Of a DNA stretch of 64,000 nucleotides, positions 1 to 64,000 are shown piece after piece. Position 1 is the stretch's first letter. Each line of letters begins with the position of its first letter. Made by a program: the position numbers and the translations under genes. Under the pieces are notes generated by a model. That model was not told the DNA's origin, did no database searches, and was given only the letters and a program-made list of their open reading frames with translations. Origin of the DNA: Mycobacterium simiae (GTDB lineage: Bacteria; Actinomycetota; Actinomycetes; Mycobacteriales; Mycobacteriaceae); the NCBI RefSeq assembly GCF_010727605.1, contig NZ_AP022568.1:2356001-2420000 (forward strand). Reading direction: 5' to 3'.

Positions 1-887
<887 letters not shown>

Positions 888-998
888 CAATTCCACGATG
901 CCACGTGTACCCGAGCCGGGCAGCAGGGAATCACGCCGCTAATCCGCCCCGGCGGCAACCGAATTGACCGCCGGCCAGGCAGACCGCGTCGGCGCCGA

Positions 999-2081
999 TC
1001 AGGCCGGCGGCCCGTCGCCCAGTGTCACGGGGGCACTGCGCTCGCCGCCTTGCGCCGATTGCCAGCGCAGCGTGATGACGTCACCGGGGTGATGCGGGAC
1101 CATCACGTCGGTCATTGCGGTGGGGCCATTGATCGCTACATTGTCGACCCCGGTGACGACGTCCCCCGGCCCGATTCCGCTGCCCGCGGCGGGACCACCG
1201 TCGACCACGCGCTGCACCCGCGCCCCGTTGCCGCCGTTCTCGGCCACGCCGAGGCCGAGGAACGCGGTGGGGCCGATGTGCACGGTGTTGGAGGCGGCGC
1301 CGGAGCGGATCTGGTTGGCGACGCCCATCGCGCGGCCGATGGGAATGGCGAAGCCCTGACCACCGGACATCTTGTAGCTGTCGGTCGCGGCCGTGTCCAC
1401 CCCGACCACCTGTCCGGCCATGTTGACCAGTGGCCCTCCGGAGTCGCCGGGCTTGATCGCGGTGTCGGCTTGAATCAATCCGCCCAGCGTCTCGTCGGCG
1501 CCGGTGAGGGTGTCGTTGGCCGATACGGTCTGGTTGAGGGCGACGACGCGGCCGGGTATGACGCTGGGCGCGCCGCCCTGGCCGTGTGTGTTGCCGAGGG
1601 CGACGACCGGCTCGCCGATGGCCACCCCGCCCCCGATCGTGGCGGCGGGCAGACCACCGGCCCCGCGTAGCTGCAGCACCGCTATGTCGGCGCTGCGTGA
1701 GTAGCCGATCACGTCAACGGCGTAGGTCTGGCCGTTGCCGACGTCGAACGCGCTGATGTCGGTGGCGGCCGAGATCACGTGATTGTTGGTCAACACGACA
1801 CCGCCCGGATCGATGACGATGCCGGTTCCGGCCCCGACCGCACTGTTGTAGCCGAATCTGGTGTTGATGTTGACGAGCTGCGGTCCTACCTGGGCGGCGA
1901 TCGCGGCGGGGTCGAGCGGGAACATCGGCCTGTCCGCGTAGCGGTCCAGTGCCAGGTGCGGCGGCGCGGCGGCGGCCGGAACCCCGGTCAGGCTCAGGGA
2001 CAGGCCCAGGCCCAGTCCGAGCACAGCCAGCAAACCGGCCAACCGTGACCACCAGACCGAGCGGTGGTGCCATTTGCCCAT
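999..2081 (-). CDS. pepA: Secreted trypsin-like serine protease with PDZ domain (PepA/Mtb32A)
   Basis: 360 residues. A signal peptide with a long hydrophobic stretch (about 15-33) ends in an Ala-rich cleavage region. The chymotrypsin-fold domain carries His about 101 (TNNHV), Asp about 132 (SADIAVLQL) and Ser about 214 (GDSGGP), so the catalytic triad is intact. A PDZ domain fills about 270-350. The sequence closely resembles M. tuberculosis Rv0125, the secreted antigen Mtb32A. The ATG at 2081 was preferred over the longer frame because GGGAGG lies just upstream and the hydrophobic segment then follows directly. It probably shares a transcript with treS downstream. Confidence 0.93.
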
Positions 2082-2229
2082 CCCGTACCTCCCTGAATCG
2101 GGGTCCGAATCATAAGCGGCCCAGCCTTGATATCTGGGCCGCACAGCGTTGTGTACCTCACCGTAATGCAGCTAGCCGGTTCCGGCCCTACAAAATGGCG
2201 GCCCACTATTGCGCCCCTAAGCTGGCACG

Positions 2230-2655
2230 GTGGGCGAATTCCACCCCAAAGCCAGCTTCACCCGGGCCCCGGTGGCCCGGCTGGCCAGCAGCACGCCGGA
2301 CGGCAGACCGCACCTGGTGCCGATCGTGTTCGCGCTGGCCGACGACGCCGGCGCGGGGCGCGAGGTGGTGTACACCGCCATCGACGCAAAGCCGAAAAGC
2401 ACGCTGCAGCTACGTCGACTGGCGAACATCGCGAGCAACGCTCGGGTCAGCCTGCTGGTCGACCACTACGCCGACGACTGGACACAGCTGTGGTGGGTGC
2501 GGGTCGACGGTGTGGCGGCCATTCATCACTCGGGCGACCCGATGCAGACCGGGTATCGACTGCTTCGCGCGAAATACCCTCAGTACCAAGAGGTTTCGCT
2601 GAACGGGCCGGTCGTCGCGATCACCGTGCACCGTTGGTCCAGCTGGCACGCCTGA
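2230..2655 (+). CDS. PPOX-class F420-dependent oxidoreductase family protein (Rv0121c-like)
   Basis: 141 residues with the split beta-barrel flavin-binding fold of the pyridoxamine-phosphate-oxidase/F420 superfamily. Typical stretches are FTRAPVARLASSTPDGRPHLVPIVF near the start, the KPKSTLQLRRLANI segment and the WVRVDGVA strand. Such proteins bind F420, FMN or haem-like ligands; the cofactor here is inferred only from similarity to Rv0121c. The start is a GTG at 2230; there is no good in-frame ATG. It faces away from pepA across 148 bp and is followed by fusA2 on the same strand after 119 bp, the same neighbours as in M. tuberculosis. Confidence 0.82.
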   Translation: MGEFHPKASFTRAPVARLASSTPDGRPHLVPIVFALADDAGAGREVVYTAIDAKPKSTLQLRRLANIASNARVSLLVDHYADDWTQLWWVRVDGVAAIHHSGDPMQTGYRLLRAKYPQYQEVSLNGPVVAITVHRWSSWHA

Positions 2656-2774
2656 CCGGCAACCACCGGCGCCGCGGTTGCGGCCTTGTGTTGGGCGGCC
2701 GGTGGGAGAAAGGTTGCCTGTACATGCTGTGAGCCAAGACACATCGGTCGGCCAAATGAACGTGGAGGAAGGTC

Positions 2775-4946
2775 ATGGCGGACAAGGCAAACACTTCCCA
2801 GGGCGTCGGAGTCGCCCCCACCGCGAACCGCCCCGGCGATGTCCGCAACATCGTCCTGGTGGGCCCCTCCGGCGGCGGCAAGACAACGCTGGTGGAAACC
2901 CTGCTGGTGGCCGCCGGGGTGCTGACCAGACCGGGCTCGGTCACCGACGGCAGCACCATCTGCGACTACGACGACGCCGAAATCCGCCAGCAGCGGTCGG
3001 TGGGTGTCGCAATCGCCTCGCTGGCGCACGGTGGCATCAAGGTCAATCTGATCGACACGCCCGGGTATGCCGACTTCGTCGGCGAGCTGCGGGCCGGTCT
3101 GCGCGCGGCGGACTGCGCGCTATTCGTGATCGCGGCCAACGAGGGCTGCGACGGTATTGACGAACCGACCAAGTCGCTGTGGCAGGAATGCAGCCAGGTC
3201 GGGATGCCCCGCGCTGTGGTGATCACCAAGCTCGACCACGCCCGGGCGGACTATCTGCAAGCTCTGGAAGCCGCGCAGGACGCGTTCGGCGACAAGGTTT
3301 TACCGCTCTACCTGCCGAGCTCTGAAAACAACTGCACCGGGCTGATCGGCCTGCTATCGCAGCAGCGCTACCGGTATTCCGACGGCCAGCGCACCGTCGA
3401 GCCGCCCGATGCCGCCGATGCCGACCGGATCGCGCAGGCCCGCGGCGCGCTGATCGAGGGGATCATCGAAGAATCCGAGGACGAATCGCTGATGGAGCGG
3501 TATCTCGGCGGCGAGTCGATCGACGAATCGGTGCTGATCGAAGATCTGGAGCGGGCCGTGGCCCGCGGATCGTTCTTCCCGGTGATCCCGGTGTGCAGTG
3601 GCACCGGTGTCGGCACCCTGGAATTGCTCGAGGTCGCCACCCGCGGTTTCCCGTCGCCGATGGAACACCCACTCCCGGAGGTGTTCACCCCGCACGGCGC
3701 CCCGCACGCGGAGCTGGCCTGCGATGCCGAAGCACCCCTGCTGGCGGAGGTGGTGAAGACGACGTCGGACCCCTACGTCGGCAGGGTGAGCCTGGTCCGG
3801 GTGTTCTCCGGGACCATCAGGCCCGACACGACGGTGCATGTGTCGGGCCATTTTTCGTCCTTCTTCGGCGACCGGACCCCGGGGAGCGCCAACACTCATC
3901 CCGATCACGACGAGGACGAGCGGATCGGGGTGTTGTCGTTCCCGCTGGGCAAACAGCAACGGCCCGCACCGGAAGTCGTCGCCGGCGACATCTGCGCCAT
4001 CGGCAAGCTGAGCCGCGCCGAGACCGGCGACACACTCTCGGACAAGGCCGAACCGCTGGTGCTCAAGCCGTGGGCCATGCCGGAGCCGTTGTTGCCGATT
4101 GCCATTGCGGCGCATGCCAAGACCGATGAAGACAAGCTCTCGGTCGGGTTGGCCCGGCTGGCCGCCGAGGACCCGACGCTGCGAATCGAGCAGAATCAGG
4201 AAACACACCAGATCGTGCTGTGGTGCATGGGTGAGGCCCACGCCGGCGTGGTCCTGGATGCACTGGCCAACCGGTACGGCGTGACCGTGGACACCGTCGA
4301 ATTACGCGTCCCGCTGCGGGAGACGTTCGGCGGCAAGGCCAAAGGCCACGGCCGCCACGTCAAGCAGTCGGGCGGGCACGGCCAGTACGCGGTGTGTGAC
4401 ATCGAGGTCGAGCCGCTACCCGAGGGCACCGGGTTCGAGTTCGTCGACAAGGTGGTCGGCGGCGCGGTACCGCGTCAATTCATTCCGAGCGTGGAGAAGG
4501 GCGTCCGAGCGCAGATGGAGAAGGGCGTGCACGCCGGCTATCCCGTGGTCGATATCCGGGTCACCCTGCTGGACGGCAAGGCTCACAGTGTGGACTCGTC
4601 GGACTTCGCGTTTCAGATGGCCGGTGCCCTGGCGTTGCGTGAGGCCGCGGCCGCAACCAAGGTCACCCTGCTCGAGCCGATCGACGAGATTTCGGTGCTG
4701 GTGCCCGACGATTTCGTGGGCGCGGTGATGGGTGATCTGTCCGGCCGTCGCGGCCGCGTGCTGGGCACCGACACGGCGGGCCAGGACCGCACGGTGGTGC
4801 GGGCGGAGGTGCCTCAGGTCGAGCTGACGCGGTACGCGGTCGATCTGCGCTCACTCGCGCATGGGGCCGCATCGTTTACCCGATCGTTCGTCCGTTACGA
4901 GCCGATGCCCGAGTCCGCGGCGGCCAAGATGAAGGCTAGTGTTTGA
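2775..4946 (+). CDS. fusA2: Elongation factor G-like GTPase FusA2
   Basis: 723 residues, the EF-G paralogue known as FusA2 in mycobacteria (Rv0120c). G-domain motifs: G1 GPSGGGKTT at 30-38, G3 DTPGYADF near 94, and a G4 reading TKLD near 152 rather than the NKxD of canonical EF-G. EF-G domain IV and V signatures follow (GGHGQYAVCDIEVEPLPEG, and the C-terminal RGRVLGTDT region). The family has no firmly established role; a canonical translocase FusA is expected elsewhere in the genome. The ATG at 2775 has GAGGAAGG upstream. The small membrane protein gene starts 53 bp downstream and may be cotranscribed. Confidence 0.9.
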   Translation: MADKANTSQGVGVAPTANRPGDVRNIVLVGPSGGGKTTLVETLLVAAGVLTRPGSVTDGSTICDYDDAEIRQQRSVGVAIASLAHGGIKVNLIDTPGYADFVGELRAGLRAADCALFVIAANEGCDGIDEPTKSLWQECSQVGMPRAVVITKLDHARADYLQALEAAQDAFGDKVLPLYLPSSENNCTGLIGLLSQQRYRYSDGQRTVEPPDAADADRIAQARGALIEGIIEESEDESLMERYLGGESIDESVLIEDLERAVARGSFFPVIPVCSGTGVGTLELLEVATRGFPSPMEHPLPEVFTPHGAPHAELACDAEAPLLAEVVKTTSDPYVGRVSLVRVFSGTIRPDTTVHVSGHFSSFFGDRTPGSANTHPDHDEDERIGVLSFPLGKQQRPAPEVVAGDICAIGKLSRAETGDTLSDKAEPLVLKPWAMPEPLLPIAIAAHAKTDEDKLSVGLARLAAEDPTLRIEQNQETHQIVLWCMGEAHAGVVLDALANRYGVTVDTVELRVPLRETFGGKAKGHGRHVKQSGGHGQYAVCDIEVEPLPEGTGFEFVDKVVGGAVPRQFIPSVEKGVRAQMEKGVHAGYPVVDIRVTLLDGKAHSVDSSDFAFQMAGALALREAAAATKVTLLEPIDEISVLVPDDFVGAVMGDLSGRRGRVLGTDTAGQDRTVVRAEVPQVELTRYAVDLRSLAHGAASFTRSFVRYEPMPESAAAKMKASV

Positions 4947-4999
4947 GGTTGTTTGAAAGCACCTGCGAACCAGCTAGATTGGGATCGGCGAATTCGATC

Positions 5000-5470
5000 A
5001 TGTCGACGTTCAACGGACTGCCTGCACATATCCTGCTGAATCATTTCGTCGTAGTGTTGGGTCCGCTGACAGCGGTCCTGGCGATCCTGTGCGCGTTGTG
5101 GCCGACGGTACGCCGCCGGCTGATCTGGGTGGTGGTGGCGCTGGCAATCGGCACCCTGGTCCTGACCCCGCTGACCGAGAACTCAGGCGCTTGGTTGGCC
5201 GCGCGGGTGGGCACCGCCCCGATCCTGACCCGGCATGAGCAGCTTGGCGAAACGCTGGTCTACATCGTCGCCGCGTTGGCCGCCACCGTGGCGGTATTGG
5301 CGGTGATCCATGTTCGCCAGGAGCGCGGCGACACCGTGAAAGTGCCGCTGCACATCCTGGTCGGCGTGCTGGTGGTGGCGGCGGCGGTGGCTACCCTGGT
5401 GCAGACCTACCGCATCGGCGATTCCGGCGCCCGGGCCGCGTGGGGCAATGTGACCTCGTCGGCGCCGTAA
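5000..5470 (+). CDS. Small four-helix membrane protein, DUF2231-like
   Basis: 156 residues with about four predicted membrane helices (about 12-35, 42-62, 85-107, 118-140). The N-terminal GLPAHILLNHFVVVLGPLT and the short HEQLGET loop resemble DUF2231 membrane proteins, which conserve histidines at the membrane edge and may bind haem; function is unknown. The ATG at 5000 was chosen because a start at 4943 would add a charged, non-conserved leader overlapping fusA2. It converges with the fadD7-like gene, whose stop lies 33 bp away. Confidence 0.65.
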   Translation: MSTFNGLPAHILLNHFVVVLGPLTAVLAILCALWPTVRRRLIWVVVALAIGTLVLTPLTENSGAWLAARVGTAPILTRHEQLGETLVYIVAALAATVAVLAVIHVRQERGDTVKVPLHILVGVLVVAAAVATLVQTYRIGDSGARAAWGNVTSSAP

Positions 5471-5503
5471 TCGCTTGCCGTGCAGCATGTCTCGCGAGCG
5501 GTA

Positions 5504-7084
5504 TTAGCGGGCGAACTGCTCGCTCACCGCGCGCCGGTCCAGCGATCCCTTCGCGGTGTGGGGCAGCGCGCTGGTCTGCACGAACGTTGCGGGCACCTCG
5601 TAGGGCGCTAGTCGTTCGCGGCAGAACTCGGTCAGTTGCTCGGGGTCCAGCGACGTCGAATCCCGAGCGACGATCGCCGCGGCCACCGCTTCGCCGTACA
5701 TCTTGTCCGGCCGCCCGAACACGGCGACTTCCAGCACATCGGGATGGCTCGCCAACACGCCCTCCACGCGCTCCGGTGAAATCTTCTCCCCGCCGCGGTT
5801 GATGAGTTCCTTGATGCGCCCGCGGATCCGCAGGTCTCCCGCGGCCGACAGGGAGCCGAGATCGCCGGTGCGCAGCCAGCCGTCGGTGAAGTTGGCGGCG
5901 GTGATCGCCGGGTCACCCAGGTAGCCGCGCACCACGGTCGGGCCGCGCAGCCACACTTCACCGGTGGTTTCGGCAGCCAGTGGCTGCCCGTCCGGATTGA
6001 CAATGCGAATCTCAGGGCTGGTCGACTTTCCGACGAGACCTGTTGTCTCGGCAGGGTTTTCGATTTGATCGAGTCCGGTGGTGGTAACCTGGTGGGTGCC
6101 CTCGGTCATTCCGAACGCGCACACCACCGTCGCGCCGAACGTGTCCTGCAACGCGCGGGCCGTTTCCGGGGTCAGCGGCGCGCTGCAGCTGCGGATGAAG
6201 CGCAACGACGCGTGTTCGGGGCCGCTGTGTTCGCTCTTGGCCCGCTCCAACAGGATCTGGTGAATGGTGGGGACGGCGGTGTACCAGGTGGCCTTGACGG
6301 CGTCGATGTCGTCCCAGAAGGTGTGCGCCGAGAACTTTCCGCGCGCGGGCAACGCCAGCCTGCCGCCGGATGCCAGCGTCGACAGCAGCGCGGCCACCAG
6401 GCCGTGGCCGTGGTAAAGGGGCATCACCGCAACCGTCGCGTCCTGCGGGCCCAGCTGATAGGCGGCGACGATGGCCCGGACCGAGCTGGCGATGTTCGTG
6501 TGCGTCCAGGGCACCATTTTCGGGGTGCCGGTGGTGCCCCCGGTGAACATGATCATCGCGTCGTCGTGGCGGAGCCCCTCGGGCCTGGACACCGCGCGGC
6601 TCGGCGGCGTTGCGGCGTCCAGCTGCACCGACGCGGCGCCGTCGCGGTCCACCGTCACGGTGCAGGGCCACCAAACCACCCCGGCCTCTTCGTCCTCGCT
6701 CGGGCGCCCGCCGTCAACGAGCACCACGCTCGCCCCCGCAACCTCGGTCCGGGCCCGTTGATCAGCGACCGGCAAGGCCGGGTCCAACGGAACCGCGATC
6801 AGTTCCGCGCGCGAGGCGGCCAGCAGGCCGACGACGAATTCGGCGTTGCTTGCGCACCGCAGCGCCACCCGGTCCCCGGGCTGCAGACCGGCGGCTGTCA
6901 GCTGTTTCGCCAGGTCGTCGACCAGCCTGGTCAGCGCGCCGTAGCTCACCGAGATGCGCTCGGAAGTGACAACGAGTGCGGTCAGTTCTGTGGAGCGACC
7001 GGCCACGGCGGCGACCAAGTCGGCCACGCTTGGCGCCTCGCCGGCCAATTCCGCTGCTGAGAGCTGGGTCATCGAGTCAAACAT
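5504..7084 (-). CDS. fadD7: FadD7-like acyl-CoA synthetase, probable oxalate--CoA ligase
   Basis: 526 residues, AMP-forming ligase of the ANL superfamily. It has the P-loop FTGGTTGTPKMVPWTH, the A5-like AFGMTEGTHQ, the hinge LRTGDLG and the C-terminal lysine in HTAKGSLDRRAV. It corresponds to M. tuberculosis FadD7 (Rv0119). The family includes plant AAE3 and yeast Pcs60, which are oxalyl-CoA synthetases. Divergence from oxcA makes oxalate a likely substrate here, so the pair would convert oxalate to oxalyl-CoA and then formyl-CoA. ATG 7084 has GGAAGGA upstream; ATG 7072 is an alternative. Confidence 0.85.
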   Translation of the reverse strand: MFDSMTQLSAAELAGEAPSVADLVAAVAGRSTELTALVVTSERISVSYGALTRLVDDLAKQLTAAGLQPGDRVALRCASNAEFVVGLLAASRAELIAVPLDPALPVADQRARTEVAGASVVLVDGGRPSEDEEAGVVWWPCTVTVDRDGAASVQLDAATPPSRAVSRPEGLRHDDAMIMFTGGTTGTPKMVPWTHTNIASSVRAIVAAYQLGPQDATVAVMPLYHGHGLVAALLSTLASGGRLALPARGKFSAHTFWDDIDAVKATWYTAVPTIHQILLERAKSEHSGPEHASLRFIRSCSAPLTPETARALQDTFGATVVCAFGMTEGTHQVTTTGLDQIENPAETTGLVGKSTSPEIRIVNPDGQPLAAETTGEVWLRGPTVVRGYLGDPAITAANFTDGWLRTGDLGSLSAAGDLRIRGRIKELINRGGEKISPERVEGVLASHPDVLEVAVFGRPDKMYGEAVAAAIVARDSTSLDPEQLTEFCRERLAPYEVPATFVQTSALPHTAKGSLDRRAVSEQFAR

Positions 7085-7184
7085 CGCCGTGATCCTTCCG
7101 CCTCCTCATCCCGGTGACAACACCCGATTGCAACCTGACTGCAACGATGCCGGCAAACCATCCGCTGCGTCCAATACTGTTCAT

Positions 7185-7205
7185 CTGACGATTGATAATC
7201 GGCAG
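7185..7205. promoter_or_regulatory. Palindromic operator candidate between fadD7 and oxcA
   Basis: Inverted repeat with arms CTGaCGATT and AATCGgCAG around a 3-bp centre; eight of ten base pairs match. It lies in the 203-bp divergent promoter region, 83 bp upstream of the oxcA start and 100 bp upstream of the fadD7 start. A LysR-type regulator gene, oxyS, sits at the other end of oxcA, so OxyS is the obvious candidate ligand. That link is inference only. Confidence 0.5.
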
Positions 7206-7227
7206 CTATTGAACCAGCTATCGAACC
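7204..7227. repeat. 12-bp tandem direct repeat in the fadD7-oxcA promoter
   Basis: Two adjoining copies, AGCTATTGAACC and AGCTATCGAACC, differ at one base. They abut the palindrome just upstream. Tandem sites of about one helical turn suit cooperative binding by a dimeric regulator, but the sequence shows only the repeat. Confidence 0.55.
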
Positions 7228-7287
7228 TACGCCATGCCACCGAGCGGCGCGTGGTGACCAGCGGGCATCGCCGAGGAGGAGCGGGAC

Positions 7288-8994
7288 ATGACCACCAGCG
7301 CCGGCCTGACCGACGGCTTTCACATCGTCGTCGACGCCCTACAAACCAACGACATTCACACCATCTACGGCATCGTCGGCATCCCGATCACCGACCTCGC
7401 GCGCGTCGCGCAGGCGGCCGGGATGCGCTATATCGGCTTCCGGCAGGAGACGTCCGCCGGTAATGCCGCCGCCGCGGCCGGATTTCTCACCGGCCGGCCC
7501 GGAGTCTGCTTGACGACCTCCGGCCCCGGCTTCCTCAACGGTCTGCCCGCGCTGGCGAACGCGACCACGAACTGCTTCCCGATGATCCAGATCTCGGGTT
7601 CGAGCAATCGAGCGTTGGTCGATTTGCAGCGCGGCGATTACCAAGAACTCGACCAGCTCAATGCCGCCCGGCCGTTCGCGAAGGCGGCCTTGCGGGTCGA
7701 CCGGGTCGAGGACATTGGGCGCGCCGTGGCCCGCGCGATCCGCACCGCGGTCTCCGGCCGACCGGGCGGGGTGTATCTCGACATTCCGGGCGCGGTACTG
7801 GGCCAGGCGATGGATGTGGCGGCAGCGGCCCACAGCGTATGGCGGGTCGTCGACCCCGCGCCCCGGCAGCTGCCGGCGCCCGAGGCGATCGATCGTGCGC
7901 TCCAGATGCTTGGACAGGCGCGCCGGCCGCTTATCGTGCTCGGTAAGGGTGCCGCATACGCCCGCGCCGACCACGACATTCGGGAGTTCGTGCAGGCCAG
8001 TGGAATTCCGTTTCTGCCGATGTCGATGGCCAAGGGGCTGCTGCCGGATTCGCACCCGCAGTCCGTCGCGGCCGCCCGCTCGCTGGCCATCGCCCGCGCG
8101 GACGCGGTGCTGCTGGTCGGTGCGCGACTGAATTGGCTCCTCGGGCACGGGGAATCGCCGCAGTGGTCTGCCGATGCCAAGTTCCTGCAGGTCGACATCG
8201 CCGCATCGGAGTTCGACAGCAACCAACCCATCGCGGCACCATTGGCCGGTGATATCGCGTCGGTGGTTTCGGCGCTGCGCGACGGCTTGGCCGCCCGTCC
8301 CGTCGACGTGCCGCGGGAATGGATCGACGAGCTGGCCAGCCGCCGAGCGTCCAACGACGCCAAGATGCGGGACCGCCTTGCCGAAAACCCTTATCCGATG
8401 CGCTTTTACAACGCCTTGGGTGCGATCCGTTCGGTGTTGCAAGCGAATCCGAACGTCTACCTGGTCAACGAGGGGGCCAACGCACTTGACTTGGCGCGCA
8501 ACGTGATAGACATGGAGTTGCCCCGACACCGCCTCGACACGGGGACGTGGGGCGTGATGGGCATCGGCATGGGGTATGCGATTGCCGCGGCGGTCGAAAC
8601 GGGCCAGCCGGTCGTCGCGATCGAGGGCGACAGCGCCTTCGGCTTCAGCGGCATGGAAGTCGAGACAATCTGCCGCTATCGGCTGCCGGTAACCGTGGTG
8701 ATCCTCAACAACGGCGGCGTCTACCGCGGCGACGAGAAGCCCACCGGGGATCGTCCAGCGCCGACCGTGCTCAACGCCGCTGCACGTCACGAGCTGATCG
8801 CAGAAGCGTTCGGAGGCAAGGGATATCACGTCACCACGCCGGAGGAGTTGCGGGCCGCGCTGACGGAGTCGCTGGCCTCGAACGGACCGTCGGTCATCGA
8901 CTGTGCACTCGACCCGGCCGCGGGGGTGGAGAGCGGCCACCTGGGCAGCCTCAATCCGACCAGCGCCGCCAGCCGGGTCAGCGCCGCCGGGTGA
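7288..8994 (+). CDS. oxcA: Oxalyl-CoA decarboxylase
   Basis: 568 residues, thiamine-diphosphate enzyme of the oxalyl-CoA decarboxylase/2-hydroxyacyl-CoA lyase group (M. tuberculosis Rv0118c, oxcA). The ThDP glutamate is in FRQETSAGNAAAAAG. The cofactor motif is EGDSAFGFSGMEVETICRY followed about 26 residues after the Asp by NNGGVYRG. It decarboxylates oxalyl-CoA to formyl-CoA and CO2. The ATG at 7288 has a strong GAGGAGGAG upstream. The neighbours, a FadD7-like ligase and the LysR gene oxyS, make a compact oxalate-handling locus. Its last 17 bp overlap the convergent oxyS gene. Confidence 0.9.
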   Translation: MTTSAGLTDGFHIVVDALQTNDIHTIYGIVGIPITDLARVAQAAGMRYIGFRQETSAGNAAAAAGFLTGRPGVCLTTSGPGFLNGLPALANATTNCFPMIQISGSSNRALVDLQRGDYQELDQLNAARPFAKAALRVDRVEDIGRAVARAIRTAVSGRPGGVYLDIPGAVLGQAMDVAAAAHSVWRVVDPAPRQLPAPEAIDRALQMLGQARRPLIVLGKGAAYARADHDIREFVQASGIPFLPMSMAKGLLPDSHPQSVAAARSLAIARADAVLLVGARLNWLLGHGESPQWSADAKFLQVDIAASEFDSNQPIAAPLAGDIASVVSALRDGLAARPVDVPREWIDELASRRASNDAKMRDRLAENPYPMRFYNALGAIRSVLQANPNVYLVNEGANALDLARNVIDMELPRHRLDTGTWGVMGIGMGYAIAAAVETGQPVVAIEGDSAFGFSGMEVETICRYRLPVTVVILNNGGVYRGDEKPTGDRPAPTVLNAAARHELIAEAFGGKGYHVTTPEELRAALTESLASNGPSVIDCALDPAAGVESGHLGSLNPTSAASRVSAAG

Positions 8995-9910
8995 CGCCCA
9001 GCAGCTGGGTGTCGAAGAACTCGTTCAGCGAAAGCTGATGTGCCGCGGCGATGAGTGCCCGCGCGACCGGTGATCCCGGACCGCTGGCATTGGTGGCCAG
9101 CGCAATCTCGGCGGTCACCACCGGGTCGATCATTTCGACAGCGCGTATCTCACCGCCCAGCGGTGACGTCCACAGCCAGGTGTGCGGCACGATGCACGCC
9201 CAGTTACCGCTGGCCACCTGAGCCAGCAACGAAGCCACGGAGTCGGTCTCGACTTGCGGTGCGACGGTGATGCCGTGGCCGGCGAACGTCTCGTCGATGA
9301 TCTGGCGGTCGTGCATATCGGCGGTGAGCAATGCCAACGGTAACTGTGCGGCATCCCGCCACGACAGGGCCGACACCCCGGAGGGAACCATGTCCGCCGA
9401 CGACAGCAGCACGTAATGTTCGGCATACAGCGGGACCAGGTCCACGTCGTTGGCGTCGTCGTGTGCGGCGTGCACGATCGCGGCGTCGAGTTCGAATTCA
9501 CGCAAACGCCGGTACAGTTCGGTGGCGGCCAGTCGTGAATGGATCTGCACCTTCGCTAACGGATGTGCCGAACAGAAGGCGGAAAGCACCAGCGACGCGG
9601 TCGTAGAGGCGGTGGGCACGGTCCCGAGCCGAAGCGTTCCGGTGATCCCGGACCGCACCGCATCCACCTCGGCCTTGAACGCGTCATGCTCGGCCAGAAT
9701 CCGCTTGGCCCACACGACCAGTCGTTCGCCCTCGGGCGTCAGGCCTTCGAAGCTATGTCCCCGGTTGATCAACGTGACGTTCAGCTCGCGCTCCAGTTTG
9801 GCGATCGACGCGGACAGCGCCGGCTGGGACACGTAGCACTTCTCGGCGGCCCGGGCGAAGTGGCGTTCCTGAGCGACCGCGACGAAATACTCCAGCTGAC
9901 GAAAAAGCAA
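8978..9910 (-). CDS. oxyS: LysR-family transcriptional regulator OxyS
   Basis: 310 residues if started at a TTG at 9910, six bases after GAGGAG. This gives the N-terminus LLFRQLEYFVAVAQERHF, which is where LysR helix-turn-helix domains begin; the longer frame adds a non-conserved leader. HTH about 15-45 (AAEKCYVSQPALSASIAKLE), then the periplasmic-binding-protein-like effector domain. It matches M. tuberculosis Rv0117 (OxyS), which has been described as an oxidative-stress regulator. Position beside oxcA suggests it may also control the oxalate genes. It is convergent with oxcA and overlaps it by 17 bp. Confidence 0.82.
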   Translation of the reverse strand: MLFRQLEYFVAVAQERHFARAAEKCYVSQPALSASIAKLERELNVTLINRGHSFEGLTPEGERLVVWAKRILAEHDAFKAEVDAVRSGITGTLRLGTVPTASTTASLVLSAFCSAHPLAKVQIHSRLAATELYRRLREFELDAAIVHAAHDDANDVDLVPLYAEHYVLLSSADMVPSGVSALSWRDAAQLPLALLTADMHDRQIIDETFAGHGITVAPQVETDSVASLLAQVASGNWACIVPHTWLWTSPLGGEIRAVEMIDPVVTAEIALATNASGPGSPVARALIAAAHQLSLNEFFDTQLLGVTRRR

Positions 9911-10415
9911 CCGGACCTCCTCGGCCGCCGGGCACTGATTTTTGCTGAGGTTAACCCGTGCCTGGCCCACCAGCCAGTCCTGCGCGTGCGCCCCAGCGGC
10001 AGCCCGCCGGCCGGCGGCGAAGACCGCACTCCCGCTGCCGCTTTCACGGAACCGTTCACACCACCATTGACGCAACCCTTGACACAACTACCTACCCGCT
10101 CCAGGGTCGTTGGGGGCCATAACTCGTTCGTCCCCGGTTCTTCCCGGCTCTTCCGGTCACCGCCGCCGATATCAACTCCTGGCCCGGCCCAACGACTTTG
10201 GCTGCCGACTCGGCCAGGCGCGCCCGGAAGCCGCGCCCGACCCCACGATCGGCACGGGCGCGGTACCACCGCACGGAATTGAACCCAGACCGGCTCATCA
10301 CCGTGTCACACCACGAAGCGTCGGGGATCGATCGAGAGTTTGCTAAAAGCGGCACCAGCCAAACAACCAGTAGAATATGGTCGTGTTGATCGCACCGTCT
10401 CGGAGGGTGGACGCC
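9911..10415. other. Intergenic region between oxyS and ldtA
   Basis: 505 bp without a convincing gene; open frames on both strands have shadow-like, Arg/Pro-rich translations. It should hold the divergent promoters of oxyS and ldtA. A TAGAAT hexamer at 10371-10376, 39 bp before the ldtA ATG, could be a -10 element, but I see no properly spaced -35 box. Confidence 0.4.
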
Positions 10416-11171
10416 ATGGGCCGTGGGGTTCGTTATCTATTTGTTATGGTCGCGATCACGGCACTAGGCACCGTGGCATCGGGGGCACGCGCAGCCGCCG
10501 CGGTCCCGGTCCCCCAGCCGGCGCCCGCGATTGCGTCGATTTTGCCAGCCGACGGTGCGACGGTGGGAATTGCGCACCCGGTAGTCGTGAAATTCACCGC
10601 TCCGGTGTTCGATCGCACCGCCGTCGAGCGGTCCATCCACGTGAGTTCTCCCGGCAACATCTCCGGGCACTTCGAGTGGCCCGAGAACAATGTGGTGCAA
10701 TGGGTTCCGGACCAGTACTGGCCTTCACACAGCCATGTCTCGGTGGGTGTGCAGGAGCTGACGACCGGTTTCGACACCGGTGACGCATTCCTCGGTGTCG
10801 CCAGCATCTCCGGGCACACCTTCACGGTCAGCCGCAACGGGGAGATCCTGCGCACCATGCCGGCCTCGATGGGCAAGCCCAGCCGTCCGACGCCGGTGGG
10901 AAACTTCACCGCACTGGAGAAGCAGCGCAGCGTGGTGATGGATTCGCGGACGATCGGAATCCCGTTGAGTTCGCCCGAGGGGTACAAAATCACCGCTCAG
11001 TATGCGGTCCGGGTGACCTGGAGCGGTGTTTACGTCCACTCCGCCCCCTGGTCGGTCGATTCGCAGGGACATTCCAACGTCAGTCACGGTTGCATCAACC
11101 TGAGCCCGGATAACGCCGCGTGGTACTTCAACAACGTCAATGTGGGCGACCCCATCCAGGTCGTCGCCTAG
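10416..11171 (+). CDS. ldtA: L,D-transpeptidase LdtA (LdtMt1-like)
   Basis: 251 residues, the same length I recall for M. tuberculosis Rv0116c. An N-terminal hydrophobic segment (about 8-27) acts as signal or anchor. An Ig-like domain follows (ILPADGATVGIAHPVVVKF), then the YkuD catalytic domain with HSAPWS and the active-site motif SHGCINLSPDNAAWYF, whose Cys is the nucleophile. It forms 3->3 cross-links in peptidoglycan outside the membrane. ATG 10416 was chosen because GGAGGGTGG lies just before it and the hydrophobic segment then starts at once. Confidence 0.93.
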   Translation: MGRGVRYLFVMVAITALGTVASGARAAAAVPVPQPAPAIASILPADGATVGIAHPVVVKFTAPVFDRTAVERSIHVSSPGNISGHFEWPENNVVQWVPDQYWPSHSHVSVGVQELTTGFDTGDAFLGVASISGHTFTVSRNGEILRTMPASMGKPSRPTPVGNFTALEKQRSVVMDSRTIGIPLSSPEGYKITAQYAVRVTWSGVYVHSAPWSVDSQGHSNVSHGCINLSPDNAAWYFNNVNVGDPIQVVA

Positions 11172-11322
11172 CGCTTCCGGTCGCGCCGCTACTCCGCAGA
11201 ACTGAGCGGCCGCACAGCTTGGTCCAGTGGCAAGCCAGTGGCCATGGTCACACCGATCGGTGGAAGACTCGCAACCGGCGGAGAGTTTGCGCTTAAGAGT
11301 CATCCGAACGAGAGGTGTGGGC

Positions 11323-14300
11323 GTGACTGCAGCAGCGAAATCCGCGAACGACACTTTTGCTGCGGCCGCGGTCGGCCCACGAACGCGAGTCGCCGATCGA
11401 ATCCATCGCCTGGAAGCCACCGACGACCAATACCGCGACGCCAAGCCCGACTCCGCGCTGCAGGCCGCGGCGCGCGAACCCGGCCTTCGCCTCCCACAGA
11501 TCCTGCAGATGTTCGCCGATGGCTACGCGGACCGGCCGGCGCTGGGCTGGCGGGCGCGCGAGCTGGTCACCGACGCCGCGACGGGCCGCACGAGTTCCCG
11601 TCTGCTGTACCGCTTCGACACTCTCAGCTATCGGCAGCTGTGGGACAACGTCCGTGCCGTCGCCGCGGCCTGGCGACGCGACGAGAGCATTCCGGTGGCC
11701 CCCGGTGACGTTGTCGCCACGCTGGGTTTCGCGAGCCCGGAGTATCTGACGTTGGACCTGGTCACCGGGTACCTGGGCCTGGTCGCCGTCCCGCTCCAAC
11801 ACAACGCGACGGCCTCGCGACTGCAGCCGATCATCGCCGAGGTCGAGCCGCAGGTACTGGCCACCGGGGCCGGATTTCTCGACCTCGCCGTCGACGCGGT
11901 GCTGGGGGCCACCTCGGCCACCTCCCTGCGCCGGCTTGTGGTCTTCGATTACCAGCCGGAGATCGACGATCAGCGGGAGAACCTGGAGCGCGCACGGACG
12001 AAGTTGACCGAGGCCGGCATGACGGTGCGCATCGAGACGTTCGACGGCTTGGTTGAGCGTGGTCGTGCGTTGCCGCCGGAGCCCATCTACACCGGCGAGA
12101 CCGACGAACGACTGGCAATGATCATGTACACCTCGGGCAGCACCGGATTACCCAAGGGCGCCATGTACACCGAGCGTATGGTCGCCAAACTGTGGACGAA
12201 CGAGCTTTACCCCGAATTCGCGGACGTACCGATTTTCAACGTCAACTTCATGCCGCTCAATCACGTCGGTGGCCGGATACCGTTGTCCTCCTCCTTCCAG
12301 GCAGGCGGCACCAGTTACTTCGTCCCGGAAAGCGATCTGTCGACGCTGTTCGACGACTGGAACCTGGTGCGGCCCACCGAGATGGGCATGGTGCCCCGGG
12401 TGGTCGAGATGCTCTACCAGCGCTATCAGAGCGCGGTGGAGCGTCTCGTCGGCGCGGGCGCCGAACTCGAGGCCGCCGACATCCAAGCGAAAGCCGAATT
12501 GCGCGAAGAGCTTTTGGGCGGACGTGTGATCACGAGCTTCTCCACCACGGCGCCCTTGGCGGCCGAGATGAAGAGCTTCATCGAGTCGTGCCTGGACGTA
12601 CATGTGCTCGACGGATACGGACTCACCGAAGTCGGCATGGTGTTCAAGGACGGTGTGGTGACCCGGCCGCCGGTGCTGGATTACAAACTCATCGACGTCC
12701 CCGAGCTGGGGTACTTCCACACCGACAAGCCCTATCCGCGCGGCGAGCTGCTCGTCAAATCCCTCACCGCATTTCGCGGATACTTCAAGCGGCCCGACGT
12801 CACCGCGAACGCGTTCGACCAGGACGGCTACTACCGCACCGGCGACGTGATGGCCGAGATCGCCCCCGATCGTCTTGTCTACGTCGACCGGCGCAACAAC
12901 GTGTTGAAGCTGGCGCAGGGCGAATTCGTCGCGGTCGCCCGTTTGGAAGCGGTCTTCAGCAGCGCCGCGCTGGTCCGGCAGATCTTCGTTTACGGCAACA
13001 GTGAACGGCCTTACCTATTGGCCGTCGTGGTCCCGACGGTCGACGCGCAGCAACGGTTCGCCGGCGATCCCGACGGGCTCAAGACCGCGTTGGCTGAATC
13101 CCTGCGCCGCACCGCGAAACTCGCCGAGCTGCAATCCTACGAAGTACCCGCCGACTTCGTGGTCGAATCCGAGCCGTTCAGCGAAGACAACGGCCTGCTC
13201 TCGGGTGTCGGCAAGTTGTTGCGGCCCAAGCTGAAGGAGCGCTACGGAGAGCAGCTCGAGGGGCTCTACGCCGAGCTGGCCGCCACTCGTACCGCCGAGC
13301 TGCGCGCACTGCGCGAGGGGGCCGCGGAACGCGCGGTGATCGATACGGTGGTGGGCGCGGCCGAGGCGTTGCTCGGCTTGCCCGACGGGCCACCGGCGCC
13401 GGACAACCGCTTCCTGGACCTCGGCGGCGACTCGCTGTCCGCCTTGTCCTTTTCCAACCTGCTACAAGACATTTTCGGTGTCGAGGTTCCGGTGGGACAG
13501 ATCATCAACCCGGCGTTGGATCTCGGTCAGCTCGCGGAATATGTTGAGTCGGAACGTGAATCGGGGTCCACCCGGCCGACATTCTCGACCGTGCACGGTC
13601 GTGGCGCCACAGTGGTCCGCGCGGCCGATCTCACCCTGGACAAGTTCATCGACACTGCGACGCTGGCCCAAGCCCCGTCGCTGCCCCGCGCCACCGGCAC
13701 GCCGCACACGGTGCTCCTCACCGGCGCCAACGGCTACCTCGGCCGGTTTTTGACGTTGGAGTGGCTCGAACGGCTGGCCGTAACCGGTGGAAAACTCATC
13801 GCGATCATCCGCGGTACCGATGCCGAAGCCGCCGCGCAGCGGCTTGAGGAGGCCTTCGACAGCGGCGATGCGCAGTTGTCGGAGCGCTTCCGCGCCTTGG
13901 CCGCGCAACACCTGGAGGTCGTCGTCGGAGATATCGGTGAGCCGAATCTTGGCCTGGATCAGCAGACTTGGGGTGACCTCGCGCAACGGGTGGATCTGAT
14001 CGTCCACCCGGCAGCGCTGGTCAACCACCTGTTGCCCTACGATCAGTTGTTCGGCCCCAACGTGGTGGGCACGGCCGAGCTCATCCGTCTGGCGATCACG
14101 ACTCGGATCAAACCGGTGACCTATCTGTCGACTGTCGCGGTGGCCATGCAGGTCAATCCGGCCGAATTCGCCGAGGACGGCGACATCCGCACCATCAGCC
14201 CGGTACGCCCGGTCGACGACAGCTACGCCAACGGTTACGCGAACAGCAAGTGGGGTGGCGAGGTGTTGCTGCGCGAAGCGCACGACCTGTGCGAATTGCC

Positions 14301-14904
14301 GGTCGCGGTGTTCCGGTCCGACATGATCCTCGCCCACAGCCGGTACGCCGGACAGCTGAACGTGCCGGATGCGTTCACCCGCTTGATTTTCAGCCTGTTG
14401 GTGACCGGCATTGCGCCGGGCTCCTTCTATCAGACCGACGCGCACGGCCACCGAGCCGTCGCGCACTACGACGGTCTGCCCGCGGATTTCGTAGCTGAGG
14501 CGGTCACCACCCTGGGCACCCAGATCGCCGCGACGGGTGGCGAGTACCAATCCTTCGACGTCATGAATCCGCACGACGACGGCATCTCGTTGGACGTGTT
14601 CGTCGACTGGTTGATCGCGGCCGGCCACGATATCCGGCGCATCGACGACCACGACGAGTGGTTCGGACGCTTCGAGACGGCACTACGGGCCCTGCCCGAC
14701 AAGCAGCGTGCGCATTCGGTGCTCCCGTTGCTCGACGCCTACCGCAAACCCGAGATGCCGCTGCGGGGTGCGCCCGCCCCGACCGATGTGTTCCGTGGTG
14801 CGGTGCGGGCCGCCGAACTAGGCGCCGGCAAAGACATTCCGCACCTATCGGCAGCCCTGATCGCAAAGTACGTCTCGGACCTGCGGCTGCTCGGGCTGCT
14901 CTGA
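11323..14904 (+). CDS. Carboxylic acid reductase, A-PCP-R multidomain (FadD9-like)
   Basis: 1193 residues. The adenylation domain (to about 650) has P-loop [16 protein letters not shown] near 267 and GYGLTEVG. The carrier domain has phosphopantetheine site GGDSLSAL near 701. A C-terminal reductase domain begins at [12 protein letters not shown] (about 798) and has a [13 protein letters not shown] motif near 968. This is the layout of NADPH-dependent carboxylic acid reductases (M. tuberculosis FadD9, Rv2590), which turn acids into aldehydes after modification by a phosphopantetheinyl transferase. GTG 11323 follows AGAGGTG; the longer frame upstream is not family-like. It does not belong to this neighbourhood in M. 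tuberculosis, so the locus has been rearranged or extended. Confidence 0.9.
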
Positions 14905-14913
14905 CCTGGCCCG

Positions 14914-15513
14914 CTAGTCGGGCAGACCATTCTTGACCGCGGTGGCTTGCTTACGGCCGACCTCGGTGGCGAACCCCGGGTCGGTGGGGTCGCCGGGCGC
15001 ACTGTCGAATTCTAGGTTGACCAGCGCCCTGCCCTCGGTGAACAGCAGCACGGTGATGGCCTGCGAATTGTCCTGTGACACACCAGAGATCATCGCACCG
15101 TTGGTACCGACGTCGACCGGCTGCCAGGTTCCGCCGGTCACCTTTTGCACATAGTTCGTCTTGGTGTTGTCCAGACTGGTCGCCGCGACGGCGGGATTGT
15201 CGACCACCAGGACGGTATCGCCGATCCGGCGGCCGTTGTCCGAGTTGACGAACAGTTGTGCGGCGCCGGAGGTGTTGTTGAAGTTCAGCACCGGCGGTTG
15301 CGGTGCGGTGAAGCCCCCGCCGATGTCGGCGGGGGCGATCAGCAAGGCGCTGTAATCCTGGGGCGGTGCCGGCGACGGCGTCGAGGCCGAACTCGCGGCG
15401 CCCGAGGGGTGCGACGACGCGGTCTTGTGCTCGTCGCCGCAGCCGGTGAGCACGACACCGACGACGGCAGTGGCCACCGCGCAACCGGTGACCGTCCTTC
15501 GGGCACGTCCCAT
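14914..15513 (-). CDS. Putative lipoprotein of unknown function
   Basis: 199 residues. A type II signal peptide ends in the lipobox VLTGCG near residue 24, so the mature protein should be lipid-anchored at Cys. A Ser/Pro/Ala-rich linker (about 30-55) precedes a domain with QDYSALLIAPADIGGGF and VLLFTEGRALVNLEFDS, which resembles sensor-like or ligand-binding lipoproteins common in mycobacteria. ATG 15513 has GGAAGGA upstream; ATG 15549 has none. Function unknown. It converges with the reductase gene 10 bp away. Confidence 0.75.
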   Translation of the reverse strand: MGRARRTVTGCAVATAVVGVVLTGCGDEHKTASSHPSGAASSASTPSPAPPQDYSALLIAPADIGGGFTAPQPPVLNFNNTSGAAQLFVNSDNGRRIGDTVLVVDNPAVAATSLDNTKTNYVQKVTGGTWQPVDVGTNGAMISGVSQDNSQAITVLLFTEGRALVNLEFDSAPGDPTDPGFATEVGRKQATAVKNGLPD

Positions 15514-15607
15514 CGGCACGTCCTTCCAGCGGGAACAAGGCCAGCGCATATGAACATACGCGCCCGCCCCACGACGGCGGGTGTTGCCGAACGGTTCGCC
15601 GCAGCGG

Positions 15608-17257
15608 TCAGCCTATTCCGGCCTGAACGACCTTGATGACCACGAAGACGACGGCCAGGACAAGGTAGCCGCGCAGGATCAGCAGACCGGCCCGCCGAGC
15701 CGGCGACATGCACGGCCGGCGCAGCGAGCTCAAATCCTGGGTTTGCCAGTCCAGGCGGTCCTGGTGCCGGAAAGCTCGGCGCTGCGCGCGGGTGAGCGGT
15801 GCGACCAGTTCCGGCTCGAGGCGGCCACGAGCGCGAGCGCCACCGACCGCCGCGACGATGCCGCCGATCACTCCGATCGCGACGCCGGCCAGCAGCCCGT
15901 CCTCGAGCGTGGCGGTCGACAGGCTCGGAAAGAAGGTTGCAGCCGTCAACGCCAGCGACAGCAACACCAGCGCCCACACGATGGACCAGGCAACGATGTT
16001 CTGCCGCAACGTGTTCACCCACGGTCCCAGCAGGTCCCGGTCATTGCACAACAAGACCAGGAACACAGTGGCGGAGGGCAACAGAATGCCGGCCAGCGCC
16101 TGCACACCCTGGGTGACCAGGCCGAGGATGTGGTCAGGGCTGAATGCGACCGCGGCCGACACGGCGAGCAGCACCGCGTAACCGCCGTAAAACCATGGCG
16201 CCTCAGTGATTTTCCAGTGCAACGAGTGCCGCTTGCCCATCGAATCGCCGATCGCGTAGGTGGTGGCCAGCCCTATCGCGTTGGCCCCGATCAGGGAGCC
16301 GTCCAGCAACACGATGGCGAACAAGGTCCCCACCGTCTTACCCAGGTGCTCCCCTAGCCCGGTGGCGACCGCGCCCGCATCGGTAAACGCACCGGCACGG
16401 GAGCCGGCCAACCCAAACGCCGTCACCGCCATCAGCGCCGTGGCGCCGACGATGACCACGACGATTCCGATGACCAAATCGGCTCGCGCGTAAGGTATCC
16501 AACGCGAAGTGATGCGCTTGTCCACCACATTGGACTGCTGGAAAAACAGCTGCCAGGGCGCTACCGTGGTGCCCACGATCGCGATGATCAATAACAGAAC
16601 GGTGGCGTCCAGGCCCCCCGGGAAGCGCGGTATCAGCCCCGCGGCGGCAACTTTGACGTCCGGATGTACCAGCCAGACCAGCGGGACGATCACCACGTTC
16701 ACCGCGATCAGCAGGAACATCAGCGCTTCCCAGCGCCGAAACGAACCTCCCGCGACCACGACGAACAACAGCACCGCGGCGGCTGGGATCGCGACAACCT
16801 TCGGGCAGCCAAGGAAACCCAGTGCCAACGCCACGCCGATGAATTCGGTGACAATGGTCAACGCATTCAGGACGAGCAGATCACCGACACTGAAAGCGCC
16901 CCAGAACTTTCCGAAACGCTCGAAGATCAACCGAGCATGCCCCACCCGGGTGACCGCGCCCAACCGCAACACCATCTCCTGGTTGACGTAGAGCACCGGG
17001 ATCAGCAGGGCCAGCGTCCACAACAGGCCCATGCCGTAGTTCTGGCCCGCCTGGGCATAAGTCGCCACCCCGCCGGCGTCGTTGTCACCGACCATCACGA
17101 TCAAGCCGGGTCCGGTGATGACCATCAAGGTCCGCAGGCGGCGCCACCAGCCGGTGAAGGCGCCCGAATCATCGTGGCCAATGCGGCCGAACGCTCCGAC
17201 AATGTCGCCCAGGTGTGCGGAATCCAGCGTGGTCTGCCGATCGGTCACCGAAGTCAT
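15608..17257 (-). CDS. NRAMP-family divalent metal transporter, probably Mg2+ type
   Basis: 549 residues with about 11 membrane helices. The NRAMP metal-site helices are recognisable but altered. The helix-1 DPGN motif reads DAGG (residues 60-63). The helix-6 motif, normally with Met-Pro-His, reads APWQ (233-236). Loss of that methionine is a reported feature of the NRAMP-related magnesium transporters. An M-box riboswitch lies in its leader, which fits magnesium uptake. ATG 17257 overlaps the stop of the small upstream ORF as ATGA, so the two are probably translationally coupled. Specificity remains inferred. Confidence 0.85.
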   Translation of the reverse strand: MTSVTDRQTTLDSAHLGDIVGAFGRIGHDDSGAFTGWWRRLRTLMVITGPGLIVMVGDNDAGGVATYAQAGQNYGMGLLWTLALLIPVLYVNQEMVLRLGAVTRVGHARLIFERFGKFWGAFSVGDLLVLNALTIVTEFIGVALALGFLGCPKVVAIPAAAVLLFVVVAGGSFRRWEALMFLLIAVNVVIVPLVWLVHPDVKVAAAGLIPRFPGGLDATVLLLIIAIVGTTVAPWQLFFQQSNVVDKRITSRWIPYARADLVIGIVVVIVGATALMAVTAFGLAGSRAGAFTDAGAVATGLGEHLGKTVGTLFAIVLLDGSLIGANAIGLATTYAIGDSMGKRHSLHWKITEAPWFYGGYAVLLAVSAAVAFSPDHILGLVTQGVQALAGILLPSATVFLVLLCNDRDLLGPWVNTLRQNIVAWSIVWALVLLSLALTAATFFPSLSTATLEDGLLAGVAIGVIGGIVAAVGGARARGRLEPELVAPLTRAQRRAFRHQDRLDWQTQDLSSLRRPCMSPARRAGLLILRGYLVLAVVFVVIKVVQAGIG

Positions 17258-17517
17258 CGGGTCCTCGCTGTCTGAACTCGAGTGGACGAGGCGGAACGGG
17301 TCACCGGTGGCCGTCCGGGGTCGGGCGGTGTCAGTCCAACCGGGCTGCACGAAATCACGGCGACCGGCGTCCGCGATGCATACAGGTACGGCCGCTCGTC
17401 GTGGCTCGGGATGCGCAAGGCACGCCACTTGTTGGCCAGCAGTCGGCCGGCACGCAGCATGGAGCGGCCACTTCGGCCCCCGACGCCGGGAACCCGTTGT
17501 GCAACAACAAAAGTCAT
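17254..17517 (-). CDS. Small protein translationally coupled to the NRAMP transporter
   Basis: 87 residues, not recognised with certainty. The ATG at 17517 has GGGGAAG at ideal spacing, and the stop overlaps the transporter start (ATGA), both signs of a real cistron. The first half (MTFVVAQRVPGVGGRSG..., then RIPSHDERPYLYASR) is basic and looks protein-like. The second half is Pro/Ser/Arg-rich and may be less constrained. It may be a small partner or a leader ORF that couples riboswitch state to translation of the transporter. I have a vague memory of M-box-linked small genes in M. tuberculosis (Rv1535) but could not compare them. Confidence 0.6.
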   Translation of the reverse strand: MTFVVAQRVPGVGGRSGRSMLRAGRLLANKWRALRIPSHDERPYLYASRTPVAVISCSPVGLTPPDPGRPPVTRSASSTRVQTARTR

Positions 17518-17809
17518 GATCTTCCCCTAGCCGTAAGTCCGGTCGGCTCATCAGCGCGCTGGGTCCAGCACAGCAGGGCGCACGACCCGCAGACCGCTAC
17601 TGCGGTTGCGGGACAGGCGGATTCAGAGCTGGGTCAGCAGTAGGAAATGCCGGAACCGGATCGGAACAAGATGGATTGTGGATGGCAACTATCGCCGGGA
17701 CTCATCTCGCCCTCACCTCCTCACGGCCATGACACACGAGGGTGTCGTTACTTCACACGCGGAGGGGCAGGAACGGCCAACCATGCGGGTCCGCAAAGAT
17801 CACCGTGCC
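17518..17809. other. Untranslated leader between M-box and small ORF
   Basis: 292 bp between the riboswitch and the SD of the small ORF, on the minus strand. I see no convincing gene or canonical hairpin-plus-T-run terminator, so regulation may be Rho-dependent or translational. The alternative of an extra promoter inside this stretch cannot be excluded. Confidence 0.35.
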
Positions 17810-17975
17810 GCACCCCTCTCGTCGGAGCTTCGGCACTGCACGGCGTATCCGAACTAGTCAGAAGCCACTTGGGCTCAACCCTTGGGTCCGGGAAGAGCTG
17901 TCCTGACCCGGGGCGTCTCTCGACGTTCGGGGTCAGTGGCCTGTATCCGTGCAGACGCCTCACCTACCGAGGTGC
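17810..17975 (-). promoter_or_regulatory. M-box (ykoK) magnesium riboswitch
   Basis: On the minus strand the order of conserved M-box blocks is intact: GGTAGGTGAGGC, then TGCACGGATACAGGCCACTG, GAACGTCGAGAGACGCC, GGGTCAGGACAG, and at the 3' end GTGCCGAAGCTCCGACGAG. The ends can pair as P1 (GCACC at 17975 with GGTGC ending at 17810). The length of about 166 nt is typical. The M-box binds Mg2+ and lowers expression of the downstream gene when magnesium is plentiful. Here it precedes the small ORF and the NRAMP-type transporter. Confidence 0.93.
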
Positions 17976-18102
17976 TTGCCCGTCCATGCTGGCACCGAGA
18001 GCGCCGCTCGTCAAACAGCCCGGGCCGGTGGTGTCCTGGCTCACAGCCGAAGGTGCGCAGACGCCAGCCGCGCCGAGGCCACCCAGGCCTACCCTCGACG
18101 GC

Positions 18103-18762
18103 ATGGGCAACAGTTTGCTAGACCCTCGCGTCGAGGCGGTCCTCGACCGGATGTACACCGAGACTAAGAACCAGATGTCGCTGCTGCGCGAACGTATGCA
18201 CGAGTTCAATCGACCGATGACCGCGGCGCAACGCAGCGAGGCGATGCGCGAGTTCTATATTCCGGTGAGCCCGGACGCCGGCCAGCTGTTGTACGCGCTG
18301 GTGCGGGCGACCCGACCGAGCACGATCGTCGAATTCGGAATGTCGTTCGGCATCTCGGCCATTCATCTCGCGGCCGCCGTCCGCGACAACGGCGTCGGCC
18401 GGGTGATCACCACCGAGCTCAGCGCGAGCAAGGTCGCCGCCGCGACGCAGACGTTCGCCCAGACCGGGTTGGACGACCTGATCACCATCCTGGAGGGCGA
18501 TGCCCTGACCACCCTGCAGGGCCTGGACGGGCCGGTCGAATTCGTCTTACTCGACGGTTGGAAGGATCTCTATCTTCCGCTGATCAAGTTGCTCGAACCA
18601 AGGCTCAGCACAGGCGCTTTGGTCATCGCCGACAATGCCAGCGCCGCCGACATGGCACCCTACCTGGAGCGGGTGCGCACCCCTGCCAACGGGTACACCA
18701 GCTTCAACTTGCTCGTCCGGGAAAATGACAGCATGGAAATCAGCTGCCGCACCGGCGATTAG
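18103..18762 (+). CDS. SAM-dependent O-methyltransferase (Rv0187-like)
   Basis: 219 residues, class I methyltransferase of the catechol/caffeoyl-CoA O-methyltransferase type. SAM-binding motif I reads IVEFGMSFGISAIHLA near residue 78, followed by VITTELSASKV and the metal-site region VLLDGWKDLYLPLI and VIADNAS. These enzymes usually need a divalent metal. ATG 18103 fits the family N-terminus (LLDPRVEAVLDRMYTE); the longer upstream frame runs antisense through the riboswitch and is not coding. Its stop abuts that of the convergent acyltransferase with no gap. Confidence 0.85.
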   Translation: MGNSLLDPRVEAVLDRMYTETKNQMSLLRERMHEFNRPMTAAQRSEAMREFYIPVSPDAGQLLYALVRATRPSTIVEFGMSFGISAIHLAAAVRDNGVGRVITTELSASKVAAATQTFAQTGLDDLITILEGDALTTLQGLDGPVEFVLLDGWKDLYLPLIKLLEPRLSTGALVIADNASAADMAPYLERVRTPANGYTSFNLLVRENDSMEISCRTGD

Positions 18763-20769
18763 CTATCGCAGCGACTCTTCGAGCCACGGCGTCAACCACT
18801 GCACCCCTTCCGGGGTGAGGTGAACGCCGTCGCTGCGCACCTTGATGCCGTCCACCTTGGCGGTGTAAACGCCGTCCGGGCAGAGCTTTTTGTTCAGGTC
18901 CAGGATTTGCACATTCGGGTGCTGGGCAACCGTCTTGCGCAGCATGGTGTTCCATTGATTGACCCGATTCGGCTGATCTTCAGGGTACAGGCGGCCATCC
19001 GGCTTCTCCCCGCCCCGGCTGTAGGGAACGGTGGCTACCACCACTCGAACTCCGCTGGCGCTGACGATGTTCAGGGCGCGCTCCAGCTCACCGTTGAGGT
19101 AGGCGTCGAAGGTCGGATCGCCGATGTGGGTCCACTGTCCTTCGTTGACCCGATCCACCGTCTCCCAGCGGCCGATGATCAGCAGCGCAACATCGGGCTG
19201 GTCCTGGCTGACCTGCGCCGCCCACCTGCTCGGCCACGTGTCGCATTCCGGTCGTTGCTCTAGCGTCTGGCCGAGGTACCGATACGGTGTGCCGCGAACC
19301 AGGCTGCAACCGATGACCGTGTGGTCCAGGAAGGCGAACCCGGGCGTCGGCGGCAGGAAGTGCATCCACGTCCAGCCGATGGAATCACCGAAGACCGAAA
19401 CGGTGAACGGCCGATTGGGGTTTCGCGGTCCCACCGGGCGACTTCCCCCGGGCTGCGCCGGTGACACCGCGGCGACCGCGGCGACGCCGGGCGGCAGGCC
19501 CTCGCGCAAGCCGGGCCCGGTTCCAACGGGAATCACCAGCAGCGTGATCGCCGCGGCGCTGGCCACGGTGGCGGCCGCCAGGGGCAGCAACGCCACCCGG
19601 GCCGGTCGCCAGCGGCGGACGGGCTGCTCAATCAGCCAGTAGGAAGCGGCGGCGACCGCCAGCGTCGCACCGCACCGAGCCGCGAACAGCGGCCAGCCCG
19701 TCCAGCCCGTGCGTTCACCGTTGAGCGCCATGAAGATTGGCCAATGCCATAGGTAGACGCCGTAGGAGATGGTTCCCAACCACACCAGCGGCGGCATCGC
19801 CAGCAGGCGGGCGATCAACCCGCGCTGCTCCATGGCCACCGGGGCCACCACGAAGACGGCCGCGACGGCCACCCCAATCAGCAGGCCGTGCCGGAAATCG
19901 CCGACGTTGCCGGTGGCGAAGTGGACCGCCGCTGCCAGGCCGGCCAGGCCGACCACTGGGAGCACGCGGGCGACCCGCCGGCCCCAGCGAGTCCGGATCA
20001 TGCACCAGCCGCGGTTCAGCGACGGCCAATCCCGTACTAGCAGAGCGGCTGCCGCCGAGCCGACCAGCAGCGCCTGTACGCGGGTATCGGTGCCGAAGTA
20101 GATGCGATCCCGGGTGGTGTCGGAGACGAAGACGATGGCCGCCGCCGCGGAAGCCAGCGCCCCCAGGGTGGCGATCACGAACGTGGCAAACCGCACCCCG
20201 CCGACGGTTGCCCGCATGAAGTAACGCCTGGCTCGCGCCGCCAACAGCAACGTCACCACGATCAGCAGCACCGGCCAGAGGAAGTAGTACTGCTCCTCGA
20301 CTCCGAGCGACCAGGCATGCTGCAGCGGTGACGACGTGCCTTGGGTGAAGTAGTCGGTCTTTTGCGCGACGAACCGCCAATTGGCCACCCACAGAAACGC
20401 GGCGATCGCGTCGTCGCGCAAGCCGCTGAGCGCCTGGGCGGGCAGCAGCGCCCGTCCGGCGCCCACGGCGAGCACCATCAGCACCAGCGCCGGCAGCAGT
20501 CGGCGGGCTCGCCGAATCCAGAAGCCGGTCAAGTCGATACGGCCGGTGCGACCGAGCTCGTCCAGCAGCAGCGAGGTGATCAGGAAGCCGCTGAGGACGA
20601 AGAAGACGTCGACGCCCAGGAATCCGCCGGTGACGCCTGGGATGCCGCCGTGGTCGGCCAAGACCAAGGCAACGGCGACGGCGCGCAGCCCGTCCAGCGC
20701 GGGGATGCCGCTGCGCCGCTCGGGTTTGTCCCAAATCGCGAGCCGCCCGGAGCGGCGCACCGGGGCCAC
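18763..20769 (-). CDS. Membrane acyltransferase with C-terminal SGNH domain (Rv0111-like)
   Basis: 668 residues. The acyltransferase-3 (OafA/YrhL) domain with about ten membrane helices begins at GIPALDGLRAVAVALVLADH, whose histidine is the conserved catalytic one, with FFVLSGFLIT and SLGVEEQYYFLWP. After about residue 450 an SGNH hydrolase domain carries VFGDSIGW (Ser) and DGVHLTPEG (Asp-His). Such proteins O-acylate cell-envelope glycans or lipids. The GTG at 20769 is the first usable start, but the frame is open for about 40 codons upstream with GAGGAGG near 20895, so the N-terminus may be longer. Confidence 0.87.
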   Translation of the reverse strand: MAPVRRSGRLAIWDKPERRSGIPALDGLRAVAVALVLADHGGIPGVTGGFLGVDVFFVLSGFLITSLLLDELGRTGRIDLTGFWIRRARRLLPALVLMVLAVGAGRALLPAQALSGLRDDAIAAFLWVANWRFVAQKTDYFTQGTSSPLQHAWSLGVEEQYYFLWPVLLIVVTLLLAARARRYFMRATVGGVRFATFVIATLGALASAAAAIVFVSDTTRDRIYFGTDTRVQALLVGSAAAALLVRDWPSLNRGWCMIRTRWGRRVARVLPVVGLAGLAAAVHFATGNVGDFRHGLLIGVAVAAVFVVAPVAMEQRGLIARLLAMPPLVWLGTISYGVYLWHWPIFMALNGERTGWTGWPLFAARCGATLAVAAASYWLIEQPVRRWRPARVALLPLAAATVASAAAITLLVIPVGTGPGLREGLPPGVAAVAAVSPAQPGGSRPVGPRNPNRPFTVSVFGDSIGWTWMHFLPPTPGFAFLDHTVIGCSLVRGTPYRYLGQTLEQRPECDTWPSRWAAQVSQDQPDVALLIIGRWETVDRVNEGQWTHIGDPTFDAYLNGELERALNIVSASGVRVVVATVPYSRGGEKPDGRLYPEDQPNRVNQWNTMLRKTVAQHPNVQILDLNKKLCPDGVYTAKVDGIKVRSDGVHLTPEGVQWLTPWLEESLR

Positions 20770-20995
20770 CCAACGACGCGGCCCAGCAGGGCGCTCCGGA
20801 GCGGGATGCTGCCCGTCCGGCTCAGTTCTCGCTTTCAGCGCGGTCGGACCACTCTGCCGCCCAGCGCGGTAGTTGCTGCCGATACGTCGTCGCCCCTCCT
20901 CGTGACGTCAGCAAGCTTAGAGGCGGCCGCGCACGATCAGGTGGAGGACACGCAGCGGTTTCAGCTGTGGTGTCTTCGGATTTGAGGTTCGCGAT

Positions 20996-22426
20996 TCAGC
21001 CCTCGTCGGGGGCGTAACCCAGTGTGCTTTTGACCTCCAGATACTCGTGGAAGCCGAAGTCGCTCCACTCTCGTCCGTTGCCGCTGCGCTTGTACCCGCC
21101 GAACGGCGCGTTCAGATCGAAGGCGTGGTTGATCGTCACCCATCCGGCGCGGATCCGGCGGGCGACCTCGCGTGCCTTGTCGAGGTCGGTCCCCGAGACG
21201 AATCCGGCCAGACCGTAGTCGGTGTCGTTGGCGATCTCGATGGCGTGATCGATGTCGTCGTAGCCGAGGATGCACAGTACCGGCCCGAAGATCTCTTCGC
21301 GCGCGATCGTCATGTCGTTGGTGACATCCGCGAAGACGGTCGGCTTGACGTAGTACCCCTTGTCCAGCCCCGCCGGCCGGCCCGGACCTCCCGCGACCAG
21401 GGTCGCGCCCTCGTCGATGCCCTGCTGTATCAGCCGCTGCACCTTCTCGAACTGCGTCTTGGAGGCCACCGGCCCGATCGCTCGCCCGTCGTCGGGGTCG
21501 CCCACCACGACTTTCTCGGCAACCGCTCGGGCGATGGTGATGGCGTCGCCCATCCGCGAATTCGGGACCAGCATGCGTGACGGTGCGTTACAACTCTGCC
21601 CCGAATTGGGCATCATGTTGGCCACACCGGCGCTGACGCTCGCGGCGAAACCGCTGTCGTCGAGGACGATGTTGGGGCTTTTCCCGCCGAGTTCTTGGGT
21701 CACTCGCTTGACCGTCGGGGCGGCCTTTTGGGCCACCTCGACGCCAGCGCGGGTCGAGCCGGTGAACGACACCATGTCGATGTCGGGGTGGCTCGCCAAA
21801 GCCACACCGACGCCGGCGCCGTCGCCGTTGACCAGGTTGAACACCCCGGGCGGTACGCCTGCGGCGTCGAGAATCTCGGTGAAGATGTAGGGCGAATAGG
21901 GCGCCACCTCAGAGGGTTTCAGGATGACGGTGCACCCGCACGCCAAGGCCGGGTACACCTTGACCGCGACCTGATTGATCGGCCAGTTCCACGGCGTGAT
22001 CAGGCCACAGACACCGATGGGCTCCCGGGCGATCAGTGTCGCGCCGTGTTGCTCCTCGAACGGGAAGTTTTTCAGCGCGTCGATAGCCGTGGTCAGATGG
22101 CCGATTCCGAGGAAGACCTGTGGTCCGGCCGCCAGCGATGGCGGTGCACCGATCTCTTCGGTGACGGCCTCGGCCAGGTCGTCCGCCCGCTTTTGGTACT
22201 CGGCCAGGATTGTCTGCAGAAGGTCCAGGCGCTGCTGACGGGTACTGTGCGACCAGTCGGCGAAGGCCCGCCGGGCGGCGTTGACCGCCCTGTCCACATC
22301 GGCCGCCGAACCCAGCGAAATCCTGCCGGACACCTGTTCGGTTGCGGGATTGTCGACGTCGAAAGTGTTGGGACGCACCGGGTCGACCCATTGTCCGTCG
22401 ATATAGAACTTGAGGTAGTCGCGCAT
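20996..22426 (-). CDS. NAD(P)-dependent aldehyde dehydrogenase
   Basis: 476 residues of the ALDH superfamily. The general-base glutamate is in VTQELGGKSPNIV (about 255), the catalytic cysteine in SGQSCNAPSRM (about 288), and the end motif PFGGYKRSGNGRE is present. It oxidises an aldehyde to the acid. It is the last gene of the leftward wing of the accessory catabolic locus, 27 bp after the ThDP enzyme. One role that fits is removal of the aldehyde released by that enzyme. Substrate unknown. Confidence 0.9.
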   Translation of the reverse strand: MRDYLKFYIDGQWVDPVRPNTFDVDNPATEQVSGRISLGSAADVDRAVNAARRAFADWSHSTRQQRLDLLQTILAEYQKRADDLAEAVTEEIGAPPSLAAGPQVFLGIGHLTTAIDALKNFPFEEQHGATLIAREPIGVCGLITPWNWPINQVAVKVYPALACGCTVILKPSEVAPYSPYIFTEILDAAGVPPGVFNLVNGDGAGVGVALASHPDIDMVSFTGSTRAGVEVAQKAAPTVKRVTQELGGKSPNIVLDDSGFAASVSAGVANMMPNSGQSCNAPSRMLVPNSRMGDAITIARAVAEKVVVGDPDDGRAIGPVASKTQFEKVQRLIQQGIDEGATLVAGGPGRPAGLDKGYYVKPTVFADVTNDMTIAREEIFGPVLCILGYDDIDHAIEIANDTDYGLAGFVSGTDLDKAREVARRIRAGWVTINHAFDLNAPFGGYKRSGNGREWSDFGFHEYLEVKSTLGYAPDEG

Positions 22427-22453
22427 CGGACGGTCCCTTTCTCGCTGGGTGAT

Positions 22454-24160
22454 CTACTGAGTGCCCTCGGCGTACCAGGTGCGGAATTCGTCGTATTTGG
22501 GCATCTCCTCGGAGTTGGCCTTCGGATCGATGCAGACGTGGACGACGGCGGTCTTGCCGCTCGCGTAGGACCGCGCGATCGCCGGACCGATCTCGTCCTC
22601 CTTCTCGACGTACTCGCCGTGGCAGCCGAAGCCCTCGGCAACCTTGTCCAGACGGACGTCTTTGCTCCAGTGCACACCCGGCTGCGGCGACGGCTGCGGG
22701 AAGGTGCGCTTGTAGACGCCCACTTCCAGGCCCCACTGGTGGTCGACGCCCACCACGCAGACCAGCGGAAGGTCTTGCCGCGCAGCTGTTTCCAACTCGG
22801 CAATGTGGAAGAGGAACGCCGAGTCGCTGGTCAGCAGCAGCACCGGGCGGTTGCCACCCTCGGCGACCGACGCCCCGATCGCATACGGCAAACCGGTGCC
22901 GAGATGGCCGAAGTTCTGGTTCCAGATGACGTCGTGCGGTTTGGCCTGCGCGTAGGTCCAGCCGAAGATGACGGTGGCACCGCCGTCGCGCACCATGATG
23001 CCATTTGCTGGAAACGCCCGGGTGGCCTCGACGATGAACCGTGCCGGATGGATCGGCGTCCGCCCGGTCGGTGCGGTCTCGGCCAGTTGCGCCAGCTCCG
23101 CGGCGTCCTGGGCAATCCAGCGCTGCAGGTCTACGGACGGCGTTCGCGGAGTGTCGCGCAGCGCGTCCACCAACTGGGGCACCACGCCGCGAAGGTCACC
23201 GACCAGCGGCAGGTCGATGGGACGGTTGACGCCGATGGCGAGCGGATCCTGTTCGACCAGAACCCATTTACGCTTGGCGTCGTTCGGAGCCCAGTGCCGG
23301 GTTCTGCCGTAGTGGCTCGGTTCGCCGAGCTCCGTGCCGAGGGCGACGCACAGGTCGGATGTCACCACCGCCTCGACGGCGGCCGGGGAGAACCCGTAGG
23401 CGAAGGTGCGATCCTCGAGCCCTTCGATGAACGAGGTGCCACCGGAGGTCTGGATTACCGGGCATTGCATCAGCTCGGCGAGCTGCTTGACCGCCGCACC
23501 GGTGCGCGAGGTGTGGACTCCGTGCCCGACCAACAGGATCGGGCTTTCGGCCGCACGGATCAACTCCGCCGCTTCTCTCACCTCGCGTTCGCCCGCAGTC
23601 TGGTTGACGAGCCGATACCGGTGGGGCGGCAGCGGATCCGGTACGTCGAGCTCCTCGAGAATTACGTGCGACGGGTACTCGATGTAGGCCGGGCCGGGGG
23701 TGCCGGACATCGCCCGGCGGAACGCCTCGTGGATGATCTCGTCGGTCTGCTCGGCGTACTCGATGGAGGCGCTGTACTTTACCGACGCCGCGAATAACGG
23801 TTCCTGCCGGACAAATTGGATGCGGCCACGCCGGACCCGGCGCTCGGTGATGCGGGCGCGCTGGCCGCCGAGGAAGATCACCGGCGAGTTCTCCACCTTG
23901 GCGCACTGGATCGCGCCCGCCATGTTGGCCATGCCCGGGCCGAGCGTGCCGATGCATAGGCCGGGCTTACCCGTCATGCGCGATGCCGCCTCGGCCATGA
24001 ATCCGGCGCTCAGTTCGTGGTGCGGTGCGACCACCGACCACCCGCGGGCGTCGGCCTCGGCGAACATGTGCACGAAGTTCGGGTCCGGGATGCCGAACAG
24101 GGTATTGACCCCCTCGGCCTCGAACAGGTCGAGAATGCGCTTGTACACGGGCACGGCCAT
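22454..24160 (-). CDS. Thiamine-diphosphate-dependent enzyme, divergent (lyase/decarboxylase)
   Basis: 568 residues with the three-domain pyruvate-oxidase/IlvB fold. The activating Glu is in HHELSAGFMAEAASR. The cofactor motif is altered: TSDSAFLFHIAELE replaces GDG/GDS, and where NN normally stands the sequence reads VDHQWG. One Asp ligand is kept and the usual Asn is replaced by Asp. Relatives include acetolactate synthase, benzoylformate decarboxylase and 2-hydroxyacyl-CoA lyase. Its place between a CaiB-type CoA-transferase and an aldehyde dehydrogenase favours cleavage of a 2-hydroxy- or 2-oxo-acyl substrate to an aldehyde. ATG 24160 has AAGGAG upstream. Confidence 0.78.
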   Translation of the reverse strand: MAVPVYKRILDLFEAEGVNTLFGIPDPNFVHMFAEADARGWSVVAPHHELSAGFMAEAASRMTGKPGLCIGTLGPGMANMAGAIQCAKVENSPVIFLGGQRARITERRVRRGRIQFVRQEPLFAASVKYSASIEYAEQTDEIIHEAFRRAMSGTPGPAYIEYPSHVILEELDVPDPLPPHRYRLVNQTAGEREVREAAELIRAAESPILLVGHGVHTSRTGAAVKQLAELMQCPVIQTSGGTSFIEGLEDRTFAYGFSPAAVEAVVTSDLCVALGTELGEPSHYGRTRHWAPNDAKRKWVLVEQDPLAIGVNRPIDLPLVGDLRGVVPQLVDALRDTPRTPSVDLQRWIAQDAAELAQLAETAPTGRTPIHPARFIVEATRAFPANGIMVRDGGATVIFGWTYAQAKPHDVIWNQNFGHLGTGLPYAIGASVAEGGNRPVLLLTSDSAFLFHIAELETAARQDLPLVCVVGVDHQWGLEVGVYKRTFPQPSPQPGVHWSKDVRLDKVAEGFGCHGEYVEKEDEIGPAIARSYASGKTAVVHVCIDPKANSEEMPKYDEFRTWYAEGTQ

Positions 24161-24250
24161 GGTGGGAGACTCCTTCGGGATAGATCGCCGTGAGTGGCCG
24201 GAAGGCCGCGATGTCCTCGCCGGGATTACGGCGAAACAGGCTGTGGTAAT

Positions 24251-25405
24251 TCATGATTCGACCTGCAACTCAAGCGTGTCGAGTATCTGCTCGGTGTGCG
24301 CGCCGAGTTCGGGCGCGGGTCCGGCGACGCGGCCCGGTGTCCGGGAAAACCAGGTTGGTACACCGGGGAAGCGCACCGGTCCGTGCGGGGTGTCCACCGT
24401 CTCGAACATGCCGACGGCGCGCAGATGCGGGTCGTCGAACAGCGCGTCCGGCGTGTTCAGCGGGGCGGCCGGTATCTCGAGTTCGCGTAGCAGGGTCAAC
24501 CACTGCGCGGTGGTGCGCTCCTTCATCGTCTCGGCCACCAATCCGTACACGGTATCGATGTGGCGGGCACGTTGTGCCAGCGTCGAATACAGTTCGCTCG
24601 CCCACGGTGGCCGCACGGCCTGCATGAAAGCCTGCCAATGCTTGTCGTTGTAGATCAACGCCGCGATATAGCCATCGCTGGTGCGGTACGGCCGGCGGTT
24701 CGGTGCCACGGTGCGCGGATACACCGCCGGGCCCAGAGGCGGTTGAAACAGTGCACCGTTGGCGTGTTCGACGAGCATGAAGGAGGCCATGGTTTCGAAC
24801 ATGGCGACCTCGACCTCTTGTCCCTCGCGACTGCGCTCGCGATGGAACAACGCCATCGTCGTGGCGTACAACGCCGTCAGGCCGGCGATCTTGTCGGCCA
24901 TGATGGTGCCGACGTAGCCGGCCTCGCCAGTCAGTTGCTGTTGCACGGCCGGCAGGCCGCACTCCGCCTGGATGGTGTCGTCGTAGGCGGGCCGGTCACG
25001 ATCGGGGCCGCGGCGCCCGTACCCGTAGCAGTTCGTGTACACAATCGTGGGGTTGATCGCGGCGACCGCGTCGTAGCCAAAGCCGAGCTTGGCGATCGCT
25101 TTGGCGCGCATCGAGTGGATGAACACGTCCGCGGTTTCCAGCAGCGCGCGTAACGCCCGGGCGCCCGCCTCGGTTTGCAGGTCCAGCACGATGCTGCGCT
25201 TGCCCCGGTTGACGTTGACGAATACTCCACTCATACCCGGCGCTGGGCCCACCGAGATGTAGCGGGTGTTATCACCTTGGGGCGGTTCGACTTTGATCAC
25301 ATCCGCGCCCATGTCGGCCATGATCTGGGTGCAGTAGGGGCCCATCACCATTGCGGTGAGGTCGATCACGCGCACGCCGGCCAGCGGCCCCGTCGGGTTA
25401 GGCAT
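24251..25405 (-). CDS. CaiB/BaiF family III CoA-transferase
   Basis: 384 residues. The N-terminal GVRVIDLTAMVMGPYCTQIMADMGADVIKVE is the family signature, NVNRGKRSIVLDL follows, and the catalytic aspartate is most likely in AYDDTIQAECGL (about 170). Family members move CoA between acids (formyl-CoA:oxalate, carnitine, bile-acid CoA transferases). Gene order CaiB-ThDP enzyme-ALDH recalls the formyl-CoA transferase/oxalyl-CoA decarboxylase pairing. ATG 25405 has AAGGAG upstream. A 90-bp gap separates it from the ThDP gene. Confidence 0.88.
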   Translation of the reverse strand: MPNPTGPLAGVRVIDLTAMVMGPYCTQIMADMGADVIKVEPPQGDNTRYISVGPAPGMSGVFVNVNRGKRSIVLDLQTEAGARALRALLETADVFIHSMRAKAIAKLGFGYDAVAAINPTIVYTNCYGYGRRGPDRDRPAYDDTIQAECGLPAVQQQLTGEAGYVGTIMADKIAGLTALYATTMALFHRERSREGQEVEVAMFETMASFMLVEHANGALFQPPLGPAVYPRTVAPNRRPYRTSDGYIAALIYNDKHWQAFMQAVRPPWASELYSTLAQRARHIDTVYGLVAETMKERTTAQWLTLLRELEIPAAPLNTPDALFDDPHLRAVGMFETVDTPHGPVRFPGVPTWFSRTPGRVAGPAPELGAHTEQILDTLELQVES

Positions 25406-25445
25406 CCAGCGCTCCTTGCGGCCTTCTCGCGCCGAACGTGCGGGA

Positions 25446-25477
25446 TATGTACGAAATGTGGGCCCATCGTGTACATA
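25446..25477. promoter_or_regulatory. Long inverted repeat upstream of the CaiB gene
   Basis: Perfect 7-bp arms TATGTAC and GTACATA separated by 18 bp. The spacer holds a second palindrome, TGGGCCCA. It lies in the 104-bp gap between the SDR and CaiB genes. It could be an operator for an internal promoter driving CaiB-ThDP-ALDH separately, or an RNA hairpin that sets relative expression within the operon. Confidence 0.45.
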
Positions 25478-25509
25478 CGCCCCACGCTCGGCGCGGCTGA
25501 GTCAGGACG

Positions 25510-26448
25510 CTAGCCATTGAGCGCTCCTTGATCGGTCGAGCGGTGCGCCAGTTCGAAGCTGTATCGGATGTGCTCGTTGTGTCCGTTCGGGACGGCCGGA
25601 AAGATCAGTGGCGCTTCGACGTACCGGATGGCGTCGAGATGGCTGCCGACGTCCTCGATGGTCCATGCTGGCCGGCACACGCCGGGACTCTCGGCGATGA
25701 CGGCCCGGGCCACCCGGCCCGCCAGGGCGACGAACAATTCGCCGGTGACCGAGCAGGATTCATGAGCGAGCCACCCCACCACAGGCGCCACGAGTTCCGG
25801 GCCCATCGGCGGATAAGACGAGGTGTCGATGCCCTCGGCCATGCGGGTCACGGCCGCGGGCACGATCACGTTGCACCGCACCCCCTCGGCCGCGCCTTCC
25901 AGGGCCGCGACATTGGCCAGTCCGATCACACCGGCCTTGGCCGCCGCATAGTTGGCCACGTTGTGGTTCCCGTAGAGGCCGCCGATCGACGACGTCAGCA
26001 CAATGCGGCCGTAACCCGCCGCGCACATCGACGGGAATGCCTGCCGCACCACGTTGAAGGCGCCCCGCAGATGCACGTCCAGCACGGCGTCGAAGTCCTC
26101 GTCGCTCATCTCCTTCAGCGAGGCGCGGCGTACATTGCCGGCGTTGTGGATCAGAATGTCGATTCCGCCGAAGTGCTCGAGCGCGGTCTGCACGATGGCG
26201 TGTGCGCCGTCGCGGGTCGTCACCGTCGCGGTGCACGCGACGGCGGTGCCCCCGGCCGCGGTGATCTCGCCGACCACCTGCTGGGCCGGGGCGGTGTCGA
26301 CGCCGGTGCCGTCGAGTCCGCCGCCGACGTCGTTGACGACCACATTGGCCCCGCGGGCGGCGAGCAGTTGGGCATACGCACGACCCAATCCGCGACCGGC
26401 TCCAGTCACCACGGCAACGCGATTGTCGAATCGCAGTTGCCGTGCCAC
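25510..26448 (-). CDS. Short-chain dehydrogenase, MFE-2/17-beta-HSD4-like
   Basis: 312 residues. The Rossmann motif VTGAGRGLGRAYAQ, followed by VVVNDVGGGLDGTG, is the pattern of the dehydrogenase half of peroxisomal multifunctional enzyme type 2, which acts on 3-hydroxyacyl-CoAs. NAG is in HNAGN, and the active site is Ser in VLTSSIGG with Tyr-x3-Lys in YAAAKAG. A C-terminal extension of about 50 residues is unusual for a simple SDR. GTG 26448 gives a typical N-terminus; a TTG at 26460 overlapping the previous stop is an alternative. Role inferred as oxidising a hydroxyl intermediate of the pathway. Confidence 0.82.
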   Translation of the reverse strand: MARQLRFDNRVAVVTGAGRGLGRAYAQLLAARGANVVVNDVGGGLDGTGVDTAPAQQVVGEITAAGGTAVACTATVTTRDGAHAIVQTALEHFGGIDILIHNAGNVRRASLKEMSDEDFDAVLDVHLRGAFNVVRQAFPSMCAAGYGRIVLTSSIGGLYGNHNVANYAAAKAGVIGLANVAALEGAAEGVRCNVIVPAAVTRMAEGIDTSSYPPMGPELVAPVVGWLAHESCSVTGELFVALAGRVARAVIAESPGVCRPAWTIEDVGSHLDAIRYVEAPLIFPAVPNGHNEHIRYSFELAHRSTDQGALNG

Positions 26449-26456
26449 GATTTCGC

Positions 26457-28328
26457 TCAACTGCCGAGCACCAGCCCTTCCAGGTCGCCCTTGTCGCGCC
26501 ACACCCGCAGCAGGTCCTCGAAGGCATAGAAGCCCGGGCCGTAGGGCTCGCCCAGGTGCGAGCGGATGCCCTCTCCGGCCGCGGCGCCCATGCCGCCGCC
26601 TTCGTTGTTGTAATAGCCCGGCGTGCACTCGGCGTCGAACGCCGAATTGTCCACGGCGGTCTCACGGATCGTTGCGCACCACTGCTCCTGTGCCGCGAGG
26701 CTGGGCTCCACCGTGGTGGCGCCGCGCTGCAACGCTGCGGCGATGACGTAGGCGATGTGTTCGCCCTGCAGTTCGTAATTCGCGGCGATGTTGGCCGAGA
26801 TGCCGACCTGGGTGAAGCCGGTGTAGAACTGATTCGGGAAGCCGCGGCTGGTCATCCCGTGTAGTGTCTGGTAGCCGTCGCGCCAGTAGTCGAATAGCGA
26901 CAGCCCGTCGCGTCCACGGATCGTCTCGATGGAATAGCGCCGGCTGATCTCGGTAGTGATCTCGAACCCGCTGGCGTAGATGATGCAGTCCACCTGGTAT
27001 TCCACCCCGTTGGCCAGCAAGCCCTTTTCGGTGGCCCGCTCGACGCCCTTGGTCGCCGACACGTCGACCAGCGTGACGTTCGGACGGTTGAAGCTGGGCA
27101 GGTAGTCGTCGTTGGAACAAGGCCGCTTGCACAGGAATCGGTAGTAGGGCTTGAGAGCCTCGGCGGTCTGCGGGTCGTCGATCAGGGTGTCGATGCGGCG
27201 GCGCAGCCGCTCCATGAGCTTGTAGTCCTCTTCCTCCCGGATCGCGATGAACTGCTCAGGTGTCATCGACGCGGGATCGTCTAGGGCGAGCACCCGGGCG
27301 GCGGTGTTGCGCCCCAACTCCGTCCAGAAGTCACACACCAAATCCGGTTGGCCCGGCGCCATCCCCTCGAACGTCCAGGAGTGAAAGTTGCGCTGACGTT
27401 CCCGTTGCCAGCCCGGGCGCAGCGTCTTGACCCATTCCGGATCGGTCGCGGTGTTGTTGCGCTGATCGACGGTCGACGGCGTGCGCTGAAACACGTACAG
27501 ATGTTTGGCGTCGCGGGCCAGGAAGGGAACGATCTGGATTCCGGTAGCGCCGGTACCGACCACCGCGACGCGCTTATCGGCCAACTTGTGCAGGCCCCCG
27601 GTGACATCGCCTCCGGTGTAGTCGTAGTCCCACCGTGACGAGTGAAAGCTGTGTCCGCGAAAGGCTTTGATGTCGGGGATGCCGGGGAGTTTCGGTCGGT
27701 GGAACGGGCCCGACGCCAGCACGACGAACCGGGCGCGGATATCGTCGTCGCGGTTGGTGCTGATTCTCCAGCGCTTGATCTGTTCATCCCAATGCAGTTC
27801 GCGCACCTGGGTGGAGAAGATCGCCGAGTCGTACAGACCGAAATGCTTGCCGATGTTGCGGCAGTGCTGATAGATCTCGGCGCCGTCGGCGAACTTCTTC
27901 GACGGCATGAAGTCGAGTTCTTCAAGCAGCGGTATATAGCAATACGATTCGTTATCGCATTGAATCCCGGGGTAGCGGTTCCAATACCAGACGCCGCCGA
28001 AGTCGCCGCCGAGCTCGATGATCCGGACATCGTCGACACCCGCCTTTTTCAGGTGGGCGGCCGAGAGCAGGCCGGCGAATCCGCCACCGAGGACGGCGAC
28101 GTCGATGTCCTCGTTGATCGGTTCCCGGGGTGTGACCGGGGTGTAGGGATCGACCTCGTAGTAGCCGGCGAAGTCGTCCTCGAGTTCGACGTACTGCTTG
28201 GATCCTTCGCTGCGGAGCCGCTTTTCGCGCTCCTGCCGATATTTTGCGCGCAGCGCGTCGATGTCGAAGTCCTCGGGCGTCTGGGTCGGCCCGCAACCGT
28301 TCTGGTTTCCGTTGCTCTCGGAACTCAT
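26457..28328 (-). CDS. Flavin monooxygenase of Baeyer-Villiger type
   Basis: 623 residues. It has an FAD motif VLGGGFAGLLSAAHL near 80, an NADPH motif VGTGATGIQIV near 258, and between them the Baeyer-Villiger fingerprint FRGHSFHSSRWD. An N-terminal extension of about 70 residues precedes the FAD domain, as in steroid- and cyclic-ketone-type enzymes. It inserts oxygen next to a ketone carbonyl, giving an ester or lactone, using NADPH and O2. Its ATG overlaps the stop of the Rieske gene as ATGA, so the two are probably translationally coupled and act on the same substrate line. Substrate not identifiable from sequence. Confidence 0.9.
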   Translation of the reverse strand: MSSESNGNQNGCGPTQTPEDFDIDALRAKYRQEREKRLRSEGSKQYVELEDDFAGYYEVDPYTPVTPREPINEDIDVAVLGGGFAGLLSAAHLKKAGVDDVRIIELGGDFGGVWYWNRYPGIQCDNESYCYIPLLEELDFMPSKKFADGAEIYQHCRNIGKHFGLYDSAIFSTQVRELHWDEQIKRWRISTNRDDDIRARFVVLASGPFHRPKLPGIPDIKAFRGHSFHSSRWDYDYTGGDVTGGLHKLADKRVAVVGTGATGIQIVPFLARDAKHLYVFQRTPSTVDQRNNTATDPEWVKTLRPGWQRERQRNFHSWTFEGMAPGQPDLVCDFWTELGRNTAARVLALDDPASMTPEQFIAIREEEDYKLMERLRRRIDTLIDDPQTAEALKPYYRFLCKRPCSNDDYLPSFNRPNVTLVDVSATKGVERATEKGLLANGVEYQVDCIIYASGFEITTEISRRYSIETIRGRDGLSLFDYWRDGYQTLHGMTSRGFPNQFYTGFTQVGISANIAANYELQGEHIAYVIAAALQRGATTVEPSLAAQEQWCATIRETAVDNSAFDAECTPGYYNNEGGGMGAAAGEGIRSHLGEPYGPGFYAFEDLLRVWRDKGDLEGLVLGS

Positions 28329-29725
28329 GCCGGCCCAGACTCCTTGTCTGACAGTTCGTGGGGTTCACCGGCGCCCATGTACCGGGATAACTGGTAGTGC
28401 AGGTTGACGGTGCTGCGCTCGCGGTACGGGTTGGGCTTGGTGCCGCCGAAGCCTAGGGACTTCATGCCCTGCTGCACGGCGGCCATGTTCGAGAAGTCCT
28501 GGGGAAGCACCGATCGCCACCTGGGGTCGCCGACCGGTGTGTATTCCCATTCCGTTTGCGGCTCTTCGCCTTTGGGGTAAAGCTCGAAGACCGATACTTC
28601 GAAGATGCACTTGTCCGGGTTGTAGCTGGGATGCGGCCGCGCGCCGTAGCATAGGGCGCTGGTCAGGCCTTGCCCGATCTGGAAGTTGGGGAAGATCTGC
28701 CACGCGGTGCCGGCCTGTCCCAGAATGTCGGCGGGAATCGTCGGCCAGATCACGCCGCGGGCTTCGTCGTCGCGGCGTGCCGACGCCAGCCAGTGTTCGA
28801 GAACCTGGTCGGCCGGAGTGCCCTCGGGTAATTCGTCCACCAGGCGCTTGGCGGCATTGACCAGCGTCTGGGTGGTGGTGGCGTTGGTTTCCTCCATCGT
28901 GTACACCTGCATCTGGGCGGTCGACACCCGCGGGTCGGCGCCGGTGCCCAGGCGGATCTTGGACTTGGTCGCCTCCAGGTCCTCGGGTGCGTCGTAGCCG
29001 ATATTGCTGTGTCGGCCTTGGGCTTTGGCCCAGCCCTTGAATTCGCCGAACTTGTTGAACTCGGGATGGGTGGTGTAGACGTGGTAGGTCTCGTTGAAGG
29101 CCTCTAGCGCGACCTTCCAATTGCAGTCGAAGAACAGCCATTTGCGCCACTTGTAGCGCATGTTTTCCAGGCCGAACGGGTCCAAGATCTTCGCGGCGGG
29201 AAACAGGTAGTCGGCCAGCGGCTCGCAGTCGGGGTCCATGTTGATCCACAACCAACCGCCCCAGGTGTCGACCCGGACTGGTCGAAGGTGGGTGTTGTCC
29301 GGCGTGATCGCGCCCTGCCAATCCTGCTGTTCGCGGATGTGGGTGCAGGAGCCGTCGAGTCCGTAGGTCCAGCCGTGAAAACCGCAGACGAACGATTTTC
29401 GGGCGCGCCCGCACGCATTCTTGGCGCCCTGAGGGGTGTCGATGAGCCGGCGGCCGCGGTGCATGCACACGTTGTGGTGGGCGTGAAATTCGTTCCGGCC
29501 CGTGCGGACCACGATGATCGAGTCGTCCAGAATGTCGTAGGTCAGGTAGCTGCCCACCTCGGGCACCTCCTCGACGCGGCCGACCTGCTGCCAGACCTTG
29601 CGCCACAGCTTGTCCCGTTCGGCACGGGCGTACTCCTCGGAAAGGTATGCCTCGGCCCCGATCGTCATCGGTCGTGACAGTTCCTCGGCTGCTTGAGAAT
29701 TCACGCCTTTGGCTAGGTCGGTCAT
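28325..29725 (-). CDS. Rieske non-haem iron oxygenase, alpha subunit
   Basis: 466 residues. The Rieske [2Fe-2S] ligands are Cys-x-His in VCMHRGRRL and Cys-x2-His in VCGFHGWTYG. The mononuclear iron site shows NETYHVYTTH (two His). The protein is longer than KshA-type oxygenases and typical of ring-hydroxylating alpha subunits. No beta subunit, ferredoxin or reductase gene is nearby, so electrons must come from elsewhere. ATG 29725 has AGGAGG upstream and overlaps the SDR stop (TGATG). It is likely the first oxygenation step of the locus. Confidence 0.9.
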   Translation of the reverse strand: MTDLAKGVNSQAAEELSRPMTIGAEAYLSEEYARAERDKLWRKVWQQVGRVEEVPEVGSYLTYDILDDSIIVVRTGRNEFHAHHNVCMHRGRRLIDTPQGAKNACGRARKSFVCGFHGWTYGLDGSCTHIREQQDWQGAITPDNTHLRPVRVDTWGGWLWINMDPDCEPLADYLFPAAKILDPFGLENMRYKWRKWLFFDCNWKVALEAFNETYHVYTTHPEFNKFGEFKGWAKAQGRHSNIGYDAPEDLEATKSKIRLGTGADPRVSTAQMQVYTMEETNATTTQTLVNAAKRLVDELPEGTPADQVLEHWLASARRDDEARGVIWPTIPADILGQAGTAWQIFPNFQIGQGLTSALCYGARPHPSYNPDKCIFEVSVFELYPKGEEPQTEWEYTPVGDPRWRSVLPQDFSNMAAVQQGMKSLGFGGTKPNPYRERSTVNLHYQLSRYMGAGEPHELSDKESGPA

Positions 29726-30588
29726 CACATCCTCCTGATCGCCGCGCGGAAGGACTCGTCCTTGAGGAACAGTGACGTGTTGTCGCCGCCGAGATGGCTC
29801 CACTTCAGGTCCAGGCCGCCGTCGACGAGCAGCGTCTGGCCGGTGATGTAGCTGGACATGTCCGAGAGCAAAAACAGGATCGCGCCGGCCTGCTCTTCGG
29901 GACGCCCACGTCGACCCATCGCGATCGCCTGCCGGTCGCGCGCGGGGTCCTCGTCGACGTAGGTGCGTGACGCCGCCGTCTCGGTGACGCCGGGTGCCAC
30001 GGCGTTGACCCGAATTTCCGCCACCGCCAACTCGAGCGCCATGGTGCGGGTCATCGCCGTGATGGCGGCTTTGGCTGTCCCGTAGGCGATGTGAAACGGC
30101 GCGGTATTCATGCCGCTGATCGACGAGATCGACACGATCGAACCAGGGTGCCGCTGCGCGACGAGCTCGCTCGCCACGGCTTGGCTCATGAAGAACGCCG
30201 TTTCGAGGTTGTCGGCGAAAATCTTGCGCCAGTCGGGGCGCGTCACCCGGGTGCACGGCATCCACGTCGACGGCTCGGCGCCGCCGGCGACATTGACCAA
30301 CCCGTACAGATTGCCATCGGCGCGGCACGCCCGATCGATGACCGCGGCGATGCCCTCGTCGCTGGCTACGTCGGCAGCCACGGGCACCACGGCCAGACCC
30401 TGTTGGGCCAGTGGGGCGATGTGTTGGTCGAGGTTTTCCTTCGACCGGCTCACCGCGATCACCGTGGCGCCCGCCCGGGCGGTCATCGCGGTGATGGTCG
30501 TACCGATGCCGCCGCCGCCGGCGCCGGAAACCACGACCACCCGGCCGCGCAGCCCGAGCAGATCGCCGAGATCCTGGTGACCGTCCAT
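29725..30588 (-). CDS. Short-chain dehydrogenase/reductase, first gene of the leftward catabolic operon
   Basis: 287 residues, classical SDR. The nucleotide motif is VVSGAGGGGIGTTI, with NVAGG in place of NNAG, active Ser in VSISSISG and Tyr-x3-Lys in YGTAKAA, and the C-terminal LLVDGGLDLKW. NAD(H)/NADP(H) use cannot be decided safely. The ATG at 30588 is preceded by GGGAGG. It opens the leftward run, whose first three cistrons overlap by 1 and 4 bp. It probably oxidises an alcohol of the degraded compound. Confidence 0.86.
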   Translation of the reverse strand: MDGHQDLGDLLGLRGRVVVVSGAGGGGIGTTITAMTARAGATVIAVSRSKENLDQHIAPLAQQGLAVVPVAADVASDEGIAAVIDRACRADGNLYGLVNVAGGAEPSTWMPCTRVTRPDWRKIFADNLETAFFMSQAVASELVAQRHPGSIVSISSISGMNTAPFHIAYGTAKAAITAMTRTMALELAVAEIRVNAVAPGVTETAASRTYVDEDPARDRQAIAMGRRGRPEEQAGAILFLLSDMSSYITGQTLLVDGGLDLKWSHLGGDNTSLFLKDESFRAAIRRM

Positions 30589-30618
30589 GCCCTCCCGTTC
30601 ACCTATCTAAGCCCGCGA

Positions 30619-30728
30619 TATTGTCCGGACAAAATATAACGTTCTGCGCTATGGAGAACACTATTCCGATCGCCGGACTCGCCTGTCAAGGTCGGGCAGG
30701 GACGCTTTCGCGGCTATTGTCTGGACTA
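30619..30728. promoter_or_regulatory. Divergent promoter with paired TTGTCYGGAC operator-like sites
   Basis: The 193-bp gap between the two wings holds a perfect 12-bp palindrome TTGTCCGGACAA at 30621-30632 in an AT-rich setting. A second copy, TTGTCTGGACTA, is at 30717-30728. The shared 12-mer TATTGTCYGGAC repeats in the same orientation 96 bp apart. The HutC/GntR regulator encoded two genes to the right is the likely ligand, since GntR sites are short palindromes with GT...AC edges. One site lies near each wing's expected promoter. Confidence 0.6.
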
Positions 30729-30781
30729 GGAGGACTTGATAACGTCCAGCCCAACGGCTGACGGAAGGATCCCGGCGAGTA

Positions 30782-32413
30782 ATGGCGCTCTCAATCCAGT
30801 CTTCGCGGCCGCCTTCGCGCTATGCGCCCGCCGACTCCGCGGCAGCGCCCCTCGACGTCGCCGCGGGGTGGGAGTTGCATCGGGTCACCGCGCCGAGCCG
30901 ATTGTTCGGTGCCAATGGTCTGCGCACCGGCCCGGACGGTCGCATCTACATCGCGCAGGTGACCGGCAGCCAGATCAGCGCGCTGGATCACCGCACCGGC
31001 GAACTGGTAACCACCAGCCCCCAGGGTGGCGACATCGTCGCGCCCGACGACGTCGCCTTCGACGCGCACGGCAACCTGTACGCCACCGAGGTGATGGACG
31101 GCCGGGTCAGTGCCCGCGACAGCAACGGGAACACGCGGGTATTGCGCGACGACGTGCCGTGCGCCAACGGCATCACCTTCCACCAGGACCGGCTGTTCAT
31201 CGGTGAATGCCGAGACGGCGGACGACTGCTGGAATTCGACCTGACCGGCGGGCCACCCCGGGTGCTGTTGGAGAACGTGCCCTCGCCCAATGCGATGGAG
31301 GTGGGCCCGGACGGCTTGCTGTACTTCCCGGTGATGACCGCCAACGAGATCTGGCGCATCGACCCCGACGGGGGTGAACCGCACTGTGTAGCAAGAGATC
31401 TCGGCGTCCCGGATGCGGTCAAATTCGACGCTGACGGGTACATTGTCTCGACACAGGTGGCCAGCGGGCAGGTGCTGCGCATCGATCCACGCACCGGCGA
31501 ACAACGTCTGCTCGCCCAGCTGAATCCGGGACTGGACAACTGCACCTTCGTCGGAGATCGGCTGTTTGTCTCCAATTTCACCGGTGAGATCACCGAGATA
31601 TCACCGGACGGCACCGCACAGCCGGTATTGGCGGGTGGACTCAACTGGCCGCTGGATCTGGCCGTCGGCGACGACGGACTGCTCTACATCGCCGACGGCA
31701 CCTATTTCTATGCGGCACTGCCCGACGGGTCCGTGCACACCGCGGGAATGCTGTTCAGCCCCGGCTATCCCGGGTTTTTGCGCGGCGTCGCGGCCAGCGG
31801 TCCCGGTGAGTTTATCGTCACCACCTCCGGGGGCCAGGTCGGTCGCTACCGGCCGGCGGCGAACGAAACCGAGTTCCTGGCAGACGGTTTCGATCAGCTC
31901 TACGGTGTTGCGCTCAGCCCCGCCGGTGTGGTCGTTGCGGAGCTGGGCACCGGCCGGGTGCTGGCGCTGCGGTCGGGGGCCGTCACGGTGCTGGCCGCCG
32001 AGCTGCGGGAGCCGGTCGGCGTCGCGATCGACACCGACGGGTCGTGCCTGGTCGCGGAGTCCGGAGCCGGCCGAGTGGTCCGGGTGAATGGCGGCACCGT
32101 CGATACCGTGGTCGACGACCTGCAACGGCCACAGGGCGTTCTAGTTCGCGATGGTGTCCTCTACGTCGTCGACGCGGGCGCCAAGGAGGTGGTCGCCGTC
32201 GATCTGGCTGGTCGCACGCGCCAATCGATCGCGTCGGGACTACCAGTCGGTGCCCCACCCGGTGTGACGCCCAAACCGCTGCGCGGCATGCCTCCGTTCT
32301 CCGGACCACAGGGCCCGTTCGCCGGCATCGCGGCCGCGTCCGACGGGACGCTCTATGTGTCGGCCGACGGCGACGGCAGCGTGCTGGCACTGCGCCGGAC
32401 CCGGTCCGACTGA
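30782..32413 (+). CDS. SMP-30/gluconolactonase-like beta-propeller protein
   Basis: 543 residues made of repeated beta-propeller blades with motifs such as GLRTGPDGRIYIAQ, DVAFDAHGNLYATE, GVALSPAGVVVAELG and GVAIDTDGSCLVAE. The length suggests more blades than the six of one SMP-30 domain, possibly two propellers. SMP-30 relatives are metal-dependent lactonases, so hydrolysis of a Baeyer-Villiger lactone is an attractive role. NHL-type binding without catalysis is also possible. No signal peptide is evident. ATG 30782 follows GGAAGGA at slightly long spacing. Its stop overlaps the next start (TGATG). Confidence 0.72.
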   Translation: MALSIQSSRPPSRYAPADSAAAPLDVAAGWELHRVTAPSRLFGANGLRTGPDGRIYIAQVTGSQISALDHRTGELVTTSPQGGDIVAPDDVAFDAHGNLYATEVMDGRVSARDSNGNTRVLRDDVPCANGITFHQDRLFIGECRDGGRLLEFDLTGGPPRVLLENVPSPNAMEVGPDGLLYFPVMTANEIWRIDPDGGEPHCVARDLGVPDAVKFDADGYIVSTQVASGQVLRIDPRTGEQRLLAQLNPGLDNCTFVGDRLFVSNFTGEITEISPDGTAQPVLAGGLNWPLDLAVGDDGLLYIADGTYFYAALPDGSVHTAGMLFSPGYPGFLRGVAASGPGEFIVTTSGGQVGRYRPAANETEFLADGFDQLYGVALSPAGVVVAELGTGRVLALRSGAVTVLAAELREPVGVAIDTDGSCLVAESGAGRVVRVNGGTVDTVVDDLQRPQGVLVRDGVLYVVDAGAKEVVAVDLAGRTRQSIASGLPVGAPPGVTPKPLRGMPPFSGPQGPFAGIAAASDGTLYVSADGDGSVLALRRTRSD

Positions 32414-33153
32414 TGGCCCAGGCCATCGCGGGCGACCACCGCTACCTTCAGATCGCGCGCACGCTGCGTAAAGAGATCGTGGACGGCGTGTATCCGGTCG
32501 GCTCGCAGCTACCGACCGAACACCAGCTGTGCGAGCGATTCGCGGTGAGCCGCTACACCATTCGCGAAGCGCTGCGGCGGCTGCGCGAGGACAACCTGAT
32601 CGCGTCTCGGCCGCGTGCGGGCACCCGGGTGGTGCCTCGGCCTGCGTCGAGTTCCTATGCCCAGGACGCGATGTCGATCGACGATCTGCTCGCGTTCGCG
32701 GCCGGCGCACAGCTGACTATCGAATCGAACGCGATGGTGACTATCGACGACGAGCTGGCCGCCCGGATCGGGCTCGAGGCCGGCAGCCAATGGCTCTCGG
32801 TGCGCGGCTACCGGCAGGCCGACGGGGCGACGGTGCCGATCTGCCGAACCGAGTACTACATCAGCCGCAGCTTCGCCGCGGTCGGCCGGCTGCTGCAACG
32901 CCACGCCGGGCCCATTTTTCCGTTGATCGAGGATCTGTTCGGCGTGAGCATCGCTGCGCTGCACCAGGAAATCGCCGCCGTCGTGCTCTCCCCCGAACTG
33001 GCCGACAGGCTCGGCGCGGCGGCCGGAACCGCGGCCCTGCAGATGCGTCGCACCTACACCACCTCCGATGGGGAGGTGGCCCAGGTGACGATCAACACCC
33101 ACCTGTCGTCGAGGTTCCGCTACGCCATGACGATGCGTCGCGTGACCGGGTAA
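32413..33153 (+). CDS. GntR-family regulator, HutC subfamily
   Basis: 246 residues. The N-terminal winged HTH (about 8-75) has GSQLPTEHQLCERFAVSRYTIREALRRL, the GntR signature. The C-terminal UTRA ligand-binding domain has GSQWLSVRGYRQADG and PICRTEYYI. HutC-type regulators usually repress a neighbouring catabolic operon and release it on binding a pathway intermediate. It is translationally coupled to the beta-propeller gene, so it is likely autoregulated through the divergent promoter near 30.6-30.7 kb. Confidence 0.88.
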   Translation: MAQAIAGDHRYLQIARTLRKEIVDGVYPVGSQLPTEHQLCERFAVSRYTIREALRRLREDNLIASRPRAGTRVVPRPASSSYAQDAMSIDDLLAFAAGAQLTIESNAMVTIDDELAARIGLEAGSQWLSVRGYRQADGATVPICRTEYYISRSFAAVGRLLQRHAGPIFPLIEDLFGVSIAALHQEIAAVVLSPELADRLGAAAGTAALQMRRTYTTSDGEVAQVTINTHLSSRFRYAMTMRRVTG

Positions 33154-33175
33154 GGCCACCCAAGATGAGGTCGAC

Positions 33176-34786
33176 GTGAGCGCTCAGCCCCCGCGGGACC
33201 AAGTGCGCGCGGCGGAAGCGTACCGCCGCGGATGGTGGGTGCACACCACGCTGGCCGATTCGCTGCGCACCGCCGCGGAACTGTTGCCCAGCCGAATCGC
33301 CTTGGTGGACGGGGATATTCGGCTCGACTGCGCGACCCTGCACACCCAGGCCACCGCACTGGCCACCGCCTTGCTGTCGCGGCTGCCGCCAGCCAGCGTG
33401 GTGTCGTTCATGCTGCCGAACTGGCACGAAGCCGCCGTGATCTACCTGGCGGCCACCCTGGCCGGCATGGTGGTCAACCCCATCCTGCCGTCGCTGCGCG
33501 ACCACGACCTGCGTTTCATCCTCGAAGATGCCGCGACTGCCCTCATCTTCGTCCCGCACAGTTACGGCGGGCATGCCTATGCGGCAATGCTCGACCGCGT
33601 GACGGCCACCATGAATCCGGCACCTCCCGTGGTGGTGCTACGCGGCGACGCCGGTCGGCACCTGCCATACCGGCAGCTGCTCGAACAGCCACCGGACGTC
33701 GCGGCCCTGCCGGTGCTGGATCCCGACACGGTGCGGATGATCCTGTACACCTCCGGCACCACTAGCCGGCCCAAAGGGGTGTTGCACACCCATAATTCGA
33801 TCCATGCGCTGATCTGTCAGATCCGCGACCACTGGATGGTGACCCGCGGTGATACCTTCCTGGTGCCGTCGCCCATCGCCCATATCGGCGGCTCGATCTA
33901 CGCGTTCGAATGTCCGCTACTGCTGGGCTCCACCGCGGTGCTGATGGACCGATGGGATGCGGCCGAGGCGGTCGCCCTGATGGACACCGAACGCTGCACC
34001 CACATGGCCGGCGCCACTGTTTTTCTGCAGCAACTGTTGGCCGCCGCCGAACGCGCCGGCACCCGGCTGCCTCACCTGAAAATGTTCATCTGCGGCGGCG
34101 CATCCGTACCACCGTCCCTGATTCGCCGGGCCGCATGTTATTTCGATCGGGCGGTCGTCACCCGGGTGTACGGCTGCACCGAAGTGCCCGTCACCACCGT
34201 CGGCGCACCACGGCCCGACGAAGCCGACCGCGCCGCCGACACCGATGGGCGGCCCGGCATCGCCGAGATCAAGCTCGTCACTCACGACGCCGCACCCGCG
34301 GGTGACGCGGAGATCTGTGTCCGCGGCCCGCAGCTGTTCGCGGGCTACCACCATCCCGAGGACACCGCCGAGTCTTTCGACGCCGCAGGCTTTTTCCGCA
34401 CCGGCGACCTTGGGCGCTGGGTGGACGGACAGTACCTGATCGTGACCGGCCGGGCCAAGGACGTGATCATCCGCAGCGGTGAAAACATCTCGGCCAAGGA
34501 AGTCGAGGACCTGCTGGCCGACCATCCCGGCATCGCCGAGATCGCCGTCGTTGGGCTGCCTGATGACCGGACCGGGGAGCGGGCTTGCGCCGTGATCGTG
34601 CCCTCGGGTACCGCCCGACCGGACGTCGCGAGCCTGCTGGAATTGCTGGTGCGCAAGGGCGTCGCCAAGTTCAAGGCGCCGGAACAGGTCGTGGTCTGGG
34701 ATGCCCTACCGAAAAACGATGCGGGCAAGGTGCTCAAGCATCGGATCCGAGCGTCGTTGACTCAGGCGGAGGCAAAGGATGGCTAA
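33176..34786 (+). CDS. Acyl-CoA synthetase (ANL superfamily), first copy in catabolic locus
   Basis: 536 residues. The P-loop is ILYTSGTTSRPKGVLHTH, with VYGCTEVPVTT, FRTGDLGRW, GRAKDVIIRSGENI and the C-terminal catalytic lysine in KNDAGKVLKHR, so a complete AMP-forming CoA ligase. Similar to cyclohexanecarboxylate- and medium-chain-type ligases. GTG 33176 is 22 bp after the GntR stop. Its 3' end overlaps the following SDR by 8 bp. It probably activates a carboxylic acid made in the pathway. Confidence 0.86.
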   Translation: MSAQPPRDQVRAAEAYRRGWWVHTTLADSLRTAAELLPSRIALVDGDIRLDCATLHTQATALATALLSRLPPASVVSFMLPNWHEAAVIYLAATLAGMVVNPILPSLRDHDLRFILEDAATALIFVPHSYGGHAYAAMLDRVTATMNPAPPVVVLRGDAGRHLPYRQLLEQPPDVAALPVLDPDTVRMILYTSGTTSRPKGVLHTHNSIHALICQIRDHWMVTRGDTFLVPSPIAHIGGSIYAFECPLLLGSTAVLMDRWDAAEAVALMDTERCTHMAGATVFLQQLLAAAERAGTRLPHLKMFICGGASVPPSLIRRAACYFDRAVVTRVYGCTEVPVTTVGAPRPDEADRAADTDGRPGIAEIKLVTHDAAPAGDAEICVRGPQLFAGYHHPEDTAESFDAAGFFRTGDLGRWVDGQYLIVTGRAKDVIIRSGENISAKEVEDLLADHPGIAEIAVVGLPDDRTGERACAVIVPSGTARPDVASLLELLVRKGVAKFKAPEQVVVWDALPKNDAGKVLKHRIRASLTQAEAKDG

Positions 34787-35561
34787 GAGGCAAGTCGCAA
34801 TCGTCACCGGAGCAAGCAGCGGCATCGGCTGGGGATGCGCCGCCAAGCTCGCCGAGATGGGCATGGCCATTGTGGGCGCGGGTCGCGACCGAGACCGGCT
34901 GGCCGGTCTGGAGCAGGCGGTCGGCGAGCCGGATCGGATCGCGACCCTGGCCGTCGATCTGACCGACGACGACGCGCCGGGCCGCATCGTGGACCTCGCG
35001 GTCGACCGGTGGGGCCACATCGACTTCCTGATCAACAACGCCGGGGTGGGCAATCCCAAACCGCTGCATGAAACAGACGACGAAACCCTGGACTACTTCC
35101 TGGGTTTGATGTTGCGGGCTCCGTTTCGGCTGGCGCGTGAGGTGCTACCGCACATGGCGCCGGGATCGGCCATCATCAACGTCACGTCGACCTTCGCCGT
35201 CGTGGGCGGCCTGCGCGGCGGCGCCTACTCCGCGGCTAAGGGCGGGCTCACCGCGCTCACCACGCACATCGCCTGCCAGTACGGTGCATCCGGAATCCGC
35301 TGCAACGCAGTGGCTCCCGGTGTGACGGTGACGCCGATGGTCGAGCGGCGGCTGCAGGACGAGCGATTCCGCAAGATCAACACCGAGATGACGCCACACC
35401 AGCGGCTGGGCCGGATCGACGACATCGCCAGCACGATCGCCTTCCTGTGCTCCCCCGGTGGAAGTTTCATCAACGGCCAAACGATCGTCGTCGACGGCGG
35501 CTGGAGTTCGACCAAGTATCTGTCGGAATCCGCCTTGGCGGCACAGTGGATCGAGCGATGA
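34779..35561 (+). CDS. Short-chain dehydrogenase/reductase in catabolic locus
   Basis: 260 residues, classical SDR. It has VTGASSGIGWGCA, INNAGVG, Ser in INVTSTF and Tyr-x3-Lys in YSAAKGG, and the C-terminal VVDGGWSS. It overlaps the acyl-CoA synthetases on both sides (8 bp and ATGA), so all three are probably made in fixed ratio. It may act as a 3-hydroxyacyl-CoA or alcohol dehydrogenase on the activated intermediate; the exact reaction is unknown. Confidence 0.86.
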   Translation: MAKRQVAIVTGASSGIGWGCAAKLAEMGMAIVGAGRDRDRLAGLEQAVGEPDRIATLAVDLTDDDAPGRIVDLAVDRWGHIDFLINNAGVGNPKPLHETDDETLDYFLGLMLRAPFRLAREVLPHMAPGSAIINVTSTFAVVGGLRGGAYSAAKGGLTALTTHIACQYGASGIRCNAVAPGVTVTPMVERRLQDERFRKINTEMTPHQRLGRIDDIASTIAFLCSPGGSFINGQTIVVDGGWSSTKYLSESALAAQWIER

Positions 35562-37030
35562 ACCTGTTCGCGATGCTCGATCAAGCCGCGAGCCGATTTC
35601 CCGACCGCGGCGCGTTGTATCGCGGGCCGCACCGGGTATGCACCTGGGTTCAGTTGCGCGATCGTGCCTTACGGCTGGCCGCGGCGATCCGGCAGCAGCA
35701 CGGTGCGGGTGCCCGCATCGCGATCGCCACGCATAACCGCCCCGAGATTGTCGAGTTGATGTTCGCGATCTGGGCCGCCGAGTGCGTGGTCGTCCCAATC
35801 AATTACAAGCTGCATCCGCGCGAGATGGTGCAAATCCTCGACGACGCGGGCGCAGCGGAGGTGTTCGCCTCGGCGTCCCTCGGCGCCCAGCTCGCCTCGA
35901 TGACCGCGGCGCCGGTGGAAACCATTGATTCCGAAGGTTATTCGCGTCGACTTGGTACCGCGCCGGCGGCGCCGACGCACACCGATCCGAACACGCTGGC
36001 CTGGCTTTTCTACACCAGCGGAACCACCGGCAAGTCGAAGGGCGCGATGTTGTCGCACCGCAACCTCACGGCGATGACCGTGGCGCACCTGGCCGACATC
36101 GACGCTGCGGACGAGCACTGCAGCCTGGTGCACACCGCGCCGATGTCGCACGGCTCCGGCCTGTACGTGCTGCCGTACGTGCTGCGCGGCGCACGCCAGG
36201 TGGTACCCGAATCGGGCGGCTTCGATCCCGACGAATTCCTGGATCTGTGCGAGCATCACCCGGGTGCCGGCGCATTTTTAGCCCCGACGATGGTGCAACG
36301 GCTGGTGGCCACGGGCCGGAGCCGCCCCGCCAATCTCCGGACGATCGTCTACGGCGGCGGCCCGATGTACGTCGAGAGCCTGCGCAAGGCGGTCGCGGCA
36401 TTCGGGCCGATCTTCGCCCAGATCTATGGCCAGGGCGAGTCGCCGATGACCATCACCGGACTGCGCCGCGTCGACCACGAAACCGACGACGACGCGATTT
36501 TGGGTTCGGTCGGCTATGCCCGGTCGGGAATGGAGGTTGCGGTGCTGCGCGCCGATGGCGACATGGCGCCCGTCGGTGAAATCGGCGAAATCGTGTGCCG
36601 CGGAGACGCGGTTATGTCGGGGTATTGGCAGCATCCGGACGCGACCGCCGCCACTCTCAAAGACGGCTGGCTCTATACCGGCGATCTGGGTTCGATCGAC
36701 GCCCGCGGTTTTCTCACCCTGCGGGACCGGTCAAAGGATGTGGTCATCAGCGGCGGGAGCAACATTTATCCCCGGGAGGTGGAGGAGGCGCTGCTCGAGC
36801 ACCCGGCCGTCGCGGAGGCCTGCGTGGTCGGCACCCCCGACACCCAGTGGGGCGAGGTGGTGGTGGCGTTCATCGTCGGCGCGGTCGAGCCCGCGGTGTT
36901 AGATGCGCACCTGTTGCGGCGCATCGCGCGGTTCAAACGGCCGAAGCGTTATGAATTCGTCGACGAGCTACCGAAAAACAGCTACGGCAAGGTACTCAAG
37001 CGCGAGCTGCGCGCCCGCCTGGCGCCGTGA
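35558..37030 (+). CDS. Acyl-CoA synthetase (ANL superfamily), second copy in catabolic locus
   Basis: 490 residues. It has P-loop FYTSGTTGKSKGAMLSH, IYGQGESPMT, LYTGDLGSI, RDRSKDVVISGGSNIYPREVE and the C-terminal lysine in KNSYGKVLKRE. It is shorter at the N-terminus than its neighbour and only loosely similar to it, so it is not a recent duplicate and may act on a different acid. ATG 35558 overlaps the SDR stop as ATGA; the longer frame upstream runs inside the SDR. It is the last gene of the rightward wing. Confidence 0.87.
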   Translation: MNLFAMLDQAASRFPDRGALYRGPHRVCTWVQLRDRALRLAAAIRQQHGAGARIAIATHNRPEIVELMFAIWAAECVVVPINYKLHPREMVQILDDAGAAEVFASASLGAQLASMTAAPVETIDSEGYSRRLGTAPAAPTHTDPNTLAWLFYTSGTTGKSKGAMLSHRNLTAMTVAHLADIDAADEHCSLVHTAPMSHGSGLYVLPYVLRGARQVVPESGGFDPDEFLDLCEHHPGAGAFLAPTMVQRLVATGRSRPANLRTIVYGGGPMYVESLRKAVAAFGPIFAQIYGQGESPMTITGLRRVDHETDDDAILGSVGYARSGMEVAVLRADGDMAPVGEIGEIVCRGDAVMSGYWQHPDATAATLKDGWLYTGDLGSIDARGFLTLRDRSKDVVISGGSNIYPREVEEALLEHPAVAEACVVGTPDTQWGEVVVAFIVGAVEPAVLDAHLLRRIARFKRPKRYEFVDELPKNSYGKVLKRELRARLAP

Positions 37031-37040
37031 GCCCGGCGGG

Positions 37041-37115
37041 TCACCCGCCGGCGAAATCAATGACGCCGGCAATGTTGCGACGCTTTCGCAGAGCTCCGAA
37101 TGCCTCGTTGATCAT
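37041..37115 (-). pseudogene. Possible 3' remnant of a zinc-type alcohol dehydrogenase
   Basis: A short frame ending at 37041 reads MINEAFGALRKRRNIAGVIDF and then AGG before its stop. This resembles the extreme C-terminus of medium-chain, zinc-type alcohol dehydrogenases (INxAFxxLRxGxNIRGVI). No upstream part of such a gene is present in this frame, and it overlaps the end of the SRPBCC gene by 4 bp. It looks like a decayed fragment at the edge of the accessory locus. Confidence 0.4.
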
Positions 37116-37582
37116 CGCGACCCGCCGGCCTCGAAGTGACTGCGGATGCCGGCCAGCATCTCGACGTGGGCCTTGACCCCCTCGCGAATGGTCACCCCAG
37201 CCAGCAGCCGCGGGGCAGTGATTCCGATCCGCTCGGTGACCCGCGTGCCACCGCCCACCGCGTCGAAACTCACTCGGCCCCGCAACCGTACCCCGGGTGA
37301 CTGATCGGCCTCGGTCAGCACGTCGCCGCTGGCGGGCACGCTCAGCCGAGCCCGATAAGTGGTCCGTAACGTCAACGGGCCCAGTCGGATTCGGTCGACC
37401 ACCCGGTAGGTCTGCTGGTATCCGCCTGGAGTCTCGACGCGGGACAGCGTCTCCACCGACACGATCAGCGGGTGTACGTGCTTGATGTTGTCGAGGTCCA
37501 CGTAGTAGTCGCGTACCGCCTCCGGCGGTGCGGGCACCAGCTCGCTTAGTGCCCGGTCGGCGTGCACGGTCCACCATCCCAT
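37112..37582 (-). CDS. SRPBCC (START/polyketide-cyclase-like) family protein
   Basis: 156 residues with the helix-grip ligand-binding fold: an N-terminal WTVHADRALSELVPAPPEAVRDYYVDLDNIKHVHPLI strand-helix unit, central strands (LTLRTTYRARLSV) and the long C-terminal helix (IREGVKAHVEMLAGIRSHFE). Such proteins bind hydrophobic ligands or act as cyclases; no catalytic role can be read. The start at 37582 has TATGGGATGG context with a weak SD. It is convergent with the catabolic locus and may not belong to it. Confidence 0.75.
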   Translation of the reverse strand: MGWWTVHADRALSELVPAPPEAVRDYYVDLDNIKHVHPLIVSVETLSRVETPGGYQQTYRVVDRIRLGPLTLRTTYRARLSVPASGDVLTEADQSPGVRLRGRVSFDAVGGGTRVTERIGITAPRLLAGVTIREGVKAHVEMLAGIRSHFEAGGSR

Positions 37583-37721
37583 AGGAAGAAGCTAACTCGT
37601 GATAGTCCGAAGCTAGCTCGATCGCGACGGAGGCGGCGTGTGGGGCCGGAATGCAGCAACGAACCCGCCACCGCATAGTGGTCTATTCCCTCACCAGCGG
37701 ATCTGACCTAACGTGTCATGG

Positions 37722-37946
37722 ATGGAGGCAGAGGCAACTCCGGAATCGGTGCCGGTCGAGAAATTGCACTCGGGCGACCCGATCACCGATTGTGGTCAGC
37801 GATACATAGTTCTCGAGTCGAAATCTCTCGGCGATAGCTGTGTAGTGCTGGAGTTGGAGTCCCGGGTGGACCACCAGCTGCAGGTCATCGAGAAGTCATT
37901 TCCGGCCGGATATCAGGTCGATCGGGCGAACCACCGAATTCTGTAG
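37722..37946 (+). CDS. Small hypothetical protein
   Basis: 74 residues if started at ATG 37722; a GTG at 37713 would add three. It is acidic at the N-terminus (MEAEATPESVPVEKL) with alternating hydrophobic strands (YIVLESKSLGDSCVVLELES), suggesting a small beta-rich fold. No clear SD and no recognised family. Reading is supported only by composition and by the absence of a competing gene on the other strand. Confidence 0.42.
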   Translation: MEAEATPESVPVEKLHSGDPITDCGQRYIVLESKSLGDSCVVLELESRVDHQLQVIEKSFPAGYQVDRANHRIL

Positions 37947-38038
37947 CGAATTCTGCCCGGTCCCAATAGTGCGCGAGTAGCCGTCCGACGGCTACCGCGC
38001 TTTCGTGTTTGAGGCCGAATGTTCTCGCCGACCGGTGC

Positions 38039-38788
38039 TCAATCGACGCGCGGTGGCCGAATGTCGTCGGGGTCGTTCGGGTCAGGTTCGCCGAACCATC
38101 GCGACGGCTCGTGCTCACCGTATGAGTCATGCCAGTCCCACCATTCGTACGGCGCGGTCTGCGGGTACTCCGGCGGCGAATCCTCCCAGGACTCCTGTCG
38201 GCCCAATGCCGTCATGTCCAGGAAGCTCCAGGTGGTGCCCAGCGCCTCGTCGCCCCGGTTGTTGATGAAGTAGGTCCGAAAGATGCGATCGCCGTGGTGG
38301 ATGAACGCGTTGGTGCCGTGCCATTCGTGCACACCGAAGTCAACGTCAAAACGAGCACCGAGGCTGTCGGTGATGGTGTACCAGGGCATGCGCCAACCCA
38401 TCCGCGCCTTCAGCCGCTCGATGTCGGCCTGCGGCGCCCGCGAGGCGAACACCAGCGTGGTGTCACGGGCATTGAGATGCGCGAGATGGCCGATGTGGTC
38501 GGCGATCATCGAACAGCCGCGACAGGCGTGGTCTGGCCAGCCGTGAATGTCGGGCCCGAAAAACGCGCGGTAGACGATCAACTGCCGGCGCCCCTCGAAC
38601 AGATCGAGTAGGTCCACCCTGCCATCGGGACCGTCGAATTCGTAACGCTGGTCCACGGCCTGCCACGGCATCCGCCGTCGCAGCGCGGCCAGGGCATCGC
38701 GGGCCCGGGTCAACTCCTTCTCTTTCACCAGCATTCGCCGATGTTCGGCCTCCCATTCCGGTGCCGACACGATCGGGGGTGTGTTCAT
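38039..38788 (-). CDS. DUF899 family thioredoxin-like protein
   Basis: 249 residues. DUF899 signatures: EKELTRARDALAALRRRMPW near the start, FEGRRQLIVYRAFFGP, a CRGCSM redox-type motif (about 93-96) and the C-terminal EWWDWHDSYG. The fold is thioredoxin-like; a peroxiredoxin- or disulphide-type function is likely but unproven. It sits 40 bp after an SDR gene on the same strand, and both diverge from an ECF sigma factor that may control them. Confidence 0.85.
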   Translation of the reverse strand: MNTPPIVSAPEWEAEHRRMLVKEKELTRARDALAALRRRMPWQAVDQRYEFDGPDGRVDLLDLFEGRRQLIVYRAFFGPDIHGWPDHACRGCSMIADHIGHLAHLNARDTTLVFASRAPQADIERLKARMGWRMPWYTITDSLGARFDVDFGVHEWHGTNAFIHHGDRIFRTYFINNRGDEALGTTWSFLDMTALGRQESWEDSPPEYPQTAPYEWWDWHDSYGEHEPSRWFGEPDPNDPDDIRPPRVD

Positions 38789-38828
38789 GGTGTTGTCTGC
38801 CTTCCCTTCTCGACTTTCGCGGCTCGCT

Positions 38829-39602
38829 TCAGGCCAACGGCGTCAAACCCGACGCGGCGAGCAGGTACGCACCGTGTCCCCGCACGCCGCCGGTTGCGAT
38901 CGCGACCACCGAAACGCCGACGTGTTCGGCGGTGAGCACGGGGCCGGTCGATTCGACGAAGGTGTCGACGTCGAGGCGTTGCCGCGCCGCGTAGGCCGCA
39001 ACCGCCTTCGCGCCCAGGTCGGTGACCGGCGTCAGCACCGGCAGCAGCGAGGTGAACGCGATGCCGAGTCCGGCGCGATTCGACTCGTCGGCGGCGTAGC
39101 TGCCGATGAACCTGATGGTCGCCTTGGCGCCGGCGTAACCACCGGACAGTGGTGACCCGTTGACGGCGGCGCCGCTGGACATCAGGATCACCGCGCTACC
39201 CGGTGGCAGCGGACGCCGCAACGCGCTGCGGGTCCAGTGCAACGCCTGGGCGACATCGACGTTCCAGTTGGCGCTAAAGCTCTCCCAGCTGTGCTCCTGC
39301 ACCGCGCTCAGCTGCGGGGCCGCACCCGCGCACAGCACCAGCGTGCGCGGTGCGTACTTGTCGATGAGCTCGGCGGCGGTGGCCGGGTCGGCGGCGTCGG
39401 CCACCACGGGGATGAACGCGTCGCCCAGCTCGGCTCGGGACTCGTCGAGCCGGGCGGCGCTGCGTGCAACGCCGACTACCTCGGCGCCGGCCGCCGTCAA
39501 CGCGGTCGCAATGGCGCGGCCGAATCCGCGGCTCGCCCCGGTCACGATCGCGGTGGTGCCGACGAGGCCGTCGACGTGGGTCTGGGTCTGGGGCTGGGTC
39601 AT
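38829..39602 (-). CDS. Short-chain dehydrogenase/reductase beside ECF sigma factor
   Basis: 257 residues with IVTGASRGFGRAIA, LVLCAGAAPQ in place of the NNAG block, Ser in ILMSSGAAV and Tyr-x3-Lys in YAGAKATI. The N-terminal Gln/Thr-rich stretch is not conserved. SDR genes are frequent neighbours of SnoaL-tailed ECF sigma factors, which fits the divergent gene. Start ATG 39602 has GAGAAAG upstream at suitable distance. Confidence 0.82.
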   Translation of the reverse strand: MTQPQTQTHVDGLVGTTAIVTGASRGFGRAIATALTAAGAEVVGVARSAARLDESRAELGDAFIPVVADAADPATAAELIDKYAPRTLVLCAGAAPQLSAVQEHSWESFSANWNVDVAQALHWTRSALRRPLPPGSAVILMSSGAAVNGSPLSGGYAGAKATIRFIGSYAADESNRAGLGIAFTSLLPVLTPVTDLGAKAVAAYAARQRLDVDTFVESTGPVLTAEHVGVSVVAIATGGVRGHGAYLLAASGLTPLA

Positions 39603-39761
39603 GTCGTACTCGCTTTCTCAGTGAACTCCTCCGCCAATTCAGATACGGCGAATCGACGCGATTCATCGCTTGCGACCGATGAATTTGGCCGTCTCGCCGA
39701 CTCAGTACCTGCAGTAGGGTTCCGGGCCAACCGGTCCCACGTCCGAGATGGGAGGACGACC

Positions 39762-40718
39762 GTGCCGGCTCAGGAAGAGTTCATCGAGCAGGCGGCCCCG
39801 TTCCGCGCCGAGCTGATCGCGCACTGTTACCGGATGCTCGGCTCGGTGCACGACGCCGAAGACCTGGTGCAGGAGACGTATCTGCGCGGCTGGCGGGGAT
39901 ATCAGGCGTTCGAAGAGCGCGCGACGCTGCGCACCTGGCTGTACCGGATCGCCACCACGGCATGCCTGCGTGCGCTGGAACAGCGCGCCCGGCGGGTGTT
40001 GCCGGCCGGACTGGGCGACAGTTCGCTCGACCCGCACGCCGACCTCGACACCACCTTGGGCGCCCATCAATGGCTCGAACCCATCCCGGACACCCACCTG
40101 TTCGCGACTCCGGAAGAGACCGTCACCGCGCGGCTCAGTGTGCGGCTGGCCGTGATGACCGCGCTGCAGGAGCTGCCCGCCCGCCAGCGCGCCGCGCTGA
40201 TTCTGCGTGACGTCGCACAGTTCAGCGCCGCCGAGGTAGCCGAACTTCTCGAAACCACGCCCGCCGCGGTCAACAGTTCGCTACAGCGGGCGCGGGCCCG
40301 GCTGGCCGAGATCTCGCCCACCGAAGACGACGCCGTCGAACCGGACAGCGCGGCGCGCCGCCAGTTGCTCGACCGTTACTGCACGGCATTCGAAAACGCC
40401 GACATGGCCGCACTCACCGCGTTGTTGCAGACCGACGTGAGACTCGAAATGCCACCGCTGCGCGTGTGGTTCACCGGCCGCGCCACCGTGATGGAATTCC
40501 TTGCCGCACGGGCGTTTAGCAGACCCGGTGACGTCTCGATGGTGGCGACTGCGGCGAATGGTCAACCCGCCGTTGCCGAGTACCGTCGCGCCGCGGACGG
40601 CGTCCTGCGGGCGCATTCGATTCACGTGCTCACCCCGGGTGCCACGGGCATCGCCCGGGTCATCGTTTTCCTCGATCCGGCGTTGTTCGCAAGGTTTGAT
40701 TTGCCGCCCGATCGGTAA
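39762..40718 (+). CDS. ECF sigma factor with SnoaL-like C-terminal domain
   Basis: 318 residues. Region 2 is CYRMLGSVHDAEDLVQETYLRG (about 25-46), region 4 is LPARQRAALILRDVAQFSAAEVAELL (about 145-170), followed by a roughly 120-residue SnoaL-like NTF2-fold tail (LLDRYCTAFENADMAALTALL). Sigma factors with this tail (ECF41/ECF56-like, as in SigJ and SigG) have no classical anti-sigma factor; the tail itself modulates activity. GTG 39762 has a strong GGGAGGA. Divergent SDR and DUF899 genes are the likely targets. Confidence 0.88.
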   Translation: MPAQEEFIEQAAPFRAELIAHCYRMLGSVHDAEDLVQETYLRGWRGYQAFEERATLRTWLYRIATTACLRALEQRARRVLPAGLGDSSLDPHADLDTTLGAHQWLEPIPDTHLFATPEETVTARLSVRLAVMTALQELPARQRAALILRDVAQFSAAEVAELLETTPAAVNSSLQRARARLAEISPTEDDAVEPDSAARRQLLDRYCTAFENADMAALTALLQTDVRLEMPPLRVWFTGRATVMEFLAARAFSRPGDVSMVATAANGQPAVAEYRRAADGVLRAHSIHVLTPGATGIARVIVFLDPALFARFDLPPDR

Positions 40719-40877
40719 ACTGCCGAAGGGACGCGATTACACCCGCCGGTCACACAGCGAATACCCAGCCACCAGAGCCGTGGTGTCATCGCCCGGCCTG
40801 CCTTCAGGCGCACATGTAGACAGGTCACGGGCACCCCAGGATTATTAGCGCGGTAGACGTCTGCGAAGGATGACTGA

Positions 40878-43800
40878 ATGAAGATTCCGGGTGTATCCGG
40901 CGTGGTTGCTGGTGTCACCGGCGGAGCGGCTCAGCTAGTCAAGGCCGGCGTTTCCACGGCGGCGGGCGCTGCCGGTGCGGTGCAGCTACTGGCCAGCCCG
41001 GTCGTCGAACTGGCGGGTCCGGTGGTGCAGTCGGTGGCCACCTCCACCGGCCGGGCGCTCGGGATGAACATGTCGGCCGACGGTTCCCCGGAACGCATCA
41101 GGCCTCCGGTGCGGTGGCGTAGCGGTCAGCGGGTGCACCTCGATTTGGACCCGCTGTTGCCGTTTGCCCGCTGGTATGAGTATTCGGCGGTCGTCGAGGA
41201 GCCGGTTCGCCGGATTCCGGGGGTGGCCCACGCCCATGTCGAGGGCGCGCTGGGCCGGTTGGTGGTCGAGCTTGCTCGCGGCGCCGACAACGATGCTGTC
41301 GTGGAGGAAGTGCGATCGACGGTGGCCGACATCGCCGCCGATCTGGCGTCCAGCAAGTCCGACCTGCCGGCCTCGGCGCCCTTCGCCGACCCCGGCAATC
41401 CGTTGGCGATTCTGGTGCCGTTCACCGCGGCTGCCCTGGATATGGTCGCAGTGACGGCGGCCCTGACCGGCTGGGTGGCCCGCCTGCCCGCGGCACCGCA
41501 GACCACTCGGGCCGCGGCGGCGCTGATCAACCATCAACCGCGCATGGTCTCGATTTTGGAGTCGAGGCTGGGCCGGGTGGGTACCGATGTCATGCTGGCG
41601 GCCGCGACCGCGGCGGCACACGGGCTGACCCATTCATTCGGCACACCGCTACTCGACATGACGCAGCGGACCTTGCAGATCGCCGAGGCGGCGGCGCACC
41701 GCCGGGTGTGGCGGGACCGGGAGCCGCATCTGGCCTCGCCGGATCGTCCGCAGGCGCCGGTGGTCCCGGTCATCTCCTCGGCCGGCGTGAAGTCGCAAAT
41801 GCCCCGGCACAGCTGGGGGGCCGCGGCGGCGGGCGAGGCATCACACGTCGTGGTCGGCGGCACCATCGACGCGGCGATGGACAAAGAAAAGGGCTCGATG
41901 GCCGGGCCGGTGGAAAGTTACGTCGATTCGGCGGCCAACGGCTCGCTGATCGCCGCGGCCAGTGCCCTGGTGGCCGGCGGCGGTACCGAAGATGCCGCCG
42001 CGGCGATCGAGGCCGGCGTGCCGCGCGCCGCGCACGTCGGCCGACAGGCGTTCGCGGCGACCCTGGGTCGCGGCCTCGCCAACGACGGCCAGCTGGTCCT
42101 CGATCCGGGCGCGTTGCGCCGGCTGGACCGGGTGAAGGTGGTCGTGATCGACGGAGCCGCGCTGCGCGGTGATCACCGCGCCGTGCTGCGATCGATCGGG
42201 GAGGCGCCGGGCTGGGACGATGACCGGGTCTACGAGGTCGCCGACGCGCTGCTGCACGGCGAGGAGGCCCCCGAACCCGACCAGGACGAACTACCTGCCA
42301 CCGGAGCACAGCTGAGATGGGTTCCGGCACAAGGTCCTTCGGCGATGCCTGCCCAGGGCCTGGAGACCGCCGACCTGGTGGTGGACGGCGAACGGGTGGG
42401 CAAGGTCGAGGTCGGCTGGGAAGTGGATCCCTATGCGATCCCGTTGCTGCAGACCGCCAACCGGACCGGGGCCCGCGTGGTACTGCGACACGTCGCCGGC
42501 ACCGAGGATCTGACGGCGAGCGTCGCGGCGACGCACCCGCCGGGTACGCCGTTGCTCAGTGTGGTCCGGGAGCTGCGGGCCGACCGCGGACCGGTGCTGC
42601 TGATCACCGCGGTGCACCGCGATTTCGCATCGACGGACACCCTGGCTGCGCTGGCGATCGCTGATGTTGGTGTGGCACTTGATGATCCGCGTGCGGCCAC
42701 GCCATGGACGGCTGACATCATCACTGGCACCGACCTGGCCGCCGCGGTTCGTATGCTGTCCGCGATTCCGGTCGCACGTTCGACCAGCGAATCGGCGGTG
42801 CACCTGGCTCAGGGCGGCACGACGCTGGCCGGGTTGCTATTGGTCACCGGGACCGATCAGAACCAGAACAAAAACCCGGTGAGCTTTCGGCGCTGGCTCA
42901 ACCCGGTCAACGCCGCCGCGGCCACGGCGCTGGTGGCCGGCACCTTCTCGGCGAGCAGGGTGTTGCGGCTGCCGGACCCGACCCCACAACCACTGACCGC
43001 CTGGCACGCGCTGGATCCGGAAATCGTCTATTCGCGACTCGCCGGCGGTGCGCGGCCAATGGCGGTGCAGAGCCTGACCCCGTCGTGGCGTCGCCGCCTC
43101 GACGACCTCTCCTACAGCCCCCCGTTCGCGGGCCTGCGTGGACCGCTGCACAGCGTGGCGCGGTTGGCCGCGGCCACCCGGGTCGAACTCGCCGACCCGC
43201 TGACCCCGATTCTGGCCGTCGGGGCGGCCGCCTCGGCGATCGTCGGCAGCAACATCGATGCACTGCTGGTCGCTGGCGTGATGACGGTTAACGCGATAAC
43301 CGGTGGGGCGCAACGGCTGCGGGCCGAGGCAGCGGCCGCCGAGTTGTTCGCCGAACAAGACCAACTGGTCCGTCGCGTCGTGGTGCCTGCGGTGGCCACC
43401 ACCCGGCGCCGCCTGGAGGCGGCCCGGCACGCGACCCGCACGGCCACGGTGTCCGCCAAGTCGCTACGGCCGGGCGACGTCATCGATCTGGCCGCCCCGG
43501 AAGTGGTACCAGCCGACGCGCGTCTGCTGATAGCCGAAGATCTCGAGGTCGACGAGTCGCTGTTGACCGGCGAGTCGCTTCCGGTGGACAAGCAGGTGGA
43601 GCCGGTCGCGGTCAACGACCCGGAACGGGCCAGCATGCTGTTCGAAGGCAGCACCATTGTCGCGGGGCACGCGCGGGCGATCGTCGTGGCCACCGGGGTG
43701 AATACCGCTGCGCACCGGGCAATTTCGGCCGTCGCCGACGTCGAGACGTCGGCCGGTGTCCAAGCGCGGTTGCGCGAGCTCACCAGCAAGGTGTTGCCGC

Positions 43801-45731
43801 TGACCCTGACCGGGGGCGCGGCGGTGACCGCGTTGGCGTTGCTGCGCCGCGCGTCGCTGCGTCAAGCGGTCGCCGACGGCGTCGCGATCGCGGTCGCCGC
43901 GGTGCCGGAGGGCCTGCCGCTGGTGGCCACGTTGTCCCAGTTGGCCGCCGCGCAGCGCTTGACGGCGCGCGGTGTGCTGGTCCGCTCGCCGCGCACTATC
44001 GAGGCGCTGGGGCGCGTCGACACTGTGTGTTTCGACAAGACCGGCACGCTCACCGAGAACCGGTTGCGGGTGCTTTGTGCGGTGCCGCACGACGCCCGCC
44101 CGGGCGATGCCTTCCCGGAGGCCGAGGATCCGCGGTCGGCGGCCGTGCTGCGGGCAGCCGCGTGGGCCTCCTCCCAGCCCCAAAACGGGCAAGGCCACGC
44201 CCATGCCACCGACGAGGCCATCATCACCGCCGCGAGTTTCCTGCTGACCAAGAACAATTCGGGCTGGCAGCTGCTCGCTGAAGTGCCCTTCGAATCCAGC
44301 CGTGGGTATGCCGCCTCGATCGGCACCCTCGGCTCGGACCCGGACGCGCCGGTGCTGATGCTCAAGGGCGCCCCGGAGATCGTGCTGCCCCGCTGCCGGT
44401 TCACCGACCCGGCGGCCGACCGCGCGCACGCCGAATCCGTGGTACGCGGGCTCGCCGAACGGGGCTTGCGGGTACTGGCGGTGGCGCGCCGCCCTTGGCC
44501 GAACGGAACCACCCACGACGAGGACACCGACGTCGACGCCGTCGATGCCACCGCCCACGATCTGGAGCTGCTGGGCTATGTCGGCCTGGCGGATACCGCG
44601 CGAGCCTCGTCGCGTCCGCTGATCGAAGCGTTGGAGGCGGCCGGTCGTGACGTCGTACTGATCACCGGTGACCACCCGATCACCGCGCGGGCGATCGCAC
44701 GTCAGCTGGGACTGCCGGCGGATGCACGGGTGGTCACCGGGGCGGAGCTGGCCGGCCTCGATGAGGACGCCTGCGCCAAGATGGTCGCCGATGTCCAGGT
44801 GTTCGCCCGCGTCAGCCCGGAGCAGAAGGTACAGATCGTCGCGGCGCTGCAGCGCTGTGGCCGGGTGACGGCGATGGTCGGCGACGGCGCCAACGACGCC
44901 GCCGCGATCCGGATGGCCGACGTGGGTATCGGCGTCAGTGGCCGCGGGTCGTCGGCCGCCCGCGGCGCGGCCGATATCGTCTTGACCGACCGGGATTTGA
45001 GTGTCCTGCTCGACGCGCTGGTCGAGGGCCGGAGCATGTGGGCAGGGGTTCGCGATGCCGTGACGATCCTGGTCGGCGGCAACGTGGGCGAGGTGCTGTT
45101 CACCATCATCGGGACCGCGTTCGGTCAGGGCCGCGCGCCGGTAGGGACCCGGCAGCTGCTGCTGGTGAACTTACTCACCGACATGTTCCCGGCGCTGGCG
45201 GTCGCCGTCACATCGCAATACGCCGAGCCCGAGGAAGCGGAGTACGACACGCAGGAGGCGGCCGAAAATGCGCGGGCTGCACACCGTCTCGCCGTGCTGA
45301 CCGGACCGCGGCCGTCACTCGACGCACCCTTGATGCGCCAAATCATCACCCGGGGTGTCGTCACCGCCGCGGGCGCGACAGCAGCTTGGGGCATCGGGCG
45401 TTACACGCCGGGCAGCGAACGTCGCACGGCGACAATGGGATTGGCCGCGCTGGTGACAACGCAGCTGGCGCAGACGCTGCTGACACGCCAGCACAGCCCG
45501 CTGGTGGTGGCGACCGCGCTGGGCAGTGCGGGCGTGCTGGTCGGCATTATTCAAACACCGGTGGTCAGCCAGTTCTTCGGCTGCACACCGTTGGGCCCGG
45601 TCGCCTGGTCCGGCGTGGTCGGAGCGACGGCCGGCGCCACCGCGATCTCCTGGCTGGCACCGAACTGGCTGAACAAGACGATCGGGGTATTGCAGCCGAT
45701 CGACGAGTCCGAGGACGAGCCGGACGCCTAG
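40878..45731 (+). CDS. ctpI: Very large P-type ATPase CtpI
   Basis: 1617 residues, close to M. tuberculosis CtpI (Rv0107c). The N-terminal 650-700 residues form a mycobacterial extension with Ala-rich helices and repeated, partly degenerate P-type-like segments (for example AIADVGVALDDPRAATPW resembling the ADVGIAL motif). The working core follows: TGES near 897, phosphorylation site DKTGTLTEN near 1053, MVGDGANDAAAI near 1334, and C-terminal membrane helices. The ion is not evident; no CPC metal motif is seen in the core helix (VAAVPEGLPLVAT), which resembles Ca2+/Mg2+-type pumps. ATG 40878. It overlaps the convergent synthetase by 4 bp. Confidence 0.92.
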   Translation: MKIPGVSGVVAGVTGGAAQLVKAGVSTAAGAAGAVQLLASPVVELAGPVVQSVATSTGRALGMNMSADGSPERIRPPVRWRSGQRVHLDLDPLLPFARWYEYSAVVEEPVRRIPGVAHAHVEGALGRLVVELARGADNDAVVEEVRSTVADIAADLASSKSDLPASAPFADPGNPLAILVPFTAAALDMVAVTAALTGWVARLPAAPQTTRAAAALINHQPRMVSILESRLGRVGTDVMLAAATAAAHGLTHSFGTPLLDMTQRTLQIAEAAAHRRVWRDREPHLASPDRPQAPVVPVISSAGVKSQMPRHSWGAAAAGEASHVVVGGTIDAAMDKEKGSMAGPVESYVDSAANGSLIAAASALVAGGGTEDAAAAIEAGVPRAAHVGRQAFAATLGRGLANDGQLVLDPGALRRLDRVKVVVIDGAALRGDHRAVLRSIGEAPGWDDDRVYEVADALLHGEEAPEPDQDELPATGAQLRWVPAQGPSAMPAQGLETADLVVDGERVGKVEVGWEVDPYAIPLLQTANRTGARVVLRHVAGTEDLTASVAATHPPGTPLLSVVRELRADRGPVLLITAVHRDFASTDTLAALAIADVGVALDDPRAATPWTADIITGTDLAAAVRMLSAIPVARSTSESAVHLAQGGTTLAGLLLVTGTDQNQNKNPVSFRRWLNPVNAAAATALVAGTFSASRVLRLPDPTPQPLTAWHALDPEIVYSRLAGGARPMAVQSLTPSWRRRLDDLSYSPPFAGLRGPLHSVARLAAATRVELADPLTPILAVGAAASAIVGSNIDALLVAGVMTVNAITGGAQRLRAEAAAAELFAEQDQLVRRVVVPAVATTRRRLEAARHATRTATVSAKSLRPGDVIDLAAPEVVPADARLLIAEDLEVDESLLTGESLPVDKQVEPVAVNDPERASMLFEGSTIVAGHARAIVVATGVNTAAHRAISAVADVETSAGVQARLRELTSKVLPLTLTGGAAVTALALLRRASLRQAVADGVAIAVAAVPEGLPLVATLSQLAAAQRLTARGVLVRSPRTIEALGRVDTVCFDKTGTLTENRLRVLCAVPHDARPGDAFPEAEDPRSAAVLRAAAWASSQPQNGQGHAHATDEAIITAASFLLTKNNSGWQLLAEVPFESSRGYAASIGTLGSDPDAPVLMLKGAPEIVLPRCRFTDPAADRAHAESVVRGLAERGLRVLAVARRPWPNGTTHDEDTDVDAVDATAHDLELLGYVGLADTARASSRPLIEALEAAGRDVVLITGDHPITARAIARQLGLPADARVVTGAELAGLDEDACAKMVADVQVFARVSPEQKVQIVAALQRCGRVTAMVGDGANDAAAIRMADVGIGVSGRGSSAARGAADIVLTDRDLSVLLDALVEGRSMWAGVRDAVTILVGGNVGEVLFTIIGTAFGQGRAPVGTRQLLLVNLLTDMFPALAVAVTSQYAEPEEAEYDTQEAAENARAAHRLAVLTGPRPSLDAPLMRQIITRGVVTAAGATAAWGIGRYTPGSERRTATMGLAALVTTQLAQTLLTRQHSPLVVATALGSAGVLVGIIQTPVVSQFFGCTPLGPVAWSGVVGATAGATAISWLAPNWLNKTIGVLQPIDESEDEPDA

Positions 45732-47290
45732 GACGTCAGTGCCCTGCGGATGACCTTGCCGGCGGGATTGCGCGGAATGCTGTCGACCAGGTGGATGTCG
45801 CGTGGTTGTTCGAAACGAGAAACCTTGCCCTTGAGGAACTCTCGTAGCGCCGTCACATCGACTTCACGCCCGTCGCGCGGTACCACGAACGCGGCCAGTC
45901 GTCGCCCGAACTGCTCGTCGTCCACTCCGACGACCGCCGTCTCGGCAACGTCGGGATGTTCGGCGAGCGCGTTCTCCAGCGCCCGCGGATAAACGTTCTC
46001 ACCGCCGGACACAATCATGTCGTCCTCGCGGCCGACGATGTAGAGCCGGCCCGCATTGTCGAGGTAGCCCATGTCGCCGGTGCTGGTGTGGCCGTCGATG
46101 ACGTGCTTGCCACCACCGCCGGTGTAGCCGTCTGAGCTCAGTTCACCTCCGACGAAGATGCGGCCGGTCACCCGGGGTCCGACGGGCCGGCCGCTGCGGT
46201 CGTAGATGCGCACCGGGCAGCCCGCGACCGGCCTGCCCACCGTCTCCGGCGCGGCCCGCAGCTCAGCCGGAGTCGCCAGCGAACCGATTCCGACTTCCGT
46301 CGAGCCATACAGGTTGTAAAGGACGTCGCCGTACTCGTCCATGAAGCGGCGCGCCAGGGTCGGGTCGAGTCGGTCTCCGCTGCAGATCACGACTTTCAGC
46401 GATGCCAGCGGGTTTCGCATCCGCACGCGCTGGGGCAGATCCAGGATGCGTGCCAGCATGATCGGCACGACGCTCATCGCGTCGGCGCGGTGCAGGGACG
46501 CCTGAGCGAGCGTTTGTTCGGCGTCGAAGCGGCGACGGGTCAGCATGGTGGCGCCCAGGCTGACCGCGAGTGTCATGATGCCGAACCCGAGGCCGTGAAA
46601 CATTGGCGTTGCCAGGGCAATCCGTGCACCTGCGCGTAGGTGGGTGCGTTCCAGAATCGTCACTCCGGCTCCCAGCCCGGTGCTGATCCGGGGAGTGCGC
46701 GGCGCGCCTTTGGGAATACCGGTGGTGCCCGACGTGAGTAACACAATGCGACCCGACGGTGCGACCTTGGGACGTGACCTGCCCGCAGCCGGCGGAGCCT
46801 CGGCCGGGTCGAGCACCTGAATCGACGGCAGGGCGTCACGAATGTGACCGGCAAACTCGTTGTCGCACAACATCGTTGCCACCTGGTGTGTGCCGAGCGC
46901 ACCGGCCAGAGCATCGCTGCGAAACTCGGTGTTCACTAGCACCACATCCGCTCCGACCAGCGCGGTGGCGAACACGGCCGACACGAAATCACGACCGTTT
47001 CGGCACATGACGCCGACCGCCTTGCCCGGTCCGGCGCCGGTGTCGACGAGCTGGCGGGCCAGCGATTCGGTTTCGGCCTGCAGCTCGCGATAGTTCAGCG
47101 CCCCGTCGTCGTCGATGATTGCCGTGCGTTGCGGCCAGCGCGCCGCCGCGACCGCCAGCAGCGTGTAAAGGTTTGTGCCAGCGCGATACACCTCGCGCAC
47201 CAGCCGTAGCGCCTGCAGCGGTGCGGGAATCCTCAGCAGCCTCGACGACACCAGCGCGCGGGCGGCGGTGCCGGCCACAGTGCCGCTCAT
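45728..47290 (-). CDS. Acyl-CoA synthetase (FadD type)
   Basis: 520 residues. It has LLTSGTTGIPKGAPRTP (P-loop), NLYGSTEVGIG, TGDMGYLD, GREDDMIVSGGENVYPRALE and the C-terminal lysine in NPAGKVIRRAL. An N-terminal segment of about 40 residues precedes the ligase domain (RLLRIPAPLQALRLVREVYRAG), a pattern seen in mycobacterial FadD12/FadD17-like ligases. ATG 47290 overlaps the stop of the upstream SDR (ATGA), so the two are co-translated. A lipid-activating role coupled to an SDR is likely; substrate unknown. Confidence 0.87.
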   Translation of the reverse strand: MSGTVAGTAARALVSSRLLRIPAPLQALRLVREVYRAGTNLYTLLAVAAARWPQRTAIIDDDGALNYRELQAETESLARQLVDTGAGPGKAVGVMCRNGRDFVSAVFATALVGADVVLVNTEFRSDALAGALGTHQVATMLCDNEFAGHIRDALPSIQVLDPAEAPPAAGRSRPKVAPSGRIVLLTSGTTGIPKGAPRTPRISTGLGAGVTILERTHLRAGARIALATPMFHGLGFGIMTLAVSLGATMLTRRRFDAEQTLAQASLHRADAMSVVPIMLARILDLPQRVRMRNPLASLKVVICSGDRLDPTLARRFMDEYGDVLYNLYGSTEVGIGSLATPAELRAAPETVGRPVAGCPVRIYDRSGRPVGPRVTGRIFVGGELSSDGYTGGGGKHVIDGHTSTGDMGYLDNAGRLYIVGREDDMIVSGGENVYPRALENALAEHPDVAETAVVGVDDEQFGRRLAAFVVPRDGREVDVTALREFLKGKVSRFEQPRDIHLVDSIPRNPAGKVIRRALTS

Positions 47291-48183
47291 CGGTCTTCCT
47301 GGCGCGTGGCCGAGTCCGCCAGGAACCGGCGGTACCACAGCCGGGCGGCCCGTTCGGCCGGTCCGGCCAATAGCACGGAGACCACCTCGGCCGGAAACAC
47401 CCACGGCGGTTCCAGCGTCCGCGGGCGTTCGATGACCGCCTTGCCGATGACGTCGGCGGCCTCCTCGGCGGACAGCCCGGGCAGCCGGCCCAACACCGGC
47501 GTCGGGGTGATCATCCGGGTCCGAACCAGTGCGAAGTAGATCGAGGTGACCTGCACGGCGTCGGCGTGCAGTTCGGGGGCCACGCTGCGCAGCCAGCGGT
47601 CGAACGCGCCCTTGGACGCCTGATAGGCGCCCCACTGCGGACCGGGCACCACCCGCACGCCGACGCTGGACACGTTCACGATCTGGCCGCCGCCGTTTTC
47701 CCGCATGGCCGGTAGCAATCCCAGCAGCAGCCAGATCGGGCCCAGATAGTTGATGTCGATGGTGCGCTGGAAGTCGTGCGGGCGGTCGTACTGCTGATGC
47801 AGTGAGCGGCGCAGCGATTTACCGGCGTTGCTGACCACGATGTCGAGCGGTCCGTGGGTCTCGGTGATCTGCTTGGTCAGCACGTGGACGGCGGCCTCGT
47901 CGCTGAGGTCGGTCGGGTATGCGCTGGCCTGGCCGCCGCCGGCATTGATGGCCGCGGCGAGGTCGTCGAGCCGTTCCGCCGACCGGGCGACCACCAGGAC
48001 CGTGGCCCCGGCCGCGGCGAATCGGCGGGCCGTCGCCTCGCCGATTCCGTAGGACGCGCCGGTGACCAGCACCGTCTTGCCGGAGACGACCGCACGCAGC
48101 TGATCGGGGTCCGACAGCCGTGGCGGATTGGCCAATCGGTCGGTCGCCCTTGTCAACGCCTGACCTATCAAGTTCACCTTCAC
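47287..48183 (-). CDS. SDR family oxidoreductase paired with acyl-CoA synthetase
   Basis: 298 residues. VTGASYGIGEATARRF, SNAGKS, Ser in VNVSSVGV and Tyr-x3-Lys in YQASKGA are present. A 30-residue N-terminal extension and a C-terminal tail with a hydrophobic patch (VFPAEVVSVLLAGPAERAARLW) suggest a membrane-associated lipid-active SDR. ATG 48183 is followed directly by a KVNLIGQAL start usual for this group. It is translationally coupled to the downstream synthetase. Confidence 0.85.
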   Translation of the reverse strand: MKVNLIGQALTRATDRLANPPRLSDPDQLRAVVSGKTVLVTGASYGIGEATARRFAAAGATVLVVARSAERLDDLAAAINAGGGQASAYPTDLSDEAAVHVLTKQITETHGPLDIVVSNAGKSLRRSLHQQYDRPHDFQRTIDINYLGPIWLLLGLLPAMRENGGGQIVNVSSVGVRVVPGPQWGAYQASKGAFDRWLRSVAPELHADAVQVTSIYFALVRTRMITPTPVLGRLPGLSAEEAADVIGKAVIERPRTLEPPWVFPAEVVSVLLAGPAERAARLWYRRFLADSATRQEDR

Positions 48184-48320
48184 ACCGCTTCACCGAGCTG
48201 GCGGGTCGAGTCGTGGTGTAACGCTGTTGTCTTAACGCCCGTGACTCGTAACCTACAGCTACCAGACGGCACGCACCGCCGGAACCACCGGTCGGGGCCA
48301 CCCGGTGTAGCGGCGCTCGG

Positions 48321-49514
48321 TCAGGATTCGCGGCGCTCCGCGTCGGGTGCGGCTTCTTCTGGGGCGCTGCTGATTTCGTCGCACGGATCCTGGTGCCAGT
48401 CACCGAAGGGATCGCGATATCCGCGCCAGTCCTGCGGTGCCGCCATTTCCGCGTCGGTGAGCAGTGCCCCATGTAGGGCGTCGAGGATGTCCGGCGACTC
48501 GGCGCCGCAGACCAGCACCGTCATCGCCGTGTGCCGGTCGCCGAACTGGTATTCCCACTGCAACTCGGCGAACAGGCTGCGTTCCGGGTCGACATTGGCC
48601 ACTTCCCGAGCGGTCATGGCGGCCAGCCACTTTCCCGCGCTGGAAACCCGCAGACCGCCGCCGGCCGATTCCAGCCACATGACCTGGTCGGGCCGGCTGG
48701 CCAGCCAGAGCCGCCCACGGCTGCGCACCACACCGCTCAGCAGCAGATCGACCGCGGCATGCAAGCGTTCCGGGTGGAACGGGCGGCGAGCATTGAACTC
48801 GACGATGCGTACCGGCCCATCCGCGGCAAGCGGCGGCAGTCCGGCCAGCAGCCAGCCATGCGGGTGGTCGCTGCGACCGCGCCGGGAGTTGTCGTCGAGG
48901 TTGGCCAGGGCCACGTCGACCCGCTCCTGCCCCACGGTGATCCGTGACCGCGGGGCGAGCCGACGCAGCACGGCCAGCGTCACCGGATCGGGCCGGGTCA
49001 GCACCAGCAGATCGGCGAACTCCGCCTGGCCGACGACGACCTGGGCCATTGTGCGGCCGTCCGACAGCACCGCGTCCCCGAGCGCACGATGAAGCCAGGT
49101 GCGGGTATCGATGCATGTCACCACGCCCGCGATCGCCACGTCCAGGGCGGCCGGGCCCTCCGGGTAGCCGAGGCCGACGTTCACCCGGACGTGGTTGATC
49201 GCGACGCAGATGGGTTCCGGCTCGAGCCACGGGGCCAGATGCACGACAATGCGCTCGACCCCGTCGCGATGAGCTAGCTTGCGCAGCAGCACCAAGAGGT
49301 CGTTGCGTACGGTGCACGACACGCACCCGTGCGCCAATTCCAAGGCGTCCTCGGCGGTGCTCAGTTCGCCGCGCCGCAGCATGCTCGTCGTCCGTCGCAC
49401 GACGTGGCCGTCGAATTGGTGCTCGACGACCACGGTTCCGGACCGGCACAGCAGCCCGCCTGTCACCGCGTCCGTGTCGCCCTGCCCCGCTACCAAAACC
49501 ACCGGCGCCCGCAT
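48321..49514 (-). CDS. Zinc-regulated CobW/COG0523-like protein without P-loop (Rv0106-like, Mrf candidate)
   Basis: 397 residues with the COG0523 layout: a CxxC metal motif GCVSCTV near 64-67 (family CxCC-like) and a C-terminal CobW domain (RPFHPERLHAAVD). The nucleotide-binding P-loop is degenerate: GQGDTDAVTGG stands where GxxGxGKT is expected, so GTP hydrolysis is doubtful. It resembles M. tuberculosis Rv0106. From memory, the mycobacterial ribosome-hibernation cofactor Mrf belongs to this zinc-repressed group; I could not verify that this is its orthologue. ATG 49514 lies 11 bp from a Zur box. Confidence 0.8.
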   Translation of the reverse strand: MRAPVVLVAGQGDTDAVTGGLLCRSGTVVVEHQFDGHVVRRTTSMLRRGELSTAEDALELAHGCVSCTVRNDLLVLLRKLAHRDGVERIVVHLAPWLEPEPICVAINHVRVNVGLGYPEGPAALDVAIAGVVTCIDTRTWLHRALGDAVLSDGRTMAQVVVGQAEFADLLVLTRPDPVTLAVLRRLAPRSRITVGQERVDVALANLDDNSRRGRSDHPHGWLLAGLPPLAADGPVRIVEFNARRPFHPERLHAAVDLLLSGVVRSRGRLWLASRPDQVMWLESAGGGLRVSSAGKWLAAMTAREVANVDPERSLFAELQWEYQFGDRHTAMTVLVCGAESPDILDALHGALLTDAEMAAPQDWRGYRDPFGDWHQDPCDEISSAPEEAAPDAERRES

Positions 49515-49524
49515 CCCGACTCCT

Positions 49525-49545
49525 TATTGCAAACGATTTTCATTA
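49525..49545. promoter_or_regulatory. Zur box upstream of the CobW-like gene
   Basis: Imperfect 21-bp palindrome centred at 49535, core TTGCAAACGATTTTCA, with seven of ten paired positions matching. It fits the mycobacterial Zur (FurB) consensus TGAAAATGATTTTCA. It lies 11 bp before the CobW-like start, so zinc-loaded Zur would block that promoter. Confidence 0.8.
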
Positions 49546-49580
49546 ACGCCGTTGCCACGGTACAGTGCGGGGCGGGGCCT

Positions 49581-49601
49581 TGTCGAAAATGATTTTCAAT
49601 A
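49581..49601. promoter_or_regulatory. Zur box upstream of the zinc-independent ribosomal operon
   Basis: Near-consensus palindrome centred at 49591 with core GAAAATGATTTTC, a perfect 6-1-6 inverted repeat. It ends 31 bp before the rpmB start. Its centre is 56 bp from that of the divergent Zur box, so two Zur dimers could shut both directions when zinc is plentiful. Confidence 0.88.
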
Positions 49602-49632
49602 ACTGGGGTGGTCCTGGAAAGGAGCCGTCGTC

Positions 49633-49869
49633 ATGCCCATGCGGTGTCAGGTGACCGGTCGCACGGTCGGGTTCGGTAATTCGGTGTCGCATTCGCATCG
49701 ACGAACCCGACGGCGGTGGTCCCCCAATATCCAGACCAAGACCTACTTTCTGCCCTCGGAGGGCCGGCGCATCACGTTGCGTGTGAGCGCTAAGGGCATC
49801 AAGGTCGTCGATCGCGACGGCATCGAGGCCGTCGTCGCCCGATTGCGCCGAGAAGGACAGCGCATCTGA
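49633..49869 (+). CDS. rpmB2: Ribosomal protein L28, zinc-independent paralogue
   Basis: 78 residues. [25 protein letters not shown] and the C-terminal [19 protein letters not shown] are L28 hallmarks. Only one cysteine remains (residue 5), so the four-Cys zinc site of the canonical protein is absent. It is made under zinc starvation to replace the zinc-binding L28 and free zinc. ATG 49633 has GGAAAGGAG upstream. Its stop overlaps the next start. It resembles M. tuberculosis RpmB2 (Rv2058c). Confidence 0.93.
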
Positions 49870-50033
49870 TGGCGCGCAACGAAATTCGTCCCCTGGTCAA
49901 GCTGCGTTCCACCGCCGGCACTGGCTACACCTACATCACCCGCAAGAACCGGCGCAACGATCCCGACCGGCTCACGCTGCGCAAGTATGACCCAGTCGTG
50001 CGCCGCCACGTCGAGTTCCGGGAAGAGCGCTGA
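49869..50033 (+). CDS. rpmG1: Ribosomal protein L33, zinc-independent paralogue
   Basis: 54 residues, starting at the ATG overlapping the L28 stop. The sequence [20 protein letters not shown], then [21 protein letters not shown] is typical L33. There are no cysteines, whereas the zinc form has two CxxC pairs. It lies in the middle of the four-gene operon with single-base overlaps on both sides (TGATG). It corresponds to M. tuberculosis RpmG1 (Rv2057c). Confidence 0.93.
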
Positions 50034-50338
50034 TGGCCAAGAAATCCAAGATAGTCAAGAACGACCAGCGCCGCGCACTGGTCGCGCGCTACGCGCAGCG
50101 GCGCGCGAGCCTCAAGGAGATCATTCGATCGCCGCGCAGCACACCAGCAGAACGGCTGGCCGCGCAGCAAGCACTGGCCCGCCAGCCACGCGACGCCAGC
50201 GGGGTGCGGATCCGCAACCGGGACTCGATCGATGGCCGGCCGCGGGGGCACCTGCGCAAGTTCGGGTTGTCTCGCGTGCGGGTGCGCGAACTGGCCCATC
50301 GCGGGGAACTGCCCGGCATCCGGAAAGCGAGTTGGTGA
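50033..50338 (+). CDS. rpsN2: Ribosomal protein S14, zinc-independent paralogue
   Basis: 101 residues, the long form of S14. [21 protein letters not shown] and the C-terminal [34 protein letters not shown] are diagnostic. There are no cysteines, whereas the short zinc form of S14 has a CxxC-x-CxxC site. It is coupled to L33 (TGATG) and directly followed by S18. It corresponds to M. tuberculosis RpsN2 (Rv2056c). Confidence 0.94.
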
Positions 50339-50593
50339 ATGGCGGGCAAATCGAGGCGCCCAAATAAGCCGGTGTCGGCGGAGAACCGGAAGAACCTACT
50401 TGCCAGCCTCGGTCTGGCGACCATCGATTACAAGGACACCAACACATTACGGGTGTTCATCTCCGACCGGGGCAAGATTCGGTCGCGGCGCGTCACCGGT
50501 CTGACAGTCCGGCAGCAACGACAGGTCGCGACCGCCATCAAGAACGCGCGCGAGGTGGCGCTGTTGCCCTATCCCGCGACCACCCGAGGTTAG
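50339..50593 (+). CDS. rpsR2: Ribosomal protein S18, zinc-independent paralogue
   Basis: 84 residues, no cysteines. [50 protein letters not shown] is the S18 core. Its ATG directly follows the S14 stop. It ends the Zur-controlled operon and overlaps the convergent acyl reductase gene by 4 bp. It corresponds to M. tuberculosis RpsR2 (Rv2055c). Confidence 0.93.
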
Positions 50594-51987
50594 TCCCGAA
50601 CGAATCCCTTGTTGCACATCAAGAAGTCCGCCAGAAATCCGTCGTGCGGAATGCTGGGTGCGCTGTAGTGCGTCGGGTGGTTTCCCCGATAGACGTTGCG
50701 CACCGTCGGTTCACCCAGTAAACCGTCGATCAGGCTGTCGTCATCGGTAATCACGGTGATCACCAACGATTTTCGTAGCGGCTCCAGGCCATCGCCCCGT
50801 GACCACGGCGAGATCCACACGCAGGGGAACGGTAGTTCGACGTTGAGCTTGTCGACATCTGGTTCGGTCAGCAGATGCACGGCCGGACGCAGGGCGGCGC
50901 AGCCGTCGCCCAGGACGGCGACCACCTGATCGGCGCCGCGCAACGCAGTCGCGCCGGCGGCCTTGACCGCCAGGTAGTCCGCGGTCGCCTGCGCCTTTGC
51001 GACGGGCTGAGTGGGCAGGACGGCGCGCTCATCGTCGGTCGGCATCGGCTCGATCGCCGACAGCCGTTCAGCGACGGCCGCGGCGAGTGGGGCGGGGTCG
51101 CCCTCGTACAACACCGCGGTGGTGTTGACGCAGGCCATCCCGCCCAGGCTCCCGATCGACTCGACAACCATGTCGAGGTGGTCGCGCCAATCCTGGCTCG
51201 CCGTGATCAGTATCTTCGCGCGGCCGGGCCCGTTGACCAACACCGTCGAATCACCGGCGTATTTGTCCACGACGTCTTGACCGCCGTACACCAGGGCGAG
51301 GTCGGCGGCCCGGATGACCTCGTCGGCCCCGCGGTGGTCGGTCGGCAGAAAGGTCACATCTTCGTTCCGAAAGCCCGCCTGTCGGAACGCATTAACCAGT
51401 CGGTACCCGGTCAGTGGTTCGCGTCGGGAGGGGCGCACCGCGACGCGGTAACCCAGGGCGAGCGCTTGCGGCCAGGTGCCGTGCACCCCCGCGCCGTTTC
51501 CGGCAGCGTGCACGGCAAAGACCTCGCCGCGGCGTGTCCACACCGCGGCGCCGGCGCGGGTGCGTTCCTCGCGCCAGTCACCGGCCGCGCCGACCGGTTG
51601 TGCGGGCCGCACCGCATCGACGGCATGAGCCACCGCATCAGCAACACCGTGTGCGGCGGCACGGGTGACCGCGATCGGCGCACCCGAAATCCGGCTGGTC
51701 AGTGCGACATACCCGGCGAAGTCCATGCCCCCGATGACGCCGGTAAGGAAGATCTGGGCCGCCTTGGCCAGTGCGCTTTCGCGCCGCCCAACGGGCAATG
51801 GGACCGCCTTGCGCTGGGCGTTGATGGTGCGTGCCACATACAGCGGCGGCACCACGCTCAATTCGGCAACCGGCGTGCCCGCCGTGGTGGCGATGACCTC
51901 CCGGGTGCGGGTCCGATACTCGCCGTCGGCTCCGAGCGCGTCAATAGCCGCCAATTCGGCGGTAACGCTTCGGGTTTCGCCGCTCAC
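50590..51987 (-). CDS. Acyl-CoA reductase, LuxC-like
   Basis: 465 residues with an aldehyde-dehydrogenase-like fold. It has the mid-protein block [50 protein letters not shown], and a probable catalytic cysteine in [17 protein letters not shown], which matches the position of the LuxC thioester cysteine. LuxC enzymes reduce activated fatty acids to aldehydes with NADPH. It is preceded by an AMP-binding partner, 1 bp away, as luxC and luxE cooperate in luminous bacteria, but no luciferase genes are present. Start GTG 51987. Confidence 0.65.
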
Positions 51988-51988
51988 G

Positions 51989-53080
51989 TCAGTACACGCC
52001 CTCGATCACGGCCGCACCCTCGAAGGTGTGGACGGGCCGCACCGCGCTGACCGAATCGCTGAGCCGGCCTGCCGGACCGGGCATCCGGATTGCCATGTCG
52101 CGCTCCAAGTTGTTCGGCAGGAACATCCCTTTGCTGATGTGGTTCATCACGACCTGACCGAGTTGGCCGTAGGGCACCCGCTCGCCGGTGTCGGGGTCGA
52201 TGACCCAGAACACCACGTACGGTGTCCGCGGGTCGAAAACGAAGTCCTCCCCGTCGATTCGGGTGACCGCCTGCGAGAGAATCATCGTGCTGCCAAAGGC
52301 CATCGTGATCGTCGTGTCCGGGAAGATCCCCCGCAGCAGGTCCAGCGTGTCGGCGTCGACATGCGCGCCGCTGAGCAACAGGTAGCGAATCTTGGCATTC
52401 ACCAGGTCCACCAAACCGTCATCGCGGGCAATGGCTTCCAGCAGCGGTGGCGTGGCATGCAAGTTGGCAACGCTCTGCGTGTGGAGCACGTGTGTCGCCT
52501 GCTCGAGCAGGTGATCGACGTAGCGGGCGACGTCACCCGCGACATTTCGCGCCGCCATCTTCTTCACCCACCGCGGATCGATGTCGATCGCATGAAACGC
52601 CGAGCCCAGGCGTTCGGCGACCAGGCGCGAGAAGTAGCCGACGCCGTGTGGACCGCTCGGCATCAGACACAGGAAGCCCTGGCCGCGCCGAAAGCCGCCG
52701 GCAACGAAATCCTCCGTTTGCCATTCGACGATCTGGGCGACCCAATCGGGAAGCTGCACAGTGCGTTTGGGTGCGCCGGTGGTACCGCCGGACTCGAATA
52801 TCTGCGGAACCGGCGGCGGCGAGCCGTACCCCCGCGGGATCAGGTCCTCGATCGGCACGTTACGCAGCTCGGTGAGCAGGTTGGGAAACCGCCGCAGATC
52901 GTCGTACGTCGTGATGTCGGTCAGCGGGTCGAAGTCCAGTGTCTTGGCGGCGCGCAACCAAAAGGCCGAGCCGGTGTCTTCGCCGAAGTGCCAGGCGATC
53001 GCGGCACGCAGGTAGTCGTCGGGGTGGTCGATCGGTTCCGATCTCGGGACGTCCAGCAGTGAAAAGTCGACACCGGCCAT
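51989..53080 (-). CDS. AMP-dependent synthetase-like protein (LuxE/PaaK-type) partner of the acyl reductase
   Basis: 363 residues. The ATP-binding motif FESGGTTGAPKRTVQLP is of LuxE/PaaK type. LLLSGAHVDADTLDLL and AFGSTMIL follow, and the C-terminal subdomain is short. Unlike LuxE, no C-terminal cysteine is present to carry the acyl group; the only clear Cys is in FLCLMPSG. It may activate an acid and hand the acyl-adenylate or CoA ester to the adjacent reductase. ATG 53080 with CAGGA upstream was chosen over a GTG at 53104. Confidence 0.65.
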   Translation of the reverse strand: MAGVDFSLLDVPRSEPIDHPDDYLRAAIAWHFGEDTGSAFWLRAAKTLDFDPLTDITTYDDLRRFPNLLTELRNVPIEDLIPRGYGSPPPVPQIFESGGTTGAPKRTVQLPDWVAQIVEWQTEDFVAGGFRRGQGFLCLMPSGPHGVGYFSRLVAERLGSAFHAIDIDPRWVKKMAARNVAGDVARYVDHLLEQATHVLHTQSVANLHATPPLLEAIARDDGLVDLVNAKIRYLLLSGAHVDADTLDLLRGIFPDTTITMAFGSTMILSQAVTRIDGEDFVFDPRTPYVVFWVIDPDTGERVPYGQLGQVVMNHISKGMFLPNNLERDMAIRMPGPAGRLSDSVSAVRPVHTFEGAAVIEGVY

Positions 53081-53196
53081 GGCTTCGATCCTGTCGGATG
53101 CCACCGCCGTTGGCTATGGCGGCTCGGGTTCCACCAGGCATACAACGATTGAACGTCTGCCCATGTCGCGGCGAATTCCATGTGGCCGCTAGGTTT

Positions 53197-53976
53197 TCAG
53201 CCTTTACCACTTTCGCGCCGGAACCACGCCGTTATCGCCTCGTTGAACGCGGGATAGATGTCGTCATAGGTGCCGTCTCGTTCGGCGTATCGGAAAGCCT
53301 TGGCGCGCTCGACCACGATCTCGTCGGCCTGGGGTTGCGCTTGCAACAGGGCGATCGCCTCGGCGACGAATTCGTCCACCGGCATCCCCCGGGGGTCGAA
53401 TCCCCGTTCGCCTTGCAACGCGGTCTGCACATGCGGAGGAATGATCTCGAAGACGTCGACGGGTGTTCCGCGCAGCTGGTAGCGCAGCGACTGGGTGTAG
53501 GAGTGCAGCGCCGCCTTGGCGGCGCAATACGTCGGTGTCAGCGCACTGGGCATGAATGCCAGACCGGACGTCACGTTGATGATTGCCGCGCGTGGCTTGC
53601 GCAACAGTCCCGGAAGCAGGGCCGAAATCAACCGGATCGGGCCCACCAGGTTTATCGAGATACTCTGCTCGGCCAGCCCGACGTTGGTGGCGGTCAGGTC
53701 TTCGACCCGCTGTATCCCGGCGTTGTTGACCAAAACGTTGAGGTCGGGGTGACGGTCGGTCAGCTCGACGACGAAGCGCCTGACGTCGGCGGCGTCGGCC
53801 TGATCCAGCGGCATGCAGTCGATGCCGGGGTTGGCCGACACCACGGCCTGTAGGGCGTCGCGGCGCCGGCCCGCGATCACCACCTTGTTGCCGAGCTGGT
53901 GCAATGACTCGGCCAGACCGCGTCCGATACCGGTTCCGCCGCCGGTGACCAGCACGGTATTACCCGTCATGTGCAT
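53197..53976 (-). CDS. SDR family oxidoreductase, DltE-like
   Basis: 259 residues. VTGGGTGIGRGLAESLH, VNNAGIQ, Ser in INVTSGLAF and Tyr-x3-Lys in YCAAKAA, with a C-terminal YPAFNEAITAWFRRE typical of the DltE/YdfG-like subgroup. ATG 53976 is preceded by GGAG seven bases away; the upstream frame is not family-like. It lies 116 bp upstream of the AMP-binding/acyl-reductase pair on the same strand and could supply or use their aldehyde product, though a shared operon is uncertain. Confidence 0.82.
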   Translation of the reverse strand: MHMTGNTVLVTGGGTGIGRGLAESLHQLGNKVVIAGRRRDALQAVVSANPGIDCMPLDQADAADVRRFVVELTDRHPDLNVLVNNAGIQRVEDLTATNVGLAEQSISINLVGPIRLISALLPGLLRKPRAAIINVTSGLAFMPSALTPTYCAAKAALHSYTQSLRYQLRGTPVDVFEIIPPHVQTALQGERGFDPRGMPVDEFVAEAIALLQAQPQADEIVVERAKAFRYAERDGTYDDIYPAFNEAITAWFRRESGKG

Positions 53977-54125
53977 CGCGATACTCCTCACGCTTCGAGC
54001 TGACGTAGCGGGATGCCCCGATATGACGCGGGGCAACCACTAGTCTCCGCCAGCACCGCAACCGCGTCCCGCAATCTCGGCAACTGGTTGGCGTCGGACC
54101 CGGCGGTCGCCGCGCAATGGATCAG

Positions 54126-55085
54126 CTAGGCGGCGCGATTGTGGATCCGGCGCGGGTCGACTCCCGCCCGGCGCCACGCGGTCACCGCCCATGGCGTGTA
54201 GAGCAGCGGCAGCGGCAGCCGGTTGATCAACGGGTTCAACGCGCGCATGACGGCCGCGAAACGCTGAAACCGCTTCTCTTTCTTGGCGTTCCATTGCAGC
54301 TGGCACACCTCGCGCATCTGTGGCGGCATGGTGCCGACCAGGACTAGGCGGGTGTAGGCGTTCAGTGGTGCGGCCAGCACCGCCCAGATCGGCTTGGGCA
54401 TCCACCGCGGTGCCGGGATGCCCTTGCGGATGTAGCCGGTGCCGTACAGGACCGTCTTGTGCGGCACGAACCGTTCGAGCATCTGCTCCCAGTAGGAGAG
54501 GAAATCGGCGTAGGTCTGCGGCTGACCGCGGTCGCTGACGCCGTACAGGTGGTACCAGATCTTGCCTTCCTCGAAGATCTGTTCCTTCTCCGCATCCGAG
54601 AGACGACGGATGAACGTGTCGGTGTTGTAGATGACCTGATCGACGAAAGTCGCGTGCGCCCAGTAGAACAACTCGGGGTTCAGCGCGTGATACCTGGAGC
54701 CGTCACTGATCGTTCCTTTGATCGGCTTGTGAAAGTCACGCACCTTGCGACCCCACTCATGCGGGTCGTCGGAGTAGACCGTCTTCATCAGCGGTGGCGC
54801 CGTCCGTTTGGCGCGGCCCAACGTGTCGCTGAAAACCACCGAATGATCGAACACGCCCTGAGCGAGTTGCTCGATGCAATTCTCAACACCGGCGACGCGC
54901 TGGAACCCGAAGAACTGGGTGCGGTGATCGCCGTAGAACTTCCAGATCAGCGAGTCGGGTCCCAACCGGGCTGCGGCCCGGTTGGGACCCGACTCGTCGA
55001 GCACGACGGGTAGGGCTTCCCGAACACCCGAGTCGAACAGCGCACCGACGTTCGGGCCGGCCGTCCGGTCCTGTTGGGCGGTCAC
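54126..55085 (-). CDS. MpaB-type (DUF2236) haem oxygenase-like protein
   Basis: 319 residues of DUF2236, the family of MpaB and latex-clearing proteins. Seen: GPDSLIWKFYGDHRTQFFGFQ, DHSVVFSD, the conserved helix WGRKVRDFHKPIKG (candidate haem-binding His), FYWAHATFVDQVIY and EQMLERFVPHKTV. Mycobacterial members are usually paired with a TetR gene, as here. The reaction is unknown. GTG 55085 has GGGGGAGG upstream. Confidence 0.82.
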   Translation of the reverse strand: MTAQQDRTAGPNVGALFDSGVREALPVVLDESGPNRAAARLGPDSLIWKFYGDHRTQFFGFQRVAGVENCIEQLAQGVFDHSVVFSDTLGRAKRTAPPLMKTVYSDDPHEWGRKVRDFHKPIKGTISDGSRYHALNPELFYWAHATFVDQVIYNTDTFIRRLSDAEKEQIFEEGKIWYHLYGVSDRGQPQTYADFLSYWEQMLERFVPHKTVLYGTGYIRKGIPAPRWMPKPIWAVLAAPLNAYTRLVLVGTMPPQMREVCQLQWNAKKEKRFQRFAAVMRALNPLINRLPLPLLYTPWAVTAWRRAGVDPRRIHNRAA

Positions 55086-55110
55086 GCCCCACCTCCCCCG
55101 AAGCATTGAC

Positions 55111-55128
55111 ACAAAAATGTATCTTTGT
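55111..55128. promoter_or_regulatory. Inverted repeat in the MpaB-TetR divergent promoter
   Basis: ACAAA and TTTGT arms around 8 bp, in an AT-rich patch of the 91-bp gap. This is a plausible TetR-dimer operator for control of both genes. The arms are short, so chance is possible. Confidence 0.45.
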
Positions 55129-55176
55129 TCCACGTTAGCATTTGGGCGTACGCGATCGCAGTGGGGGTCGGTAATC

Positions 55177-55794
55177 ATGCGGAGCCGCAGCTTGGCGGGC
55201 CAGATCGGCAGTGGCGGCGGTGTCGAAGAAGCCACCGACGTGGAGCGGGCCATTCTGGACACCGCCCGCGCGGTCTTCGAGACGTATGGCGTACGTCGGG
55301 CGAACATCGAGGACGTCGCCGCGCGCGCCGGCGTCAGCCGCAGCACCATCTATCGCCGCTTCCCCACCAAAGACGACTTGGTCGAACAGGTGGTGCGTCG
55401 CGAGGCCGAAATCTTTTTCGCCACCCTGGGCCGGGCCACTGCCGGCTGTGACCCCCAGCAGGCGGTGATCGAGGCGTTCACCCTGGGCGTGCGCCTGGTT
55501 CAGGATTCGCGGCTGTATTCACGCATCGTGCAGAGCGAACCCGAGTTGCTCGGCTTGTTCTCCCGATCGCACGTCTTCCCCATCGGCCAGTTCGCCGACG
55601 GGATCGCCCACACCCTGCGCCGGTGCGGGGCTGAGATTCCCGACGCCGACCTGTCCAACGTCGCCGACGTCCTGTTGCGCGTCGCGCTCGGCATCATCGT
55701 CTTCCCGACCGACCGCCTCGACATCGCCGATGACGGCGCCGTCCGCGACTATGCCGCACGCTACCTGGTGCCGCTGATCGGCAACCTGGTCTAG
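55177..55794 (+). CDS. TetR-family transcriptional regulator
   Basis: 205 residues. The N-terminal HTH is ERAILDTARAVFETYGVRRANIEDVAARAGVSRSTIYRRFPTKDDL (about 22-68), with a C-terminal all-helical ligand domain. ATG 55177 was used because the longer frame extends antisense into the MpaB gene. The gene is divergent from the MpaB-type oxygenase and likely regulates it and itself. The following cyclase-fusion gene starts 42 bp downstream and could be cotranscribed. Confidence 0.87.
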   Translation: MRSRSLAGQIGSGGGVEEATDVERAILDTARAVFETYGVRRANIEDVAARAGVSRSTIYRRFPTKDDLVEQVVRREAEIFFATLGRATAGCDPQQAVIEAFTLGVRLVQDSRLYSRIVQSEPELLGLFSRSHVFPIGQFADGIAHTLRRCGAEIPDADLSNVADVLLRVALGIIVFPTDRLDIADDGAVRDYAARYLVPLIGNLV

Positions 55795-55836
55795 ACCTTC
55801 CCTAGACGTGTCACGGCACTGCATTAACCTGTACGA

Positions 55837-57204
55837 GTGGCGCCGGTTCCACGGCTGCGGTATGCCAACTGCGGCGAGATAGACATCGCCTACCAGATTT
55901 TTGGCGATGGACCGATCGACCTGTTGGTGCTCCCAGGCCCCCTTATACCGATCGACTGTGTCGACAGCGAGCCATCGATGTACCGCTTCCACCGTCGGTT
56001 GGCCTCTTTTGCCCGGGTGATCCGGTTCGACCAGCGCGGCATCGGCTTGTCGTCGCGGGTGCCCTCGCTGGACATGATCGGCCCGCGCTTCTGGGCGCAG
56101 GACGCGCTTGCCGTGATGGATGCCGTCGGGTGTGAGCGGGCGACGATCTTTGCTCCCGGTTTCACGTCGTTGACCGGCCTGGTGCTCGCCGCGGACTTCC
56201 CCGAGCGGGTGAACAACCTGGTCATCTTCAACGGCGCCGCCCGCACGCTGCGCGGGCCCGACTACCCGATTGGCAGCGACGAGAGCGCCGCCGAGGCCTA
56301 TACGACGGTCGGAATGGAACCGGACGCCGTCGAGCAGGGCTTCGACATGCTTGCCATCATCGCCCCGTCTGTCGCCGCCGACGCCGTATTCCGCGCCTGG
56401 TGGGACCACGCGGGTAATCGGGCCGCCTCGCCCAGCATGGCGCGGGTGTTCATCACCAAGCTCCGGCAGTCCGACGTGCGCGAGACACTGTCCCGTGTCA
56501 GCGCGCCGACGCTGATCCTGCACCGCGACAACCCCGAGTTCAGTCCGGTCGAGCACGGCCGGTACCTCGCCGAGCACATCGCCGGATCACGCCTGCGCGA
56601 GCTGCCCGGAAAGGATGCCCTCTACTGGGTGGGTGACACCGCGCCGATGCTCGACGAGATCGAGGAGTTCATCACCGGCGTGCGGGGCGGGGCGGCCGCA
56701 GAACGCTTGCTCACCACCATCGTGTTCACCGACATCGTCGGTTCGACCGAACACGCCGCCCTGCTCGGCGACGATCGCTGGCGCGATCTGTTGGACAACC
56801 ACGACACCATCGTGCGCCAGGAACTGCAGCGATTCGCCGGCCGCGAAGTCAACACGGCCGGTGACGGATTCGTCGCCACGTTCACCAGCCCGAGCGCGGC
56901 GATCGCATGCGCCGATGCCATCGTGGACGCGGTTCGGGTGCTGGGCATCGAGGTTCGGGTCGGCATTCACGCAGGCGAGGTCGAGGCGCGGGGCACCGAC
57001 GTCGCGGGAATGGCCGTGCACATCGGGGCACGGGTTGCCGCGCTAGCCGGGCCTGGCGAGGTGCTCGTTTCCTCGACACTGCGCGACATCGTCACCGGAT
57101 CGCGGCACCGGTTCACCGACCGCGGGGAGAGCGCGCTCAAAGGGGTGCCGGGCGCGTGGCGGTTGTACGCGCTGGTCAGCGAGCATTCCGTCGTCAATCG
57201 TTAA
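55837..57204 (+). CDS. Alpha/beta-hydrolase-fold protein fused to a class III nucleotidyl cyclase
   Basis: 455 residues. Residues about 15-280 have an alpha/beta-hydrolase fold ([35 protein letters not shown]), but the nucleophile elbow reads FAPGFTS rather than GxSxG, so hydrolysis is doubtful. Residues about 290-450 are a cyclase catalytic domain with metal aspartates in [10 protein letters not shown] and [11 protein letters not shown] and the [11 protein letters not shown] segment. This layout is common in mycobacterial adenylate cyclases, where the hydrolase part probably senses a ligand. GTG 55837. Likely makes cAMP in the cytosol. Confidence 0.85.
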
Positions 57205-57327
57205 CGAAATACACACGCTCGGCGTCTCGAGGCGCCCGCCGAGCGCGCGTAGGCTGCGCTGCAGAGCCGTCAATGTCGCGGGCCCCGATTTTGGTGTACA
57301 GCTTCACATTTCATTAAAGGAGTGCGC

Positions 57328-58065
57328 ATGACCGACGTACACGTGTCGCCGTCTCCCGCGTTGCGCCGCGCGCTGGATCTGCTCACCGACCCGCCGGCGG
57401 AGCCCGACACCAGCAAGGGATACCTCGATCTGCTCGACGACCACGCCAACGACGTCCCGAAGAACACCGGCCCCATCCAGGCGGCCTGGGCCTCACCCAT
57501 CGGGTCGATGCTTTACGACAACGCGCAAGCAGTGTCACGCCGGCTGTTCGCCGCCCTGCAGCACCCCGCCGACTGGCTGGACATCCCTACGGGCGGTACC
57601 GCGCTGGACGTCGGTTCTGGGCCGGGCACGGTGACCGCGTCGCTGGCGCAGGCTGCCGGCGAGGACGGCCTGGCGCTGGGCGTGGACATTTCCGAGGCGA
57701 TGCTGACCCGCGCGGTCCGCAACGAAGCAAGCCCGCATGTCGGCTTCATCCGTGCCGACGCGCAGCGACTCCCTTTCCGCGACAACACTGTTGACGCCGT
57801 GATATCTCTGGCAGTCTTGCAACTCATTCCGAACCCATCGGCCGCGCTGGCCGAGATGGCCCGCGTGCTGCGCCCCGGCGGCCGGTTGGCCGTCATGGTT
57901 CCGACCGTGGGGCGCGCTGCGCGCCTATGGCAGCTGCTGCCGAATTTCGGCGCTCATGTGTTCGGCGAGGATGAGATCGGCGATGTCCTGGAAGAGCACG
58001 GATTCGTGAGCGTGCGAGTCCACAACCTCGGCACCTTCCAGTGGGTCCGGGGCAAAAACGGCTGA
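57328..58065 (+). CDS. Class I SAM-dependent methyltransferase
   Basis: 245 residues. SAM motif I is ALDVGSGPGTVTASLA near 92, followed by LGVDISEAML, FIRADAQRLPF and VLRPGGRLAVMVP, the UbiE/COQ5-like methyltransferase-11 pattern. The N-terminal 60 residues may form a cap over the substrate. ATG 57328 has AAAGGAG upstream. Substrate unknown. It is convergent with the next SRPBCC gene, 4 bp apart. Confidence 0.87.
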   Translation: MTDVHVSPSPALRRALDLLTDPPAEPDTSKGYLDLLDDHANDVPKNTGPIQAAWASPIGSMLYDNAQAVSRRLFAALQHPADWLDIPTGGTALDVGSGPGTVTASLAQAAGEDGLALGVDISEAMLTRAVRNEASPHVGFIRADAQRLPFRDNTVDAVISLAVLQLIPNPSAALAEMARVLRPGGRLAVMVPTVGRAARLWQLLPNFGAHVFGEDEIGDVLEEHGFVSVRVHNLGTFQWVRGKNG

Positions 58066-58069
58066 GCCG

Positions 58070-58537
58070 TCAGTCGGCGCGCTGGGCGAGCGCTGCCAGC
58101 TTGTCCATCGACTCGCGCAGCATCTCTGGTGTCGTCGAGCGCGCCTTTGGCAAGCGCGTGGGGTCGCTCAGCGCTGTCCAGTCGTAGGTGTGCGTGACGT
58201 TGGTCAGTGTGGCGTTGATGGCGTTGAGCTCCCACCGCCATAGATGGCCGGGCGGCTTCTTGCCGGGTTCTGCTGGGCGCCAAGCGATTTTGGCGCCTTC
58301 GATGAACTCGACCACGTGGTTTTCCCGCACCTGGCCGTTGGTCAGCAACATCTTGAACACGTCGCCGACCTGGCGTACGCGCTGCCCCGGCTCAGCAGAT
58401 TCGAGATTGTCGTTGCCGTCCCAACTTGGTTGACGGGACGGGTCGGCGATCAATTCGAAGATTCGTTCGGCGCTAGCCGAGATGACGCGCGAAGCGCTGA
58501 CAATGCCCTCGGGGCCTGCTGGATCCGTTTCAGCCAT
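58070..58537 (-). CDS. SRPBCC family protein
   Basis: 155 residues with the helix-grip fold: VSASRVISASAERIFELIADPSRQPSWDG at the N-terminus, a central GHLWRWELNA strand and the C-terminal helix TPEMLRESMDKLAALAQ. Common in mycobacteria as ligand-binding or cyclase-like proteins. ATG 58537 fits the usual N-terminal length. It lies 69 bp downstream of the SDR gene on the same strand. Confidence 0.82.
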   Translation of the reverse strand: MAETDPAGPEGIVSASRVISASAERIFELIADPSRQPSWDGNDNLESAEPGQRVRQVGDVFKMLLTNGQVRENHVVEFIEGAKIAWRPAEPGKKPPGHLWRWELNAINATLTNVTHTYDWTALSDPTRLPKARSTTPEMLRESMDKLAALAQRAD

Positions 58538-58606
58538 ACGCCAATCCAAACATGCCGAGCACGCCGATGTGCACCGACTTCCCGCCCCGGCGCGCGGACG
58601 AACCGC

Positions 58607-59299
58607 TCAACCGACCCGTAGCAACTCCGCCGGGCCAGCGAGCGCCGCCTTGGCATACCGACTGGATTCGTCGGCGAGCACCTCTGCCTGGTCATCCTGG
58701 ATGCCGTCCACGATTTCTCGGGCGACATCGCGCGGATCGTTCTTCGGCACAGCGAAATTGGCGGCCATGTCGGTGTCGGTGAAGCCCAGATGAACCGCGG
58801 TGACCAGCGTGCCCTGCTTCTCGAGTTCGACGCGCAGCGAATTCGACAGCGACCAGATGGCCGCCTTCGAGTCGCCGTAGCCACCGAAGCCGCCAATCCA
58901 CGCCAGCACCGAGCTGATGTCGACAAGCGCCCCGCCGCCGTTCCTGGCCAGGATCGGCGCGAACGCCTGCGCCACCCGAAGGGCGCCGAAGTAATTGGTC
59001 TCGAAGACCTCACGCACCTCGTCCAGGTCGCTGTTGAGCAGCTGGGTGGCGCCGGCAACGCCGGCGTTGTTGACCACGATGGTGGCGTCGGATGCCCTGG
59101 CAGCGAGCGCCGCAACCGATTCGGTCTGCGTGACGTCAAGCGGCACACTCACGATGCGCGGGTCGTCGCTGGGTTGTGGCGTGCGCGCCGTGGCGTAGAC
59201 CTTCGCCGCGCCCCGCCGCAGAAACTCCTCCACGATCGCCTTGCCGAGTCCGCGTTGACCACCGGTGACCACGACTGTCGATCCCTCGATGTTGACCAT
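58607..59299 (-). CDS. Short-chain dehydrogenase/reductase beside a CGNR regulator
   Basis: 230 residues. VVTGGQRGLGKAIVEEF, VNNAGVAG, Ser in VDISSVLA and Tyr-x3-Lys in YGDSKAA are present; the C-terminus is short, with no VDGG motif. ATG 59299 has AAGGAGAG upstream. The 85-bp gap to the divergent CGNR gene is rich in GTCAA repeats, suggesting control by that regulator. Confidence 0.86.
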   Translation of the reverse strand: MVNIEGSTVVVTGGQRGLGKAIVEEFLRRGAAKVYATARTPQPSDDPRIVSVPLDVTQTESVAALAARASDATIVVNNAGVAGATQLLNSDLDEVREVFETNYFGALRVAQAFAPILARNGGGALVDISSVLAWIGGFGGYGDSKAAIWSLSNSLRVELEKQGTLVTAVHLGFTDTDMAANFAVPKNDPRDVAREIVDGIQDDQAEVLADESSRYAKAALAGPAELLRVG

Positions 59300-59309
59300 G
59301 ATCCACTCT

Positions 59310-59346
59310 CCTTGACTGAGTCAAACTGACTTTGATTCTGTCAAGG
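59310..59346. promoter_or_regulatory. Inverted and direct GTCAA repeats between SDR and CGNR genes
   Basis: Perfect 7-bp arms CCTTGAC and GTCAAGG 23 bp apart. Further GTCAA-type half-sites lie inside (TGAGTCAAAC) and one lies outside near 59368 (TAGTCAAGT). The spacing suits cooperative binding of a dimer. The SDR start codon is only 11 bp away, so binding would block its expression. Confidence 0.55.
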
Positions 59347-59384
59347 TAGTTGCCGGCCGCGACATAGTCAAGTAGCATTTGGCT

Positions 59385-60026
59385 ATGTCTGAATGGTCTG
59401 CATCACAGCGCTACAACGCCGGCCCGGCGCCCGGCGGGCTCGGGCTGGTGCAGGATTTCCTGAACACGGTTGCGGTGCCGCACTACGGTTGCGACCTGCT
59501 GGAAGACCTCGCGCTCGCCCAAGAGTGGGCCGGTAGTGCGGTCGGGGTCTGGTCGGCCCAGCGCGGCGCTCCCGTAGCACCGCCCCGGCTGGCCGAGGAG
59601 GATCTGCCGAAACTCCGCGCCGTGCGCCGCTCCATCGCGCGCTTGGTGCGCAGGGAAAAGGCCGACGGGCCCATCCCGAACTCGATTTCGGCGTGCTTCG
59701 CGTTGTCCGACACCGGCGAGGTGCGCCTGACCCCCGCCGGGACTGGTTGGCGCTGGCTGGCCTCGGCGTTATGGGGTGAGATCTTGCTGAGCCAGCAGGC
59801 CGACACCTGGCGACGACTGAAGCAATGCCGCAACGATCCTTGTGGGACGACCTTCTATGACCGCTCCAAAAACAACAGCGGGGTGTGGTGCAACGCGAAA
59901 ACGTGCGGCAACGTGGCCAACTTGCGGGCGTCCCGAGCGCGGCGGCGGCAACGCGAGCACGCCGCGGCCGGCAGTGCGGTCAGCTCAGCACCGGCAACAG
60001 GTGCAGCAATACCCGCGCGGAGCTGA
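59385..60026 (+). CDS. CGNR zinc-finger (ABATE domain) transcriptional regulator
   Basis: 213 residues. The N-terminal ABATE domain begins at [13 protein letters not shown]. The C-terminal CGNR finger has [12 protein letters not shown], then [13 protein letters not shown], four cysteines for zinc, ending in an Arg-rich tail that probably contacts DNA. These proteins are regarded as stress-linked regulators. ATG 59385 gives MSEWSAS. It diverges from the SDR gene and overlaps the convergent nucleosidase gene by 47 bp, an unusually long tail overlap. Confidence 0.85.
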
Positions 60027-60735
60027 TCGCGACCGTTTCGGCGAACAAGTTGAAGTCGACACCGGAATCTACGCCGGCGAGGTCGGACAGTGCCCGGATG
60101 ACCAGCCACGGTATCGCGAAGGCCTCGCACACCTGAGCCAGTGCGCCGCCCTCCATTTCGACGGCCAGGGCCCCGAACTCGTCGTGCCACCGCTTGCGCG
60201 TGGCTTCGCAATGCAGATACTGATCACCGCTCAAGACCGTCCCGTAGGCGACCCGCGGCACCGCGCCGGTGCCGCCCGCGGCTGGGGGCAATGCCGGAAG
60301 AGCGAACCCGGCGAGGCGGCGCTGAACGCGTCCGACGAGTCCGGGGTCGACCGGGTATCCGGACCGGTCGGTCGGGTTGATGAACGGGATGTGCCCAGGC
60401 TGGTAGGGACGTAGCCGCCCGTCCTCGATGACCCCCGAGTCGTGCTGCACCAGATGATCGGCGACGACAATATCGCCGATACCCAGCTTCGGGTCGAGCC
60501 CACCCGCGACGCCAGTGAAAACTATTGGGCAGCAACCGAATCGGTCGGCAAGCAGGGTTGCAACCAATGCGGCGTTGACCTTGCCCATCCCCCCGGCCAC
60601 CAGCACCACCCGGTGCCCTACCAGGTCGCCGGCGTCAAAACTGAGCTGCGCGACCCGCTCGCGGTGCTCGGTCGACAGCATGCCGCGCAGATACGCCCAC
60701 TCCTGCGGGATGGCGCAGACAATGCCGATCGTCAT
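59980..60735 (-). CDS. mtn: 5'-methylthioadenosine/S-adenosylhomocysteine nucleosidase
   Basis: 251 residues. It has the purine-nucleosidase fold with [14 protein letters not shown] at the start, [35 protein letters not shown], the active-site [12 protein letters not shown] (Glu pair) and the catalytic Asp in IRALSDLAG. It hydrolyses MTA and SAH, recycling methionine and removing methylation by-products. It matches M. tuberculosis Rv0091. ATG 60735; the longer frame lacks family support. Confidence 0.9.
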
Positions 60736-60818
60736 CGAGATCGCACCTGGAACTCTCCTCGCCCGGGCGCAGGCCATGCGGCGGCGCCGTCGGCGAGTCT
60801 ATCGACCCGGACGAGCCG

Positions 60819-60983
60819 TCAGCAGCGCTCCGCGCCCCGGCGCATGACGCGCGGCTCACCAGCCCGCTCGCGTGACCTGCTTCGCATGACGGCGTGCAAT
60901 GCGCTACACGCGCGCTCCTTGATGGGGGCCACTACGTCGAGGTTGGCAGAGCCCTGGTTGATTAAAGTCTGCAGCGTCACCAC
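60819..60983 (-). CDS. Possible small ORF with strong SD upstream of mtn
   Basis: 54 codons. The GTG at 60983 has AGGAGGAGGT seven bases upstream, the best SD in this stretch, with an immediately following GTG as an alternative start. The translation begins VVTLQTLINQGSANLDVVAP and ends in an Arg-rich stretch with two Cys. No family recognised. It could be a leader peptide for mtn, 83 bp downstream, a small protein, or a chance frame. Apart from it, 60736-61199 shows no gene. Confidence 0.38.
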   Translation of the reverse strand: MVTLQTLINQGSANLDVVAPIKERACSALHAVMRSRSRERAGEPRVMRRGAERC

Positions 60984-61199
60984 AGTCTCAACCTCCTCCT
61001 ATCGACCCAGTGAGCCGACTTCTCGTATTGCACCCCGGCTGTTTTACAAGTGTGCAGCAGCAAAGTTAACGGCGAGAGAACCGCGATTGTGGCATAGCGC
61101 ACAGTGCAACTTTTCTCTCCCGGCAGAAATTCCCTGGTCGCGAAACCGCCGCCAGCGGTGGCGCGGATGCTCCCCTGGCACGGACTGTTAGGTTGCCTA

Positions 61200-61805
61200 T
61201 TGCCTGAGGACATGCTGTGCGCTGATTACCGCCGGCTCGAGACGGTCTACGGTCCGCTGGCCCAATCGATCCGCCGGCTGGTCGACGTCAGCATCCGCAG
61301 TGCGGCTGACCCGGCGACGGTGGCGACCGCAATGGCCAAAATCGATTCTGCCGCAGACGCATTGAGCGCTTCGGCGCGGCCCGGATCCTTCGGTGTGCGC
61401 ACGGCTGCGGACGGTACGGCCATCGCGTGGGGCAATGTCGTCGTCGGTCTGCGCAACCCGCTGGCACCACCGCTGGTGCTGCACCACGAGGAGGACGGTC
61501 TGGTGTGGTCGGAGTTCACGCTGGGCGCCGCCTACGAGGGACCGCCCGAGCATGTCCACGGCGGGGTTTCGGCCCTGATCCTCGACCACGTGCTCGGTGC
61601 CACGGCGCACCGACCGGGGCGGCCGGCCTATACCGGCACCCTGACCGTGCGTTATCGGCGCCGGACCCAGCTCGGACGCCCCCTACGCGCGGAAGCCCGC
61701 ATCGAGCGAACCGAAGGAGTCAAGACGTTCTCGATCGGCCAGATCTCCGATGCAGACGGCGTCACCGTGGCAGCCGACGGCGTCTTCATCAGCCCCAAGC
61801 CATGA
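61200..61805 (+). CDS. PaaI-like hotdog-fold thioesterase
   Basis: About 201 residues from a TTG at 61200; the frame is open from 61104 and the true start is uncertain (GTG 61104, ATG 61167 and ATG 61212 are possible). An N-terminal helical part (YRRLETVYGPLAQSIRRLVDVSI) precedes the hotdog domain with HVHGGVSALILDHVLGA, the usual active-site helix, and GTLTVRYRRRTQLGRPL. Similar mycobacterial proteins hydrolyse acyl-CoA. It is convergent with the DUF2127 gene, 3 bp apart. Confidence 0.78.
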   Translation: MPEDMLCADYRRLETVYGPLAQSIRRLVDVSIRSAADPATVATAMAKIDSAADALSASARPGSFGVRTAADGTAIAWGNVVVGLRNPLAPPLVLHHEEDGLVWSEFTLGAAYEGPPEHVHGGVSALILDHVLGATAHRPGRPAYTGTLTVRYRRRTQLGRPLRAEARIERTEGVKTFSIGQISDADGVTVAADGVFISPKP

Positions 61806-61808
61806 CCG

Positions 61809-62573
61809 TCAGCTCGTCGTCGCAGCCCGTTCGACGTCGAGGAGTTGCTCACCGCGACGTTCCTCGTCGTAGGCCTGGCGGCCACCCCGCAGGCCGAACA
61901 GCCGCTTGGAGACCAACAGGTAGATCACTGCGAGGACGTTGATGCTGAACGTCACCAGCCGCGTCATCGTGACGCCTTTTGCCAGGTCGTGTATTTCCAG
62001 CGGCAAGAAGACCGAGGTCGCTATCACGGCGAAGTATTCGCCCCAGCGTTTGAGCAACCACAGACCGACGGCTTCGAGCACCTCGATCAGCGCGTAGCCG
62101 GTCAACATCAGGGTCAGCAGCGCCAACGTCGAAGGTTTGGCGGCAAGCGCCTTTTCCAGCTCGTGCACGATGGTCATCTGATCGACCTTGAAGCCGGCAG
62201 CGCGGAAGACCGGCAGGTCGCGGTCCAGGGTGGCCTGGATCGCGCCGCGGGCGCCACGAAACTTCCACACCGCATAGGCCGCGAGCATGATCACCACCGC
62301 CCGGAACAGACGCTCGATCGCCAGCGCACGAATGATGATCGCCTGCCGTAACGCCTTGCCGCGCATGATCAGTGGGGCCTCCTCAGCGCGGCCCCGGCCG
62401 TGCGGTTCGCCGACGATGAATTCTCCGCAGCGCAAACAGCGCCATACCTTGCCCAGCCCGGTGGTGCCGCTTAGCCGGTCTGCGAGGGCTTGCTCGTCCG
62501 GCGCGTAGGTGACGTGGCCAGCCAGCGCACAGGTGGCCAGTTCCCAGCGGTTGATGCCGCGATCTTTGCGCAT
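61809..62573 (-). CDS. DUF2127 membrane protein
   Basis: 254 residues. The N-terminal cytosolic part has a CxxC pair in WRCLRCGEF (about 46-49) that could bind zinc. About four membrane helices follow (about 88-105, 145-165, 170-190, 205-225) with GYALIEVLEAVGLWLLKRWGEYFA, the DUF2127 core. Function unknown. ATG 62573 begins MRKDRGINRWELATCALAGH, which has another Cys and His. Confidence 0.82.
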   Translation of the reverse strand: MRKDRGINRWELATCALAGHVTYAPDEQALADRLSGTTGLGKVWRCLRCGEFIVGEPHGRGRAEEAPLIMRGKALRQAIIIRALAIERLFRAVVIMLAAYAVWKFRGARGAIQATLDRDLPVFRAAGFKVDQMTIVHELEKALAAKPSTLALLTLMLTGYALIEVLEAVGLWLLKRWGEYFAVIATSVFLPLEIHDLAKGVTMTRLVTFSINVLAVIYLLVSKRLFGLRGGRQAYDEERRGEQLLDVERAATTS

Positions 62574-62623
62574 GGCCGATCATTCATCGCGTGCCGCGAC
62601 CGATGCAAGGGGGCGCGCGGAGG

Positions 62624-64000
62624 TCAGAATCGCGCTCGGCCGCGGGGCCGCCGGGGTGCCGGACTCGCCGCGCCCAGCAGTCCGGTGAGCTCGCCGACCG
62701 GAATCTGTTCGATGTGCTCGACGGCGGTGACGATGTCGGCGCGCAGCGACCGATCGCAGCAGGGCTCGGCCAGCCAGTGGAACTTCTCCACGACGCGGTC
62801 CCACGACATCGGGCGCGTCGGCGATCCCTCGTAATCGCTTTCCTCGCAGTCGAATTCGCGGCCGTCGCGGGTGCGCACCTGCACTCGAACGGCGGTGCGG
62901 CCCGGGTAGTTCGCGGTCAGATCTGCCGCGGCGACGACCTGGACCCGGGCCAACAGTTGTTGGACGTCACTGCACAGAACGCGTTCGGTCTCGAGCTGTT
63001 CGGGGCCCACGCCACCGTCGAGCAGCGCGACGGCGCTCAGGTACTTCAGGTTGTAGTCGGCTTGTTCCTTGGTTTCCGGATGGTCCTTGCTGCCATAGGT
63101 TCCCCCGCCGGCGATGTCGTAGGCGGTTTGGAAGACCTCGATCGTCACCTTCTCGACGTCGTCACCGGTCAGGTCGTGGTCGGACCGAATCGTCAACAGA
63201 GCCTCGATGATGGCCTGTCCGTGGATCAGCGCGCAGTATTTCTTGAGGTAGGTCTGCTCGACAGCGCTGAGTCTGCGGTCGGCAGTGTCGAAATCGATTG
63301 GCTGGCCGAAGAGTTGAACGAGTCCGTTCGGGCCGTCGAACAGTGATCTGGGTCCGGTGATACCCCGCCCGGCCAGGATCGTGGTGTACACCGCGCGCAT
63401 GCCGGTGATCGCCGGCGAGATTCCCTTCCACGCCGACACCGGTTCGGCGTGCACCGCGGCGAGGGAGACGTTGTCGACCGTCGCGGCCGCGATGGCATTG
63501 GCGGTGTCGGCCGCGTCCAACCCGAGTAGCCGCGCCGAGCCCGCCGCCACCGACATCGCCAGTTGCAGGGCATGGTTGAGGCCGCGGGCCATCACGGGAA
63601 CCTTTGCACTGAACCGACATTGGACCTCATAGGCGACCGCGAGGGCGAGCAGGAAATCGGCTCCGTCGGCGCCGGCGTGCTCGGCCACGGCCAGGACCGC
63701 ACCGAAGTTGTCGGCGGGATGGCAAAGGCCCCCGACGGTCAGGTATGTGTCGAGCAGGTCGGGATAGCGCACCAGCACCGTATTGAAGAACGCGGCCTGA
63801 TCCACCGAGGCGCGACCGCCGCCAACAAGGGTCGCCGAGGTCGTACCGCTGAATTGTTCGGTGTGCTCACGGATCGTTCCGATGAGTTCACCACCCAAGG
63901 CGCCGATGGCGCAGGCGACGCTGTCGAGCACATTGCGCTTCAGCAATGCCCGCGACCGCGGGCTCAGGTCCGACGGCCGCGCACCCACGACGAACTCGGC
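62624..64000 (-). CDS. MmgE/PrpD family protein, partial (cut by window edge)
   Basis: 458 residues visible with the frame open to the right edge; only a short N-terminal part seems missing. It has DSVACAIGALGGE at the start, YPDLLDTYLTVGGLCHPADNFGAVLAVAEHAG, AYEVQCRFSA and the C-terminal lid domain, as in 2-methylcitrate dehydratase PrpD and related MmgE proteins. Without the prpC/prpB partners nearby, a 2-methylcitrate role is not supported; other 2-hydroxyacid dehydratases of this family are equally likely. Confidence 0.85.
   Translation of the reverse strand, partial: AEFVVGARPSDLSPRSRALLKRNVLDSVACAIGALGGELIGTIREHTEQFSGTTSATLVGGGRASVDQAAFFNTVLVRYPDLLDTYLTVGGLCHPADNFGAVLAVAEHAGADGADFLLALAVAYEVQCRFSAKVPVMARGLNHALQLAMSVAAGSARLLGLDAADTANAIAAATVDNVSLAAVHAEPVSAWKGISPAITGMRAVYTTILAGRGITGPRSLFDGPNGLVQLFGQPIDFDTADRRLSAVEQTYLKKYCALIHGQAIIEALLTIRSDHDLTGDDVEKVTIEVFQTAYDIAGGGTYGSKDHPETKEQADYNLKYLSAVALLDGGVGPEQLETERVLCSDVQQLLARVQVVAAADLTANYPGRTAVRVQVRTRDGREFDCEESDYEGSPTRPMSWDRVVEKFHWLAEPCCDRSLRADIVTAVEHIEQIPVGELTGLLGAASPAPRRPRGRARF

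Follow-up and report, generated by a model that had tools for sequence, protein, structure and literature searches.

The window analysed here, a stretch of 64,000 nucleotides from Mycobacterium simiae, carries at positions 20996-37030 a twelve-gene locus which, whole or in large part, is common to most sampled mycobacteria. We consider the chances evenly balanced that these genes form a regulon devoted to catabolism and distributed widely in Mycobacterium, its substrate being a ketone or acid that is bulky and alicyclic and probably a polycyclic isoprenoid resembling terpenoids or steroids. New points are the exchange in place of its Baeyer-Villiger monooxygenase (BVMO) between two types, as read from gene trees, and the optional nature of a pair of genes encoding a thiamine diphosphate (ThDP)-dependent enzyme and an aldehyde dehydrogenase (ALDH).

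As a preliminary description of this DNA had stated, eleven enzyme or partner genes and a HutC/GntR regulator gene are arranged in two wings around one promoter. The wing on the minus strand encodes, in order from the promoter, the short-chain dehydrogenase SDR2 (29725-30588), the alpha subunit of a Rieske oxygenase (RO; 28325-29725, ATG start checked, Pfam Rieske and Ring_hydroxyl_A domains), a type I BVMO of the PtlE/5mq6 group (26457-28328, type A allele), the short-chain dehydrogenase SDR1 (25510-26460, TTG start, best NCBIfam match PRK07791 at 226 bits, below the cut-off of 373), the class III CoA-transferase CaiB (24251-25405, 384 aa), which the title of the preliminary description omits, a ThDP-dependent enzyme of the C-C lyase type (22454-24160, 568 aa, three Pfam TPP domains) and ALDH (20996-22426, 476 aa, Pfam Aldedh 497.7 bits). 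The plus-strand wing encodes a propeller protein of the SMP-30/NHL type which is a candidate lactone or ester hydrolase (PROP; 30782-32413, 543 aa, Pfam SGL 65.7 and Vgb_lyase 52.3 bits), the regulator (32413-33153), the acyl-CoA ligase LIG1 (33176-34786, Pfam AMP-binding 236.9 bits), the short-chain dehydrogenase SDR3 (34779-35561) and a second acyl-CoA ligase, LIG2 (35558-37030), with an orthologue in 47 of 72 long loci. Overlaps of 1 to 8 bp between cistrons, likewise described before, were found at six junctions with start and stop codons checked: SDR2/RO (1 bp), RO/BVMO (4 bp) and BVMO/SDR1 (4 bp) in the minus wing, and propeller/GntR (1 bp), LIG1/SDR3 (8 bp) and SDR3/LIG2 (4 bp) in the plus wing. 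Origin from a known plasmid was rejected, as plasmid records cover less than 80% of positions 25500-37030, the best of them 25%.

The preliminary description had further regarded the locus as acquired or lineage-specific, a reading which the present analysis corrects, because an orthologue of RO was found in 153 of 198 genomes drawn evenly from the genus and the cluster is retained in both slow and rapid growers; among environmental species, Mycolicibacterium vaccae, M. rhodesiae and M. sphagni carry it. In this sample, which was scored at differing thresholds (1e-150 for RO, 1e-270 with a type B query for BVMO), BVMO was present in 151 of the 153 RO-positive genomes. The ThDP enzyme was found in 101 of the 198 genomes, 100 of which also possess RO (Fisher p 1.2e-15), the two genes lying within 15 kb of each other in 89 of these 100. 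In the two genomes with an unlinked ThDP gene that were examined (G022 and G028), LIG1, GntR, propeller, CaiB and ThDP genes are grouped at a distance from RO and BVMO. Among the 72 long loci, a set that is biased because it was drawn from the best 80 BVMO matches (a bias of which the 198-genome sample is free), 70 have nine of the twelve genes no more than 10 kb away from BVMO, and 38 have all twelve. The two exceptions are from Mycolicibacter, in which the operon is split and the loci carry SDR2-RO-BVMO-SDR1-ALDH. The cohesion of these nine genes in all but two of the long loci argues for a grouping beyond chance, and the expectation that these genes would travel together was thereby borne out; comparison of the genomes thus portrays them as one evolutionary unit. 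The ThDP and ALDH genes are either both present or both absent within 10 kb of BVMO in 70 of the 72 long loci, and this pair is an optional part of the locus. Beyond the genus, the enzyme core was encountered in Rhodococcus, and eight of the genes have orthologues on Sphingobium plasmids at 51-73% identity (CaiB 69%, propeller 55%), so that, judged by homology, the core recurs across phyla in distant bacteria.

The regulator contains a GntR DNA-binding domain and a UTRA domain (Pfam, 70.7 and 58.2 bits, respectively), in keeping with the definition of HutC/GntR proteins. Two operator-like sites are located in the divergent promoter, the first being the perfect palindrome TTGTCCGGACAA (30621-30632) and the second, 96 bp from it, TTGTCTGGACTA (30717-30728). 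At least one such site was present in all 69 promoters examined and two sites in 59, spaced by 95-97 bp in 58 of these 59. The 69 promoters come from a total of 83 loci, of which 14 drop out because they have no usable SDR2 or propeller match or because other genes intervene between the two. When eight genomes were searched, 12 of 13 operator-like sites fell at the promoter of the locus and the single site outside the cluster adjoined another GntR gene; this search for distant regulon members yielded just that one site. The unit includes its own regulator gene, with two conserved operator-like sites in its single divergent promoter, and the GntR protein may repress both wings until it binds the substrate or an early product.

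The best PDB match of the BVMO is 5mq6 (413 bits), presumably a fungal polycyclic ketone monooxygenase with a taste for polycyclic ketones, and among named families it comes nearest to pentalenolactone D synthase (NCBIfam PtlE, NF045818), with 681.7 bits that lie below the cut-off of 1100. The BVMO of the window has the FxGxxxHxxxW[P/D] fingerprint, which reads FRGHSFHSSRWD, together with the Rossmann motifs GGGFAG and GTGATG; the G of the fingerprint is lost in the BVMO of one locus (L086). It shares with 5mq6 and the PtlE/PenE synthases membership of a long BVMO group with an N-terminal extension, but unlike the PtlE and 5mq6 systems it is situated among genes of the degradation type and is represented by two alternative alleles at a single operon position. 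These alleles, types A and B, are about 71% identical, type A being defined by at least 77% identity to the window protein; M. branderi L002 is labelled B by this threshold although it is nearer to A (76.6 versus 69.2%). Trees were built from 67 rows, obtained by removing L025 and L068 from a first set of 69 (window included) from which L003, loci without a complete, stop-free RO and BVMO and loci with an RO identity of 72% or less had been dropped. Without L002, 11 changes of type were required on the neighbour tree, 9 of which well-supported branches make unavoidable, and 1 on the BVMO tree, as compared to 12 (10 unavoidable) and 2 when L002 was included. Adopting the lower figures, with branch support taken as SH-aLRT values of a rapid, non-bootstrapped search, the trees place the number of exchanges in situ between types A and B at at least nine. 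Differences between the types are concentrated in a loop aligned to PAMO residues 440-446, with 7 of 18 fixed differences falling within 15 of 623 residues (p 2.6e-8, for a stretch chosen after the data had been seen), and in five loci a TauD gene or its remnant is found directly 3' of a type B BVMO. Tandem duplication followed by differential loss is not favoured as the origin of the two types, because no locus with two BVMO matches was seen among the best 80 and 150 of the 151 genomes of the genus with a BVMO gave just one match at E up to 1e-270, whereas G121 gave two.

The ThDP enzyme represents a family with no characterised close relative in the PDB. It is 71-77% identical to 20 proteins from a homologue search, the named ones being from Proteobacteria, and it shares no more than 30% identity with the other ThDP enzymes of six mycobacterial genomes over most of their length. 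Of 8000 proteins scored, 2349 are related at E up to 1e-120, with displayed names that are either generic or 'acetolactate synthase', which assigns the enzyme by similarity to a large group devoid of specific annotation. Its catalytic, ThDP-activating Glu49 is invariant in 22 of 22 sequences and aligns with the Glu of 2-hydroxyacyl-CoA lyase (HACL), and a D-S-A/S-F motif is common to the locus enzyme and ApbHACS. It differs from HACL in scoring 149.7 bits with the NCBIfam model, under the cut-off of 600, and in the C-terminal CoA lid R-K-x-Q-x3-W, which is missing in all seven aligned sequences; these lid residues have been described for two enzymes, with AcHICL/S being different (PMC11271303). 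The C-terminus is instead conserved as a motif of its own, NSEEMPxYxEFxTWY, and the predicted fold ties between benzaldehyde lyase, oxalyl-CoA decarboxylase, acetolactate synthase and HACL, such that lyases, decarboxylases and synthases are not told apart. Identity as a HACL was consequently rejected on score and lid motif. As for the chain shortening proposed earlier, the suggested role of the ThDP enzyme is still plausible, but its assignment as a HACL is not upheld by score or lid, and the predicted fold does not discriminate. CaiB, with 383.2 bits against a cut-off of 23.3 for Pfam CoA_transf_3 (PF02515), retains in three of three sequences the Asp of ADKxxGLT, which we take to be the catalytic residue of class III CoA-transferases; with the formyl-CoA transferase model TIGR03253 it scored 167.2 bits, under the NCBIfam cut-off of 504.2. 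The occurrence of ThDP enzyme, ALDH and class III CoA-transferase in one operon resembles the alpha-oxidation logic in which 2-hydroxyacyl-CoA lyase or oxalyl-CoA decarboxylase acts together with an ALDH and formyl-CoA transferase.

RO possesses the Rieske motif CxH-CxxH as well as ExxH(x4)H, whose Glu coincides with that of CntA in an alignment to 6y9c and is invariant in nine of nine ROs. The Glu of ExxH(x4)H has a bridging role in Rieske monooxygenases of the CntA/GbcA type. RO thus shares the Rieske motif and the bridging Glu with carnitine and glycine betaine monooxygenases, but it scored 121.4 bits with the NCBIfam GbcA model, under the cut-off of 670, and no flavin/Fe-S reductase gene is present among the twelve genes of the locus.

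The gene set supports the earlier view of a pathway-like unit with plausible hydroxylation, dehydrogenation, oxygen insertion, hydrolysis and CoA activation. In the route that we infer, substrate and order of steps included, the ligases would form the CoA ester of the substrate, RO, and in several lineages also a TauD/TfdA dioxygenase, would hydroxylate an unactivated carbon, SDR1-3 may convert alcohols to ketones, BVMO would insert oxygen next to a ring ketone and the propeller protein could open the resulting lactone or ester. The ThDP enzyme might then split an alpha-hydroxy-acyl or acyloin intermediate to give an aldehyde, which ALDH would oxidise to an acid for CoA transfer by CaiB, the product presumably passing into general beta-oxidation; coupling of a ThDP lyase to ALDH is suggested by their joint presence or absence. 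That the substrate would be a polycyclic isoprenoid is argued by the relatives of the BVMO, namely 5mq6 and pentalenolactone D synthase, and by two features of the surroundings. A split version of the operon (L116) contains two pairs of acyl-CoA dehydrogenases between CaiB and ThDP genes, one subunit of which was tested and gave 4x28 and 6wy8/6wy9 as best PDB matches, which we take to be steroid enzymes, and Sphingobium RAC03 has pairs of the same build in the neighbourhood of CaiB and of a second RO. In addition, a CYP150-like P450 gene adjoins the M. branderi copy, and PMC6237146 describes oxidation of beta-ionone by CYP150A5. A more ambitious version, which we view as doubtful, is a pathway spanning phyla that uses Rieske oxygenase, BVMO and propeller protein to open a polycyclic isoprenoid and then shortens it by a bacterial form of alpha-oxidation (alpha-hydroxylation by RO or TauD, the new ThDP lyase family, ALDH and CoA-transferase), with BVMO as an exchangeable specificity cassette whose swaps between types A and B alter the isomer or ring position attacked. 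At listing level, the open-access literature returned no published pathway with a matching gene set, in agreement with the preliminary description.

The acyl-CoA dehydrogenase pairs of L116 and the resemblance of the BVMO to 5mq6 would also suit a side branch of sterol or steroid catabolism that supplies the classical 9,10-seco pathway, with RO acting as hydroxylase and BVMO either opening a ring of the steroid or taking off what remains of its side chain. The locus has an RO and CoA ligases in common with that actinobacterial pathway, as well as paired acyl-CoA dehydrogenases in the split operon; however, it has BVMO and propeller genes in place of the aromatisation and meta-cleavage set, general family annotation reported no KshA/KshB, KstD or HsaC-type family for its twelve genes, and its regulator is of the GntR type, whereas KstR, the regulator of steroid catabolism, is of the TetR type. 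Bile-acid steroids are degraded by both sphingomonads and actinobacteria according to PMC8399759, but the main text of a phytosterol transcriptome study, as far as available, makes no mention of SMP-30, gluconolactonase, thiamine or BVMO, and of Rieske in a reference title only (PMC6593523), and we regard a steroid side branch as unlikely. Bile-salt degradation as in Sphingobium Chol11 was dropped as a candidate, as the accessible portions of PMC8399759 and PMC8540908 describe KshA-type Rieske enzymes and do not contain the term 'Baeyer-Villiger'.

Still less probable as substrates to be degraded are apocarotenoids, for instance abscisic acid and ionones, whose methyl ketone side chain would be attacked by BVMO to give an acetate ester for hydrolysis. 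The PtlE-type BVMO group, as its family name also indicates, is associated with bulky ring ketones, which speaks against this substrate class, while the CYP150-like P450 beside the M. branderi copy and the presence of the core in Rhodococcus and Sphingobium speak for it. Known degraders of abscisic acid include Rhodococcus and Novosphingobium (PMC12509608), and Rhodococcus sp. P1Y converts this compound via dehydrovomifoliol to rhodococcal acid, with a BVMO proposed by the authors; the pathway genes are unnamed in the available text, and there is therefore no gene-level match (PMC9599779). A cluster for natural-product biosynthesis or tailoring, as for PtlE in pentalenolactone biosynthesis, is suggested by the name of the BVMO family and is highly improbable, since the domain scan of genes from 15608 to 40718 reported neither a terpene cyclase nor a ketosynthase or condensation domain (the SDRs match the KR model weakly), two CoA ligases, a CoA-transferase, ALDH and a ThDP enzyme suit breakdown, and the cluster is widely conserved within the genus, with counterparts on Sphingobium plasmids.

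In the literature searched, neither a gene cluster assignment for the substrate implied by the favoured reading, catabolism of a polycyclic isoprenoid, nor a paper naming the compound was found. The presence of RO in about three quarters of the sampled genus genomes, of the core on Sphingobium plasmids and of the ThDP enzyme in further Proteobacteria implies that this substrate would be a common one in the environment. The two BVMO types constitute a natural experiment in specificity, and both they and the ThDP enzyme are amenable to testing as purified enzymes.

Open reading frame listing, Pfam and NCBIfam scans and translations established that the two-winged catabolic gene set is present at window positions 20996..37030, and all genes named in the preliminary description were found, although its title had omitted the class III CoA-transferase (CaiB). 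Reading outward from the promoter, the minus wing carries seven genes, encoding a short-chain dehydrogenase (SDR2), a Rieske oxygenase (RO), a Baeyer-Villiger monooxygenase (BVMO), SDR1, CaiB, a ThDP-dependent lyase-type enzyme (ThDP) and an aldehyde dehydrogenase (ALDH), with junction overlaps of 1, 4 and 4 bp; the plus wing carries five, encoding an SMP-30/NHL-type propeller, a GntR/UTRA regulator, acyl-CoA ligase 1, SDR3 and ligase 2, with overlaps of 1, 8 and 4 bp. Both wings read away from the divergent promoter at 30589-30781. Beyond the cluster, 39237-40718 encodes a SigX5-type ECF sigma factor with a SnoaL domain, whose true start probably lies further in.

The cluster had been taken to be possibly lineage-specific, a view contradicted by the occurrence of RO in 153 of 198 genomes drawn evenly from the genus; it is a conserved, old unit. 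BVMO was found in 151 of these genomes, every one within the 153 RO carriers, while 100 of the 101 genomes with the ThDP enzyme were also RO-positive (Fisher p 1.2e-15), the two genes lying within 15 kb of each other in 89 of those 100. The best 80 BVMO-encoding loci from GTDB genomes included 72 of at least 19.6 kb (long loci); 70 of these contain the full nine-gene set of CaiB, SDR1, BVMO, RO, SDR2, propeller, GntR, ligase 1 and SDR3, and 38 contain all 12 genes. ALDH and ThDP are both absent from the locus in 19 of the 72 (including L022, L024, L026, L029, L030, L032, L033, L034 and L044), and a genome-wide search of G003 found no ThDP orthologue (best match 28%). At five loci (L014, L018, L027, L028 and L079) the ThDP-ALDH pair, its ThDP enzyme approximately 75% identical to that of the window, stands directly ahead of SDR2 and not after CaiB, and between propeller and SDR2 in the four that reach that far. 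An inversion is suggested at locus L013, whose flanking genes (acyltransferase, DUF899, SDR and sigma factor) differ from those of the window in their orientation with respect to the cluster.

The cluster extends across phyla. ALDH-ThDP-SDR1-BVMO-RO-SDR2-propeller occurs in one order on a Rhodococcus plasmid (L001) and in G249, a genome of the phylum draw (L112, L115). Two Sphingobium plasmids carry SDR2, BVMO, RO, ThDP, ALDH, propeller and SDR1 inside approximately 14 kb at 51-73% identity, with CaiB at another place on that plasmid, no more than 5 kb from a second RO; on the Sphingobium RAC03 plasmid (L085:20262-21675) the ALDH orthologue lies in two frames, a frameshift or assembly error. 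ThDP family members also appear under the names Caulobacter, Acidocella, Sphingomonas and Novosphingobium. Among 396 phylum-draw genomes the ThDP enzyme has 9 carriers, 8 of which also belong to the genus draw, so that beyond the genus few members of the phylum have it. More distant RO proteins (37-40% identical) are encoded near two-subunit ThDP dehydrogenase genes in Azospirillum, Paraburkholderia and Sphingomonas paeninsulae, and thus this RO family has been paired with a ThDP enzyme more than once.

The two long loci without part of the nine-gene set are both from Mycolicibacter, with the gene content SDR2-RO-BVMO-SDR1-ALDH. In genomes G022 and G028, RO and BVMO lie far from the ThDP gene, around which ligase 1, GntR and propeller are found on one side and CaiB and ThDP on the other; in G022 (locus L116), the one of the two that was scanned, two acyl-CoA dehydrogenase pairs stand between CaiB and ThDP. 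Retention of cluster genes in the genome after the operon split argues for a shared function. On a M. branderi plasmid (L114, 602000-636000), propeller, GntR, ligase 1 and SDR3 are located approximately 72-83 kb from the RO gene of that plasmid, in a region that also encodes several P450s and mycofactocin-coupled SDRs.

In their identity to that of the window, the BVMO proteins form two groups, type A (the window type) and type B, while the identities of neighbouring proteins vary smoothly; mean identity is 71% between types and 83-84% within them. In all four pairs of loci of different type examined, nucleotide identity falls across the BVMO gene and recovers on both sides, most sharply for L006 versus L046 (68-81% within the gene, as against 94-98% immediately downstream and 81-90% immediately upstream) and less so in the other three. 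A tree of four neighbouring proteins requires 11 changes of BVMO type, 9 of them forced by well-supported branches, as compared to approximately 22 for shuffled labels, and the BVMO tree requires 1; these counts exclude M. branderi, with which they become 12, 10 and 2. No locus among the best 80 holds two BVMO genes, and 150 of the 151 genus-draw genomes gave a single match. Judged from these sequence comparisons, the BVMO gene appears to have been swapped in place, repeatedly. A second PtlE-type BVMO is encoded away from the cluster at G001:C23:93202-94941 and G003:C3:296560-298290, scoring approximately 795 bits, above the cluster BVMO. Of 18 fixed differences between the types, 7 fall at residues 508-522, and positions 508, 510 and 514 align with residues 440, 442 and 446 of phenylacetone monooxygenase, positions at which PMC9604523 describes engineered variants that gained activity on indole. 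In five loci of mycobacteria (L066, L070, L074, L078 and L065), all of type B, the gene directly following BVMO is a TauD/TfdA gene, in one case reduced to a remnant; TauD relatives are likewise present at the loci from M. branderi, Rhodococcus, Sphingobium and G249.

The window promoter contains two operator-like sites, TTGTCCGGACAA at 30621-30632 and TTGTCTGGACTA at 30717-30728, the pattern giving 3 strand matches versus 0.02 expected. With a pattern widened from sequences seen beforehand, 59 of 69 readable promoters had two sites, spaced 95-97 bp apart in 58, and 10 had one. The exact pattern occurred at 13 places in 8 genomes (none in one of these, G004), 12 being at the cluster promoter, as confirmed by alignment in five genomes and by coordinates in the other two. 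The remaining site is a perfect TTGTCCGGACAA just upstream of another GntR/UTRA gene (L118, G136:C1 near 378035), and so related GntR proteins may share this type of site. This distribution fits a self-contained, autoregulated regulon with putative operators.

No published pathway with this gene set was found by title or abstract opening in mainly open-access literature exclusive of bioRxiv preprints, and we infer the substrate and step order of the pathway. The strongest new points are the core shared across phyla, the two-site promoter, the retention of genes after operon splitting and the apparent repeated exchange of BVMO.
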